64,000 bases of DNA from Nannobrachium achirus (Eukaryota > Chordata > Actinopteri > Myctophiformes > Myctophidae), in assembly GCA_963921795.1 (NCBI GenBank), contig OY997661.1, positions 41,699,966 to 41,763,965 on the forward strand, read 5' to 3'. The notes below the pieces were generated by a model, which had not been told where the DNA came from, ran no database searches, and saw nothing but the letters and a program-made list of their open reading frames with translations. The translations under genes and the position numbers were made by a program. Shown piece by piece: positions 1 to 64,000 of this stretch; positions within the stretch are counted from its first letter, which is position 1; every line of letters begins with the position of its first letter.

Positions 1-209
1 ATCGATGACATCAAGGATCTTCAATTCTTCATATACAGTATGGGCATAAAAGGGATTCTGGGAATAACTTGTATGGACTTTTACCTAGGTGATGTCACAT
101 GTGATATCACCTCTGATGTCACAGTGATGTGTCAGGGGAACCACAGCGTCAGGCGTGACCTTCAGAGATACACGGATACGTGGACACGTATACACTGTAT
201 CGGTCACAT

Positions 210-591
210 CAGTGGCTCTCAACCTGTGGGTCGGGACCCCCAGAGGGGTCCCCAAATCACCCCAGATGTTTAGCTTAATGTTAACATTGCTTTCTCACTA
301 AACAAACCAAACATAAAGTTTAAGCGTATAGAGGGTATCTGTCTGCACATTTCTAATGTGACAATCGAAGGACTTTTTAATACCTCTAAAATGACAAATT
401 AAATTTTGGTCAAATTGTCAAATATTAGAGGCAGAAGTTGTGAGCATGTGAGCATGCTTTTGAGCATATAGATAATCTGTTTTCACAATAGAACTGTGTT
501 AAACAAAATGTAATGCCTCACCTCTTAGTGCTCATCAGGGTGGGGTTCAAATATGATTATTTTGGGCGCATGAAATGTTTGAGAACTACTG
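210..591. mobile_element. hAT-like non-autonomous element (family H)
   Basis: Ends CAGTGGCTCTCAACC and GTTTGAGAACTACTG are inverted repeats; flanking 8-mers GGTCACAT (202-209) and GGTTACAT (592-599) form an 8-bp target duplication with one mismatch. A degenerate remnant of the window-wide hairpin lies near 435-490. Confidence 0.8.
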
Positions 592-705
592 GGTTACATC
601 ACATTACATCTTCTGTCCAAACTTTATATTAATCATTTGATTAATCATTTCATCCACAAATGAAACTTGACTAACGCCTGTCCGTCCCTCCTCATCTCCT
701 CCCAG

Positions 706-848
706 GTTCCTCCCAGTCGTCCAGAAAGCCCAGAAGTGGAGGCCTCCTCTCCAGTCTGTTCTGCTGCCTGTGTGAAGAGCGCTCAGAGACCCCGGCGGTC
801 AACAACAACGCCCCGCTGCTGGTCGAAGAGAATGGAACGGTCTCCAAG
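706..848 (+). CDS. ctdsp1: ctdsp1 exon, N-terminal linker region
   Basis: Acceptor AG at 704-705 and donor GT at 849-850. The exon starts with two bases of a split glycine codon, then reads [20 protein letters not shown] and on to [13 protein letters not shown]. This is the poorly structured segment before the phosphatase core; the LFCC cysteines are typical of the SCP family. The intron begins with nine ordinary bases and then runs straight into a transposon end at 858. Confidence 0.92.
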
Positions 849-3800
849 GTGGTTTTTTAGGGATGGGACCATATGAAACATTCATATCACCGTTATTGGG
901 ACCAAAGAAATTTACGATGTTATCGTGATAATCAATATACCCTAAACATCAATTATCCTAGGGCCAAAGATTGCAGATCTACAAGCTCACAACGCGTCAC
1001 AACACGTTGTGAGCTTGTAGATCAGCTATTTTTTGGCAAAGAGATTTGGTAGAGAGTGAAAAAAAGACTCTATTAACTCTTTTAGTGCCACCCGTTCACC
1101 ACTAGAGGGTGCCCCAGGTGCCATAGAAAATCCCATAGAGATATGCTGGTATATGCAGAAGCCCTGCAGCCATGACTTGCCTGAACACTTTCCTTTGTGC
1201 ATGTACAGGAAGAGGATGAAGTTAGCTTGAAGTTAGCTATTGGCTACCAAGCATTTTAGAAGCCTTATTTTCGTCAACTTAGCCATGATTAAACCTTGCA
1301 CACCTCATGCATGGGAAAAAAACAGAGAAGAATGAGCTCTAAAAAATCCAATGCAATCCTGGATTGCATTGGAGTGGATTTGTGCAGTTTGTTCACAGCT
1401 TTCAAACAAAAAAATCCGATTGGAAATCCGTTCAGGCATTCTTGAGATAATCGCCATTATGTTTTACATGTTATGTAAACAAACATGGCTGCCCTGTATG
1501 TTAGATGGGGTTGTATGGGGGTGGAACATGCAAAATCGCGATTGAAATCATGTTCACTAGATTTGATGGGGTCCAAAAAAATCTTTTTTTTTTTAAAAAT
1601 TCAAAAAAAAAATTTTTTTTTTTTTTTTTTTTTTTTTCAAAAACCGAATTTATTCGGTTTTGGCATATGTAATACGTTTTAAAAAACCGAACTTTTTCGG
1701 TTTTGGCACTGGATGAGTTAAGGAGGACTTCACCACTTTTCAACCTATCTTCATATAATAGGTCCTCACTAATGTTCATAATAAAATAGATCAATATTTG
1801 AGCGGTGCTAACCACTCCTATAGACCGCTTTTTTACCAAAACTATGATATCACAAAAGATGATGACATGAGTTCGCTAGACCAATGAAACACTTCAATTC
1901 TGTTGATCTGTCCATGATGTCATAGTCACAGAGGCACCCGATTGGTTAACCCTGATTTAGAACGCGTTTAGGCCGTGTAAAATACGTCATAACGCGTTTA
2001 GGCCGCGTAAAATACGTCATAAAAAAATTATTGAGCGGTGCTAACCTTGAATTTCAAAATTGTATTAGATGAATATCACTTATAAGCGATAAAATAACCA
2101 CACTTTTAGACAGACTGTGGAAAATCTTACAGGTTATAAATGATAGGCAGCTAAGACAAGTTTAAAATACAAATGAACAGACTTTGAAAAACTAAAATAT
2201 TCATCTTCTGGCCTCTTCTCGCCTCTCTGGAGGCCTCTCTGGAGGTAAATAAGGTCACTTATCATTACACTACGACACTCTTACAAGTTACAATCCGTAG
2301 CTTGGTCAACTAACTGATGAGAAATGACAATAAAGACTTATATAGTCTGAGCAGACCTCTAGACTGACATCATACACAACAAAAACAATATTGCCATGCA
2401 TGCCTATCAACACTGATTCGCGCAGGAATTAGTTTGCACCGCTCACTTCGCACAGGTGCGATTCTTTTCTACTCTGTCCAAGTCTCCTATAGGAGAGCTG
2501 TGGGAAGTTCAGAATTTATCAATATTTTTGAAAAAAATATTTAGATTTTTATTATCGCGAGAACAATGGCTTCCACTTTAACATTGCAACTTTTCAGGAA
2601 TAGAAAGCCTGCAGTTTCTATTAGCTTGGATTCCCAATCGATGATGTCACAAGACGATGGGTTTCTGACCTGCCCACAGCCCTCCTCTGAAAAAAAAAAA
2701 AAAAAGACATTTTTTTAGTGAGGACCAATTATATGAAGATAGGTTGAAAAGTGGTGAAGTACTCCTTTAAAGGGGAGTTTCGGTCAAAAACGACTTTCCT
2801 ACCTTTAAAATGTTGATTCAGGAAGCTTCTGGGTTGATCCTGGTTAGTTTTGACCCATAGCAGCATTTTGTTCTATTTTGGATTTTCTCCCCTGCACCCC
2901 ACGGCTCCAAACGGCACCTCTTGGGTCACTCCATAATCCGGTTATTATTCTCGCTCAAAACTCACTTTTCTCGCTCGGTCTCAGTCCCTGGTAACGTTGT
3001 TAGCATATACGAGCTACAACAGCTCCTGGTCGCCGCCATGTTTGTTTACAAGAAGCTCAACTCTGAACTCTCAGCCCTGCAAGAGAAACACTGGGAAATC
3101 CCATACCCGTTGGGAAACGCGCGTTCGCGAGCTGCTGCTGCTGCTCACAGCTCCACCCCCCTCCCCCCACAGCCTGTTGTGCCTGTTGAGGTAGACAAGA
3201 GGCTACACCATACATCACTCTGCAGACTTTGTCGACATAGTTACATCTTTTTTCTTTGGCTAAGAGCATTTTTGTGTTTTATTGTTCGTCGCGCGTCGGG
3301 GAGTCACGCGATACAAAACGTGATTTCACAGTGTTCTCTCCTGGGCTGAGAGTTCAGAGTTGAGCTAAAAGTAAACAAACATGGCAGCGACCAGGAGCTG
3401 GTGTAGCTTGGATTTGCTAACAACGTTACCAGGGACTGAGACCGAGAGAGAAAAGTGAGTTTTGAGCGAGAATAATAACCGGATTATGGAGTGACCCAAG
3501 AGGTGCCGTTTGGAGCCGTGGGGTGCAGGGGAGAAAATCCAAAATGGAACAAAATGCTGCTATGGGTCAAAACTAACCAGGATCAACCCAGAAGCTTCCT
3601 GAATCAACATTTTAAAGGTAGGAAAGTCGTTTTTGACCGAAACTCCCCTTTAAGTGTGTTATTTCCAGGTCCTGACTGATCCCAACTCATCCAGGCGGGG
3701 TCACCAGAGGTAAAGTCTTTACCTCTGGTGACCCTGCCTGGATGAGCAGAGTTTAGATTCATGTTACATGAGAGTGAAACCAAAAAATAATAATTTCAAA

Positions 3801-4768
3801 GCTGCTAGCATACATCTGACCTCTCTGTCTCTCTAATGGCGCTTTTCCTCTCTGTGGTAGCGGCTCAACTCAGTTCAGTTCTACTCGCCCTTTTTCTCGA
3901 TTTGACTTTAGGCTAAAGTACCCGGTACTCTTTGGTATCGCCTCCGTCAAAGCTGAAAGTGAGCTGAGAGCTAAAGGTGAAATACAAGCTCACAACGTGA
4001 TCTACAAGCTCACAACGTGATCTACAAGCTCACAACGCCTCGCGCTGCGAGGCGTTGTGAGTTTGTAGACCGGCTATTTTTGGCAAAAGAGCTTTGGTGT
4101 AGAGAGGAAAAAAGAGCAGACTAAGTACAGAGTGAAAGGTCATGTTTATTAAGTATTGACGGTTCAAGTGGTTAAATACCGGTATCTGAAAACACAAATT
4201 GACATGAATCCAAATTACACTGATGACTGTGCTGTCAAACAATGAAACTATGTAGAATGAACAGATTGTGGGGGTCCCTGCTTCATCTCTCTCTTAACTA
4301 AGGGGTGGTCCCTGGCCTGAAAATGTTGAAGACCCCTGGGGACATTGCTATAACGACCAGCTACTATTGAGGCCGGGGGTCTTGCTGTATCTGCACTGGA
4401 AAGTAGAGTTGAGCCTGTACCATGCAGTGGATAAGTCTCTCCCTCTCTCTCCCTCCCTCCCTCCATGTCATTCAGTCTCTGACTATCTCATCTTTCAGAT
4501 GTTGCTTTGTAAGTCCCAAGTAAGCGTTGCTTTATGTTTTTTGAGCTGATGGTTCGTTGCTTCGTGCAGCTTCAAGTAAATGTGACGTACTGTATACTGT
4601 CTGCATTTATTCCTTTTTAAATCCAGGTGAAACCATTGCTGCCTCCGGCAAAGTCCAAAGACGCTGGAAAGATCTGTGTGGTTATCGACCTAGATGAGAC
4701 ATTAGTTCACAGCTCTTTTAAGGTAAGGTTGACCACACATGTTAAGGGAGGGGCGCTGTTTTTCAGGC

Positions 4769-4802
<34 letters not shown>

Positions 4803-7800
4803 GCCTCCACCGCTCAGTTCATACTAGTGTGATTTTTAATAAGACAATAGATTTATTGGTCCCCAAACTCTTACTCTTACTCTTACTGTAGGAACCTGTC
4901 TGAAACGGCTGAAACCTCTAGTTACTTGTAGTCAACATTGCAGTTACAATATGGCTGATATTCTTCAAATGATTGGGATATGGAGAGTTACATGTTATTT
5001 TATCTTTGTGTATCTCCTTGTTTCTATGCAAAGAAAAGAATAAGCTGTTGCCACTTGTGGGTGCATTACACCATCAGATGCGTATGTTCTATAGTAAGAC
5101 ACACGCTTTATGGTCTGGCTAATCGTTCTCTGGTTGTTGTTGGCAGCTACAATGACATTGCTGTCATCTTTGGCAGACGCCAAACCCAGACTAGCTGGTT
5201 CTCAAACACAAATAACCATGGATTTCCTCCTACGTGGAACCGATAGCCGCAGGCATATTTATGTTTCCAGGTAGAGCGTCTGAGTTGTGGGTTCTATTCC
5301 CTACGTAGCTTAAAGAATCGTTGAAGGTTGTTGAGCAACTTCCGTTCCCATTGCAGCTGCGTGGGTCAAGCACTAAAGTAGCATACTATAAACAGTGGTG
5401 TGATATGGGTTTTTGAAGTGGTGGCCCTCTAAATTCATGACGTCACATGCACGTCACGTGCACGCGCATGTGTGCACGCATGCCTGCCACTCGGTGCTAA
5501 TACTGCATAACACAACATTTTTAATTTAATTATATTTCTTATGATTTAGTTACATTGTTAATTTGTTGTTTTTATTTTAGTTTCAATTAATGTATTTTCC
5601 TTTAGGTTTTATATAAAATAACTTTACATAGACTTTATAGACTCACAGTAAAGTCTGCTAGCTCCTTTCGGAACCTCTCCCGAGTCCCTCCGCTATGCAG
5701 CTCTGACAAAATGAGTGATTTAAACTCATGACATGAAGAGTTAGGAGCTGCATAGCGGAGGGAGAGGTTCCGAAAGGAGCTAAAAGTCTGCAAAGAATGC
5801 TAGGCGAACATATATGCTGGCCGCATATACCGTAAGTGTAAATGAGCCTGCCTACCAGAGTATTGTTATGCAAAGCAGACAGGTAGGGGATTGAAGTGTT
5901 GACCGAGCCGTCGAGCCGTCACACAACTTGACGACGTGCGTTATCTCTCCGATGTATCGGTCTAATAAGTAATATTAGACCACCATTTGATTATATTAGC
6001 CACTCAGACCCAAAACTTAGAATATATTTAATATTGCTGAATCCATTGGGCTTCATTTTACACTCATGAGTTAAAGATCTTATAAAGGGTCCATGTCCAT
6101 GTAAAGGGTCCATGTGTGCGTACGGCTTGCGTGCGTACTGCTTGATACAGTAAGTGTGGGCTCGCCGAGCCCAACCGAGCCCACGGCATCTAAGCCCTGA
6201 CTATAAACAAAGTCAAAACCTTTTTCCATTTCTGCAGGTCAATAAGGACAACATTACGTAATTGCAGAACAAACAAGTCTCCCGATTCACATACTTTGAA
6301 TCGGTCTTCTCCCATGTCAGATTTCCACACTCGTCTCATCCCATGTAGGGCATTCCAGGCAAGTGCCCTCCGGACCCTCAGATGCTATTCCGTTGAGGCA
6401 GTCCAGGCCCCCAAAGTCCTCACTGAGGCGCCGGCTACACAGAGCTGGATATTTCTGAAGCTAGACATTTTTTTATGCGTTTGGGGCTTGCAGCCAAGCT
6501 GGATATTTCGGCTGCGAAGCTGGATATTTTTGAAACCGGATAAATAAGTGGAGAGATTGAAAAATATCCGATTCACTGGATCCGTGTAGACGGGGAACCC
6601 GGATATCTCTGAAGACTTTACTGTGTGTGTGCTTGTTAGACCTAGATATCTTTGTCGTGTGGACCTAGATATTTTTCTGTGTGGATATCTGAAAAAACGG
6701 GATATATGAAATATCCAGCTCCGTGTAGCCTATGCCTGAATTGAACTGAGATTGAGACTGAGATGTCTGATCGTCTGGCTATGCAAGCCTAAACTTTTTT
6801 TTCAAATTAGCCAAACATCACTGCAGAGAAACAAACGCAAACATCATGGGTGCACTCAATGTGCTCGTGATTCATATTTTTTTACTTCCGCAATGGACCA
6901 TTACAGTGTTATATAAAGAGAGCACAACCAGACGGCAATGAATTAATGGAAAGAGATAGCACACACTTTGTCCATAGTATCTATCACCAAATATGACAAA
7001 ACCTCAGAGACAAATACCCGTAATTGCCGGACTATTAGCCGCAGCTTTTTTTCCCATGTTTTGAACCCTGCAGCTTATACAACGGTGCGGCTTATATAAA
7101 GATTTTTACAGCTAACGGCCAGTTAGTTAGTTTTACAATGGTCTTTGACAAGGATTTACATATAGATTTTTACAGCTAACGGCCACCAGGGGCGCTCTAG
7201 CGGGAAGCAGGAAGGACACCTGCGGGTTATAGTCCGGTGCGGCTCATATATGTAAACATTTGTTTTTTGTTCTAAATTTAGTTGGTGAGGCTTATATTCA
7301 GGTGCAGCTTATAGTCCAGCAATTACGGTAGCTGCAGACTGACTAAAGCGCTTTGGCGTTATAAAAAGATCAGATGATATTGAACTAAGACCACCAACGT
7401 TACTTAGGCCAAAAAAACATTCTTGGTTTGATTAAAACTTTGGCGAAGAATGCACTCAATGGTTAAATGCATTGTGGTTAAGGACATCCGCAGAAATTAT
7501 GGCGTTTCATGATTTGGTCTTTGTTGCTCCCAACAGCCGGTGAACAACGCAGACTTCATCATTCCAGTGGAGATTGATGGAACACAACACCAGGTATGGA
7601 TGCTCGTGCCACTGCAAGATGGTACAATATGATTCTAATTGGGATTGTATTTGTTTGATTACACTGTGTGTTGTTTGTATGTCTGTAATGTTAATCCCTT
7701 TGCACACAGGACAGTTGCGTTTTTCGTTTGCTGCATGAATAAAACACATTGGATTTGGTGTGCAATGCTCTGCGGAATCGGCGCTGCGGATCCCAAAAGG

Positions 7801-10800
7801 AGTCATAAAAGGAGTGATGAGTTTTTTTACCGCATGCTACAAGACGCACAAATCGAACTGGATTAGATCGAGAAAAATACGCACGGCCGTAGCCACTCGT
7901 CGCACAGCTAATTCAGATCCGGTGTGCATTGTTTTCTTTAAAAAAAAAAAATTGTCCGTTTTATCCGTGCGGATAAACGCGCATGTGTGCAAAGACCTTT
8001 ACTGTACATCAGTGCCCTCGGATTTTTGTGTTTGAGACCCACCAAAAATTAATGTGCACATCCGTGCAGGCCAGGAAAAAGCTCTCGGTTTTTTATAGAA
8101 TTTTCAATTTCTGGAAATGAAGGCAAATCTCATGAAGTCAAAAATTAAAAACAAGATTACATAATATGAAAGTAAAAGTAAAAGCAGTGTCGACATGAAA
8201 CAAACAAAAAGGAAAACAAAAATACAAGTCAGGTTTAGCACCGCATAACACATCCAGCAACATATGAGTACCCTTACAATGCAATATCTAAAATTTAAAC
8301 ATTTAAACATTAAGAGGCATTGTCAGAAAGGGCTGCCACACTCTGATATACTTATCAGTAGAACCCCCTCAGTTAGTAAGGGGATTTTATAAGATATTTG
8401 ACCAATCTGCGAAGTAAATCGTTACCAAGAAATGTCTTCACCAATGTGTTTCTAAAGGTGTGTAATAATATGTACTAAAAGGTTGAAATTCAACTCCCAG
8501 GGGAAACCTCATAAAAAAACTGATTTGTGTTTGTGTCCCATTAATTTACTATACAGGTAAAAAATACAAAACATAAATATGCTTTAAATAGCATGTGAGG
8601 GGTCAAACTAGGGGTTTTTCATGATGCTGAATCCATTGCAAGCATTTGTTTTGCATGAAAAACATTCCTTGGGCTAAAAACGGACCCACAAAACGATGGT
8701 TTAGTGATGAATCATCACTTTTCACCCTTTTGTAGGGGCCATTTGTAGCCCACGGAATATTTTTCGTGCAAACAAATGCTTGCAATGGATTCAGCATCAT
8801 GAAAACCCCCTAGTTTGACCCCTCACGTGCTACTTAAAGCAGATTTACACAAATCAGTTTTTTTATGAGGTTTCCCCCGGGAGTTGAATTTCAACCTTTT
8901 AGTACATATTATTACACACCTTTAGAAACACATTGATGAAGAAATTTCTTGGTAACGATTTACTTTGCAGATTTTCTTGTTCCCCTTACTAAGTGTATAT
9001 CTATTTTTTTCTAGTTTAAGAAAATACATGAGCTCGCAGATCCACCTCCAGTTCAAGAGAATTAAACAAGCCAAGATTCTCAGAGGGCACAACGAAAAGA
9101 CCCAAGCATAGGGCAAGGCTCAATCGTTCGACCGGAGATTGAAGTCAGGACACGCAGACATGTGTTAATGTCTTGTCTAGTAAGCTACCCGCACAGGTTA
9201 ACGTTGTGTGTTCCCATACACTGACCCTTAATTCTACCTCAGCGCTCCTGTGCTGGTTTCAAATTGCTACGTGCCGCGTGCCGCTGGCATTTAAGGGATT
9301 TTGAAAATGGGACGCGTGAAGAAGACGGATGACGTGCCCCAGGTCCGGGCCTGATTCAAGTAATCCAGGATAGGTTTGTTCAGACATGCAAGAGCCTATT
9401 CCGGATGACTTGGTTCAGGAACGCTGTCCTCTAGCGCGCACACCTGGGAGAGATCGACGCGGAAGGAAGCTCAAAGGAACATCTTTATTTGTTTGTGTGT
9501 TTGTGTGTGTTTTTTTTTTTTTTTGAAAATCTGACTCTGGATTCTGTATTTGTTTTCATGGTTTCTGCACATGTATGGAAGAATTAAATTAAAGGACAAT
9601 TTTGTTTTTTTTCCAACAATTTAGATAGTTATTAGAGAAAAGAAAAGATGAGTGTTAACATGTTTTCATTTACTGCTTTCTATCATTTTAGTGATTTGAT
9701 TTGCATGCAAGTGGCTAAATATGTCTTTTAGACACAATAAGCCCATTCCCAAGATGCACTGCAATCTTTCATGGCCAGATGTGACTTTTGGGGGCTGGTG
9801 TAAATAGTAACAAAGAAATTGCTGGCTTATGGTGTCTAAAAAGGCATATTTAGCCACTTGTACGCATGCCCCCAACCACTGAAATCTAAATCCTAAAATT
9901 GTTAAAACAATAGAAAGTAGTAAATGAAAACATTTTAAAAGTCATTTCTTTTCTCTTATTACAATCTAAAATATGAACCCTTGTTGTAAAAAAACAAAGT
10001 TGTCCTTCAAATAACATTTCCAGATTTGGAAAGTTTTTAGAATTGAACGATGTAAAACAATGGGGAAGTCACCATAATATATGCCCATAACTATGGAGTT
10101 GATGGATTTCTGTCTACTGTATGCTATGCTACCCTCCTCCGGACATAATGATTTGGGGAATCTGGGGGGCGTTCCAGGTGTACGTGCTGAAAAGGCCTCA
10201 CGTAGATGAATTCCTGAAGAGGATGGGACAGCTCTTTGAGTGCGTCCTGTTCACTGCCAGTCTAGCCAAGGTGAGAGGATAATTGCACTGAATATTCACT
10301 AGTGAAAATGGAGTATTGGTACAACTTCATCACACATCCAGACCTCCAGATACTTGCAAAGGGAAAACTGTTGAACATAAAATATGTACTGTTGTGCTCG
10401 AAATTATTCAACCCCCTCTGAAGTTTAGGTTCATTGGTGAACTATGCTCAAAACTGTTTTAGGAACATTGTGCCTTTGCAATTGTTTTATATTTTTTCCT
10501 TCTGTTTTTAAGCTCTTTAAAGGACAATAGTTCAAACTCTTGTGCGCTGCTGATTAAGTAATTTATTTTTTTAAATTGATTAAAATGATATGGTAACAGG
10601 GTTGAAATTACTTTACCGGGGTTGAATAGCCACATTACTTTTGATCATAGATTATTGTTAGTATGACAAATACTTGCTCAAGACCACAGAATTGGTATTT
10701 TAATAACATCAATATTATTTGAATAACTTTAATGTTACACATAAGGATGGTTGGTAGACAATCAAGCAATGAATGTTCCTAAAAGTTTGAGGATAGTTCA

Positions 10801-12634
10801 CAAGTTCAAAGTTAAAGGAGGAGGTTGAATAATTTCGAGCACAATCATAGCTAATAACCATTTAAGAGCTGGAAAGCATCTGTGTCACATTTTAACCACT
10901 TTAACCATCATTTTAAATGTTGGCTATTCAAAAATAGCAGATATACAAGCTCATATGGCATCCCAAGTGTTAACACATGGTGCCAACCCCCGAGTTTCCC
11001 GAGTTTGGGCCGTTTTTGAAGATTTTCTTTTCCCAAAATATATATATATCCACAAGTTTCCAACGCCCCATAGTGCATTGCGCAGACGTCTGCACCGAGC
11101 TTCCGCCGCCGATTTACAAGCTCACAACGGGTTGCATCTGCGACGCGACGTGAGCTTGTATGTCTGCTGTTAAACCCGGAAGTTTGGTCCCGATAGTCTC
11201 CAGTAAACTCCCGCGGAAACTTGTGGATATATATTTTTTAAATGTGGACCTCCACAAATGTATTAAGCATGATCGCGATGGCGAAATTGCATGTTTAACC
11301 CCCATAACAAACCCCATCTTTCAAACATGGCAGCCATGTTTGTTTACATAATGTAAAAACATAATGGCTGATATCTCATGAATGCCTGAATGGATTTCCA
11401 AGCAGATTTTTTTGTTTGAAAGCTGTGAACAGCTTTTTTTTTTTTTGGTGCATGATCTAGGCATGGGAGTGCATGATCTGTGCTCTATGAATTACATAGA
11501 AGTCTATGGCGACCATGGCATCTTGGACCTTCAAAGAGATTTAATTGATTGCAACAAATGCGTTAATGGGTTACACATGTTTAAATGTTTTTTCCCCGCT
11601 CTCTGTCTGTCTTTGCCCCAGTATGCAGACCCTGTATCTGACCTCCTGGATAAGTGGGGCGCCTTCCGGTGTCGCCTGTTCCGAGAGTCGTGCGTGTTCC
11701 ACCGCGGGAACTACGTCAAGGACCTGAGTCGCTTGGGCCGCGACCTCAACAAGGTCATCATCATCGACAACTCCCCCGCCTCCTACATCTTCCACCCTGA
11801 CAACGCAGTAAGAGACGCCTTGCATGCACTATTAATCATGGAAGAATTATTCAGGTCAGGCTGACTGAGCAACACCACACCCTCCTCCTCCACATGTATA
11901 CTGTCTGTCACTGATAAAACCTTTGACAGGGTTCCCACGGTCATGAAATTCCTGGAAATATTTTGAAATTAGAAAAAAAGAAATCCAGTACTGGGAAAGT
12001 TTTGGAATTGATCAAGGGTCCTGTAAGGTCCTGGAAAAAATAGCTATGCATTGTCTTTGGTTGTAGATCTGCTATTTTCACAATAGAACTGTGTTATACA
12101 AAATTCCTCAACTCTTAGTGCTCGTCAGGGTGCCGGGTCCCCAGTTAAAACATGATTATTTCGGGGGTCACGGCCTGAAAAGGTTGAGAACCACTGGCAT
12201 ACACTTCCTGTCTTTGGGCATTGCTCATAGGAGTAAGCGACCTGTTATTGAGCTGAATTATTGTTATATAGTCCTATAAATTGGGTTAAATATTCTGGAA
12301 AAGTTTTGGAAAAGTTTTGAAAATGAATTGGTAAAGATGTGTGGGAACCCTGTGTCTGTCACTGATAAAACCTTTGAGCTGGCCAGAGTTAAAGGAGCCA
12401 CACCATGCTTTAAAAAATATATATATATTTTATATAAATATTAAATATTGGTCCATAATACGGTTTTATGCAGGTTTTAGCCTAAACAACCACTCAGATA
12501 TTGAAATTTCATGTTCCGTCTGTCTCTAATTCCAAGCTATTTCAGATGCAATACCAAAATGCCTTTTGTTGACAACGGGGCACTGTCTTTGGGCTAAAAT
12601 TGGAACGATACCATTAGCATGATACCATGGCACC

Positions 12635-12667
<33 letters not shown>

Positions 12668-14855
12668 CACCACTTTACTCCGCCCACCTCATAGTCTCAA
12701 TAGAATATAGCCTCCCAAAAAGTACCGCCCCCTTCTCGAGGGGGCCCAATAGGAAATGAGCCCAATGCCTACCTAGACGGAGGGCAGATTTCAAAAGAGT
12801 ACCGTTCAGACACGCCCATTCAGAAAATCACTGAAATGAAAGGCAAGAATTAGAGTTAACAAATGTTTTTTTGGGGCTCGAAGAGACACTGGGAAGACCA
12901 AAACATGTGGAGCTTGTAGATCTGCTATTTCCACTTTTTTTTTTTTTTTTTATGAAACTTTTTCAACATGGAAACGATTATGACGATTATGTCAAATAAT
13001 TGCGATTAGACGATTATGTCATAATTGTGACAGACACAAGTCTGAAGAGGGGAGTTTTCAGACTGGTGAGTCTGCAGTTCTGAGCCAGGAGGGAGAAGAG
13101 ACTACTAGGACGTGTCGTGCGTTGGCCCGGGTGTTTTAGGGGCAGATCGTAACTTATTTCAGCGCGGTATGAAACTCATCCTGCAGAGACTTGAAGTTTG
13201 AGACTTGAGACCGGTAATCCAATGCAGTGAACTTGTGCCACTATTGCTTTTGGCAAAGTTATGGTTTCATTGCATTTGAATGCACAGGCTGACTTGAAAA
13301 GGCTTTTCAAGTCAATTTTCACATAACAACACAATTTCAACTCTTTATGTAGGCCTACACCTTTTTTGAAAAAAATCCTCACTGCACGGCACCGAGCTTG
13401 TAGATCTGCTATTTTTGAAAAAATCGTGAACATTTGAATTTTGACCCCGATTTTGACCCGATTCTATAAGTGTCTTCTAAATCCTTCTAAGGTTTTTTGA
13501 AGTGGTTCTCAAACTTTTTCATGTCAAGGACCCCTAGAATTATATGTATTTGGCCGCCGACCCCCATCTCAAAATATTTTTTATCAGGGAGGGACCCCTC
13601 AGAAGCAAATATTTGAGTTACAAATGTTCGCTTTAAAAATGAGATATTCAAAGATTTGCACAAATTCTCATGATTTTCCAAAAATAGCAGATCTACAAGC
13701 TCGCACAGGAGTGCTCTCAGTGCTGTGAACTTGGGCATTAACAAAAAAGTCGACAAGTCAACTGAGTCGACTTCATTACACAAGTCGACTCCCACCAGAG
13801 AAAGTCAAAAGTCGAAGTTGAAAAAAAAAATCCTTTGTATTTCTTTCTATCATTATTTTTGCTCCATGTGTGCGTCTGTACAGCATTCAAAACAGTAGGA
13901 TTGCTTTGGCACTTGTGTTTGTTTGATTACAGTTGAGTGAGAAAACAATGTTGCACATTAAGTTAATCATCTGGGGACCCCCCCAAAATAATTGGGGGGT
14001 CGTGTGTGATGTGATGATGTCATCAAACGATAAAGTCGACTTCAACTCGAGTCGAGTCGACTTGCAAAAATCACAAGTCGTTAATGCTAGGGGTGTAACG
14101 ATACATTTTAATAGTGATTCGATACATATCACGATACATTGTTGACAATACGATACATGGACGATATTGGTTCATTTGTGACGATACGATACGATTCGAT
14201 TCAATGATTTAAAATCGATATAGTAACTATTTAGCAAAGAAGTTAAATCTGTGTGAAAGGTGTGGATAGTTCAGGTTTTTAAGGGAAACATGTATTATTA
14301 TGGATATAAATAAGTAAACACAGTGATTATCTGCCAAATACATGAACATTGTATACTGACAAACCCACACCTTGACATGAACCCAGAGATTACACACATT
14401 TATCGATAGACCAGTGTAGTTATATGGAAAGGAAACGTAATTAAACCCCTCCTTTTAGTTTGTTCTTCTAAAACATGCTAAATACAATGCACAAGTAGGT
14501 AGTATCGATACAATCGATTCTTTGCACTGCCAATTCGATACGATACAAAATAAAACAATGCGATATTCGATTTTAGCTGTTTTCATTTCGATATACTTCG
14601 ATTTATTAAGTAAAAAAAATATATATATTTCGATACAGTTACTATATCGTTACACCCCTAGTTAATGCCCTACTGTGAAGAAGAGTGAGCCTGTTTCACC
14701 CTCCCCTCCTCTGTCTTTTTGTCCAGGTGCCCGTGGTCTCGTGGTTCGACGACATGTCCGACACAGAGCTCCTGGACCTCATCACCTTCTTCGAGAGGCT
14801 GAGCAAAGTGGACAACGTCTACACGGTCCTCAAGCAGCAAGGTATCACCAGCTAG
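706..14855 (+). CDS. ctdsp1: ctdsp1 (SCP1), small CTD phosphatase, six exons, 5' incomplete
   Basis: Exons 706-848, 4627-4722, 7537-7593, 10178-10270, 11622-11807 and 14727-14855 join in frame to about 233 residues plus a stop. The product is a HAD-superfamily (FCP/SCP) phosphatase. Family members remove phosphate from Ser5 of the RNA polymerase II CTD and, with REST, help to silence neuronal genes; they are nuclear. The whole catalytic core is visible: DLDETLV nucleophile motif, [12 protein letters not shown], the lysine in [13 protein letters not shown], and IIDNSPASY followed by WFDDMSD. The N-terminal segment APLLVEENG and the [15 protein letters not shown] stretch resemble CTDSP1 more than CTDSP2 or CTDSPL, and mir-26 in an intron fits all three paralogues. 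Human SCP1 has about 261 residues, so only the first coding exon is missing, to the left of the window. The gene converges on obsl1. Confidence 0.95.
858..1040. mobile_element. truncated family G element with hairpin
   Basis: Starts TAGGGATGGGACCATATGA, the terminus of the intact element at 15713-16124, nine bases inside a ctdsp1 intron. The hairpin lies at about 962-1039. The right end is lost in other repeat sequence. Confidence 0.7.
1041..1721. repeat. diverged repeat DNA with A/T homopolymers
   Basis: Intron sequence with no gene. The part 1370-1500 is similar in inverse orientation to about 11290-11440, so it is a dispersed repeat. A T tract lies at 1603-1637 and two copies of AAACCGAA near 1641 and 1682. 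Confidence 0.5.
1722..2766. mobile_element. TTAA-flanked element carrying a nested element
   Basis: Inverted ends GGAGGACTTCACCAC and GTGGTGAAGTACTCC abut TTAA at 1718-1721 and 2767-2770, as for piggyBac- or Kolobok-type insertions. A second element (2032-2445) sits inside. Confidence 0.65.
2032..2445. mobile_element. nested element with TGAGCGGTGC ends
   Basis: Ends TGAGCGGTGC and GCACCGCTCA are inverted. A near-identical copy lies at 26883-27295; the similarity extends leftwards to about 1799 and 26724, so the copied unit includes a partial duplicate of the left terminus. Confidence 0.65.
2771..3649. mobile_element. TTAA-flanked foldback with about 300-bp arms
   Basis: Arms 2771-3077 and 3343-3649 are inverted copies; terminus AGGGGAGTTTCGGTC is flanked by TTAA on both sides (2767-2770, 3650-3653). 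The loop is 3078-3342. No transposase is present. Confidence 0.8.
3983..4340. mobile_element. family B fragment with stuttered hairpin
   Basis: The right end GTTGAAGACCCCTGG and interior match family B (17356-17817). The hairpin (about 4018-4083) is preceded by two extra direct copies of its left arm, each 20 bp. Confidence 0.7.
4627..4722 (+). CDS. ctdsp1: ctdsp1 exon with catalytic DLDET motif
   Basis: Acceptor ends at 4626 and donor GTAAGG starts at 4723; 32 codons, phase 0 to 0. It reads [19 protein letters not shown] and then [13 protein letters not shown]. The first aspartate of DLDET is the phosphate-accepting nucleophile of the family and the second is the acid/base residue. The start of this exon is about three residues shorter than human CTDSP1 at the junction. 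Confidence 0.95.
4764..4798. repeat. CA microsatellite
   Basis: About 14 CA units in the intron just after the DLDET exon. Confidence 0.9.
5659..5782. mobile_element. 124-bp foldback with exact 9-bp target duplication
   Basis: Ends TAGCTCCTTTCGGAACC and its inverse; the 9-mer AAAGTCTGC flanks it exactly (5650-5658, 5783-5791). Nine bases suggests a Mutator-like transposase in trans. The element at 16401-16984 has the same ends. Confidence 0.8.
6433..6730. mobile_element. element with GGCTACACAGAGCTGG-type inverted ends
   Basis: Left end GGCTACACAGAGCTGGATAT pairs with right end CCAGCTCCGTGTAGCC. The interior repeats a GGATATTT motif many times. No clear target duplication was found. Confidence 0.55.
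7018..7329. mobile_element. short element with CCGTAATTGCCGGAC ends
   Basis: Inverted ends CCGTAATTGCCGGACTAT and TAGTCCAGCAATTACGG, with several internal GCGGCTTATA motifs. This type of fish repeat is usually a hAT-like non-autonomous element. Confidence 0.6.
7537..7593 (+). CDS. ctdsp1: ctdsp1 exon, PVNNADF segment
   Basis: A 57-bp exon between acceptor AG (7535-7536) and donor GTATGG (7594). It reads [19 protein letters not shown], 19 codons in phase 0. The following 2.6-kb intron hosts mir-26. Confidence 0.95.
7594..8373. other. intron DNA without recognised features
   Basis: The left part of the mir-26 intron shows no coding exon, no clear inverted ends and no hairpin-module copy. Confidence 0.5.
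8374..8993. mobile_element. foldback with TTAGTAAGGGG ends
   Basis: Arms of about 280 bp are inverted copies around a centre near 8690; the termini read TTAGTAAGGGG and CCCCTTACTAA. A diverged relative is at 23766-24195. Confidence 0.7.
9350..9419 (+). ncRNA. mir26b: mir-26 precursor hairpin (mir-26b type)
   Basis: The 5' arm at 9355-9376 reads TTCAAGTAATCCAGGATAGG plus TT, the miR-26 mature sequence. The 3' arm at 9395-9416 pairs with it as the star strand, with an 18-base loop. The hairpin lies in sense orientation in a ctdsp1 intron, as mir-26 genes do in vertebrate CTDSP genes. miR-26 is made from the spliced or nascent host transcript and targets host-pathway mRNAs including CTDSP genes. 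Transposon foldbacks flank it on both sides (8374-8993 and 9593-10005), but none enters the 9000-9590 island. Confidence 0.95.
9593..10005. mobile_element. TTAA-type foldback, AGGACAA termini (copy 1)
   Basis: Starts after TTAA at 9589-9592 with AGGACAATTTTG and ends CAAAGTTGTCCT. Copies of the same family are at 47697-48134 and 56277-56703, both with TTAA on both sides. Confidence 0.7.
10178..10270 (+). CDS. ctdsp1: ctdsp1 exon, FTASLAK motif
   Basis: Acceptor AG at 10176-10177 and donor GTGAGA at 10271; 31 codons. It reads [20 protein letters not shown] and then [11 protein letters not shown]. The threonine/serine of FTAS is the HAD motif II phosphate-binding residue. Confidence 0.95.
10389..10847. 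mobile_element. Tc1-like non-autonomous element
   Basis: Inverted ends around TTGTGCTCGAAATTATTCAA, flanked by TA on both sides (10387-10388, 10848-10849). No transposase frame. It starts 118 bp after the ctdsp1 exon ending at 10270. Confidence 0.7.
10931..11460. repeat. dispersed repeat with one full and one half hairpin
   Basis: A half-hairpin arm is at 10931-10956 and a hairpin with imperfect apex at 11108-11171. The segment 11290-11440 is inversely similar to 1370-1500. The outer borders are unclear. Confidence 0.55.
11622..11807 (+). CDS. ctdsp1: ctdsp1 exon, motif III/IV region
   Basis: Acceptor AG at 11620-11621 and donor GTAAGA at 11808; 62 codons. It contains [36 protein letters not shown] (motif III lysine) and [17 protein letters not shown] (motif IV aspartate). 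Confidence 0.95.
11927..12352. mobile_element. hAT-like element family F, flanked by a 25-bp direct repeat
   Basis: Ends CAGGGTTCCCACGG and GTGTGGGAACCCTG. The 25 bases before it (11902-11926) are repeated exactly after it (12353-12377), far longer than the 8 bp expected for hAT. The interior carries a piece of family H and a collapsed hairpin arm. Confidence 0.8.
12594..12667. pseudogene. inverted U6 snRNA-like sequence
   Basis: On the minus strand 12633-12667 matches the conserved centre of U6 snRNA (CTAAAATTGGAACGATACAG, then AGAAGATTAGCATGG). On the plus strand 12594-12621 carries a shorter copy missing part of this, so the two face each other as a hairpin. The U6 5' and 3' ends are absent, so this is not a working gene. 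Confidence 0.7.
12900..13735. repeat. fragments of families C and A with half hairpins
   Basis: Half arms at 12906-12932, 13391-13417 and 13680-13703; the right end of family C near 12940-13030; and a piece of the family A core (GTGGTTCTCAAACTTTTTCA) at 13500-13700. Confidence 0.55.
13736..14671. mobile_element. element with GTCGACTT-rich ends and TTAATGCCC border, interrupted
   Basis: Left end near GGGCATTAAC and right end GTTAATGCCC are inverted. The interior is full of AGTCGACTT. It holds a family H fragment and is itself interrupted near the right border by the element at 14088-14660. Confidence 0.5.
14088..14660. mobile_element. hAT-like element, TAGGGGTGTAACGATA ends
   Basis: Inverted ends TAGGGGTGTAACGATA and ATATCGTTACACCCCTA with exact 8-bp target duplication GTTAATGC (14080-14087, 14661-14668). 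No hairpin module inside. Confidence 0.85.
14727..14855 (+). CDS. ctdsp1: ctdsp1 last coding exon with stop
   Basis: Acceptor AG at 14725-14726. It reads [20 protein letters not shown] and on to a C-terminus of VLKQQGITS with stop TAG at 14853-14855. The end is as compact as in other SCPs. A hAT-like element ends at 14660, only 66 bp upstream of this exon. Confidence 0.95.
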
Positions 14856-15712
14856 CAGCGTTCGCTTTGCATCCCATCCAGGAAAAGAATGTCACTATAC
14901 CAGGGCCTCATACAGGCATTTAGACGTCGACTCGGCCAGATATTACTCCATCGTCAGAAGAACAGCACACCTAAAACATCCCAAGTAGACGCAGGAAGCT
15001 TGTTGGCTTCTCAATGTCGTCTCGGCATGCGCTTGGTGGGCAAGCGTAGCCAACACTGCCCTCTTGTGGACAGACAACATACCTGACTTTTTTTAGTTAT
15101 CAATGCTCACCCTGTCCTGAAATATTTGATATTGAATTGATGACCCCCCCCCCCCCCCCACACACACACACACACACACACAATTTTCTTTTACTTTTTA
15201 CCTTAAATCAAATCTCGCCGAGCAGTAAAATAACAACAGTCTCAGGCATCCACAACACACAGAACTGGGTGCTGGAAATGGTCTGACAGGTCAGATGATG
15301 CAGCGATCTGGTCCTTACAAAACCATGCAGAAGCCGGACCGAGACGGAGGATTATCTTTTGTTTGTGCAACAAAAGTCGGAAGAATCTCGTCTAGTGAGA
15401 AAGTAATCGGTATGCTTATTGCTTAGGCATTTTCTGGTGTTACTCTGAACGACTAATGTTCTCGCCACGCGCTCTCTTTTCTCCCGTGACATTAACTTTC
15501 AACACGTTTTCCCATTTCGGTGAGTTTGGATTCTTCTGCGTACCGAAGCATGTGTGATCCACGGGGCACGGCTAAAACCTTAGCCAGGTTGATCAGAATG
15601 GAGGACTTCCACGTGGACAAGTGCATCTCATTTAATGTTTTTTTTTCCTTTTTTCTTTTTTTCGTTATTTTGGCTGATTCTTTACTTTCTACGTTTTTTC
15701 TCAACACCCCTT
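14856..15712 (+). other. ctdsp1: ctdsp1 proximal 3' UTR
   Basis: Sequence directly after the stop codon with no further coding exon. A run of C followed by CA repeats lies at 15146-15182. The stretch 15183-15710 shows no repeat termini. Confidence 0.55.
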
Positions 15713-16124
15713 TAGGGATGGGACGATATGAAAATGTCATATCACGATTATTGTGACAAAAGAAATCGCGATTTACGATATCATCGCGATAAACAAAATC
15801 CATGATCCTGGGGACGAACATTTGCCAAAAAATAGCCGATCTACAAGCTCACAACGCGTCACAACGTGACGCGTTGTGAGCTTGTAGATCGGCTATTTTT
15901 TGGCAAAGACATCTGATAGAGTGGAAAAAAAGACTGTATCAAGTACATATATTATAAGTACCTTTTACCGATTATAGAGGGTTTAAGTGGTACCGGATAT
16001 GCAGCTCGGCAAATAAAGGTTGAATTGATCCCAGTGCATGACGGAGGATGATATCACGATAAATTAAATATCCACGATTATCGTGTTTTTTATCACGATA
16101 ATATCACGTATCGTCCCATTCCTA
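15713..16124. mobile_element. intact hAT-like element family G with near-perfect palindrome
   Basis: Ends TAGGGATGGGACGATA and TATCGTCCCATTCCTA with exact 8-bp duplication CACCCCTT (15705-15712, 16125-16132). Its hairpin at 15821-15907 has 42-bp fully matched arms and a 3-base loop. Confidence 0.9.
15821..15907. repeat. best-preserved hairpin module copy
   Basis: 42-bp arms without a mismatch around the loop AAC. Arm order from outside: TTTGCCAAAAAATAGCC, GATCTACAAGCTCACAAC, GCGTCAC. Confidence 0.95.
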
Positions 16125-16400
16125 CACCCCTTCTGGGGTTTTGTTTTGTCTGATAGCAATATAGGTAATGTAACCCCTTTGTAACAGAGTAATACAAGAC
16201 TGGACTGCACTTTACATGATAATCTCCTCGACTGGCCTCAGTTCCACTGTACCTCTGAAAACCTATTTTTGTGAGACGAATTATATTCTTAGTTTTGTCT
16301 GTTTTGGACACCAACATTGGCACGGTGAAGTGAAATGCCCCGCTCCCTCCAAGGGACAGTGTCGTGAAACGATTGAATTTAACTAAAATGGATATCCAAC

Positions 16401-16984
16401 TAGCTCCTTTCGGAACCACTCGCTCCGCGGCTATACCGCTCCGAGATGTGGTTCCTGCTCATAGCATGCCCAAAATTAGGTTTTTCCGGGGGTAGTTCCC
16501 CAGGTTATCGACCGCTCTTGAAATCTCGTGAACATTTGAATTGTGCCCCTGATTTTGACCCGATTCTATAAGTGTCTTCTAAATCCTTCTAAGGTTGTGT
16601 TGAAACGATACTTTAAACACGCTCACTTTGTCAGCCCGGTCTGTGTTTTTTTGTCAGCCTGTTGCCATTTTCTCGTGGGGAAATCTCGCGAAGTGATTGC
16701 TTCCGTAACATTTCACTGGGAAAACATGGAGCTGGCTGTCAAAACGAGCATGTTTAAAGTATTGTTTCAACACAAGGCTTGGATTACCCCCGCCGCTAAA
16801 AAAGTAGAGATGCAAGAGACGGGTATTAGGACCATTGCTTTTTGGATACAGCGCTTGGTGGCGGTAAGAGCGGTTGATAACCTGGTGAACTACCCCCCGG
16901 AAAAACCTCATTTGGGCATGCAGGGAGCAGGAACCACATCTCGGAGCGGCATAGCCGCAGAGCGAGTGGTTCCGTAAGGAGCTA
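16401..16984. mobile_element. foldback with 9-bp target duplication
   Basis: Ends TAGCTCCTTTCGGAACCACT and the inverse; the 9-mer ATATCCAAC flanks it exactly (16392-16400, 16985-16993). Inner inverted segments include GGTAGTTCCCCAGGTTATC. It shares ends with 5659-5782. Confidence 0.85.
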
Positions 16985-17355
16985 ATATCCAACCCAGTCG
17001 CAAATGACCGTGAAAGTGCAGCTAACATGTGTATAGGAGGAGCACATGACGCTCAAGACCATAGATCAACTCAAGTCCTTGAGGACCCTGTGTGCGTGTC
17101 TCTGTGTGTGTAAGGTTTGAGTTATTCATGTTTGATGGATCTTCCACTGACTTTGGTTTGACTATCTGGTGGGATTCAGATTTGTCAGTTTACAGTCACT
17201 GCAGTGGACTGTGTTGCAGTTGTCAACAGATGTTGACGCCAGAAATGAGAGGAACCCGGGATGTACAGTTACTACAGTACAGTATACTTGATTGATTTCT
17301 AGTAATGTTCCGACACAGTGAATCTCTGAAGATATTCAGGCATGCCTCTTTAGGC

Positions 17356-17817
17356 CTGGGGTCTTCAACGTTTTCAGACCAAGGACCACTTAGCGGAGAG
17401 AGAGATGAAGCAGGGACCCCCCCACAACCTTTTCATAGATTCCATATAGTTTCATCGTTTGACAGCACAATCGTCAGTGAAATTTGGATTCGTGTCAATT
17501 TGTGTTTTCAGACGTTTAACACCACTTGAACCGTCAATACTTGATTAACGTGACCTTTCACTCTGTACTTAGTCTGCTCTTTTTCCCCTCTGCACCAAAC
17601 ATCTTGCCGTTGAGCCGATCTACAAGCTCACAACGCCTCGCAGCGAGTTTGTAGATCTGCTATTTTTGGCTTAAGTTCTCCGAATATGGACGCTAGGGTT
17701 CAAGTGGTTATACAACAAAGGAGAAGGAGAGAACTTTCTGTAACTCAAAGGTTTGGACCCCCTGTAGTAACTCTGAGGACCCCCTAGGGGTCCCGGACCC
17801 CCTGTTGAAGACCCATG
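17356..17817. mobile_element. intact hAT-like element family B with hairpin
   Basis: Ends CTGGGGTCTTCAAC and GTTGAAGACCCATG with exact 8-bp duplication CTTTAGGC (17348-17355, 17818-17825). The hairpin is at about 17608-17675, with a shortened apex. Confidence 0.88.
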
Positions 17818-18279
17818 CTTTAGGCCATTTTGACTTAAGATTGACTATTGAAGAGCTCTGTTAATAGAGTGAATCTTTTGAAGACCTGGGAAACGATTAG
17901 ATCTCGCTCTGTCTTCAGTGGTTGAACTGTCTAGGTTTGTGTTGGGAACTTGTATGTGTAAGTGCGAACGTCGAAAATGCATCAATGTTCGTGTTTTGAG
18001 CAACGGAGTGGCCTCAGTTGCGTTGACGTATGAGAGTTGGTTTTGTAATGCATAAAGTTGTTTGTTTTATAACCTTAAACAAAACTTGAACCTTAATAGC
18101 ATTAAAGGACTGCAGTTGCGTGGCAAATGAAAGTTGTGAAGTTGAAACAGAGATGTTTGTGTGTGTAGGTGTTGGTGGTGGGGGGGGGCAGTCATTTTCA
18201 TCATAAGCTGCAATGTAAAGTTGTATTTCTTTACTAATCGGTACATATGGTCTTGAAACAATTTCAGGATCTTTTAAAA

Positions 18280-18866
18280 CCCATTTAGAACGGGTACACA
18301 TTGTGTATCATTATTTTATGCTTTAACTATTGAAAAATAGCAGATATACAAGCTCACAGCGCGGCACCGAGTGCCGCGCTGCGAGCTTGTAGATCTGCTA
18401 TTTTTGAAAAATCGTGAAAATTTGAATTTTGACCTGATTCTATAAGTGTCTTTTGAATCCTTCTAAGGTTTTTTGAAAAACCTGTGTTTCTATGTCAGCG
18501 ATCTGGCCAGCCATCGTCAATGATAAGGTCCTTTTCACTTAACTGGAGCTCAGTTAGTCTGTTCTTGAGAGACTACTATGTCAGTGGTTCTCAAACCTTT
18601 TCATGTGAAGGACCCCCAAAATGATATGTAGGCCTATTTCAAAATCTCAAAATATTTAGTTCCAGGGACCACCCAGAAGCAAAATTTGAGTTACAAACGT
18701 TCGCTTTGACAATACATATATTCAAAGATTTGCACACATTTTCACAACTTTTTCCAAAATAGCAGATCTACAAGCTCGCAGCGCGGCACTCGGTGCCGCG
18801 CTGTGAGCTTGTATATCTGCTATTTTTCACTGGTTAAAGCATTCAATAATTCTAGGCCTAAATGGG
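18280..18866. mobile_element. TTAA-type element family A with two hairpins (copy 1)
   Basis: Ends CCCATTTAG and CTAAATGGG next to TTAA-like sites, typical of piggyBac-like ends. Hairpins at 18330-18408 and 18757-18826 sit near the two ends and enclose a core with GTGGTTCTCAAACC. Confidence 0.8.
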
Positions 18867-19219
18867 TTAATAAGTCATAGGGACTGGTGGAAGTATGTCT
18901 AGCGAGTTGTTTAGCATAGGTTTCTGTGCCTTGAGAGATCAGCAACAAGTATCAATTCATGTCTGAATGTGCCAATAGCGTCTTTGATCATATTAGTATA
19001 TTTTTGCAGAGCATATCTGCAAACATAATGCTAGTTTTGTCATTGTTCCCTAGGTATTTGTTTTTCATAAATGATATGACAGGGTTTAAACAGGGACTGT
19101 ATATACAATATTTGTTGCCCTATTCGTCTGCTTCGGCAATGTTATGTTGACACGGATGAATGCAACCGGGGATTTGACTAAGCTAACGTGATAGTCCCAA
19201 CTAGTGGATCAATGACAAT

Positions 19220-19643
19220 TAGGGGTGGGCGATATGGTGATAATTATCAGAGGTATCGTATATATCGTGATACAATTGAGGGAGCCTTGTAAAAAAATCC
19301 TGTTTAATCGTTAATACAGAGATTCATTGCAGAATTCAATTTAAACCTGCATTTTGGTCTAAATCAGTAGTTCTCAAACTTTAAAATGTCAAGGTCTCCA
19401 CTGAGGTCTCCACTCTGACAGTATACAAATGAAACCAAATGGACCCTTACGGGTCCATTTGGTTTCATTTGTATTCTGTTACATACTTGTAAAGTTCAAT
19501 TCAGACCTCCCTAGTTTTTGTCAAGTAATTTGAAAAATAACCATCAAAATCAACGTGAAAAAGAATCGTGATAACATTGTGTATCGTGATACAGCTTTGG
19601 GAAAATATCGTGATATTGTATTTTTCCATAGTGCCCACCCCTA
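19220..19643. mobile_element. hAT-like element, TAGGGGTGGGC ends
   Basis: Inverted ends TAGGGGTGGGC and GCCCACCCCTA; 8-bp flanks ATGACAAT / ATGACAAC. Its centre is a different palindrome (about 19420-19482, stem AATGAAACCAAATGGACCC), not the common hairpin. Confidence 0.8.
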
Positions 19644-20201
19644 ATGACAACACAGGTAAATCCACAGTTGAAAATAGATTACACTATTTTTCGTTCTAAA
19701 TAAAAACAAACAGAAAAAAAATCTTCTGAATAATCACTAAGATTAACCTTTGTTTTCTTGTTTTTTTTTCTTACACAAGATAGTTTTGTTCTGATATTGT
19801 TTCTCGAAGGAGAAACGCGGTTCTTGCTATTATAATGCAAAAGGTTACCTCGTATGGACAGGTAATAAATCACACCAGCAAACGTTTGAAAGGGTAGTAT
19901 CTACTGTTGTAGGAAGATAATGCGGAAACATGGAATGTACTGTAATTCAACTCATATGTCAATTAGAATCAGAAGTTGCAATTGAAGAGATTTCACTTAA
20001 AAATGATAGAAATCCAATTTTAAATGACATTGCTCATTGCTTAGTTTTTTTTGTTCTTTTACAAACAACAAGATAACAGCTGTTAAAATAAATAGTACAG
20101 AGTACTGAAATTTACTTAAATACCAGCAATTTTTTTGTAGATGTAGTTATCACCTGGTACTTTTTTATTTTGGAGTAGAACTCGTTTCATATTTTGTATT
20201 A

Positions 20202-20796
20202 CCCATTTAGAACGGGTACACATTATTGTGTATTATTAATTTATGCTTTAACTATTGAAAAATAGCAGATATACAAGCTCACAGCGCGGCACTGAGTGCC
20301 ACGCTGCGAGCTTGTAGATCTGCTATTTTTGAAAAATCGTGAAAATTTGAATTTTGACCCGATTCTATAAGTGTCTTTTGAATCCTTCTAAGGTTTTATG
20401 AAAAACCTATGTTTCTATGTCAGCAATCTGGCCAGCCATCGTCAAAGAAAAGGTCCTTTTCACTTAAATGGAGCTCAGTTAGTCTGTTCTTGAGAGGCTA
20501 CTATGTCAGTGGTTCTCAAACATTTTCATGTGAAGGACCCCCCAAATTATATTTATTTGGCCACGGACCCGCATCTCAAAATATCTAGTTCCAGGGACCC
20601 CACAGAAGCAAAATCTGAGTTACAAACGTTCGCTTTGAAAATACATACATTCAAAGATTTGCGCACATTTTCACGACTTTTTCCAAAAATAGCAGATCTA
20701 CAAGCTCGCAGCGCGGCACTCGGTGCCGCGCTGTGAGCTTGTATATCTGCTATTTTTCACTGGTTAAAGCATTCAATAATTCTAGGCCTAAATGGG
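20202..20796. mobile_element. TTAA-type element family A with two hairpins (copy 2)
   Basis: Same ends and order as 18280-18866, with hairpins at 20255-20333 and 20685-20757. The two copies lie 1.3 kb apart in the same orientation. Confidence 0.8.
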
Positions 20797-20967
20797 TTAA
20801 ATATCAGGACCTGACTTTGGAGGAATATTATTATTCACCTTGTTTCTAGTTATGTATTGCGTTGCCTTTTAAAGTGAATGTTCTGTCACAATGGGGCACA
20901 TTCCCTTGTTACTGTACTTATACATTCGGTGGATATATATATAAATATATATTCTGTTTTGCACAGT

Positions 20968-20973
20968 AATAAA
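20968..20973 (+). promoter_or_regulatory. candidate poly(A) signal for ctdsp1
   Basis: AATAAA in non-repetitive DNA, followed about 25-45 bases on by a T/G-rich stretch. Using it would give a 6.1-kb 3' UTR containing several transposons. An earlier AATAAA at about 16011 lies inside a transposon. Without transcript data the true end is open. Confidence 0.35.
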
Positions 20974-21293
20974 GCAAACAAATGACATTAATATATGGAC
21001 ATTTTCTTGTATGTACTCATGATTGAGTAGATGTAACCTAGTTTTTTTGGACGTCTGTTGATCATACCAAATTGTATTGAACTGTATGTAATAAGATGTT
21101 TTGTTCCATAAATTCTAAATGAAAGTCCTGGTTGATTTTGAGTATTTTTATGTATGTTTAATTGAACTATGTTTTTATTGGGGGAAATTTCACCATGCCT
21201 TGTGTAGCTACAAACATATCGTTGCTGTTTTTTTATTATATATTTATTTTTTGGCTTTTATGCCTTTATTGATAATTAGTTAATTAGTTAAGT

Positions 21294-21576
21294 GATACGC
21301 GGTCACCGCAGGGTCTCCCGCTAGGATCAGTGGCGGCCGCGCCGCGTTGAGACACAAACGCACTCGCTCAGTGAGTAAACTCCACGCTGTATTTCACAAA
21401 GATGAACACAATCCATCTCTAAACGCCCGCATAAGCATGCACAAACGAGCACGCTCGCGGGGGATTTCACGGGACTGCGCCCGCTCACCTCGCCGCCCCA
21501 AAACTTTGCTGCGCGGCCAAAATAGCCTCCCGCCTCTTATTGAAAAAGAATAACTAGCAGGCGGTGACCGTGTATC
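21294..21576. mobile_element. GC-rich short element with ATACGCGGTCACCGC ends
   Basis: Inverted ends ATACGCGGTCACCGC and GCGGTGACCGTGTAT enclose a GC-rich, CpG-rich interior. Open frames inside are short and match nothing recognised. Confidence 0.5.
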
Positions 21577-21596
21577 GTCTGGAGGGAACTATAGAC

Positions 21597-22030
21597 CAGG
21601 GGTTTTCAAAGTGGGTTACGGGGCACCCTGGGGTGCCGTGACTTGAAGTACAAAGTTATTTTCAGTCAGTTCTAACCAAAATGGCTATTATCGCAACGTT
21701 TTCCTCATAATCACATAAATATAATCACTAAAATATGTGTACGTCTTTTGGTAAAGCAAAGCCCTGCTTCATCATACAAGACTGTCGCACAAAACGAGTG
21801 AAAACAGCCGACCTACAAGCACACAGTAGATCTGCTGTTTTCACTAGTTTAGTACATTTTATAGATGATAAATACAAAACGAACGGTTTTGGACATACAA
21901 GGTTTCCACCCGACAACGACGATATGCTATAAATATTAGGTGCTGGGAGTGAAAACTATAATGTAGGGGTGCCTCGGATTAAAAAAATATTTATGGGGTG
22001 CCCTGAGACAAAAAAGTTTGGGAACCCCTG
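21597..22030. mobile_element. hAT-like element with D-type core (copy 1)
   Basis: Ends CAGGGGTTTTCAAAGT and TTTGGGAACCCCTG with exact 8-bp duplication CTATAGAC (21589-21596, 22031-22038). The hairpin (21801-21846) is collapsed: arms meet without the apex. Confidence 0.88.
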
Positions 22031-22307
22031 CTATAGACAGTAGGCTGACAGGAGATGGGGAGTGATCGGGACTGGAACCAGCCATTTATGTGGCTTAATG
22101 CGTTCACAAGCTGCACTCATAGTTTAGTCATTGGTAGATAGAATTTGGGCTGAAAGGCCACAAATATTTTCAGACCAATCTATTCAATTCCAAAGATACA
22201 TACTGTACATGCACTGTACATCCTCCATAATGTGCCGTCATGTGTAGTGCAATTTTCAAAATAGACCAGAGTTACGTTATCGAATAAAACGCTGCTACTT
22301 TAGCATA

Positions 22308-22317
22308 TTTATTTATT
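22308..22317 (-). promoter_or_regulatory. candidate poly(A) signal for obsl1
   Basis: Two overlapping AATAAA hexamers read on the minus strand, about 670 bp after the obsl1 stop. The implied 3' UTR would contain a 405-bp family C transposon (22452-22856). Confidence 0.4.
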
Positions 22318-22451
22318 TTTAAATGTCTTGTTCTGGAGAACATCAGAATGTAAAGTTATTGTCAATTATAGGAACTGTATTTTGATGAACGTTTCTACAC
22401 TTCCAATACTTCAAACAGAATATCTCACCTTGCTCAATACTGTCCCACAAC

Positions 22452-22856
22452 TAGGGCTGTCACCATTATGACATTTTACCTGACGATTAATTGTCAATCA
22501 AATAATTGCGATTAACGATTTAATTGTGTTTTTGTCGTTGACAATTACCTTCCTTTTTGGCTTGTAGGCTTTGAAGTTGCACATGGTAGATATGACACAT
22601 AACCTAAATATACAAAGAAATTACTTACATATTTGACAACCTTATACTTGAAAAAGAACCTTGATAGTGGAAATAGCCGATCTACAAGCTCACAACGCAT
22701 CGCATCGCGACGCATTGTGAGCTTGTTGATCTGCTATTTCCACTATTTTTGAAAATGTTTGAAAAGTTTTCAACATGTAAACGATTATGACAAAATAATT
22801 GCGATTATGTCAAATAATGGTGATTAGACGATTATGTAATAATCGTGACAGCCCTA
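22452..22856. mobile_element. intact hAT-like element family C with hairpin (copy 1)
   Basis: Ends TAGGGCTGTCACC and CGTGACAGCCCTA with exact 8-bp duplication CCCACAAC (22444-22451, 22857-22864). Hairpin at 22666-22744 with AGTGGAAATAGC outer arms. Confidence 0.9.
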
Positions 22857-22980
22857 CCCACAACCACTAGCTGTAGACAAGCTGCGAGGAACGTGCATCA
22901 CGGTAAGCAATTCACATTTACAAAAGTCACTTTCTCTTTCTCACAAAGTCACTTTCTTCTGCTCCTTCCCCCCGAGTCCT

Positions 22981-23258
22981 CTACTCTCTCTTCACGCACA
23001 GAGTGGCCGTGCTTTTAGCCTTTCCCGTGGTAAACCGAACTGTTCCGCTCATGTCCGCGCTGGTGTCTTTCAGGGTGAGTTTGTGGAGCGTCCCTCTGTT
23101 CTCGATGCGGACCCCCGGGCCCGACTGTAGGGTCTCCCCGTTCAGGGTCCAAATGGGGGACTTTTCGATGTCCACGGACACTTGGCACTGGAAGCATGCC
23201 GCGTCTGGTTCCGTCACTTCCACGTCCTCGAGCTCTTGGACTATCAAAAGGGCTTGGG
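22981..23258 (-). CDS. obsl1: obsl1 last exon, Ig domain 16 and stop
   Basis: 278 bp from acceptor CAG to stop TAG (22981-22983). It starts [15 protein letters not shown], with [20 protein letters not shown] and [14 protein letters not shown], and ends LCVKRE. No donor GT follows VK, so the reading through to the stop is preferred over further splicing. The unusual C strand (IWTLNG) and missing F-strand Cys mark a diverged terminal domain. Confidence 0.85.
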
Positions 23259-26200
23259 CTGTGAGGGGGGGAAAACAGCATGTACTAATGTTAAGATAGA
23301 CATGCTGGCAGTAAAGGACATTTCAGTGTTTCAAACATAAAGAAATGGGTAGCCCCAAAACCAAATATAAAAAGTAGCATGTTTATTTTGCGGGGGTACT
23401 GCCCCATGGTTCGAACTCCCGTTGGTCCGAACACTGTCGGCAAGTTGGCTATACTCACCAGCGCCGGCAGGTTAGCTACTCCCACCAGCGTCGGCAGGTT
23501 AGTTACTCACCAGTGTCGGCAGTTTAGTTACTCACCAGCGTTTTACTGAGATTAGGGTTAAGGTTAGGTTTAGGCATAGTTTTACTGGGGTTAGGGTTAA
23601 GGTTAGGTTTAGGTGGTCGGACCAAAGGGAGTTCGAACTAAGGACATGTTACCTTTTGCTCAACAAATACATTATCATGTATTTATTGAGCAGCAGTGCT
23701 ATGTCACAGAAAGAAAACAATCAAACAAATCTGAATGACATAGTCAGAGGATATTAATAAAACCTGGGAATAAATTCCTTACGATTTCTTCACCAATGTG
23801 TTCGTTCGTAAAGGTGTCTAGTAACATATCTAACAAAGTTTGAAATTCAAAATCCCTTGGAGAATCTTTGACAGCTAGGGTAATTCTGGGTCTCATTCAC
23901 TTACTATACACTATACTATAATGGAAAAAATCTGCTTTAAGTTGGATGTGAGGGGTCTAACTAGGTGTTATTAATTATTCTGAATCCATTGCAATCATTT
24001 GTTTTGCACGGAAAACATTCCTTGGGCTTAAAAGGTATAGTGTACTGTATAGTAAGTGAATGAAACTCAAAGTTACCCTAGCTGTCAAAAAGTCTCCTAG
24101 GGATTTTGAATTTCAAACTTTTTTAAATAATTATGTTACTAGACACCTTTACGAACACATTGGTGAAGAAATCGTTCGGTAAGGAATTTATTCCCAGCTT
24201 TGACAGGTATTCTGATAATATTCCCTGACTATAAGGAAGGGAAACGAAAACATTTTGTTTTGAGCCATCGATCGATGGCTTTTGTTGTCCCGAGACTGAC
24301 CTTCCACCAGTATCTTGGCTTTGGACGTGTGCTCGCCGACCTCGATGGCGTAACTGCCCTCGTCCTCCATGGCCGCCTCCTGGATCACCAGTCTGTGCGA
24401 GCAGCCGTCGGCCACGATCTCCAGCCGCTCCGACGAGACCAGCTCCTCCCCGTCCTTGTACCAGGTGACGCCGCCGCGGGCGGAGGACGCCGTGCACTCC
24501 AGGATGACGCGGTGCTTCTCCAGGGCCGTGCGGTCGCGCAGGGGTTTCACGATGGACACCGGGCGCTCTGGGACGCCACGAATGTAAAGAAAAGCAGATT
24601 TCGGTGAGTTTATTATTTTTTTTTTTTATTATTAGTCTCATTAGCATAGTACAGTGTTTCTCAACCTTTTTTCTGCATGGGCACACTTTTCATGTCCCAA
24701 GGAATCCATGGGCACACCAACATAATACGGGGGTGTAAATATCTTCACTGTCGGGAAGACAAAGTAAAGCCCTGCTTCATCATACAAGGCTGTCGCACAA
24801 CAGTACTGGCTTTCAAGCAGTTTCAAGGGGACTCGACCCTTCTCAGGGGCACACCAAAGGTCCCCAGGCACAGTGGTTGAAAAACACGGTGGGGACCCCA
24901 AAATACTTTCATAAAAAATGACTAAATATTTTCACAATCAAAATTGTGAAAATAGCTTTTCTAATAGCTCACAACGCGGCGTTGTGAGCTTGTAGATCAG
25001 CTATTTTCAAAATGTTTGCCTCTTTCTTATATTGACAATTTGGCCAATGTTATGACCAGTTTTTTTATAGTGTAGTTTGTTGATTACTTTTGATGCTGCG
25101 GTAATGGCTGGTTACAGTTTAGGCATTTAGCAAACGATTTTAATCCAAAGCGACTTACAATAAGCAGGTAATACATCAATATAATAAGCAAGATAATATG
25201 TCAGTACATCAACAACAATACAACAAATGCATAGGAATATCAATCTAGGAACATTATGTAACATTGGTAGACCACGCCCCTAATCTTCTAAAAACCTCTA
25301 AAACCTGAAAAAAAGAAAATGCTATCTAGCTTCATGTGTGGTCATCGAGGGAAGGGTAGTACTATGGGTTTAGGTGGAGTCTAAAGAGGTGAGTCTTCAG
25401 TCCATGGCGGAAGCTAGAGAGAGTCTGTAGTTCTAAGTGCGACAGGGAGTTTATTCCACAGTTTGGGGGCCAGGAGGGCAAATTGTCTAGGACGAGTGGA
25501 TTTTTGTCCCGGGGTTTTTAGCGAAGGTTCTGTCAGCATCCCCAAAATCATGCGGGGTCCTGACCTACAAGTTAAGAACCACTGCATTAGCATATGTTTT
25601 CCCCGTCATGTCATAATAAGGCTGTTGACAAGGTGTTGTGGGTGGAAAGCGTGTTTACCTTCTATCTCCAGGTAGGCTGTGGATTCAACATCTTTGGCCA
25701 CAAAGCGGATCTCACCAGAGTCCTCAGCCTTGACGCTGCACATCAGAAGGAAGTGCTTGGTCCCTGTGGGAGAGAAATCACATGGTTTAGAGATTGGCTG
25801 CTAAATTCCAAAAATGTGTATATTCTTGGTCTTAGTGAATAGTGACTATTCTGTGCTCTGAGGTTTCTGCCCCATAAGACCTGGAATTATTGCCAGACCC
25901 AGGGGGTCGGCCTACATAAGGCTTTGTCGGTCTGTCGGTCTGTCGGTCCCTCTTTTCCTCAGTGTCCCTCTTTTCCTCAGTGTGCCTGTGTTTGCCTCTG
26001 ACTGCTCATCTGCCCCTCCCTTCCCTTGCTCGGCTGATTGCCTTGAGTGCCGTCACCTGTACGGGACCAGCTGAGTTGAGTTGGCTGACGAGCTGCTGAG
26101 ACTATAAATTCCTGTGTGTTCATGTGTTAGTTCAGTGCTGCAAAACATTTGCCCCACAGCCATACTAGTGAAAACAGCCCATCTACAAGCTCACAAACAT

Positions 26201-29200
26201 TTCCAGCTGCTCAGCCTATAAAATCCTGTGTGTTCATGTGTTAGTTCAGTGCCATACTAGTCAAAACAGCCGATCTACAAGCTCACTACGCTTTGTTGCT
26301 GAGACTATAAAATCCTGTGTGTTCATGTGTTAGTTCAGTGCCATACTAGTGAAAACAGCCGATCTACAAACTCACTACGCTTTGTTGCTGAGACTATAAA
26401 ATCCTGTGTGTTCATGTGTTAGTTCAGTGCCATACTAGTTTTCATTGCGGGTCTGGCACAACCAGGTGACCTGGTCTAGTTTTATATTTGTATAGCAAAA
26501 ATAGCACATATGTACAAGCTATTTTTGAAAAATCTTTTTCGCATATCTTTCTGAGATGGGGCTCTGCGGCCAAATACATGTAATTTTGGGGGTCCTTGAC
26601 ATGAACGAGTGTGAGAACCACTGATTTAGAGGAAGTATTTTAGAAGACATTTATAGAATCAGGTCAAAAATATTCAAAGACTTGCACACATGTTCACCAT
26701 GCCGCGCTGGGATCTGCTATTTTTGAGCGGTGCTAACCGCTCCTATAGATGAGTTCGCTAGACCAATGAAACACTTCGATTCTGTTGATCTGTCCATGAT
26801 GTCATAGTCACAGAGGCACCCGATTGGTTCACCCTGATTTAGAACGCGTTTAGGCCGCGTAAAATACGTCATAAAAAATTATTGAGCGGTGCTAACCTTG
26901 AATTTCAAAATTGTATTAGATGAATATCACTTATAAGCGATAAAATAACCACACTTTTAGACAGACTGTGGAAAATCTTACAGGTTATAAATGATAGGCA
27001 GCTAATACAAGTTTAAAATACAAATGAACAGACTTTGAAAAACTAAAATATTCATCTTCTGGCCTCTTCTCGCCTCTCTGGAAGCCGCTCTGGAGGTAAA
27101 TAAGGTCACTTATCATTACACTATGACACTCTTACAAGTTACAATCCGTAGCTTGGTCAACTAACTGATGAGAAATGACGATAAAGACTTATATAGTCTG
27201 AGCAGACCTCTAGACTGACATCATACACAACAAAAATAATATTGCCATGCATGCCTATCAACACTGATTCGCGCAGGAATTAGTTTGCACCGCTCACTTC
27301 GCATGGGTGCGATTTTCAATAGTTGAAGCATAAAATAATGGTTAAAGTGGGTTAAAAATTCGAGAGACACGTTCCCGCCCCGGCCATAATGGCTTCATTC
27401 CCATAACCAGTAAACGGTGCCGGCGACCAACTGGAGCTGGTTGCGTTTCTCCTAGCTCTGGTCCAGAGCGCCAGCTGCACTGACGCTCTGACAGACTGCT
27501 GGCTAAAAGACTAGACCAGGATTTCTCAGCCCATACGAGGGCTCAACTTCAGTCAAAATAAACTAAACTACTTCACTACTCACCAAACCAAAGGTAGTTT
27601 TGTGTTGTTGAAAGCCTATTCTCCGCGGTGGGAAACCTCTCAGCACCCCACCCACTGTAAAATCATTTTTGTCATGAAACAAAACGCATCCAACTCGATC
27701 CAACTCGACCGCCGCTTATTTCCGGGTTGTGTCTGCGGTGGCCGCTGGGTGGCTCGACGAGGTGGGTGCGTTTTATTTCATGACAAAAATAATGTATTTT
27801 ACAGAGTGGGTGGGGTGCTGAGAGGTTTCCCACCGCGGAGAATAGACTTTCAACAACACAAAACTACCTTTGGTTTCATGGTGAGTGGTGAAGTAGTTTT
27901 GTTTATTTTGACTGATTTGAGCCCTTGTAGGGGCTAAGAAATCCTGGTCTAGTCTTTTAGCCAGCAGTCTGTCAGAGCGTCTGGACCAGATAGCTACATT
28001 TGCCCTACCTTCGGTGCGGATCTTGATTGTGCTGGTGGGCCGTATCCTGTGTCCGTCCTTGTACCACTCCCCCGCCACGTCCTCCAGGGACACCTCGCAC
28101 ATGAAGACGGCGTTGTGGTCCTCCTGCACATACAGGTCCTCCAGACGCTTGACCAGCTCCAGCTGATGCTCTGCGAAACACGACACAACAATGGGGAGTT
28201 CAGTCAGGGTAACTGGGTGGGGGCCTGGGCGAGCTGTGTGAATTGCCATTGTCGGATGGAAACCGTGTATGTCAAAAACCGTTCGTTTTGTATTGATCAT
28301 TTTTAAAATGATTTAAACTAGCGAAAACAGCCGATCTACAAGCACACAACGCCTCGCGGTGCGAGGCGTTGTGTGCTTGTAGATCTACTGTTTTCACTAG
28401 TTTTGTGCGACAGTCTTGTGTGATGAAGCAGGGCTTTACTTTGCGGGGAAAAAAACTTACACATTTTAAACTCGGAGATACGAGGTTTCTGCCCGACAGT
28501 GATGATATGTAAAACACACAATGGGTAGTGGTGGGAAAAAGTACTCTGTTACAAAAAGATACTCTGTTACAACGTACAAGTAAAAGGCCTGTGTTCAAAA
28601 TGTTACTTGAGTGAAAGTAAAGTATTGGCATCAAAATGCACTTAATGTGCCAAAAGTTTAAGTACTAAAATGTTTGAAAATAGCCGATCTACAATTAATC
28701 AAATCGGTAAATAGCCTACCGGTATGTATAAAATAGGGCTGAAATGGTCAACATGTTTTATATCTGTAAAGTAACTAGCAACTGAAGTTTTCAAATAATT
28801 GTAGTGAAGTAAAGGTGCAATATTTGCCTGTAGTAGAGTACTAGTAAAAGTATTGAAAAAAGTAAAGTAAAAGTATCTCAATTGTACTTAAGTACAGTAC
28901 TTGAGTAAAAGTACTTAGTTACTTTACACCACTGACAATGGGATTCCGTCAAGGGAACTGGGGGCCTGAGCGAGCCATGCAAATGTAAAACACACAGCCT
29001 CCCCAGTCCCCATGGAGGTATGTACTGTATGCTCGAAGAGTTCCTAACTGGATGTCTCTGGATATATGGATGAATGAATGATGTAGTCGATTCAAACTTT
29101 TTGTCAACGAATCTTAACTATTATTGTTGTTTGTGGCTGTTAATTACTTTAGAAGTGTCGGTATATTTTGTAACAAGTCTTTATTTTCTAACTGCAAGAT

Positions 29201-32200
29201 AATATGGTCTCCTCCTTATAACCACTAGGTGGTGCTACCGTAAAACATAAGTACAACTGAACTCTCAGTTGTTAGTTTTACAATCAACAGCATAAAAGCT
29301 ATAAGTAACAAATAACATAAGTAACTGAACATAACAGCGACAGGATAAAAGAAAACATCATTATCAAACAGGGGTGTCGCACCAAATTCTGGGCCCTGGC
29401 CCCGCTGCGAGCTTGTAGATCTGCTATTTTTGTTTTAAATCGTGAACATTAATTTTGTGCAAGTCTTTGAAGGTTTAAAAAAAAAAAACATGATTCTATG
29501 TCAGTCGTGCTCAAACCTTTTCATGTGAAGGACCCCCAAAATGATATGTATTTGGCCACGGAACCCCATATCAAAATATTTGGTTCCAGGGACCACCCAG
29601 AAGCAAAATCTGAGTTACAAATGATCGCTTCAAAAACACATACATTCAAAGATTCGCACACATTTTCACGACTTTTCAAAAATGGCAGATCTACAAGCTC
29701 GCAGCGCGGCACTCGGTGCCGCGCTGTGAGCTTGTATATCTGCTATTTTTCCAATAGCTAAAGTATAAAATAATTAAGGCCCCCTCCACCTTGGGCCCTA
29801 GTAACTCAGTCCCACTCCCCCCCCTCCCATTGTGACGCCCCTGATGGTGCGTACCGTACACCTCCAGGTTGCAGGAGGTGCTCAGCTCTCCCATGTCACA
29901 GGTGTAGGTGCCCGAGTCGGCCAGGCTGCACTCCAGGATCTGACAGAAGCGTTTCCTCCCCATGGAGTAGATCCTGCAGTTCTGCCCTGGTTTCATCTCC
30001 ACCCCTTTCTACGTTCCCAACAACACAATGAACAGATGGACGTGCAGGATTAAAAAGGAGCTGAATACTTTTCACAGTTGAGGTTTGACATTAGACGAGA
30101 AACATTACAACATACAGCATTGGCCAGCCCCAGAGTTGTTCAAGAGGAGAGTGGCGTCACGCTTTGATCTCGCCGCAGACCGGAAGTGGCGTCGCTGGAG
30201 CCTGGTGACATTCCTACAGCTCTTTAGCTGTAGGAATCCACCTCCATTGTAACCGAGACATTTGTACTCGACCAAATCATGTCTTTTCCACCCTTTTAAC
30301 GCATTCACGGGCCTCTCCAAGTTGGGCAACATTATTATTTCATGTATTAATGTTTAAATTTGACTTTATTGACTTTTAAATCATTGACTTTAAAATGGAC
30401 CTAAATTAACTTGGAGAGGCCCGTGAATGTGTTAAAAGGGGGAAAAGACGTGATTTAGTCTACTTACCAGCGAGTGAAAATGCCTCGGTTACAATGGAGG
30501 TGGACGAGGCTGAAGAGCAGCAGGAATATCACTAGACTCCAGGACGCTAAATAGTGACGTCACGTTCGCTTTCCACGCTTACAATGGGAGCCAACGCGAC
30601 TTCCGATTCGACTTTGAAAACGAACCTAGGTCAGGTTATGAGAACGTATTGTTTTGCATGATGAGCAGGGTGGTGGTGATGATGATTATGTTGGCCAGTA
30701 AAATAATGAAAATGGCTGGCCTAGCGGTCCGGGCACTTAGGCTCCAATGCAACATGACAGCGTGGCGCGGGTTTGAATCCCGTTCCCGACTGACCTTTGC
30801 TGTGTGTCGCTCCCCGTCTCTCTATCTCTCCCCATTTTCTGTTAATATACTGTATACTACTAGTAAGACGCCTCAGGGCGACAAGCGACCTCGCCCTATC
30901 GGACCAATTACCCATATATGGAGACCCCTGGTAGGCTGGTACCCATACATGGAGATCCATGTACTGTATATGGAGATAATGCTGTGAGAGCCAAAACATG
31001 CTTACTCAGTTATTCGTTATGTGAAAGTCCTATGATGTTTATGACATCTGACATCATACCCTTTTATGCCCATACATGGAGATCCCTGTCTGTAGAACCA
31101 GCCACATAGATATGGGCTGTCTGGCCATATATGGATTCTGTTAGTGCTGTATGTGGCCGATGTGGCCTCCATAGTCCTGTCAGATATGGGCTTAATATTG
31201 CTGACATCAGGGAACTCCATATATGGCCACAAAAGGGATTCTGTTAGTGTTAATCACAGTGAAGCCAGAGTGTGATGTCAGAGCGGCAAACCCATTCCGT
31301 TCGAGTGGTTCCCCTGACATCACAGTGATGTCAGAGCAGCAAACCCATAGACCGTAAACAGTGTACACGCCCAGACGGAGTCAGCATGTGCCGTTTCACA
31401 TACTAAACTGTGTCCTTCGGTCGCAATCAATAAAGGCAGAAAAGAGAAACAAAAAAAAAGGTTTCTACCTTGAGCCACTTGACCTCCACGTGTGGTCTGG
31501 AGAACTCACACTCCAGGGTGGTCTGCGAACCCTCCTCCACACGCAAGGGAAGCAGGTTTCTTAGGATCGTCACCGGTGTCTCTGTCAATCAATCAATCCA
31601 TCATTACAGTCAAACATGCTTCTATTATGCTGTGGGTCTGCACTGGTGACCTATTTGTTGATATTTTTACTATTTAATATTTAGTGTTTTTTTTTTTTAT
31701 ATATATAAAGAAAAACCTGAATATAAATAACACCAATAGATCGGTAACTTTTTACATTTACATTTTGGCAGTCAGACTAAACTTGAACCTTAAAGCAGCA
31801 CTATGTCACTTTCCTCTTCTACCCCAGATTTGAAACTGGTTTCCTGCTCATTTTCAACATTGAGCTACTAGAGTTGGCCTGCTTGCTCCGGGGATCAATT
31901 GAATCTTGATCTTGATTAGGTCAAAAGGTGAGACATGACATGTTCTAAATGTCTCAATAGAAGAGCAGGGAGCCAAAATACTACCCCAATTATATAAGCA
32001 GTGTTGAATTAGTCCGTGCCTCCACCTGCCTATGCCTCTCATGCAAACGGACATGTATTGCTCCCAAAACCCATCAAGTTCACACCTCGCCAACGCTTAT
32101 GCTCACAACAGGGTGTTTTAACAAAGAAACAAGCCTGTATACATATCAATAGACCTGTATAGTAGGTGTTGAGCGACGTGCACGTGATCTCTCTAGATAA

Positions 32201-35200
32201 GCCACCCCCCAAACATTGAATCACCAATGCGCCACTGTATACGTTTTAATTAATTAATTGTATTAACATATTCTACCATACAGATTGGACACAATTCAAT
32301 TCCTTCAAATTTGGGATTATTTGGCGCCCTCATATGGAATCTTTAGGTAATACACCCAATAACACAAACTTTAAAGGTGGCAGGTTTCTCATTTTACATT
32401 GTGCTCTTCTCGTGGTTTCGTGCTCAAAAATGAATAAACCTGAAAGTAAGAAACCTCTGGCGGTATGGTACCTTTAACGGTGAGTCTGGCGGTGGAGCGT
32501 ACACCCTCGGCCGAGAAGACGATTGTCCCCGTGTCCTCCAGGGTGAGGTTGGGGAGGGTGAGGCCGTGCGTGAGTCCGTTGACGCTCACCCGCCACTGGT
32601 TGTTGGCTTTGACCCGGATGCCGTCCTTCTGCCACGCCCCCTCCACTTCGGCGTGGGAGAGGACCACCTCGAAGGAGGCCGTCTCGTGCTCAAACGTCTC
32701 CGTGTCGAGGAGGCCCTTGCGGATGGAGATGTTACGAGCTGGGGGAAGAAAGAACGCAAAGAGAGATGAGCTGCTGTACTAATTTCGGTAATTAATGTCA
32801 ATTAAAACTGGATTCTAAGGAAAATTTAAGGACTGACTTGGAAAATCGAATGCCATTTAATAGTCAACTTTAACACTCTTTCAATTATTTCTTCTCAGTT
32901 CCGGGATATAATGTGGGTCTCCCACACAAGAACCACAATGTCTACAGCTGAGCTAAGACGTAAAGCCTGCAGCTGCGATATTACACTTTGAGCTTCATGC
33001 AATTCCCCTTGTCAGACCTCGGTGTCTGGAAGGTGGCCGATCTGCAAGCTCACAACGTGTTGCGGATGCGAGGTGCTGTGAGCTTGTAGATCGACCACTT
33101 TTGGCACACAACACGGTGTGACGACGAAGTGTTAGCCAGGATTTACTTGGGTGATGTGACTGACAAGGCTTGCACTGCACAGTCACAGTGGGACACAGCG
33201 CCAACAAGTTGGTTGCTCCCTTCAGCTCCCCTCAGCCAAATCGATATCATGCAGGTTCAATGTATTTTAATTGAAAACCTATTCGCTTAGTGTTTCCATT
33301 TTCCTTTTGCGCATTTCGTTTTTTCAATTATGCCCCAAAATCCACCTCCTCCAAGTGCATAAATGTTTTTGCGAAAAATGTGTTTCCATAAAAGATTAAT
33401 GCGCAAAAAAACACTTTATGGAAACGCCACTAGTGTTGAGTCTGTTGTTGATTATGTTACAAGGACAATCAGGGGACATTCAAGTATAGCCTCAACACAG
33501 CAGCTGCGTCTGACGTGTGGCAAAAAGCACCCCACACACCTAGGTCCATGATCCGTTTTAGTCCCAGCATCACTGAATACACTATTGTATAACGGCATCG
33601 CACCCTTTCACCAGCTGGCTCTAGGTACTATTTTTAGTATCTGTTTGGGTCTCGTGCCAGCTACTGTATAATGGAAGAAGAGGGTAAGAGTTGGCTGCAG
33701 ATAATGCTGTATACATTTGTTTTAATGTTACAAGATGTACCAGATAGGATAACTTGGGTAATGTCAGCAAAGATGCCAAAGATGGAACGGTAGACCTACT
33801 GTATACTGAGGGGGTTTAACCCATTTAGACTGGGAACGCATTATTATGCATTATTTTGTGCTTAACTATTGAAAAATAGCAGATATACAACCTCACAGCG
33901 AGCTTGTAGATCTGCTATTGAACTTTTGTGCAAGTCTTTGAATATTTTTGACCCGATTCTATAAATGTCTTCTAAATCCTTTGAAAAACCTATGTTTCTC
34001 TGTCACTGGTGCTCAAACTTTTCCATGTGAAGGACCCCCAAAATGATATGTATTTGGCCACGGACCCCCATCTCAAAATATCTAGTTCCAGGGAGCCCCC
34101 CAGAATCAAAATTTGAGTACAGATGTTCGCTTAAAAAATACATATATTCAAAGATTTGCACACATGTTCATGACTTTTCAAAAATAGCAGATGTACAAGC
34201 TCACAGCGCGGCACTCGGTGCCACACTGTGAGCTTGTAGACCTGCTATTTTTCAATAGCTAAAGTATAAAACAATTCCAGGCCCCTCACTCCACCTTGGG
34301 CCCCAGTAACTCAGTCCCACTTTCCAACCCCCCCCCCCCCCCCCTTGTGACGCCCCTGTGTACTCCTTACAGGGTTCCCACGGTCATGAAATTCCTGGAA
34401 ATATTTTGAAATTAGAAAAATATTTTTCCAGTACTGGAAAAGTTTGGGAATTTATCAAGGGTCCTGGAAGGTCCTGGAAAAAATAGCTATGCATTGTCTT
34501 TGGTTATTGATTTTGTTAATACCTCTGAAATGACAAATTAAACATGGGCCAAATTGTCAAATATTAGAGGCAGAAATTGTTTTGCGAGGCGTTGTGAGCA
34601 TGTAGATCGGCTATTTTCACAATAGAACCGTGTTATACAAAATTCCTCAACTCTTAGTGCTCGTCAGGGTGGGGGGTCCCCAGTTAAAACATGATTATTT
34701 CGGGGGTCACCGCCTGAAAAGGTTGAGAACCACTGGCATACACTACCTGTCTTTGGGCATTGCTAATAGGAGTAAGCCACCTGTTATTGAGCTGAATTAT
34801 TGTTATATAGTCCTGGAAATTGGGTTAAATATTCTGGAAAAGTTTTGGAAAAGTTTTGGAAATTAATTGGTAAAAATGTGTGGGAACCCTGTAAAGTATA
34901 AAATTCCAATTCCAGGCCCCTCCCTCCACCTTGGGCCCTAGTAACTCAGTCCCACTTTCCAACCCCCCCTTGTGACGCCCCTGTCTACTCCTTACGTTCC
35001 ACGTTGAGCTTGACCTGCGTGCGGTCGTGCAGGGTCTCGCAGCGGTAGGTGCCCCGGTCGGACAGCGTCAGGTTGCAGATGGTCAGCGTGCGCTTGCAGC
35101 CGTGCTGGCCCAGCGCGTGGCGGGGCCCCGGCTGGATGACCACGCCCTGCCTCATCCACTGCACCTCGCCCGTCTCCAGGCTCACCTCCGTCTCCAGGGT

Positions 35201-38200
35201 GGCGGCGCCAAACTCCTCCGCCATCACGGCGTCCATCTTCTTGGTGAACGTCACCTGAGCCTCTGATGCAGAGAAGAACAGAGAACGGGGTGGGGGAAAC
35301 GTAAATGATCACGCACTTTTTGTTTCATTTTAGAAAATAAATGTTGTCGTGCATTGATTGAATGAAGACTTATTTCATCATTTGCATAAGAAAGGTACAG
35401 TTTCATGACGATGTACAATTACAATTTACTATTTAGCAGACGTTTTTTTTTATCCAAAGTGACTTACAATAAGCATAAATAAGCGTTGATGTACTGACAT
35501 ATAATAAGCATGTCAGTACATCAACAGCAATACAACAAATGCATAGGAATATCAATCTAGAAAAAACAATAATATGGGTAGACCACGCAGCAGCAAAAAT
35601 ACCTAAAAATGTTATCTAGCTTCACGTGTGAAGTGCTATGGGTTTAGGTGGAGTCTGTTCACTGGTACAAGGACAACCAAAGGGAATCCTAGTAAGCTGC
35701 TATTCAGTTTTTTTTACACAGGAAACCTTTATGTATCTCATATAACGTTGAATGACAGACGGATAGAACACAGTACTATGCAGAGGATAACATCAGCGAC
35801 ATAAATTCTGAGCTCTTTATGGCAGAAGGATGAGACTTGCATTTCCAAGCTTGGACAAGAGTTCAAAACTTTCAATCCCTATCTGTGTGTATCAGATTTG
35901 GATTTGGGGCTTTAAAGGGATAGTTCACTTAATAGATGGCTTTCTTTTCTCTATCGATTACTCACACCATGGAGACTTGAATTCATGGATATTCTCTTGT
36001 ATTTGTCACATTCCTATGCCAATAATTTGATTGCGATGCGTTGTGAGCTTGTAGATCGGCTATGTCCACTATAAATGTCTAAAGAATAAAGTTATTAAAT
36101 ATGCCAGTCATTTATTTAGGTTATTTGTTATATCTGCCCTGTGCAACTTCAAAGCCAAACAGAAATGTAGTTTTTATTCATATGTTCCAGTGTTCAGACA
36201 AAAACACAATTAAAGGCCCACTTCACCTCTGGGACAACCAGATCTTATTTTATTGTTGTTTGGGACACGATCAATACAATCGAGTTATTTCTTGTGTTCA
36301 ATCTGTGTTTTGAGATATTTTAGTATTTCAGCATGACTAGTGATGCATTTTGCATCATATGATGCAGCATGATGCGAAATAAGATCTGGTTGTCCCAGAG
36401 GTGAAGGGGGCAATTATTTGTGTGACAATTAATCGTCATGTAAAATGTCATAATCGTGACAGCCCCACACTCACCTTGCACCTTGAGGCTGGCCTTGCTC
36501 ATTGTCCCCTCCGCCTCGGCCGTGATCTTGGAGTTGTCCACCAACTGGCACTTCTTGATCACCAGCGTGTGGCACAGGCCGTTCTGCGACACCAGGAAGC
36601 GGTCGCCGAGGGCGACGGGCTCGTTGTCCATGAGCCACTGCAGCTGGACGTCGTCAGGGGAGACCACGCACTTGAAGGTGGCGTCCTCGCCCTCCAGGAC
36701 CGTGGTGTTGTGGAGCTCGGTGAGGAACTCCACCACCCGAGGCACTGCGAGAAACACGGGTGCATAAGCAAGGTAAATAGGACAGGGGTTCCCAAACTTT
36801 TTTGTCTCAGGGCATCCCATAAATATTGTTTTAATCCGAGGCACCCCTACATTATAATTTTCACTCCCAGCACCTTATATTTATAGCATATCGTCGTTGT
36901 CGGGTGGAAACCGTCCAAAACCGTTCGTTTTTTATTTATCATCTATAAAATGCAATAAACTAATGAAAACAGCAGATCAGTGATGATATTTTAGTGATTA
37001 TGTTGCAAGGAAAACATTGAGATAATAGTCATTTTGGTTAGAACTGACTGAAAATAACTTTGTACTTCAAGTTTTAAATGATACTAAATATTTTTTCAAG
37101 TGTCCAAATAAATTCCAAATATTATCTAATTATCTCGCGGCACCCCTGGACTGCCATCACGCCACCCCAGGGAAAACCCCTGAAATAGGAGGTAAAAACA
37201 CCAACATCATTTTAGCTATGTCGCAATTCCAACCGGCAGATTTGTCGCACCATGGGTGCCAAACTGCAGCCGGAAGTTCGGTAGAATGCACTGGAGTCAG
37301 TGGAAGCCTGTGGAGCAGCCTGGAAGCAGCTCATGAATAAACACTGTGTCCGAACAATTGAGACCTTTATAACATACTCGGCTCAGGAAAATAAAATAAG
37401 ACATGTCACACTTTTATTTCTGCTGTGTTGATTTTCGATGTGTGCACTGTCTGTATCTAAAGATCAAAAAGTATGTTTGTAAAACGTGCCAAATATCGCG
37501 AGATTATCCACCGTCTGGGAACCAAATCTCGCGATACTTCGGAGACAGAAATGATTATTATTTACTGTTATTAATATTATTCCATTATGTACTGTGCACA
37601 TCGAAAAGCGATTGTAAAAATACCTTTGATATTTTCTATCTATCTATCTATCCTTTTTTTTTTTTTTTTTTTTTTCTAATACAATAATTTCATTACAATA
37701 AATGTACCCCCATTGATTCCGGAAGGGGTCCTAAGACATTATTGTCTTTGTCATTTTGTCTTAGGAATGCGAAAAATCCAAAGAAATATAATATACATAC
37801 GTATTATTGAACTCAACTCTCCATGGTGTAATCAATAGAAAAAAAGTCATTGTGGGGGTGAACTACTCCTTTCATTAGTGGCCAAGGCCACGAAGTGGCA
37901 ATGCCTTGGCCACTCATTGTTATTGGACTTCATCACTATTATCATTATTATTCCGCCACTTTTTCTCTAGCGGCTAGACCGTGCAGTCGCTTTTTACGAA
38001 ACTCGGCAGTATGGCAGAGGACTATGCCAAACGGCTAAAACGCGAAGCTCGCAACAATCGGCCAAAGGGTGGCGCTGTAGGAAGCCTTTGAAAAATGCCA
38101 ACTTTGAACTGGTGTAGCTCATGCCCTGTTTCAGGTACAGCAATGAAACCTGTATACACTTATGCGTCTCCTCATGCCGAACAACTTTTACGCTCTGACT

Positions 38201-41200
38201 TTTGACCTTTGACCTTTACTTCTCCCACAATTTTGAATTATATGAAAAACAGTAAAAATGTATCTCCTCCTGGGATTTTCGCGTAACGTGCGCGAAACTA
38301 TTTTTACATGAACTTTGGACCAATACGGTCTGCGAAGTTAGGCGGATTTTCTTTAAAGCGAAACATTATTTTTTAATAATTCACTCAATGTTGCAGTTTT
38401 ATGCAAATTATTCTTCTGCCTCTAAATCATACATGTAAAGTGACACGTTCATGGCATTTGGCAAATATGTAGAGGGTTAGTCCAAATATCACTGAAAGCA
38501 ATCTTACTCCAATTGGCCAAAGGGGGGCGCTATACGAAGCGTTTGAAAACTCAAACTTTAAAGGGGAATAAGTCATGCCTCGTTTCGTTTGAAGACATGC
38601 AACTTGCTTACACGCGTGCCTTGACTCAAGCAGAAGACATCTGTGTCTTTGTTAAGTAAGCTGCGCCCTTAGATTTTCCGCCATTTTGAGCAGTTTGTAA
38701 AACACTTAAACCCGCTTTTATTCCGGAACTTTCGCGTCACGTGCACGGAACTTTTTTTACATGAACTTTGGACCAATATCTAAAGATCTGTCAGATCAGA
38801 TTTTTTTTAAATTGAAACATGCTTTTTTAATAATTCAATGAATATTGCAAGTATTATGCAAATTATTCTTCTGCCTCTAAAACATACATGCAAAGTAAAA
38901 TTTTCATGATGAACTACTGTAGAGGGTTAGTCCAAATATCACTGAAACCAATCTTACCCCAATTGGCCAAAGGGGGGCGCTATATCATTTTGAAAGAAGG
39001 CGTCAAGTACATTACATGAAACTTTTTCTTTTTTCTTTTCTTTTTTTTCAAAATTGACAGGTCCATTATGTGTGACTGCCATAGTGTAGTGGTCAGTGCC
39101 TGTGCCTGGTATACGGATGGTTGTCAGTTCAAACCCCACATCGGGTTGAGTTGATGTTAACATCCTGGAAGCCCATGGCATGTGCATTGTCAAACTCTTT
39201 AATGTTGACACGTCTGATCTAACTCCAGATCACGTTCATGTTTAAAATGAGCCCCACAACTACTGTAGATTTACATGAAACTTTTTCTTTTTTCTTTTCT
39301 TTTTTTTTTTTAAATGACAGGTCCATCATGTGTGACTGCCGTAGTGTAGTGGTCAGTGCCTGTGCCTGGTATACGGATGGTTAGCAGTTCAAATCCCACA
39401 TTGGGTTGAGTTGATGTTAACATCCTGGATGCCCATGGCATGTGCATATGTCAAACTCACCCCAAGCCTCCAAAATATAAAAAATAAATCAATAAAATCA
39501 AGGCACTCAGCCTACATAGACTTTTTTTTTTAAAACAAACATGGTTAATAGATCCTGTGGCTGCCTAGTGTAGTGGTCAGGGCATATGCCTTTCATGCAG
39601 AAGGTCGTTGGATCGAATCTCGCCTGGGGTTTATAAGCATAAAACCATGACATTTGGTAGACTTTACAGTTTGGTTCCTTGAACAATGTCTGATATGGAG
39701 CCTTCCTAAAAATGTCCCCCAACCCCCCTTGATGCGTATTTGAATATCCGCCATTACTAAATAATGTATTATGCATCATAAATCCTGAAACAAGCATTAT
39801 AATACAAACTGTCATGTCTACACCTATGTTGTGATTTCCAAGGATTGCAATGATATCATGTACCAGCTCAGTGGCCTAGTGGTTTGAGTGTCGGCCCTAA
39901 GACTGGGAGATCCGGGTTCAAACCTGGGTTGTGTCATACCAAAGATTCTAAAAAATGGGACCCAGTGCCTCCCTGCTTGAAACTCAGCATCAAGGGTTGG
40001 ATTGGGAGTAACTCCCTGCGACATACTAGCAAAATGCTTCAAATCCCGCATGCAGCGTCCGATTGCCGTGAAAGGCCCAAGAACACGTGGCACCCTTTTC
40101 ACTTTGGCCTATTATAGTAGGCCAAAAAAAAACCTACCTGACCTGCCGGAGTCCTGTTCGGAAGAACACTGCTTCTAGTTTTTCTTTGATATTCTTCTTT
40201 GCTTTCCCTTGATGCCTTTTTTCTTTCCTGCTTTTTATGCCTTGGCCACTTTATCGCTGCTTGCAGCTATATTTTGATTTATTATAAAGTGCATTTCTTC
40301 TACTTACACTCCACTCTCAGCTTGGCCACGGTCCTGTCGTCTCTGGACTCGCAGGCGTATTCCCCCTGGTCCTCCTTGGTCAGCCGGTGGATGGTCAGAC
40401 TCCGCTCCACGCCGTCGGCGCGGATGGTGAAGCGCCGGCTCGGCGCCACCTCCACGCCGTTCCGCAGCCACTGCACGTCGGCCTTGGGCTTGCCCACCTC
40501 GCAGCGGAGGGTCACCATGCCGTCGGCGTGGGCCGTCGTGTCCTCAAGCGGCTTCACAAACTTGATCCTCATCTCTGCAACGGAAGCGATCGAAGTAGAT
40601 GTAAAAGGTAGGGTAAGTTGATTTCACTTAAGTTTCAGTTTTCATGTGTGTGATGTGTGCGCAATTTGGAATCACACCACAGCTCTAGGCGGAGCCGCTC
40701 ATTTCACCAATGTCGGCAGGCAGGGTTAGGTTTAGGCATAGTTTTACTGAAGTTATGTTTAGATTTAGGCATAGTTTTACTGAGGTTAGGTTTAGGCATA
40801 GTTTTACTGAGCTTGTAGATCGGCTATTTCCGGCAAAGAGCTTTGGTGTAGAGGGGAAAAAGAGCAGACTAAGTACAGAGTGAAAGGTCAAGTTTATTAA
40901 GTACTGACGGTTCAAGTGGTTAAATATCTGCAAACACAAATTGACACGAATCCAAAATACACCGACGACTGCGCTGTCAAACAATGAAACCATATGGAAT
41001 CTATGATAAGGCCGTGGGGGTCCCTGCTTCATCTCTCTCTCAAGGGGTCCCTTGGCCTGAAAACGCTGAAGACCCCCTGTTGTAAACGAGTCTTACCTTT
41101 GACCAACAGGCTGAAGTGGATAGTGTCGGTGTTGACGTCGCAGGTGTACTCTCCGGCGTCGGAGCGTCTCAGCGGCTCGATGGTCAGCGTGCGCGTGTGG

Positions 41201-44200
41201 CCCACCATGCTCGTGTGGAAGCGGTCCCCCTCCACCTGGGTCCAGTCTTTGAGCCAGCGCACCATGGCCCAGTCCTTGGACACCAGTCCTGACAAGGTGA
41301 CGCTCTCTGCCTCGTACCCCGTCACCACCACGTCCTCTTGCTTGTTCACGAAGGTGATTGGAGGCTCTTTGACCAATAGGGAAAGAGAGAGTCTAATCAG
41401 CAATAGAGCAGGGTTCCCCAATTCATTTTCCCCAAGGGCTGAATCATGTCTAGGGTACCAAGCCGAGGGCCACAACATTGCAGGGGGCGGCGGCGGCGTT
41501 CCCGCTACTCAATCGACAGTTCGGATATCTTCGTTGTCGGGTGGAAATCTTGTATGTCCAAAACCGTTTGTTTTGCATTTATCATTTTAAAAATTATTTA
41601 AACTAGTGAAAACAGCCGATCTACAAGCACACAACGCCTCGCACCGCGAGGCGTTGTGTGCTTGTAGATCTGCTGTTTTCACTCCTTTTGTGCGAAGGCC
41701 TTGTATGATTTGCGAAAGAACGTACACATTTGGAGATACGAGATTTCCACCCGACAATGACGATATACTAGTGTTGTTGCTGCTCTTATACCACCATTAT
41801 TACTAGGGTTGGTGGGGGCCTGACAGTAGCCCCCCGCGGGCCGCAAATGGCCCGCAGGCTGCCTATTGGGGAACCCTGCAATAGCAGCAGAAGTGGTTTC
41901 CTGGTCCCATTAAAAGAAATCGCCCATTCATTTTCCCCATAGACTTAAACAGAAATATTTATAACAATTATGTTAAGCCTAGAACCAAGCCATCCAGGAT
42001 GGCAGTGAATCATGACCATGAAACCTTTGAACCGATATAAATGTATATTTAATTTTTATATTTAATTATTTGATATACTACATTTAACCCTTTGTTTAGC
42101 GATGTTCAAAATGATACGATACGCTTCACGATACATGGTTAACGATACGATACATGGACGATATTGGTTCATTCATGGCGATACGATTCGATTCAATGAT
42201 TTAAAATCAATAGTAATTATGAAATCTGTGTAAAACGTATAAAAAATCTATTATGGCAGTAAATGCTGTGATTATCTAGCAAATACATGGACATTATATT
42301 TCAACACATATGGACAAAGCCACCAGCCACCTTGACATAAACACAGAGATTACATACGGTACATTTATCAATAGACCAAGAGTAGCTATATGGAATGGAA
42401 AGGTAATTAGACCCCTATTTTTCATTTTCCCTCTTAAAATTGCCAAATACAAGGCACAAATACTTAGTTTCCATACAATCAATTATTTGCATTGCAAAAC
42501 GATTCGATACCGATTACCCCATTTTATTGAGATGACAAAATTATAGTCCTGCATTAAATCAGATTAGATTACTGTTTTGTAAGTAAATGATTCAGGATGG
42601 GCAATAGTTGCAGTATTATTCGATAAGACTTTTAACATTCACACCAGGAACCGTATTTGAATGAAATTTGTAGGGCTGTCACGATTAGGACATTTTACAT
42701 GACGATTAATTGTCACTCAAATAATTGCGATTAACGATTTCATTGTGTTTCTGTCATTGACAATTACAGTACATTCCTGTTTGGCTTGTAGGCTTTGAAG
42801 TTGTACATGGCAGATATGACACATACAGTAACCTAAATATACAAAGAAATGACTTACATATTTGACAACTTTATACTTGAAAAAGAAACTCGATAGTGGA
42901 AATAGCTGATCTACAAGCTCACGACGCGTTGTGAGCTTGTAGATCTGCTATTTCCACTATTTCAGCAAATGTTTGAAAATATGATAATTTTTCAACATGT
43001 AAACGATCATGACGATTATGACAAAATAATTGCAATTATGTCAAATAACTGCAATTATGTCAAATAATTGCAATTATGTCAAATAATGGCGATTAGACGA
43101 TTATGTAATAATTGTGACAGACCTATAAACTTGTCTTCTCAACCCCAGGCTCAGTACCTTGAATCCTAACGATGATCGTCATCTTGTCGTCCCCCGTGTC
43201 GCACACGTACTTCCCGGAGTCCGAGGACTGGACGTTACAGATCATGATCCTTCTGAGAGTGCCGCGGCTTTCGATGGTGGCGCGATCGTCGCTGGTCAGC
43301 AGCGTGTCGTCGCGGTACCACTGGAGGGGAGCGTTGGCCCGCGAGACCTCGCAGGCCAAGATCAGATCCTCACCAGCCATCATCTCCTGGAATTCGGAGT
43401 CGCCCGAGTTCCCCACGATGGTTACCGGGGGCTCTGGGGGGGTGAGAGGGTTTTTAGGACATGATGCACATTATTTAGCATTATTGTGTCCAATTTAATC
43501 AACACTGATCGATTGTTATTGTCATACACTTTTGTTGGTGCTGTCCTGCTTTAAGACATTATAGTAATAATAATGCAAAATGCATGTATCATATATTTAT
43601 CGACACAGTACAATGTGTTTCAGAACAAGTCTTAAAGGACAACTCCGCCTTTAAGGGATATGGGGGGGGGATTTTATTGTCTAATCAGGCTTTTATGAAC
43701 ACCCTGAACAGTTTTAATTTGCTTGATTCAATATTTAGATATTTAATATAAATGTTACCAGGCTTTTCAGGCCCAGGGCCTCTCCCCACACACGCATTGT
43801 AACTTCAGTTATCGAAAAAACACGGCCTGCTCATGTATTAGGAGGGTAGTATGAGTCACCATAATGGGTGTTTTTAATGAATCTATCATGGTTAAAATGA
43901 AGTTTGAAGTTACAATGGGTGTGTGTGGAGAAAAGCCCATAAGGTGTTTCCCTGTTGAAAGTGGAATATCCCTTTAAATAACCTCTAGGCTCATTTTCCT
44001 ACTTATATTGATCCAAAATTACTGTCCATGGGGTCTATTGGGTAGAAATGCCCCTGTTGTCCAGTTTCCACAGCAGAAACCAGTAGCCCTCATAGCATAG
44101 AGTGGAGCCCATAAGCCTATGGCTTTTACACTATTTGTTGCAGTCGAAAGTGATTTTTTCTTCTCGTCCATGCCTTGGTTGTCCCACACAAGCCACCACA

Positions 44201-47200
44201 GTCTCATAAATCATGTTTTGGGGTGAGCATTCGGCACAACAGCCACGTCTTTTCAGGGAACTGGCAAAACACATAACAGCCTAACATCTGTTTAGCAGAG
44301 TGTGGCAGCTTGTGTGGGACAACGATGGCATGGATGCGTGTGTAATGGCAACTACTGTAACAACACATTGAGAAAAGAAAAAACACCAATAGCGTAAAAG
44401 CGATAGGCTTATGGGCTCCAATCTATGCTATGAGAGCTGCTGGGTTCTGCTGGGGAAACAGGACAACAGGGGCATTTCTGCCTAATAGACCCCATGGACA
44501 GTCATTTGGGATCAGTAGGACAATGAACCTAGATGTTATTTAGGGCAGAGTTGTCCTTTAAGTTAGGGGTCTTCAACAGGGTTCCAGGACCCCTAAGGGG
44601 TCCTCAGAGTTACTACAGGGGGTCCTCCAAATCTGTGTATGATAGAAACCTTTTTTTTCCCTCCTTTTTTATATTAACCACTTGAACCCTAGCGTCCATA
44701 TTCGGAGAACTTTAGCCAAAAATAGCAGATCTACAAGCTCACTGCGAGGCGCTGTGAGCTTGTAGATCGGCTATTTTTAGCAAAGAGCTTTGGTGTAGAG
44801 GGGAAAAAGAACAGACTAAGTAAGAGTGAAAGGTCAAGTTTTTTAAGTATTGACGGTTCAAGTGGTCAAATATCTGAAAACACAAATTGACATGATCCAA
44901 AACACACTGATGATCGTGCTGTCAAACGACAAAACTATATGGAATCTATTAACAGGTTGCGGGGGGTCCCTGCTTCATCTCTCTCTCAACTAAGGGGTCC
45001 CTGATTCATCTCTCTCTCAGTCTCAACTAAGGGGTCCTTGGCCTAAAAACGTTGAAGACCCCTGCTTTAAGTCAAAGCATAAGCCACAAGTGATGTAAAA
45101 TCACCACTGGCTGAATGGGTTTACCTTCTACGGTGACATGGAAGATGACGTTATCGTCGCCCACATCCAGCAGGTACTCTCCCGAGTCCCCCAGCTCGGC
45201 GTTGAGGATGATCAGCGAGCGGAAGGCGCCTTCCTCCTCCTCGCAGAACCTCTCGTCGTCCTCGACGCGCTGGCCGTCTTTGAACCACTTGGTGGCGGCG
45301 GCGGTGGCCCTGGACAGCTCACACTCCAGCTCGATGTCGCCAGAGACCAGCACCTTCACGTCTGTCTTCAGCTCTGCCTTCCCCACAATCTTCACCGGTG
45401 GCTCTGATGGATACAGAAGTGGGAAAAATGTCAACTCGTTATATGATAGCCGTAGAATGAAATATTGAATGGATAACTCTCGTGAATTATGTTAAATTTT
45501 AATATCATTAGACCACATTCAATTGAACCACGTTTTTATCATGCTGTGGGCGAAAGAGGCTAGCCTTCTACAAGTGTGTATATACGTGTGTATATATACA
45601 GTATATATATATATATATATATATGTTACAGGATGTTTGAGACGCCAGGACGTTCATTGCAAGAGCGCTTGTTTTGTCGTTCACCACACACCAATCACCA
45701 CCAGGTGGCGACGAAAGCCATTCAAAAGTGAAGGCGCCGACGTCACTCATTTGCGACTCCATATGCGACTCTATTTACTAGCCTAGCCTAGCCTAGCTTA
45801 GCCATTAGCTCCATCGTAGACAGGGCGTTTATCGTGGGCTTGCCCAGGCCTTACGGCCTGGGCATAAATATAACGATTGCATTCACCACGGCTTCGTAAC
45901 TCGCGCGGCGCTCCGCCGGCCACGCGGCCCTGGCCCGCTCTTCGCGGCCACTCGCGCCTGCGGCGCTCGGGGGCGAAGAGCAGGACCAAGGACCGCTGGC
46001 CTTCGCGCCGCTTGCAGTGTCGCTGTTCCGCCCCGTGCAAGCACGACGAGCGCTCCGCGTCTCGAACGTTCTGTTTCTCTAACAAACCGTGACATATATA
46101 TATATATCCCGATTTAGGGAGTCTTTACTGGTACACTTGAAACACAATTGTATACATAAATATACCAGTAAGACTCTTAAATTGGGAGATAAGTGTCTGT
46201 CAGGTCGCATACACAAACTTTGGAAGGCAATGGTAGCCAATCAGGAGGGAATATGGGAAATGGGACAGATCCATGTTGATGACATGACTGTAGAGATACT
46301 GTGTACCGCTTTGCGTGATTTTAGGGCAAAATCTGTAGGAGCAGTGTCCAAAAATTTGTTTAAAAAAAATCGGCCAGATGGTGGCGCTAGATGGGACAGA
46401 TGCATTTTGATGACAAGACTGTAGAGATACTGTGTACCGGTTTGCGTGATTTACGGGCAAAATCTGTAGGAGCAGTGTCCAAAAATGTGTCTTGCAAGAA
46501 TTGGCCTCATGGTGGCGCTAGAAGAGGGTCATGTGAGAAATGACGGGCGGGGGTTGTGGTTTGGCAGCCAAGGAGTGTGTGTGCAAAGTTTGGCATGGAT
46601 CGGGGCAACGGTGGCGAAGATATGAGTAGGGGAAAAGTGTGACGTGTGACGTACTGTAGTAACTGTCTACGACCTGACGGTCACAACAATATAAGTTGTA
46701 GCCCCACGGGGGGTGGGGCTGCTCCATCTCCCTGTCAGTTTGGGGGTCCCTGGCCTCTGTTTTAACCCATTTAGGCCTAGGATTATTGACTACTTTAACT
46801 ATTGAAAAATAGCAGATATATGCGAGCTTGTAGATCTGCTATTTTTGAAAAAGTCATGAAAATGTGTGCAAATCTTTGAATATATGTATTTTCAAAGCGA
46901 ACGTTTGTAACTCATATTTTGCTTCTGGGTGGTCCCTGGAACTAGATATTTTGAAATGGGGGTCCGTGGCCAAATAAATATCATTTTGGGGGTCCTTCAC
47001 ATGAAAAAGTTTGAGAACCACTGACATAGTAGTCTCTCAAGAACAGACTTACGGAGCTCCAGTTAAGTGAAAAGGACCTTTTCTTTGACGATGTCTGGCC
47101 AGATTGCTGACATAGTTCTTCCAAAAAATCTTAGAAGGATTCAAAAGACACTTATAGAATCGGGTCAAAATTCTAATTTTCAAGATTTTTCAAAAATATC

Positions 47201-48852
47201 AGATCTACAAGCTCGCAGCGCAGCACTCGGTGCCACGCTGTGAGCTTGTATATCTGCAGTTTTTTAAATTTATATTTAAAGCATAAAATATTGCGTCATA
47301 ATGTGTTCAGGCCTAAATGGTTTTAAACATTACTAAATCACAAATGTCCTTACCGGAAACGTTGACCTGGAACTCCACCTTATCGTCCACCGCGTCGCAG
47401 GTGTACCTCCCAGAATCCCCGGGTGTAGGAGAGTGGATGGTCAGCCGACGGACGAGGCCGTCCTCCGTCATGGTGACGTTGCCGCCCCACTCCAGCTGTC
47501 TCCCGTCCACCCACCAGGTCACCACGGCGTTGGGCCGGGACACCTCGATCTCCAGCACCATGGGCTCACCGGCCAAGTGCACCATGTCGTCTGACACCGA
47601 TGTGGGGCGGGTAAGCTTCACGGGAACATCTAAAACAGGGAAGGAGATCAAGTGCAGGAATTAATGGTCATGATAAACAAAAGATAGTCATTTTAAAGGA
47701 CATATTTTAGATTGTAATTAGAGAAAAGAAAATATGAGTGTTAGAATGTTTTCATTTACAGCTTTCTATTGTTTTAGAGATTTTAGTAGTTTGATTTCAG
47801 TGGTTGGGGGCATGCGTACAAGTGGCAAAATATGTCATTTTAGACACAATAAGCCAGCAATTTCTTTGTTACTATTTACACCAGCCCCCATAAGTCACAT
47901 CTACCCATGAAAGATTGTGGTGCATCTTGGGAATGGGCTTATTGTGTCTAAAAAGACATATTTGTATGCATTCCCCGAACCTGGTATGCATTCCCCGAAC
48001 CTGGGTGCATGCATGCAAATCAAAATCGTTAAAATCACTCAAACGATAGAAAGAAGTAAATGAAAACATTTTAATACTCATCTTTTCTTTTCTCTAATTC
48101 TCTAAAATATGAAACCTTGTTTCAAAGTTGTCCTTTAAGAGTCACGTGTGCTTCATAAACGAGGTGCCTTCTGTTACAAATATTGCAGAATTATGTTACG
48201 ACCCCCAGTCTAGTCTTTGTCCCCGGGTAGCTCAGTCGGTAGAGCTCTCGCCTTTGTACCGCTAGGTCATGGGTTCGATTCCGGGCACCGCCAACTCCAG
48301 CGTATGAGTAGCACGGCTTAGCAAGTCGTGCGGCAAGTACTGGGAGCTGATGGTAGGTGTGGCGCTCCACCTCAGCAGTCCATCTCCCAGGGGTCTAGCG
48401 CATTGTAACGGGGACAGACTCCCGCGTGTTACCGGCTGATACCGACAATAAGCCACTCCCGACCTACTTGACTTGCCCAGTCTAGGGTTGGGGGAAGTAA
48501 CATAAAATGGAAAACAACAATGGTTTAAAATGGAATATATATTTATTACAAAGAAGGAAAGTAGATTTTTTTTCTGCATGCAATATTGTGAATTATCCAG
48601 CTGCACACACACACACACACACACACAACTAGTACTCTATCAATCAAGCTTTATATACAGTAGCACTTTTTACAGCGTGGCTCTGAAAGAGGCTAGGCAT
48701 CTGTCTGCAAGGCGAGGGTACAGTATTTACCCACTTAAGCCCTTAAACCTTATGTACCTCATTGTGTGACGAATAGCAAAGGTGACCAATCTAAATGACA
48801 AGTTCACAGTCTGTAGCTTCAATGTGTTTTTGTAAGCTTGACTGTAGAAGAA

Positions 48853-48883
<31 letters not shown>

Positions 48884-51800
48884 AAGAGCCATTTTAGCCA
48901 TCTTGTTATTTAATTGATGATGTCACCAAAAGGCAGTGTTGTAAAAAGTACTCACATTTTATACTTAAGTAAAAGTATCAATACAGCAATATAGAACTAC
49001 TCCGTTACAAGTAAAAGTCCAGAATTCAAAATGTACTTGAGTAAAAGTATGAAAGTATTGGCATCAAAATGTACTTAAAGTGCCAAAAGTAAAAGTACAA
49101 AATGTTTGAAAATAGCAGATCTACAAGCTCACAACGCGTCGCATCGCGACGCGTTGTGAGCTTGTAGATCGGCTATTTTCAAATAGCCAAGGGATAAAAT
49201 AAGGCTAATATATGTTTTTTTTATATTATAATGTATAAATGCAAAGTAACTAGTAGCTAAGGTTTTCAAAAAATGTAGCGAAGTAAAAGTACAATATTTG
49301 GATCCGAGATGTAGTGGAGTAGAAGTGAAAGTATTAGAAATTGGAAATACTCAAGTAAAGTACAGATACCTCAAAATTGTACTTAAGTACAGTACTTAAC
49401 CCTCTAAGGCCCACGGTTGTAATATTACAACGTTTGTATTTTATCCAAAAAAAGGTTTAAATCATTTTATTTTAGCTCCCCCTACCACCTAAACACCACC
49501 ATTGGATTCTATTGTTTAGTATTACAATGCCATTGGCCACAATATTTGCATATAAATACCCCCCACAGGGGCTGACATTCACACCCGCCACACCCGCTGA
49601 AATTCCAGAGTTTTGACGAACAACATCTCACTTTTTCATGGAAGCTATACCTCAAAAAAACATAAGTAAAATGCCTGTACTATTCTTTTTGGTGATCATT
49701 AGAATGTCTAGAACATGTACATATGTTATTATTTTGAAAAATATCCCCCATATGTAAATTAGAGCATGATTTATGATTTTTGATTTATGGCTATAAAATC
49801 TTACAAAAACATTTTTTTGAAAAAAACATTACATTTTCCTCTTAATAGGACTCCTACAACACCATCTGATTTTTTTCAATTTTTTATTTCAAGTATTTCT
49901 TAATGCGGGCCTTAGAGGGTTAAGTAAAAGTACTTAGTTACTTTACACCACTGCCAAAAGGCATGGTCAAGGCCAGGTTGCCTAGGTATTAAACAGGCTC
50001 TCTAATCAGCCTCAGGTGTTGCCAGTGGCAGAGGCATGTTTGACTGCGTTCATGAGCGCTATGTTTGACTGTTCATGAGAGCTGTGGTCTGGTAAGCGTT
50101 TGTGTATATTGTGGGGGGGAGTGGGACTGAGTTACTAGGGCCCAAGGTGGAGGGGCCTGGAATTATTTTATACTTTAGCTATTGAAAACTAGACCAGGTC
50201 ACCTGGTTGTGCCAGACCCGCAATGAAAACTAGTATGGCACTGAACTAACACATGAACACACAGGATTTTACAGTCTCAGCAACAAAGCGTAGTGAGCTT
50301 GTAGATCGGCTGTTTTCACTAGTATGGCACTGAACTAACACATGAACACACAGGAATTTATAGTGTCAGCAGCTCGTCAGCCAACTCAACTCAGCTGGTC
50401 CCGTACAGGTGACAGCACTCAAGGCAATCAGCCGAGCAAGGGAAGGGAGGGGCAGATGAGCAGTCTGAGGAAAAGAGGGACCGACCGACAGACAGACCGA
50501 CCGACCGACAAAGGCTTTTCTAGGCCGACCCCCTGGGTCTGGCAAATAGCAGATATACAAGCTCACAGCGCGGCACCGAGTGCCACACTGCGAGCTTGTA
50601 GATCTATTATATTTGAAAATTCGTGGAAAAATCTTTAAATGTAGGCCTATGTATTTTTTAAGCAAACATTTGTAACTCATATTTTGCTTCTGGGGTGGTC
50701 CCTGGAACTAAATATTTTGAGATGGGGATCCGTGGCCAAATATATATATCATTTTGGGGGTCGTTCACATGAAAATGTTTGAGCACCACTGACATAGGTT
50801 TTTTTTTTTTTAAACCTTCAAAGACTTTCACGATTTCTCAAAAATAGCAGATCTACAGCTGGCAGCGTGGCACTCGGTGCCGCGCTTGTGAGCTTGTATA
50901 TCTGCTATTTTTCAATAGTTAAAACACAAAATAACACAGTGAATCCTTGTACCCAGGGCCCAGAATTTGTTGCGACCATAGACTGTATAAAAGATATGGA
51001 CAATGCGAAGCCATTGGTTTCTATGCAGCGCAAATGACACAATATGGGCGCTTGGCATGGGTGTTGCCATCATAGATTGAAATGCAAACGGGGGAGGCTA
51101 TTGGCTGCCAACGGTCACGTGCAACCGCAGGGATACATGGGAGAATGTGGTCGGAGCCTCCCGAAATGCAGCACACGAAGAAGAACACAGCCGACTGGTA
51201 TCAGTTTAGTTGGTCATGCACCCCGCAACTTTATCATCAATGTTAACATAAATGGGACCTTATTTTCACAAAACGCATATCATCGAGATTGAAAGGCAAT
51301 TTTTAACTAGCGATAGGAACCATAAAGTATTCATGAAAATGTTAATTAAGGTTAGAACACGAAAGGGGAAAATGAATGGGATCCAATGGAGAACAATTCT
51401 TTTTGCAACCGGCCAGGGGGAAAACAGCACAACTAGCGGCCAATCATAGGAAGTTTTAGTTCCGTATTGGGCTCATTTTAAATCGGCGGAACTCTCCCGC
51501 TGGGGTTGCGACACCCCTGGTCCTTACCTGTAATGGTCACGAGGAAGGCCACCGAGTCGTCCTCGGTGTCACACACGTACTCCCCGGTGTCGTCCGTCGT
51601 CGTCATGGGGACGACGAGCCGCCGCACGACACCGTCCGCCTCCAGGATGAGACAGGAGCTCTCCTCCACCTCCAGGCCGTCCTTGTACCAGCGAACCGAG
51701 GCGTCCTCCTGGGAGACCTCGCAGGTGAGCTCCAGCCGCTCGGAAGCCAACTGGGTCAGCTCCACTTCAGACTCTTCGGGTGAGACGATTCGGATCGGAG

Positions 51801-54800
51801 GTTCTGATGGATAAACATGGGTGCGTAGAAACGGACGATTGACACATTGACACATAACGGACGATTGAAAAGGACTTCCTTCATAACCTAGACTGACGGA
51901 ACTATTGCTGTATTGACTTTGACCCCTAAGGACCTTCCAGGGAGAGTGCTCATGTGCGTCTTGCGGTGACAAGTTTTTCTTCTTCTCTGAGCTGCTTTTT
52001 TTGTTTGTTCTTTCGCACTGATTTTTTTGTTTAATTTTTTTTTAACAATGTCAGTGAGATACTTGTTGCACTAACTAGCATTGACTGTTACGGTCGCTTT
52101 TTGTAAGACACTTTATGTATACCGGTATATACTTATATAATATTCGCACCCTCTATTGATGCACCTTCTCCTTATTGGTACTGTACTGCTCTTTTTTCCC
52201 CTCTTATCTATCTTTTTTCTTACTTCTCTGTAACTTTGTAAATACTGTACTGCTATGCTACAACTACTCCAGTATCTGGCCTATACTCCTGTTCGCAATT
52301 TGGTGTGAGGGGAGTTTCTCACCTGAACCGAGTCAGTGGGTCCCTAGACATGAAAAATCACAGAGGTGCTCGTTCGCCATAGTGCCACGAATGGCGCAAT
52401 GGCCAAATCAAATATGGCCTCCATCTGCTATAATGAAAATCCAACTTTTGTGTATATGCACGAGCAATACCTCCATTCTGACTAATTTGGGTGCGGGGAA
52501 TTCATTTCTGTTATCGTTTTGACCATTTTGAGTGATTTGGACCTTGAAAGGTCATGGTCAAGGTCATGGTCAAGGTCATTTTGTAATTCCGAAGACCATG
52601 GCCACAACTTGGCCATTGTTAGGAGTAAAAACAAGTGCTGTAGGTCTAAATCAACTAATTCTGACATGTATAATTCATTTCTGGTATTGTTTTGACCATT
52701 AAGGATCATCTTGTCTTTGAAATATCAATATCAATGCCATTTTTCAAAAACGATTTTGTCCTTACTAGCAATTTTATTTTATTTTTTCATAATAGTTTGT
52801 TTTGTTTATAACAAAAGATATACTAGTGATAATTATAAGTAAACACCCCCATTTAACTTTAAAGGGGGACTTTAAATGGGTGTTTAAATGAGCAAATAAG
52901 ACTATTTATGAATAAAAGTGACAAATAAGATCACATAACAAAATCACACTCAAAATTAAATTAAACTCAAAGTGCACCATATTGTGATTCTGTGTATGCA
53001 AGTTAGTGTGATGTGCTTTTACAGGATGGATTTGCCATTGTTCCATCACAACATATGATGCACAGAACTCCATCAGCAAGGCAGCCATAACGTTCAGTGT
53101 CACGCTTCAGACATGGCAGGAGTGTACTAAAGCCAAAGTGTTCCTTCCATCCATCAGGGCTTGACATAGACCTTTTGAGGTACTTGTCCTTTGGACAAGT
53201 ACTTCTCATTCACTTGTCCGGGCACAAAAGTCACTTGTCCGGATAAACTGAGTCAGACATTGAAATAGAATGAATAACAAAAGGACTGCTAATGACCCTC
53301 CTTGCTCCCTCCACTCCATAGTATAGTATATGGGCAGTCCATAGTCTGCATACAGCACAAAGGACAAGCCTAATGTCATGACCTGATCCATGTTCCATTG
53401 GTTCTAGTCTTTCCTCAGGTTCCTTGGCTGTTGCAAGCAGGTGGCAAGAAATGCACTAGAAAGGTGCCTTGTTGGTCTCAGCTGTTGTACTTCTCTGCTA
53501 CCAATGCTGTGTCTTCTGTCAAAGTCTTTGCCTCTCAGTCTCCAAAGTTTGTTAGATATATTGTACTTGGTCAGAAGCCATAACTGCATGTTTAATCCCC
53601 ACCTGGCCCATGCAGTCATCTCCATTCTCCAAGGCATATGTGCCTTGATCACTGTTTAGCTAGTGGTGCTCCAAGATCAATGCAGTGGAAGCATTTCCAA
53701 TTTTCACCAGTGCCATTCTTCAGCCAGTGCTTGTAAATATGGGGTGTAGTATAGCAGTTACGCGAAGGAGACAACAACTTTCTGGGGTCAGCCATAATTC
53801 CGACATCCCATTATTCCGACCATTAGGTTAGTGAAGGTTAGGGTTGGTTATTATGGAGTCAGTACATGCACCATGTGTCGGCCTCCTCAATCCTATTCAA
53901 GATGTCTGGGATCTCTACTCCACCTTTGTCATCTTCATCAGAGACAATGGTAAATGGACTGCATTTACAGTATATGGTGCTTTTCTCCAAAGCACTTTAC
54001 AATTCACCCATTAACACACCATGAAACCATGCAAGGTTCCACCCTGCTCATCGGGAGCAGTAAGGGATTCAGTGTCTTGCTCAAGGACACTTCGACACAT
54101 AACCAGGAAGAGCTGGGAATCGAACCTGGAACCTTCAGATTTCAAGGCAGGTGCTCTATACTGAGCCACTGTCGTCCAACAATGATGGTAACATTGCCAC
54201 AGGCTAGATTGGACACCATATTCCGAACACACAGCTGGAGAACTGTTTGTTCTCCTCAGACACCCAGAATTTGGAAAGTTGCTGAGGGATGGATGTGTCT
54301 ACTAGTAAGACGCCTCAGGGCGACATGCGTGCCAATTCTTGGCCATCTGGTCAGTGATGTGTATCGGACCAGTTACACATAATGAAGACAACAATGTTAT
54401 GTCAAAACATGCCAGGTATGTTCTTAATATTGATGACATTGGGACAGGGATCTCCATATATGGGCATAAAACATATGTTAAAAGCCAAGCAGTGCCTTGG
54501 CGAGTTAGGGCCTGGGTTTGATGTCTGGGGATCCCCATATATGAGCATGAGGCGGTACCCTAACAGGGCATCAAAAAGGTAGCACATCCAAAACTTGAAA
54601 TCAGTGGAGAATAAAGTACTCACGTTTCCACTTTTTTATTGGCACAAACCAACAAGAACGCTTAAGCGTTTCGGCTATGAGCCTTCATCAGAGCATTCTG
54701 GGTGTGTCTGTCAGCTCTGTTGTCTCTGATGATGAAGGCCTCCCTGCAAAAGGAGCTGGTGGTGAAGAGATCCCAGACCTCGATCTAGATTGAGGATGCT

Positions 54801-57800
54801 GGTGTTACATGTGGAGTCAATTGGCCCCTGCATCATAACTAAACCTATCCATAACCCTAACGTCAGGATTATGAGCGGACCCCATAGAGTTGTCGTAGTC
54901 TCCTTCGCATTAATGCTATACTACACCCTAAACATTCAAGCACTGGGGATGAGGAGATCTGGCTGCAGAATGGCACTAGGGGTGCTCTATGGCACATGCT
55001 TCCACTGCATCAATCAGTCTCTCATCTTGGAGCACCACTAGCCAAGACAGTGATCAAGGCACACATGCCTTGGAGACTGGAGATGACTGCATGAGCTAGG
55101 TGGGGACTAAGCATGCAGCTATGGCTTCTGACCGAGTACAGTACAATATCTTAGAAAACTTTGGAGAAGCAAAGACCTTGACAGAACATGGTAGCAGAGA
55201 AGTACAGTACAACTGCTGAGACCAACAGGGCACCTTCCTAGTGCATTTCTTGCCACCTGCATGCAACAGCCAAGGAATCCGAGGAAAGACTAGAACCAAT
55301 GGAACATCGATGGATGGAAGGAACTCTTTGACTTTAGTACACTCCCATGTCTGAAGCGTGACACTCGTCGATATGGTTGCTGGGCTGGTGGAATTCTGTG
55401 CATCATATTTTGCCATAGAACAATAGCATATCCATCCTGTAAAAACACATAATACTATCTTGCATCATAATACACAATCACAATATGGTGCACTTGTTAT
55501 TTAATTGTGTGTGTGATTTTGTTATGTGATCTTATTTGTCACTTTTATTAGTAAATAGCCGTATTTGCTCATTTAAACACCCATTTAAAGTCCCCATTTA
55601 AAGTTAAATGGGGGTGTGTACTTCTATTTATACTAGTATGTCTTTAACAAAACAAACTATTATGAAAAAAATAAAATAAAAGTGCTAGTAAAGACAAAAT
55701 CGTTTTTGAAAAATGGCATTGATATTGATATTTCAAAGACAAGATGATCCTTAATGGTCAAAACAATACCAGAAATGAACTATACATGTCAGAATTAGTT
55801 GATTTAGACCTAAAGCACCTGTTTTTACTCCTAACAATGGCCAAGTTGTGGCCATGGTCTTCGGAATTACAAAATGACCTTGACCATGACCTTTCAAGGT
55901 CCAAATCACCCAAAATGGTCAAAACAATATCAGAAATGAATTCCCCGCACCCAAATTAGTTAGAATGGAGGTATTGCATGTGCATATACACAAAAGTTGG
56001 ATTTTCATTATAGCCGATGGCGGCCATATTTGATTTGGCCATTGCGCCATTCGTGGCACTATGGCGGACGAGCACCTCTGTGATTTTTCATGTCTAGGGA
56101 CCCACTGACTCAGTTCAGGTGAGAAACTCCCCTCACACCAAATTGCGAACAGGAGTATAGGCCAGATACTGTATTAAACTGGACAACTGAATTTCCCCCT
56201 TGGGATAATAAAGGTATCTATCTATCTAATTGTTGTTAGTGTTTGGGGAAAATAAAACTACGGCAATCTTCTTTAAAGGACCACTTTGTTTTTTTACAAC
56301 AAGGGTTCATATTTTAGATTGTAATTAGAGAAAAGAAAAGATGAGTGTTAAAATGTTTTAATTTACTGCTTTCTTTTATTTTGATTTCAGTGGTTGGGGG
56401 GCCAATGGGGCATGTCTACAAGTGGCTAAATATGTCTTTTTAGACACAATAAGCCAGCAATTTCTTTGTTACTATTTACACCAGCCCCCATAAGTCACAT
56501 CTGCCCATGAAAGATTGTGGTGCATCTTGGGAATTAATGTGTCTAAAAATACATATTTAGCCAATTGCATGCCCAATGAAAAATCGTTAAAATCACTAAA
56601 ACGATAGAAAGAAGGAAATGAAAACATTTTAACACTCATCTTTTCTTTTCTCTAATGACTATCTAAAATATGAACCCTTGTTGTAAAAAAACAAAGTTGT
56701 CCTTTAACCATAGGCATGCTTACTCTATTGGTTTATGAGCTGACAGGGCTACTCCATCATCCATTACATACGGTATATTCCAGAAAGGCACCTTACTTCA
56801 TCAATTATTCTTGTATTCTATGTACGGTATTTTAAGTGTGGTTGCAATACACTATTGTTATTGCTCTGAGTTTATGGAGGAACTTTTAGCCAATGAGGAA
56901 GCAGCATTCTTGTGACGTCACCTTTTATGCAACTTTCATTGGCTAAAAGCAGTTTTTGCTGCTCATTGGCTAAAAGTTACGTATGACGCGTCGTATCGTA
57001 TGCCCATGTCACCTTTTGCTTCTTCTTCGGCAGTAGCCCCATTGACTTGAATGGGAAAATGCATTGGTATTGGTATCAAAATGTTACTTAAAGTACCAAA
57101 AGAAGAAATACAATGCCTATAGGCATTTACTCTGGAAACTAAAATAAGCTATTAAAATTGGCCATATTATCACTACAGATATGCTCTAAAAGTGTGAAAA
57201 AAACATATCTTTAACCCCTGTTTTATACTTTGCCATCCAACTGATACAGTATAAGACGTTTCCCCCCCAAATCAAACATGTATTAGTTCGATTAAACCAT
57301 TGCACCCCTATTACATTTTCTGAAACTCTTCGTGCATGTACCTGTAATGGTGAGCTGGAAGAAGACAGAGTCTCCGTCCGTGTCACAGACATACTCTCCG
57401 GAGTCTTCCACAGTCGCACAGAGGATGGTCAGTCTCCTGTAGGGCCCCTCGGACGCCACTCGGACGTTGCCGTCGCTCTCGTCCACCTCCTGGCCGTCCT
57501 TGTACCAGCGGCCCTTGCCGCTGGAGCGAGAGAGCTCGCACTGCAGGCTGATCTCCTCTGAAATGCAGCGGTCCACGACCACGTCCTGCTTGGGCTCCAC
57601 GATCATCACTGGAGGCTCTGCAATTCAGGGACGTGCAGAGAATGTTAAAGAGGCAGGGGCTGAAATTTCTCAAAGGGCCCTTTGGTGAAAATATCGAAAA
57701 TAGCAGACCTCTTACTAAGCTCTCACAACATTGTGAGCTTGGTCGGCTATTTTCGATGCTTGATTTCTACACAGAGAGGGGAATTATTTCAACGTAAGAT

Positions 57801-60194
57801 GTTGCGTTCGCGTTCAGGAGAGTTTGGACAAGGCAATTCTCTTGAATGGTATGGCATGGAAATGCCCCAGAATTTGCATTTCTTTCACCATAGTAAAAAC
57901 TGCATTCATGGTCTGGAATGGGCACTCTTTTACACACGGATAAAAGGGCAGGGGCTCATCTTCCCTCTCACTCTTGCTGGTACCCTTCTGTCAGATATCC
58001 ATTTTTGAGGTTTTTGATTTTTTTTGGCATAAATCAGGGCTATTGAACACCCTTTACAGCTGAGTGTTGGTTAAAATAATATTGAACCAATGGAAAGTAG
58101 TAAAACGTGCTTGGGACAAAACCTCCTAACTCCACACTTTCTGCCAAACCAGCTAACTCCACCCGAATGGCCCTCTCTTTTCTTCATAAATATGTGCTAT
58201 TGAACACCCTTTACGTCTCTGTGTTGGTTCAAATAATATTGAACCAATGAAAAGTAGTAAAAAGCCCTTTGGTCAAAACCTCCTAACTCCACTTGAGCTC
58301 ATTTTACAGAAAATGAACATTTTGGAGCATATCTCGGCCCGACAGCAGAGATATGCTCCTGACACTTTCCTCCAACCCTGCCTGCATTCTCTTCTTCACC
58401 ACTCTTCCACACCATGGATAGTTACTGCCCAACACCGCAAATTCTTTATTATTATTAACTATGTAGGTTAAATCATTTGTCCATGTGTTGCCAGCTGATC
58501 AGGGACATGCTGGGCCCCTGATTCAGCCCAGGAAAAAGAGTTGTAGAGGCCCTCATTGCGCGCTATACAGAGAGATCTCTCTCTATAGCACTGCTGCTAC
58601 TCAAAGATTTGCCATTTCAGATCATGACAAGTGACAAGCCAGTGGGCCAATTACATGAGTTATATTTCGTCATTGTCGGGTGGAAACCTTGTATGTCCAA
58701 AACCATTTTTAAAATGATTTAAACAGCCGATCTACAAGCACACAACGCCTCGCGGTGCGAGGCGTTGTGTGCTTGTAGATCGGCTGTTTTCACTACTTTT
58801 GTACAACAGCCTTGTATGATGAAGCAGGGCTTTGCTTTGCGAAAAAAATTACACATTTTAAACTTGGAGATACGAGGTTTCTGCCCAACAGTGACGATTT
58901 ACTTTGTTGGCCGCCCCCAGCCCCCAGGATGGAACGAAGGCCGACATTTTTATTTTTTTTCCCCTAATGGCCGGCCTGTACCGGACGTTCGGGAGTTGTC
59001 CCACTTTTCCCAATGGCCAGCACGTCCCTGCTGCTGATATGTTTTAACAGATTACCTCTGACATTGACGGTGAATGCCATGTCGTTGTCGCCAGCCTTGC
59101 AGGTGTAGATGCCAGCATCCGAGGCGTCGGCAGAACGGATGATCAACCTCCTCATGGTGCCCTCTGCCTGCAGGGTGATGTTGTCACTGGGATGGATCTC
59201 ACAGCCGTCCTTATACCTGTGGGTAAGTGAATAGTCCATCAGATCCAGAATTCAAATCCAGAATTGACTTCAAAATCCTCTTAATAACATACAAACCATT
59301 ATGGACTGGCCCCACTGTATATTTCAGAATTGCTACACGCAAAACCTAATGTTAAATCCCTCAGGTTTTCTAACAAATGTCTTCTAGACATCCCTGTATC
59401 CAAACTCAATTAATTGATGTTTTTAAGAACCTGCTGAAAACTCTTTTGTTTTGTATACATTTTATGTTATGAAGGTTTTTTTACCTGTCTCATGGGCCCT
59501 GTTTTATCTTGCTTTAACTGAGGGGGGCGGCCTCTTGGTTAGACCAGGTTAACATTCACCAGGTTAGCATTCACCAGTGTCGGCACTTTAGCTACTTACC
59601 AGGCTAGCATTCACCAGCATTAAGTTTTACTGAGGTTATGGCAGTGACATGTTACCACTTTGAGACTCACTGGTGTAGCAGAGTATTTCCAGCAGGGCCG
59701 CCGATGGGGGGGGGGGGGGGGTCTTTTCCCCCCTCCCGGAGGCATTGAGCTTGTATATCTGCTATTTTTCGATAGCTAAATAGCTATAAAATAATTAAGG
59801 CCCCTCTACCTTGGGCCCTGGTAACTCAGTCCCACTCCCCTTCCCACCCCTTGTGACACCCCTGCGTGTCTATGTTAACTAATGATCATTTGTCATACCA
59901 CACAGCTGGAGCGTCCTCTCGGGAGACCTGACAGTAGAGAACCACGGGGTCCAGCTCCATGGCACTCTTATGCAGGTCCTCTTCAGGAATGGGAGTGAAC
60001 TCCACCACGGGTCCTGGAGGAAAGAAGAGGGCGTGAGGGGACAAATGGTGTTTGTAAGCAACTGGAGGTGAGGACTGACGGGGGAGGGGGGAAACTTTGT
60101 CTCCTGGAAAGTGTTAGAAAACTGTTTGTGTTACATTTCGGGCACGCATGTTGTCGTCTTGACACCTAGAAGTCCCACACACACCACACACGCA

Positions 60195-60281
<87 letters not shown>

Positions 60282-62352
60282 GCACACACACACACACACA
60301 CACACACAGCTTTTGTTGCTAGTGACCATTTGTTAGTAGTTTTTAAATGTCTCCACCACTTGGTACCCTGGATATTCCATTTTAGTTGGTTGAAACCAGT
60401 GGTTCTCAACCTTTTCTGGCCGCGACCCCCAAAATAATCATATTTTAACTGGGGACCCCCAAAATAATCATATTTTAACTGGGGACCCCCCTACCCTGAC
60501 AAGCACTAAGAGTTGAGGCATTAGATTTTGAATAACACGGTTCTATTGTGAAAATACGCCTTGTGCTCACAACATGTAGATCGGCTATTTTCACAATTTC
60601 TGTAATATTTGACAATTCGGCCAAAGTTTAATTTAACATTTTAGAGGTAAGTCCTTAAATCGTCACTTTTAAAATGTGATGATAACCTCTATACACTAGG
60701 GCTGTCTTCGACACAGGATTTATGAAGTCGATTCGAGTCGCGGGGGTTAATCCGACGCGTCGACGAATCGTTTTATAGTCTACTTTGTGTAAAAAAAAAA
60801 AAGAGAAAAAAGTGTTGCTTTAAACCACGTCAACATAATAGAATAATACATTAAGAGATGAATTGAATACACAGTGTTTTCGGTGAGCACAAATGTTATC
60901 TGCATAGCAGTGTACAACCATAGAGTTATAACACACCGTTAAAACAAATAAAACATCTCCGCTGTTTCAACTCTGCCCCGTCTCTCGGCAGCGTGCAGTT
61001 TAGATGAGACATTCGCGAACGATTCCGGTCTCTTGAACGGCTCTTTTAAATGAACGATGGGATCCAGTCCGCAGTCGCGGGACACAGAGCACTGACAGAG
61101 TAATGAGTCAGTGTCGAGAACGGATTCATTTCAGAAAAGGATCATAAAAAGGGGGAGGCACAGCTCCCGTTAGAGCCAGCAGTGTGGACATGTCATGGAC
61201 GCAAACACAGCGAAACACAATCATTCATCATGGATTACAACACTGGAACAATTCAGAAGCACTTTAATTAGAAAATGTAACTTGTAGCCTACACTTGTGT
61301 ATGTTAATTTGACTTTAGAAGATTGTTTACTACTTCGTGGACGCGCGTTTGTGCTGTGGCAGGTTATTTAATATGGGATTTTGACAGCGTGCTTCCTCCT
61401 CTTAACGGAACACTGTCCCGGCTCTGAATGTTTTAACGAAGCGGCGGTCTGAACCGTTCTGGCCGTTCCGTCTCACTTTCAACCCGACGCTGGTGCGAGA
61501 CAATAAATAACTGTTCGCCAATTGCTACTTCTCATTGGAAGTACATGACCACACCAGTCCAGCAGTGCACCGCAGTACTGGCAGTAGTAGGCTAACTGGT
61601 GATATAAAAAAATATATATTTTCGCTTCGACTCAAACAATTGTTGTCGATTCCCGGGGCTTAAAACGACGCGTCGATTCGTCGATTTTTAGAAGACACCC
61701 CTACTATACACTTAAACTTATGTTGGCTTGTTTACCTTGGAGCGAGAAAACAAAGTTTCACATTAAGTTAATCCTCTGGGGACCCCCCCAAAATAATCTG
61801 GGGACCCACCTGGGGGTCCCGACCCACAGGTTGAGAACCACTGGTTTAAACTGGAACTCAACATACAGTTGCAATAAGTTATCAAAATGAGTAGAAACGA
61901 CAAGCCGCAAGACAACGAGGCAATTAGATGGAAAAACGATGTTTAAAAAAAACGACATCGACCCTGATGACAAGCGATTAACCGAAATGTGTTTGTTTAA
62001 AACCAACACGTTCCCTTAGGCTTAGCATCTCACTTCTGCACAACAAAGAACACCAAGTCTTCAGCTTTATCATCACCTTTGACCTCGACCTGAAACGTCG
62101 CGCAATCGTCGGCCGTCACGCACGTGTACGCGCCCGAGTGAGACCAAACGGCCGATTGGATAATCAGCGTCCTCCTGTGGCCTTCCTCGAGCAGCTCCAC
62201 GCCCGGATGGTTGAAGACCTGCTCGCCGTCTTTGTACCAGTACACCTGGCCGCACGGGTCCGTCAGGTAGCACTGGAGAGCTATGGGTTCGCCCTCCTCG
62301 GTGGATTTGGTCCGCTCGCCCTCTGGGATCTCGTAGAACTTGACGGGAGCCG
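22981..62352 (-). CDS. obsl1: obscurin-like 1 (obsl1), C-terminal 16 Ig domains, 5' incomplete
   Basis: Nineteen minus-strand exons join in frame into about 1,450 residues that are nothing but tandem I-set Ig domains (pattern C-x(11-13)-W-(Y/L/F)KDG ... L-x-I ... D-x-G-x-Y-x-C). Every domain-border intron is phase 1, as in titin, obscurin and OBSL1. The last Ig domain runs directly into a stop codon, and no SH3, DH-PH, IQ or kinase module follows, which is why OBSL1 is preferred to obscurin or SPEG. OBSL1 is a cytoskeletal adaptor at M-bands and at intercalated discs, and in other cells it acts with CUL7 and CCDC8 in the 3M complex; the titin- and myomesin-binding N-terminal domains would lie right of the window. 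The paralogue (a or b in fish) cannot be decided here. Confidence 0.75.
23390..23660. repeat. inverted-end repeat containing minisatellite
   Basis: GGTTCGAACTCCCG near 23408 is inverted at about 23625. Between them are about four units of a CACCAGCGTCGGCAGGTTAG motif and then GGTTAGGGTTAAGGTTAGG tracts. Related pieces occur at 40710-40810 and 59545-59640. Confidence 0.6.
23766..24195. mobile_element. foldback related to 8374-8993
   Basis: Arms about 23766-23910 and 24045-24195 are inverted copies around a centre near 23990. The phrase CTGAATCCATTGCAATCATT is shared with the copy in the ctdsp1 intron. Confidence 0.65.
24301..24567 (-). CDS. obsl1: obsl1 exon, Ig domain 15
   Basis: 267 bp, phase 1-1, donor GTCAGT. 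It starts [16 protein letters not shown], with [20 protein letters not shown] and [14 protein letters not shown]; the F-strand Cys is Ile. The domain start VKPLRD matches the FVKPLED consensus of its neighbours. Confidence 0.9.
24568..25658. repeat. intron with hAT-like remnant, hairpin and dispersed repeat
   Basis: A pair CAGTGTTTCTCAACC / GGTTGAAAAACAC marks a remnant at about 24652-24889. A compact hairpin lies at 24947-25009. The stretch 25105-25520 is a repeat also found at 35430-35650 (ATCCAAAGCGACTTACAATA type). No gene. Confidence 0.55.
25659..25763 (-). CDS. obsl1: obsl1 exon, second half of Ig domain 14
   Basis: 105 bp too short to stand out as an open frame. It reads [20 protein letters not shown] and then [14 protein letters not shown], donor GTAAAC, acceptor CAG to the right. 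It completes the domain begun at 28009-28170 (162 + 105 = 267 bp). The F-strand Cys is replaced (GEIRFVAKD). Confidence 0.85.
25891..26479. mobile_element. family R element with 89-bp internal tandem array
   Basis: Bounded by TGCCAGACCCAGGGGG and by GGTGACCTGGTCTAG. The interior holds four copies of an 89-bp unit containing GAAAACAGCCGATCTACAA, one half of the hairpin module. The inverted copy at 50189-50544 has only two units. Confidence 0.65.
26540..26722. repeat. family A core fragment
   Basis: Contains inverted pieces of the GGTCCTTGACATGAA and AGACATTTATAGAATCAGG segments of family A and two degenerate hairpin arms (about 26498-26530 and 26708-26722). Confidence 0.5.
26724..27295. mobile_element. 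second copy of the TGAGCGGTGC element
   Basis: Matches 1799-2445 at nearly every base, including a partial extra left terminus (26724-26882) before the complete element (26883-27295). Confidence 0.7.
27472..27991. mobile_element. foldback, 0.5 kb, next to an obsl1 exon
   Basis: Arms of about 220 bp are inverted copies (for example GACTAGACCAGGATTTCTCA near 27508 and its complement near 27940) around a GC-rich centre at 27690-27765. Its right edge lies about 17 bases from the donor side of exon 28009-28170. Confidence 0.7.
28009..28170 (-). CDS. obsl1: obsl1 exon, first half of Ig domain 14
   Basis: 162 bp. It starts [16 protein letters not shown], with [20 protein letters not shown], and ends TIKIRTE plus one base, donor GTAGGG. 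A 0.5-kb foldback ends about 18 bp from the exon. Confidence 0.87.
28240..28505. repeat. D-type core with full hairpin, no host ends recognised
   Basis: Symmetric core from GTCGGATGGAAACCG to TTTCTGCCCGACAGTGA. The hairpin at 28317-28401 has AACAGC and AAGCACAC variants in both arms. Confidence 0.7.
28526..28934. mobile_element. hAT-like element family E (copy 1)
   Basis: Ends TAGTGGTGGGAAAAAGTACT and CTTTACACCACTG with exact 8-bp duplication ACAATGGG (28518-28525, 28935-28942). Only a half hairpin remains (28675-28699). Confidence 0.88.
29369..29843. mobile_element. hAT-like element family A-prime
   Basis: Ends CAGGGGTGTCGCA and TGTGACGCCCCTG. The interior matches the core of TTAA-type family A, including the full right hairpin (29678-29750) and a half left hairpin (29404-29435). 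The right end is 11 bases from an obsl1 exon. Confidence 0.75.
29855..30008 (-). CDS. obsl1: obsl1 exon, second half of Ig domain 13
   Basis: 154 bp, acceptor TAG right of 30008 in phase 0. It reads [20 protein letters not shown], then [20 protein letters not shown] and SCNLEVY. Together with 31469-31581 this gives 267 bp, one domain. The donor GTACGC is followed by only 11 bases before a transposon terminus (29843). Confidence 0.88.
30237..30508. mobile_element. foldback in obsl1 intron
   Basis: Segments around CACGGGCCTCTCCAAGTT (30306) and AACTTGGAGAGGCCCGTG (30410) are inverted, and the similarity continues outwards to CCTCCATTGTAACCGAG. Termini are not clear. Confidence 0.6.
30715..30860 (+). 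repeat. tRNA-headed SINE
   Basis: A-box-like TGGCCTAGCGGTCCGGGCAC and B-box-like GGGTTTGAATCCCG are spaced as in a tRNA, followed by a pyrimidine-rich CTCTCTATCTCTCCCC tail body. It lacks a good cloverleaf, so it is a SINE and not a tRNA gene. Confidence 0.6.
30861..31345. repeat. CCATATATGGAGATCC-rich dispersed repeat
   Basis: Repeated variants of CATATATGGAGATCC and TCACAGTGATGTCAGAG. Parts recur at 54300-54560 (AGACGCCTCAGGGCGACA) and at 40-160 (TGATGTCACAGTGATGTG). Confidence 0.55.
31469..31581 (-). CDS. obsl1: obsl1 exon, first half of Ig domain 13
   Basis: 113 bp. It starts [16 protein letters not shown] and ends VEVKWLK, donor GTAGAA in phase 0. The B-strand Cys (LECEFSRP) and C-strand Trp are present. 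It is joined to exon 29855-30008. Confidence 0.88.
31582..32471. other. obsl1 intron without recognised features
   Basis: No coding exon, hairpin copy or clear transposon terminus was found here; a T tract lies near 31687. Confidence 0.4.
32472..32738 (-). CDS. obsl1: obsl1 exon, Ig domain 12 (both core Cys missing)
   Basis: 267 bp, phase 1-1, donor GTACCA. It starts [16 protein letters not shown]. The B strand reads [10 protein letters not shown], the C strand [10 protein letters not shown], the F strand [10 protein letters not shown]. Neither disulphide Cys is present, but Trp and the LTLEDTG turn are kept. Confidence 0.88.
32739..33819. repeat. obsl1 intron with one isolated hairpin
   Basis: A hairpin with a divergent outer arm pair (GGTGGCCGATCTGC / GATCGACCAC) lies at 33032-33098. 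The rest shows no gene or identifiable element. Confidence 0.5.
33820..34369. mobile_element. chimeric A / A-prime element
   Basis: The left end is the TTAA-type CCCATTTAGACTGGG (TTAA at 33816-33819), but the right end is the hAT-like TTGTGACGCCCCTG of family A-prime. Hairpins at 33870-33920 (collapsed) and 34180-34252 flank the shared core. Confidence 0.65.
34370..34891. mobile_element. hAT-like element family F, flanked by a direct repeat of about 105 bp
   Basis: Ends CAGGGTTCCCACGG and GTGTGGGAACCCTG. Left flank 34260-34369 and right flank 34892-34994 are diverged copies of the same segment, differing mainly in the length of a C run. The interior carries a family H piece and a half hairpin (34588-34618). 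Confidence 0.8.
34996..35262 (-). CDS. obsl1: obsl1 exon, Ig domain 11 (B-strand Cys missing)
   Basis: 267 bp, phase 1-1, donor GTAAGG. It starts [16 protein letters not shown]. The B strand reads [10 protein letters not shown] (Thr for Cys), the C strand [10 protein letters not shown], the F strand [10 protein letters not shown]. The coding strand is very GC-rich, so the opposite strand has long open frames without meaning. Confidence 0.9.
35430..35650. repeat. dispersed fish repeat (ATCCAAAGTGACTTACAATA type)
   Basis: Shares order and sequence with 25105-25400, including CAACAATACAACAAATGCAT-like text and GGGTTTAGGTGGAGTCT. Confidence 0.6.
36020..36467. mobile_element. broken family C element with inserted foldback
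   Basis: Half hairpin at 36027-36062 with the TCCACTAT flank of family C; right end ATAATCGTGACAGCCC at 36452-36467. Between them a foldback (36210-36411) with arms CACTTCACCTCTGGGACAAC and the inverse. Confidence 0.6.
36475..36744 (-). CDS. obsl1: obsl1 exon, Ig domain 10 (F-strand Cys missing)
   Basis: 270 bp, phase 1-1, donor GTGAGT. It starts [16 protein letters not shown], with [20 protein letters not shown]. The F strand reads [10 protein letters not shown], lacking both the Tyr and the Cys. A family C transposon end lies seven bases from the exon. Confidence 0.9.
36783..37182. mobile_element. hAT-like element with D-type core (copy 2)
   Basis: Ends CAGGGGTTCCCAAACTT and GGAAAACCCCTG with exact 8-bp duplication AAATAGGA (36775-36782, 37183-37190). 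Only the left part of the D-type core remains; the hairpin is reduced to AACAGCAGATCAG. Confidence 0.85.
37183..37865. other. obsl1 intron, mostly featureless
   Basis: No exon or transposon end seen; a T tract lies at 37651-37675. Confidence 0.4.
39054..39480 (+). repeat. two tandem copies of a tRNA-headed SINE
   Basis: Copies at about 39054-39240 and 39268-39470 share GTAGTGTAGTGGTCAGTGCC-type A boxes and CAGTTCAAAC-type B boxes, each preceded by a CTTTTTCTTTTTTC tract, so one carries the other as a duplication. Confidence 0.65.
39560..40120 (+). repeat. two further tRNA-headed SINE units
   Basis: One at about 39562-39640 (AGTGTAGTGGTCAGGGCA, GGATCGAATCTCG) and one at 39862-40110 (CAGTGGCCTAGTGGTTTGAG, GGGTTCAAACCTGG). 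The second has a longer body ending near GAAAGGCCCAAGAACACG. Confidence 0.6.
40308..40574 (-). CDS. obsl1: obsl1 exon, Ig domain 9
   Basis: 267 bp, phase 1-1, donor GTAAGT. It starts [16 protein letters not shown], with [20 protein letters not shown] and [16 protein letters not shown]. The motif FVKPLED is common in obscurin-family Ig domains. Confidence 0.9.
40805..41079. mobile_element. family B fragment, half hairpin
   Basis: Begins at the half arm GAGCTTGTAGATCGGC (40808) and runs through the B interior to CTGAAGACCCCCTG, 17 bases from the donor side of exon 41097-41366. Confidence 0.65.
41097..41366 (-). CDS. obsl1: obsl1 exon, Ig domain 8 (B-strand Cys missing)
   Basis: 270 bp, phase 1-1, donor GTAAGA. 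It starts [16 protein letters not shown]. The B strand reads [10 protein letters not shown] without Cys, the C strand [10 protein letters not shown], and the F strand [12 protein letters not shown]-family element ends 17 bp from the donor side of the exon. Confidence 0.9.
41409..41878. mobile_element. hAT-like element with D-type core and full hairpin (copy 3)
   Basis: Ends CAGGGTTCCCCAATTC and TTGGGGAACCCTG; flanks CAATAGAG / CAATAGCA. The D-type core (about 41525-41765) carries a perfect-arm hairpin at 41605-41683. Confidence 0.8.
42095..42560. repeat. remnant related to the 14088-14660 element
   Basis: Shares CGATACATGGACGATATTGG and the TTTATC..TAGACC order with 14140-14420, but the ends are eroded. 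Confidence 0.5.
42671..43125. mobile_element. family C element with hairpin (copy 2)
   Basis: Ends TAGGGCTGTCACGATTA and ATTGTGACAGACCTA; flanks GAAATTTG / TAAACTTG, partly matching. Hairpin at 42895-42958 with a very short apex. A short tandem expansion of ATTATGTCAAATAA units lies at 43015-43090. Confidence 0.8.
43158..43433 (-). CDS. obsl1: obsl1 exon, Ig domain 7
   Basis: 276 bp, phase 1-1, donor GTACTG. It starts [15 protein letters not shown], with [20 protein letters not shown] and [15 protein letters not shown], so both core Cys and the Trp are present. Confidence 0.9.
43636..44557. mobile_element. TTAA-flanked foldback, AGGACAACTC ends
   Basis: TTAA at 43632-43635 and 44558-44561; ends AGGACAACTCCGCC and GGGCAGAGTTGTCCT. 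Inner arms 43975-44120 and 44398-44545 are inverted copies. Confidence 0.75.
44564..45064. mobile_element. intact hAT-like element family B with hairpin (copy 2)
   Basis: Ends TAGGGGTCTTCAAC and GTTGAAGACCCCTG with exact 8-bp duplication CTTTAAGT (44556-44563, 45065-45072). The target is the right border of the preceding TTAA element. Hairpin at 44715-44781. Confidence 0.88.
45125..45403 (-). CDS. obsl1: obsl1 exon, Ig domain 6 (F-strand Cys missing)
   Basis: 279 bp, phase 1-1, donor GTAAAC. It starts [15 protein letters not shown], with [20 protein letters not shown]. The F strand reads [10 protein letters not shown], with Leu in place of the second Cys. An acidic run (EEEEG) sits in the D-E turn. 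Confidence 0.9.
45583..45626. repeat. TA/GTATA microsatellite
   Basis: Alternating GTATATA and TATATA units in the obsl1 intron. Confidence 0.85.
45780..46100. other. GC-rich island without gene
   Basis: A CG-rich stretch (about 45895-46060) between AT-rich flanks, with open frames on both strands of arginine-rich, low-complexity protein and no recognisable family. It could be a CpG island or the body of an unrecognised repeat. Confidence 0.35.
46262..46520. repeat. tandem duplication, unit about 130 bp
   Basis: Two neighbouring copies share GACTGTAGAGATACTGTGTA, GGTGGCGCTAGA and GTAGGAGCAGTGTCCAAAAA. The GGTGGCGCTA phrase also appears in the cluster at 37866-40254. Confidence 0.65.
46766..47322. 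mobile_element. family A element, reverse orientation, two hairpins
   Basis: TTAA at 46762-46765 before CCCATTTAGGCC; right end CCTAAATGG followed by TTTTAA. Hairpins at 46802-46848 (collapsed) and 47191-47260. It ends about 30 bases from exon 47354-47629. Confidence 0.75.
47354..47629 (-). CDS. obsl1: obsl1 exon, Ig domain 5 (B-strand Cys missing)
   Basis: 276 bp, phase 1-1. It starts [16 protein letters not shown]. The B-strand position reads [10 protein letters not shown], so Ile replaces the usual Cys. The C strand reads [10 protein letters not shown] and the F strand [10 protein letters not shown]. The core disulphide cannot form; cytoplasmic I-set domains tolerate this. Confidence 0.9.
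47697..48134. mobile_element. TTAA-type foldback, AGGACA termini (copy 2)
   Basis: TTAA at 47693-47696 and 48135-48138. Arms mirror each other around GACACAATAAGCC segments. Same family as 9593-10005 and 56277-56703. Confidence 0.75.
48215..48490 (+). repeat. tRNA-headed SINE
   Basis: Head 48220-48295 has A box TAGCTCAGTCGG and B box GGTTCGATTCC, followed by a 200-bp unrelated body. The head looks like a class of tRNA with GTCCCCGGG 5' stem, but the pairing 3' end is poor. Confidence 0.7.
48601..48628. repeat. CA microsatellite
   Basis: About 14 CA units; a TA repeat lies at 48850-48880. Confidence 0.9.
48934..49953. mobile_element. hAT-like element family E with hairpin and nested TTAA element (copy 2)
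   Basis: Ends CAGTGTTGTAAAAAGTACT and CTTTACACCACTG with exact 8-bp duplication CCAAAAGG (48926-48933, 49954-49961). Hairpin at 49105-49183 with 38-bp arms and one mismatch. A second element is nested at 49400-49919. Confidence 0.9.
49400..49919. mobile_element. piggyBac-like short element nested in family E
   Basis: Ends CCCTCTAAGGCCC and GGGCCTTAGAGGG with TTAA on both sides (49396-49399, 49920-49923). No open frame for a transposase. Confidence 0.85.
50189..50544. mobile_element. family R element, two internal units
   Basis: Inverted relative of 25891-26479, from CTAGACCAGGTCACCTGG to CCCTGGGTCTGGCA. It has two tandem units where the other copy has four. One unit retains GAGCTTGTAGATCGGC. 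Confidence 0.65.
50977..51504. mobile_element. element inserted with 8-bp duplication GTTGCGAC
   Basis: The 8-mer GTTGCGAC occurs at 50969-50976 and 51505-51512, both belonging to the A-prime end. The insert begins CATAGACTGTATAAAAGATA. No clear inverted ends, so it may be a SINE-like insert. Confidence 0.6.
51528..51803 (-). CDS. obsl1: obsl1 exon, Ig domain 4
   Basis: 276 bp, phase 1-1. It starts [16 protein letters not shown], with [20 protein letters not shown] and [18 protein letters not shown]. The donor GTAAGG is followed after a few bases by a transposon terminus (51519). Confidence 0.9.
52271..56170. mobile_element. 3.9-kb foldback with arms of about 1.5 kb
   Basis: Terminal motif AGTATCTGGCCTATACTCC at 52271 is inverted at 56170. 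Inverted similarity continues inwards to about 53948 and 54715 with several insertions and deletions. Open frames in the arms are short and broken, and no transposase family was recognised. The centre carries an unrelated fish repeat (53950-54205). Confidence 0.75.
53950..54205. repeat. widespread fish repeat in the foldback loop
   Basis: Text such as GGACTGCATTTACAG, GCACTTTACAATTCACCC and TCTTGCTCAAGGACACTTCG marks a dispersed repeat common in teleost genomes. Confidence 0.6.
56277..56703. mobile_element. TTAA-type foldback, AGGACCACTTTG termini (copy 3)
   Basis: TTAA at 56273-56276 and 56704-56707, arms mirrored around CATAAGTCACATCTGCCCAT. Third copy of the family. Confidence 0.75.
56708..57310. 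other. obsl1 intron, no gene
   Basis: No exon or full element seen. A TTGCACCCCTA terminus at 57310, 31 bases from exon 57342-57617, suggests an eroded hAT-like insertion. Confidence 0.4.
57342..57617 (-). CDS. obsl1: obsl1 exon, Ig domain 3
   Basis: 276 bp, phase 1-1. It starts [16 protein letters not shown], with [20 protein letters not shown] and [16 protein letters not shown], a full canonical Ig domain. Its acceptor AG is separated from a transposon end (57626) by only eight bases, so branch point and pyrimidine tract must lie in transposon sequence. Confidence 0.9.
57626..59030. mobile_element. family K element filling an entire intron
   Basis: Ends CAGGGACGTGCAGAG and CCAGCACGTCCCTG. 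The interior holds a variant hairpin at 57693-57757 and a D-type core with full hairpin at 58721-58790. Only 8 and 25 bases of the 1,438-bp intron lie outside it. Flanks CTGCAATT / CTGCTGAT match in part. Confidence 0.7.
59056..59216 (-). CDS. obsl1: obsl1 exon, second half of Ig domain 2
   Basis: 161 bp that begin with the last base of the split Trp codon and then read [39 protein letters not shown] and AFTVNVR. Donor GTAATC lies to the left. The intron inside this domain (59217-59898) holds no gene; it contains a minisatellite-like CACCAG stretch at 59545-59640 and a hAT-like element end at 59864. Confidence 0.88.
59899..60013 (-). CDS. obsl1: obsl1 exon, first half of Ig domain 2
   Basis: 115 bp with acceptor AG right of 60013. 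It reads [20 protein letters not shown] and on to [15 protein letters not shown]. It ends within the tryptophan codon of the C strand (TG|G), donor GTATGA. The domain is completed by exon 59056-59216; together they give 276 bp, the length of a single-exon domain in this gene. Confidence 0.88.
60178..60308. repeat. long CA/CG microsatellite
   Basis: About 130 bp of CA units with interspersed CG, in the obsl1 intron. Confidence 0.95.
60397..61843. mobile_element. hAT-like family H element with nested element
   Basis: Ends CAGTGGTTCTCAACC and GGTTGAGAACCACTG; flanks GTTGAAAC / GTTTAAAC, 7 of 8 matching. A degenerate half hairpin lies at 60551-60590. The middle is interrupted at 60697-61703. Confidence 0.8.
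60697..61703. mobile_element. nested hAT-like element, exact 8-bp duplication
   Basis: Ends TAGGGCTGTCTTCGACAC and AAGACACCCCTA with exact duplication CTATACAC (60689-60696, 61704-61711). One kb, rich in GACGCGTCGA motifs, no transposase frame, no hairpin module. Confidence 0.85.
62077..62352 (-). CDS. obsl1: obsl1 exon, Ig domain 1 of the visible series
   Basis: 276 bp, phase 1 at both ends, donor GTGATG to the left and acceptor AG to the right. It starts [12 protein letters not shown]. The B-strand Cys (ALQCYL), C-strand [10 protein letters not shown] and F-strand [10 protein letters not shown] are all present, so this is a complete canonical Ig fold. An extra Cys pair (DPC, DDC) is also visible. 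Confidence 0.9.
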
Positions 62353-62894
62353 CTATATATGAGCGTTTGGGAGTTGGGTTAGTGTGTGGCAGATGAGACA
62401 TGAGGAGTTTAGAAATGGCATTTTTTCCAATGTATGTCTCATTTTGAAATGGGACTCGAGGTTGAAATGGACTTCTTTTAACCACTTTACCCAGGGGTAC
62501 CTATTTTGGGCAGTCATTGTAGGTGGATATTTGTCATGAATTTTTAAAATAACTAAAAGTATTGTAAACAAAAAAGAAAGAAAACAAGAGGAAAAATTGC
62601 AAAAAAACAGTAAATCTACAAGCTCATAACATGCAACAATGTGAAGCGTTTATTTGTAATGGAAATGGAAAATTATATATAATTATATATGTGGTTAAGC
62701 GATCGTCTAAATATTTGAAGAGTACCTATTGTTTTACTAATTTCATGAAGTCCAAATTAAGTCGACTGTGTATGTGGCATTTTGCAATGATGATTTAGGT
62801 TGATTGTCATTATGGTGGGATGTAGGGTGGTTGTGATGGCATGATATGTGTATAGGAAGGGGGTTATGCATACTGTATACGTGCCAGCTCTTTT
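62353..62894. other. obsl1 intron, no gene
   Basis: Only an isolated hairpin half arm (62611-62632) is recognised. The exon for the preceding Ig domain lies beyond the window. Confidence 0.4.
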
Positions 62895-63489
62895 AAATTT
62901 AGGCCTAGAATTATTGAATGCTTTAACCAGTGAAAAATAGCAGATATACAAGCTCACAGCGCGGCACCGAGTGCCGCGCTGCGAGCTTGTAGATCTGCTA
63001 TTTTTGAAAAAGTAGTGAAAATGGGTGCAAATCTGTCAATATATGTATTTTCAAAGCGAACGTTTGTAACTAAAATTTTGCTTCTGGGTGGTCCCTGGAA
63101 CTAAATATTTTGAGATGGGGGTCCGTGGCCAAATAAATATAATTTTGGGGGTCCTTCACATAAAAAGGTTTGAGAACCACTGACACAGTAGTCTCTCAAG
63201 AACAGACTAACTGAGCTCCAGTTAAGTGAAAATGACCTTTTCTTTGACGACGGCTGGCCAGATTGCTGACATAGAAACATAGTTTTTTTTCAAAAAACCT
63301 TAGAAGGATTCAAAAGACACTTATAGAATCGGGTCAAAATTCAAATTTTCACGATTTTTCTAAAATAGCAGATCTACAAGCTTGCAGCGCGGCACTCGGT
63401 GCCGCGCTGTGAGCTTGTATATCTGCTATTTTTCAATAGTTAAAGCATAAAATAGTGATACACAATAATGTGTACCCGTTCTGAATGGG
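62895..63489. mobile_element. family A element, reverse orientation, two full hairpins
   Basis: Right end GAATGGG followed by TTAA (63490-63493); left end eroded. Hairpins at 62932-63006 and 63362-63431 both keep the GCGGCAC / GTGCCGC apex. Confidence 0.78.
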
Positions 63490-63537
63490 TTAAATGAAAG
63501 AGCGCCTCCGCGCACACAAACACACATACAGTACTGT

Positions 63538-64000
63538 CAGGGACATGCAGAGAATGTTAGAGAGGCAGGGGCTGAAATTTCTAAAAGGGCCTTTTGGTGG
63601 AAATATTGAAAATAGCTGCGACGCATTGTGAGCTTGGAGGTCGGCTATTTTTCAGTGCGTGACACCACACTAAACTAAACATACTCAAGTCAATACTGGA
63701 GATGTGGCGTAACGGCATGGATTTCTACACAGAGAGGGCAATTCTTTCAATATAAGCTGCATTCAAGTTCAGGAGAGTTTGGACAAGGCAATTCTCTTGA
63801 ATGCTGCCTTCAGGTATGGAATTGAAAGAGGGCGTTTGCATTTCTTTCACCATAGTAAAAACTGCATTCATGGTCTGGAGAGGGCACTTTTTTTACAGAT
63901 GGATAAATGGGCACAAGCGTAATTTGTAAAGGGTTGATGGGTTTAATAAACCCAAGGGCCCCCCTACTGGTGACAGTATTATAAATTCATAGGCTATTAT
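63538..64000. mobile_element. family K element, cut by window edge
   Basis: Starts CAGGGACATGCAGAGAATGT and follows 57626 onward for more than 100 bp. Its hairpin (63605-63650) lost most of the left arm. Confidence 0.7.

What the first reader, a model, noticed from the sequence alone, without database searches (positions are those of the whole stretch)
962..63650. One hairpin module recurs about 50 times inside many unrelated transposon families
A palindrome with arms AGATCTACAAGCTCAC / GTGAGCTTGTAGATCT, usually 45-85 bp, is present as a hairpin at about 962, 4018, 11108, 15821, 17608, 18330, 18757, 20255, 20685, 21801, 22666, 24947, 28317, 29678, 33032, 33870, 34180, 41605, 42895, 44715, 46802, 47191, 49105, 50545, 50840, 57693, 58721, 62932, 63362 and 63605, plus some 20 half copies. 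Its hosts include hAT-like elements with at least seven different terminal repeats and TTAA-type elements. The hosts share no other sequence, so common descent of the whole element does not explain it. It may be an independent mobile hairpin that enters transposons, or a structure captured repeatedly because it helps them to spread.
Basis: partly seen in the sequence, partly recalled or inferred. Interest (0 to 1): 0.88.

Follow-up and report, generated by a model that had tools for sequence, protein, structure and literature searches.

The report
Shared hairpin riding many fish transposons
The same roughly 70-90-letter DNA hairpin sits inside many different jumping-gene families of one fish-like genome; it seems to have been carried in by other small transposons and kept palindromic by copying between its own two halves, rather than jumping by itself.

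Summary
The window has 69 hairpin arms against 0.48 expected, and an exact 20-base arm occurs 54,361 times in its 1.66-Gb genome. Ten hAT-type elements with 8-bp duplications and at least seven terminal types hold it or a remnant, beside TTAA-ended elements and a MITE, D. A hairpin that moves by itself is not supported: 104 full hairpins show no duplication at the palindrome edge beyond chance. 'The hosts share no other sequence' is only partly true: 66 of 316 arms have a TTAA-type end nearby (control 2 of 316). That carrier sits in two hAT families and, one-sided, in a third; D sits in three. For C, H4 and G no carrier end was found. The arms change together family by family, the palindrome runs on into family-specific sequence, and the 3-base loop occurs in both orientations in 5 of 7 families. 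In families A and D, not in B or clearly in C, the hairpin diverges more slowly than its flanks. Best reading: an old palindromic cassette spread by nested carriers and hAT amplification, maintained by template switching. Its source and any function stay open.

The parts
975..1024 (+). full hairpin, B15-type carrier flank
3978..4072 (+). full hairpin with extra tandem left arms, B carrier
11110..11165 (+). full hairpin, F context
15821..15907 (+). perfect hairpin, 42+42 bases, in hAT 15713-16124
17616..17658 (+). shortened full hairpin inside a TTAA-type element nested in a hAT
18330..18408 (+). hairpin 1 of TTAA element A18
18756..18826 (+). hairpin 2 of A18, inverted relative to hairpin 1
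20255..20333 (+). hairpin 1 of TTAA element A20
20685..20757 (+). hairpin 2 of A20
22664..22746 (+). hairpin in hAT C22
28315..28403 (+). hairpin of a D MITE, loop GGT
29678..29750 (+). hairpin, A-type unit
33038..33093 (+). diverged full hairpin, F33 context
33881..33913 (+). collapsed hairpin 1 of the hybrid A element
34174..34258 (+). hairpin 2 of the hybrid A element
41617..41671 (+). hairpin of D MITE nested in hAT 41409-41878; loop ACC, inverted relative to D28 and D58
42893..42960 (+). hairpin in hAT C42
44712..44784 (+). hairpin inside the TTAA-type element of the second B copy
47193..47263 (+). full hairpin of TTAA element A47
49105..49183 (+). hairpin in hAT E49
50543..50613 (+). hairpin, A-type; another element lies in the arm flank on its left
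58721..58789 (+). hairpin of D MITE nested in hAT 58500-59030, loop GGT
62933..63005 (+). one of two hairpins of TTAA element A63
63362..63432 (+). second hairpin of A63
10892..10954 (+). TTAACCACTTTAACC end plus one hairpin arm (10939-10954)
12908..12923 (-). half copy, C-type
13392..13407 (-). half copy, A-type
13689..13704 (+). half copy, A-type
21809..21824 (+). one recognisable arm of a collapsed D hairpin in hAT 21597-22030
24984..24999 (-). one recognisable arm next to a D fragment
26179..26375 (+). three half copies in an 89-bp tandem array
29407..29422 (-). half copy near a CAGGGGTGTCGCACC end
34594..34609 (-). half copy, H4-type
36043..36058 (-). half copy, C-type
40807..40822 (-). 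half copy, B-type
46822..46837 (-). one recognisable arm of a collapsed hairpin in A47
50293..50308 (-). half copy, 89-bp-type unit
50888..50903 (-). one recognisable arm, A-type
59745..59760 (-). half copy, A-type
62612..62627 (+). half copy, weak
63628..63643 (-). one recognisable arm
15713..16124 (.). hAT-type host TAGGGATGGGACGATA, duplication CACCCCTT 8/8
17356..17817 (.). hAT-type host CTGGGGTCTTCAAC, duplication CTTTAGGC 8/8
17516..17710 (.). nested TTAA-type element (TTAACACCACTTGAACC ... GGTTCAAGTGGTTA; second TTAA mutated)
44674..44869 (-). nested TTAA-type element in the second B copy (one TTAA mutated)
22452..22856 (.). hAT-type host TAGGGCTGTCAC, duplication CCCACAAC 8/8
42671..43125 (.). 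hAT-type host of the same family, duplication 6/8
48934..49953 (.). hAT-type host CAGTGKTGTAAA, duplication CCAAAAGG 8/8
21597..22030 (.). hAT-type host CAGGGGTTYYCAAA, duplication CTATAGAC 8/8, holds a D MITE
41409..41878 (.). hAT-type host CAGGGTTCCCCAAT, duplication 6/8, holds a D MITE
58500..59030 (.). hAT-type host CAGGGACRTGCTGG, duplication 7/8, holds a D MITE
210..591 (.). hAT-type element CAGTGGCTCTCAAC, duplication 7/8, degenerate hairpin (H4)
60397..61843 (.). hAT-type element CAGTGGTTCTCAAC, duplication 7/8, degenerate hairpin (H4)
18276..18870 (.). TTAA-type element A18, two hairpins (left TTAA not exact)
20199..20800 (.). TTAA-type element A20, two hairpins (left TTAA mutated)
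46762..47330 (.). TTAA-type element A47, one full and one collapsed hairpin
62894..63493 (.). TTAA-type element A63, two hairpins
33816..34358 (.). hybrid element: TTAA-type left end, CAGGGGCGTCACAA-type right end

Best explanation
An old palindromic cassette that does not move by itself. Step 1, shown for some hosts: it lies inside small carrier elements, a lineage ending in TTAACC(C/A) and a MITE called D, and these inserted into hAT-type elements. Step 2, supported: hAT family members carry the cassette at one place, so it was amplified as a passenger. Step 3, inferred from several signatures: replication template switching between the arms copies one arm onto the other, which keeps the palindrome, extends it into family-specific flank, flips the loop and in some families slows divergence. 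Step 4, weak: occasional exchange at hairpins swaps flanks and makes hybrids. How families C, H4 and G took it up is not resolved; lost carrier ends or the exchange of step 4 are the candidates.
For: Carriers: a TTAA-type end lies within 120 bp outward of 66 of 316 arms, 2 of 316 on reversed flanks; the arms are not independent, 41 of the 66 belong to family B clusters. B consensus flanks both end in GTTCAAGTGGTTAA, inside a hAT with an exact 8-bp duplication. The same flanks lie in a different hAT, 15713-16124 (right flank score 13, 1 of 400 shuffles). D lies in three hATs with different ends. Passenger: arm at the expected place in 12 of 14 C and 13 of 18 E matches (4 of 6 and 9 of 14 without chosen places). 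No own mobility: 7 of 104 against 8.3. Template switching: 41 cells changed on both sides, 0 of 500 shuffles; arms 30.0/34 alike within a copy, 26.1 between families; palindrome extends 12 or more bases past the 16-mers in 56% of copies, 10% between families; loop in both orientations in 5 of 7 families, 0 of 20,000 trials. Slow divergence: A unit, non-CpG, 8/409 against 131/1564, p=6.5e-7; D 4/176 against 30/477, p=0.046. PMC8604942 (passages) and PMC8794818 (abstract) describe such marks for template switching. Exchange: 2 of 104 full hairpins have flanks of two large carrier clusters; hybrid element.
Against: C, H4 and G, and the 14 of 104 full hairpins with neither flank in a cluster of four or more, mostly show no carrier end. 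Arms of different copies of one family are as alike (30.4/34) as arms within a copy (30.0), so the coupling is seen at family level, not as ongoing repair of each copy. In B the hairpin is less conserved than the rest in 5 of 6 pairs, and in C hardly more. Pairs with a double change (10; 22 of 500 shuffles reach it) and pair types (416 of 500) are weak or not raised. Cross-family flank homology is secure only within A; A with E (0 of 400; 1 and 37 of 1000 for two A consensuses) was one of 378 and 190 pairs. Selection for structure would also give covariation and slow divergence.
Confidence: 0.5

Rival explanations
1. Functional module: the palindrome is a site that helps transposition, for example one bound by a dimeric transposase domain, kept by selection and taken up by several superfamilies because it raises their mobility.
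For: Slow divergence in A also at CpG sites (5/76 against 13/64, p=0.02) and no shared substitution in the A right-half hairpin (0/71 against 22/214 columns; left half 0/71 against 5/236, not significant). An arm follows a piggyBac-type transposase in six near-identical copies (96-100%), with further copies on the 5' side in five of the six. The piggyBac cysteine-rich domain dimer binds a palindromic 19-bp internal repeat (PMC7351741, passages).
Against: In that gene the 5' copies follow a splice-donor-like site and the 3' arm follows the stop codon, so probably intron and 3' UTR. The other five of six 3' flanks read, about three families, have no arm in 700 bp. The palindrome is about four times longer than the known site. 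Private changes are also fewer (A 13/485 against 88/1620), which points to a mutational cause. B shows no slow divergence.
Confidence: 0.2
2. Exchange at hairpins: palindromes break or stall forks, and repair from another hairpin copy swaps flanks, so hosts acquired the module without a carrier inserting.
For: 2 of 104 full hairpins with flanks of two large clusters; hybrid element 33816-34358; 108 unpaired arms, some ending near the palindrome centre.
Against: Mixed flanks are rare, and the large families have one constant pair of flanks. Nested carriers explain B and D and part of E.
Confidence: 0.15
3. Independent mobile hairpin that inserts into transposons.
For: Eight of 104 full hairpins have both flanks unique in the sample (two of these look like A or B/E pieces by eye).
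Against: No edge duplication; family-specific palindromic extensions; one place per host family.
Confidence: 0.05
4. Whole-element common descent: all hosts descend from one hairpin-bearing transposon.
For: A units share an interior across copies with different ends; A and E share some flank sequence.
Against: At least seven hAT terminal types, TTAA-type ends and D.
Confidence: 0.05

Closest known systems
Highly conserved domains shared by SINE families, and the V domain inside the MITE MER6 (PMC6887750: abstract and section 2.4 read)
   Same: A short conserved module in otherwise unrelated mobile elements, riding the amplification of a DNA transposon.
   Different: Here a palindrome shared among DNA transposons of several kinds, with compensatory change between arms.
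Inverted repeats homogenised by replication template switching (PMC8604942 passages; PMC8794818 abstract)
   Same: Arm homogenisation and loop inversion; low divergence in some families.
   Different: The passages seen treat single loci; this is a dispersed family with 54,361 exact 20-mers in one genome.
Nested non-autonomous DNA transposons (recalled, general knowledge)
   Same: Carrier inserted in host, then amplified with it.
   Different: Unrelated carriers and hosts bear the same palindrome.
piggyBac internal palindromic repeat bound by the cysteine-rich domain (PMC7351741, passages)
   Same: Palindrome in TTAA-type elements.
   Different: 19 bp near the transposon tip, against about 70-90 bp; the TTAA lies 46-69 bases (about 100 on the far side of B) beyond the 16-base arm; binding untested.

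Membership tests
hAT-type non-autonomous element (hosts) | 8-bp target duplication with short terminal inverted repeats | tested here: met
   5 hosts 8/8, 3 hosts 7/8, 2 hosts 6/8; 1 further candidate (34370-34891) has none
hAT-type non-autonomous element (hosts) | mobilised by a hAT transposase | not testable with these tools
   no assay; no hAT transposase search was made
TTAA (piggyBac-type) MITE (carriers A, B, 10.9 kb, part of E) | TTAA target site at both ends | tested here: inconclusive
   consensus ends carry TTAA, but in the window copies at least one TTAA is mutated or missing in most
TTAA (piggyBac-type) MITE (carriers A, B, 10.9 kb, part of E) | terminal repeat shared with an autonomous piggyBac in this genome | not tested
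Separate MITE family (D) | own target duplication | tested here: inconclusive
   ATTT on both sides in one host lineage (W 58.6 kb, L064); ATAT elsewhere is self-complementary and could belong to the terminal repeat
Independent mobile element | target duplication at the edge of the palindrome | tested here: not met
   7 of 104 against 8.3 expected
Template-switch-maintained inverted repeat | arms homogenised | tested here: met
   at the level of families; not seen as closer pairing within single copies than within the family
Template-switch-maintained inverted repeat | loop (spacer) inversion with similar arms | tested here: met
   5 of 7 families, 50 hairpins; one family has a single hairpin
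piggyBac CRD-binding internal repeat | 19-bp palindrome close to the transposon tip | tested here: not met
   TTAA ends 46-69 bases beyond the 16-base arm in A, B.out and E (consensus); palindrome about 70-90 bp
piggyBac CRD-binding internal repeat | bound by the transposase cysteine-rich domain | not testable with these tools
   needs a binding assay
Known structured RNA | match to an Rfam model at its curated score | tested here: not met
   0 matches in the window

The most novel reading that the evidence does not exclude
A cross-superfamily transposon module: one palindrome that hAT, TTAA-type and other elements have each taken up because it raises their own spread, as a shared protein site or a replication-stalling hairpin, kept by selection as well as by template switching.
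Probability: 0.15. Interest if true: 0.88.

Novelty: new variant of a known kind. Interest (0 to 1): 0.6.

Why it matters
One module in unrelated DNA transposons at this copy number is a natural experiment. It could separate hitchhiking, repair-driven maintenance and selection for structure in vertebrate mobile DNA. It also warns that covariation and slow divergence in a repeat need not mean function, because template switching can give both.

Tried and rejected
Empty or rejected: Rfam (none); viral contigs with two patterns (none); phages (none); the one hit in prokaryote genomes, read over 601 bases, shows one isolated match without a second arm or known flank, and I take it for chance. Ten paper searches: the two by sequence found no paper, and the listings of the others showed none on this hairpin; the library lacks most subscription papers, and Repbase and Dfam could not be consulted. 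Flank clusters merged AT-rich flanks and were not used. A hand-typed loop table misread family H4 and was replaced. That the piggyBac gene's hairpins are subterminal sites was weakened.

Limits: the C1 sample is chosen by an exact 20-mer, so it favours intact arms. The divergence tests use window copies only, found by whole-element similarity: eight A copies (two with most of the hairpin deleted), three or four D copies. 60 stretches were fetched around the listed places from C1:73562 to C1:3458770, out of 100 listed and 54,361 counted; the later listed places were not fetched. The sample holds identical duplicates (L010 and L012 share a stretch; L010/L011 and two places in L014 look identical), counted apart. 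The arm finder required one of three exact words. One search used 50 of 104 full hairpins. One search scored 40 of 2449 candidates, 116 of 952, 40 of 358. No related species could be searched.
Full report
What is there. The window is part of an unnamed 1.66-Gb assembly. Five of five open frames scanned match immunoglobulin I-set domains, one of them below the curated cut-off; the one frame compared with solved structures matches titin, myosin-binding protein C and obscurin-like domains among others. So the window is probably in an obscurin- or titin-like gene of a vertebrate. The 16-base arm occurs 69 times with up to three mismatches, 0.48 expected. Of the 30 listed positions 24 have both arms, five one, one none. 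The exact 20-mer GATCTACAAGCTCACAACGC occurs 27,213 + 27,148 times genome-wide, its reversed control 0 times. The window holds 11 of these among 69 arms, so the genome may hold some 340,000 arms, a rough extrapolation from one rich window.

Hosts. Ten hosts were delimited by terminal repeats and 8-bp duplications: five exact, three 7/8, two 6/8. Their ends fall into at least seven types, all hAT-like. In 60 stretches of chromosome C1 plus the window I find 316 arms, 104 full hairpins and 108 unpaired arms, including some identical duplicates. Families A, B, C, D, E and H4 recur on C1; a further family, G, was seen only there and its host was not classified. Fourteen full hairpins have neither flank in a cluster of four or more, and eight of these have both flanks unique. 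An arm is at the expected place in 12 of 14 C and 13 of 18 E matches; leaving out those chosen through the 20-mer, 4 of 6 and 9 of 14. Two of the five E matches without an arm (28.6 kb, L027) look like remnants by eye.

Carriers. Both B flanks end, in consensus, in GTTCAAGTGGTTAA, inside a hAT with duplication CTTTAGGC; in the single copies at 17.5 and 44.7 kb one TTAA is mutated. The same flanks lie in a different hAT at 15713-16124, where the TTAA itself is not intact. A elements end in TTAACCCATTTAG-like ends; three in the window have two full hairpins in opposite orientation, and A47 has one full and one collapsed. E has the TTAA-type end on one side. A TTAA-type end lies within 120 bp of 66 of 316 arms, against 2 of 316 on reversed flanks; 41 of the 66 are in the B clusters. 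D, with ends near CGTCRTTGTCGGGTGGAAACC, is nested in three hATs; one host lineage shows ATTT on both sides, while ATAT elsewhere is self-complementary and proves no duplication. No carrier end was found for C, H4 and G.

Not a mobile hairpin. A direct repeat of four or more bases at the palindrome edge occurs in 7 of 104 full hairpins; re-paired flanks give about 8.3.

How it stays a palindrome. On 20 aligned hairpins (17 distinct) 90.6% of cells pair and 41 are changed on both sides, which none of 500 shuffles reaches. The number of pairs with a double change (10) is reached by 22 of 500, and pair types are not raised. Arms are 30.0/34 alike within a copy, 26.1 between families, and 30.4 between different copies of one family, so the coupling is at family level. 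The palindrome reaches 12 or more bases beyond the 16-mers in 56% of copies, 10% between families. The loop occurs in both orientations in five of seven families, in 50 hairpins of standard length. In A units non-CpG sites differ from consensus in 8/409 hairpin cells against 131/1564 outside (p=6.5e-7), CpG sites in 5/76 against 13/64 (p=0.02); in D 4/176 against 30/477 (p=0.046), CpG 1/36 against 10/63 (p=0.053). Private changes are fewer too: A right half 13/485 against 88/1620 (p=0.011, same on the gap-free subset); A left half p=0.03, gap-free 0.068; D p=0.0066, gap-free 0.062. Against this, in B the hairpin is less conserved than the rest in 5 of 6 pairs, and in C hardly more. Loop inversion and arm homogenisation are the marks described for template switching (PMC8604942, passages; PMC8794818, abstract). 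Selection for structure is not excluded.

A transposase gene with the module. The genome has 116 scored piggyBac-type frames of 952 candidates. Of six 3' flanks read, from about four families since three look alike, one has a hairpin arm about 65 bases after the stop codon of a frame matching PF13842. That stretch matches six transposase copies at 96-100%, and five of the six have further copies on the 5' side in the same orientation; one such stretch, on C9, holds a full hairpin. An open frame with a splice-donor-like site lies before it, so those copies are probably in an intron. This is a carrier with its own transposase, not proof of a binding site; the comparison with the palindromic repeat bound by the piggyBac cysteine-rich domain (PMC7351741, passages) is a hypothesis.

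Verdict. A real and very abundant palindromic cassette, spread in part by nested carriers and host amplification and kept palindromic most likely by template switching. Its uptake by C, H4 and G, its first source and any function are open.

Noticed in passing
G000:C2:71346413-71843994: Sixteen of the listed piggyBac-type transposase frames, all on the + strand, lie within about 0.5 Mb.
   Followed up: no
window 26159-26439 and L015 from 7135: Half hairpins have become units of tandem arrays (89-bp and about 52-bp units).
   Followed up: no
window 2767-3653: TTAA-flanked element with 311-base arms 96% complementary and no hairpin module; other TTAA elements with AGGA-type ends at 43632-44561 and 56273-56707.
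   Followed up: no
L015, L022, L024, L032, L041: The B host contains a minisatellite with many units about 31 bp apart near its left end.
   Followed up: no
window 50161-50540: An element (ACCAGGTCACCTGG...CCTGGGTCTGGC) lies within the arm flank of an A hairpin and carries a half hairpin itself.
   Followed up: partly
G000, 40 places: E host left ends 98-100% identical on many contigs, which suggests a recent burst of this hAT family; apart from the window's own copy, whether those copies hold the hairpin was not read.
   Followed up: no
L010, L011, L012, L014 (C1:71500-137300): Identical hairpin-bearing stretches recur within 66 kb: a local duplication or an assembly repeat.
   Followed up: no
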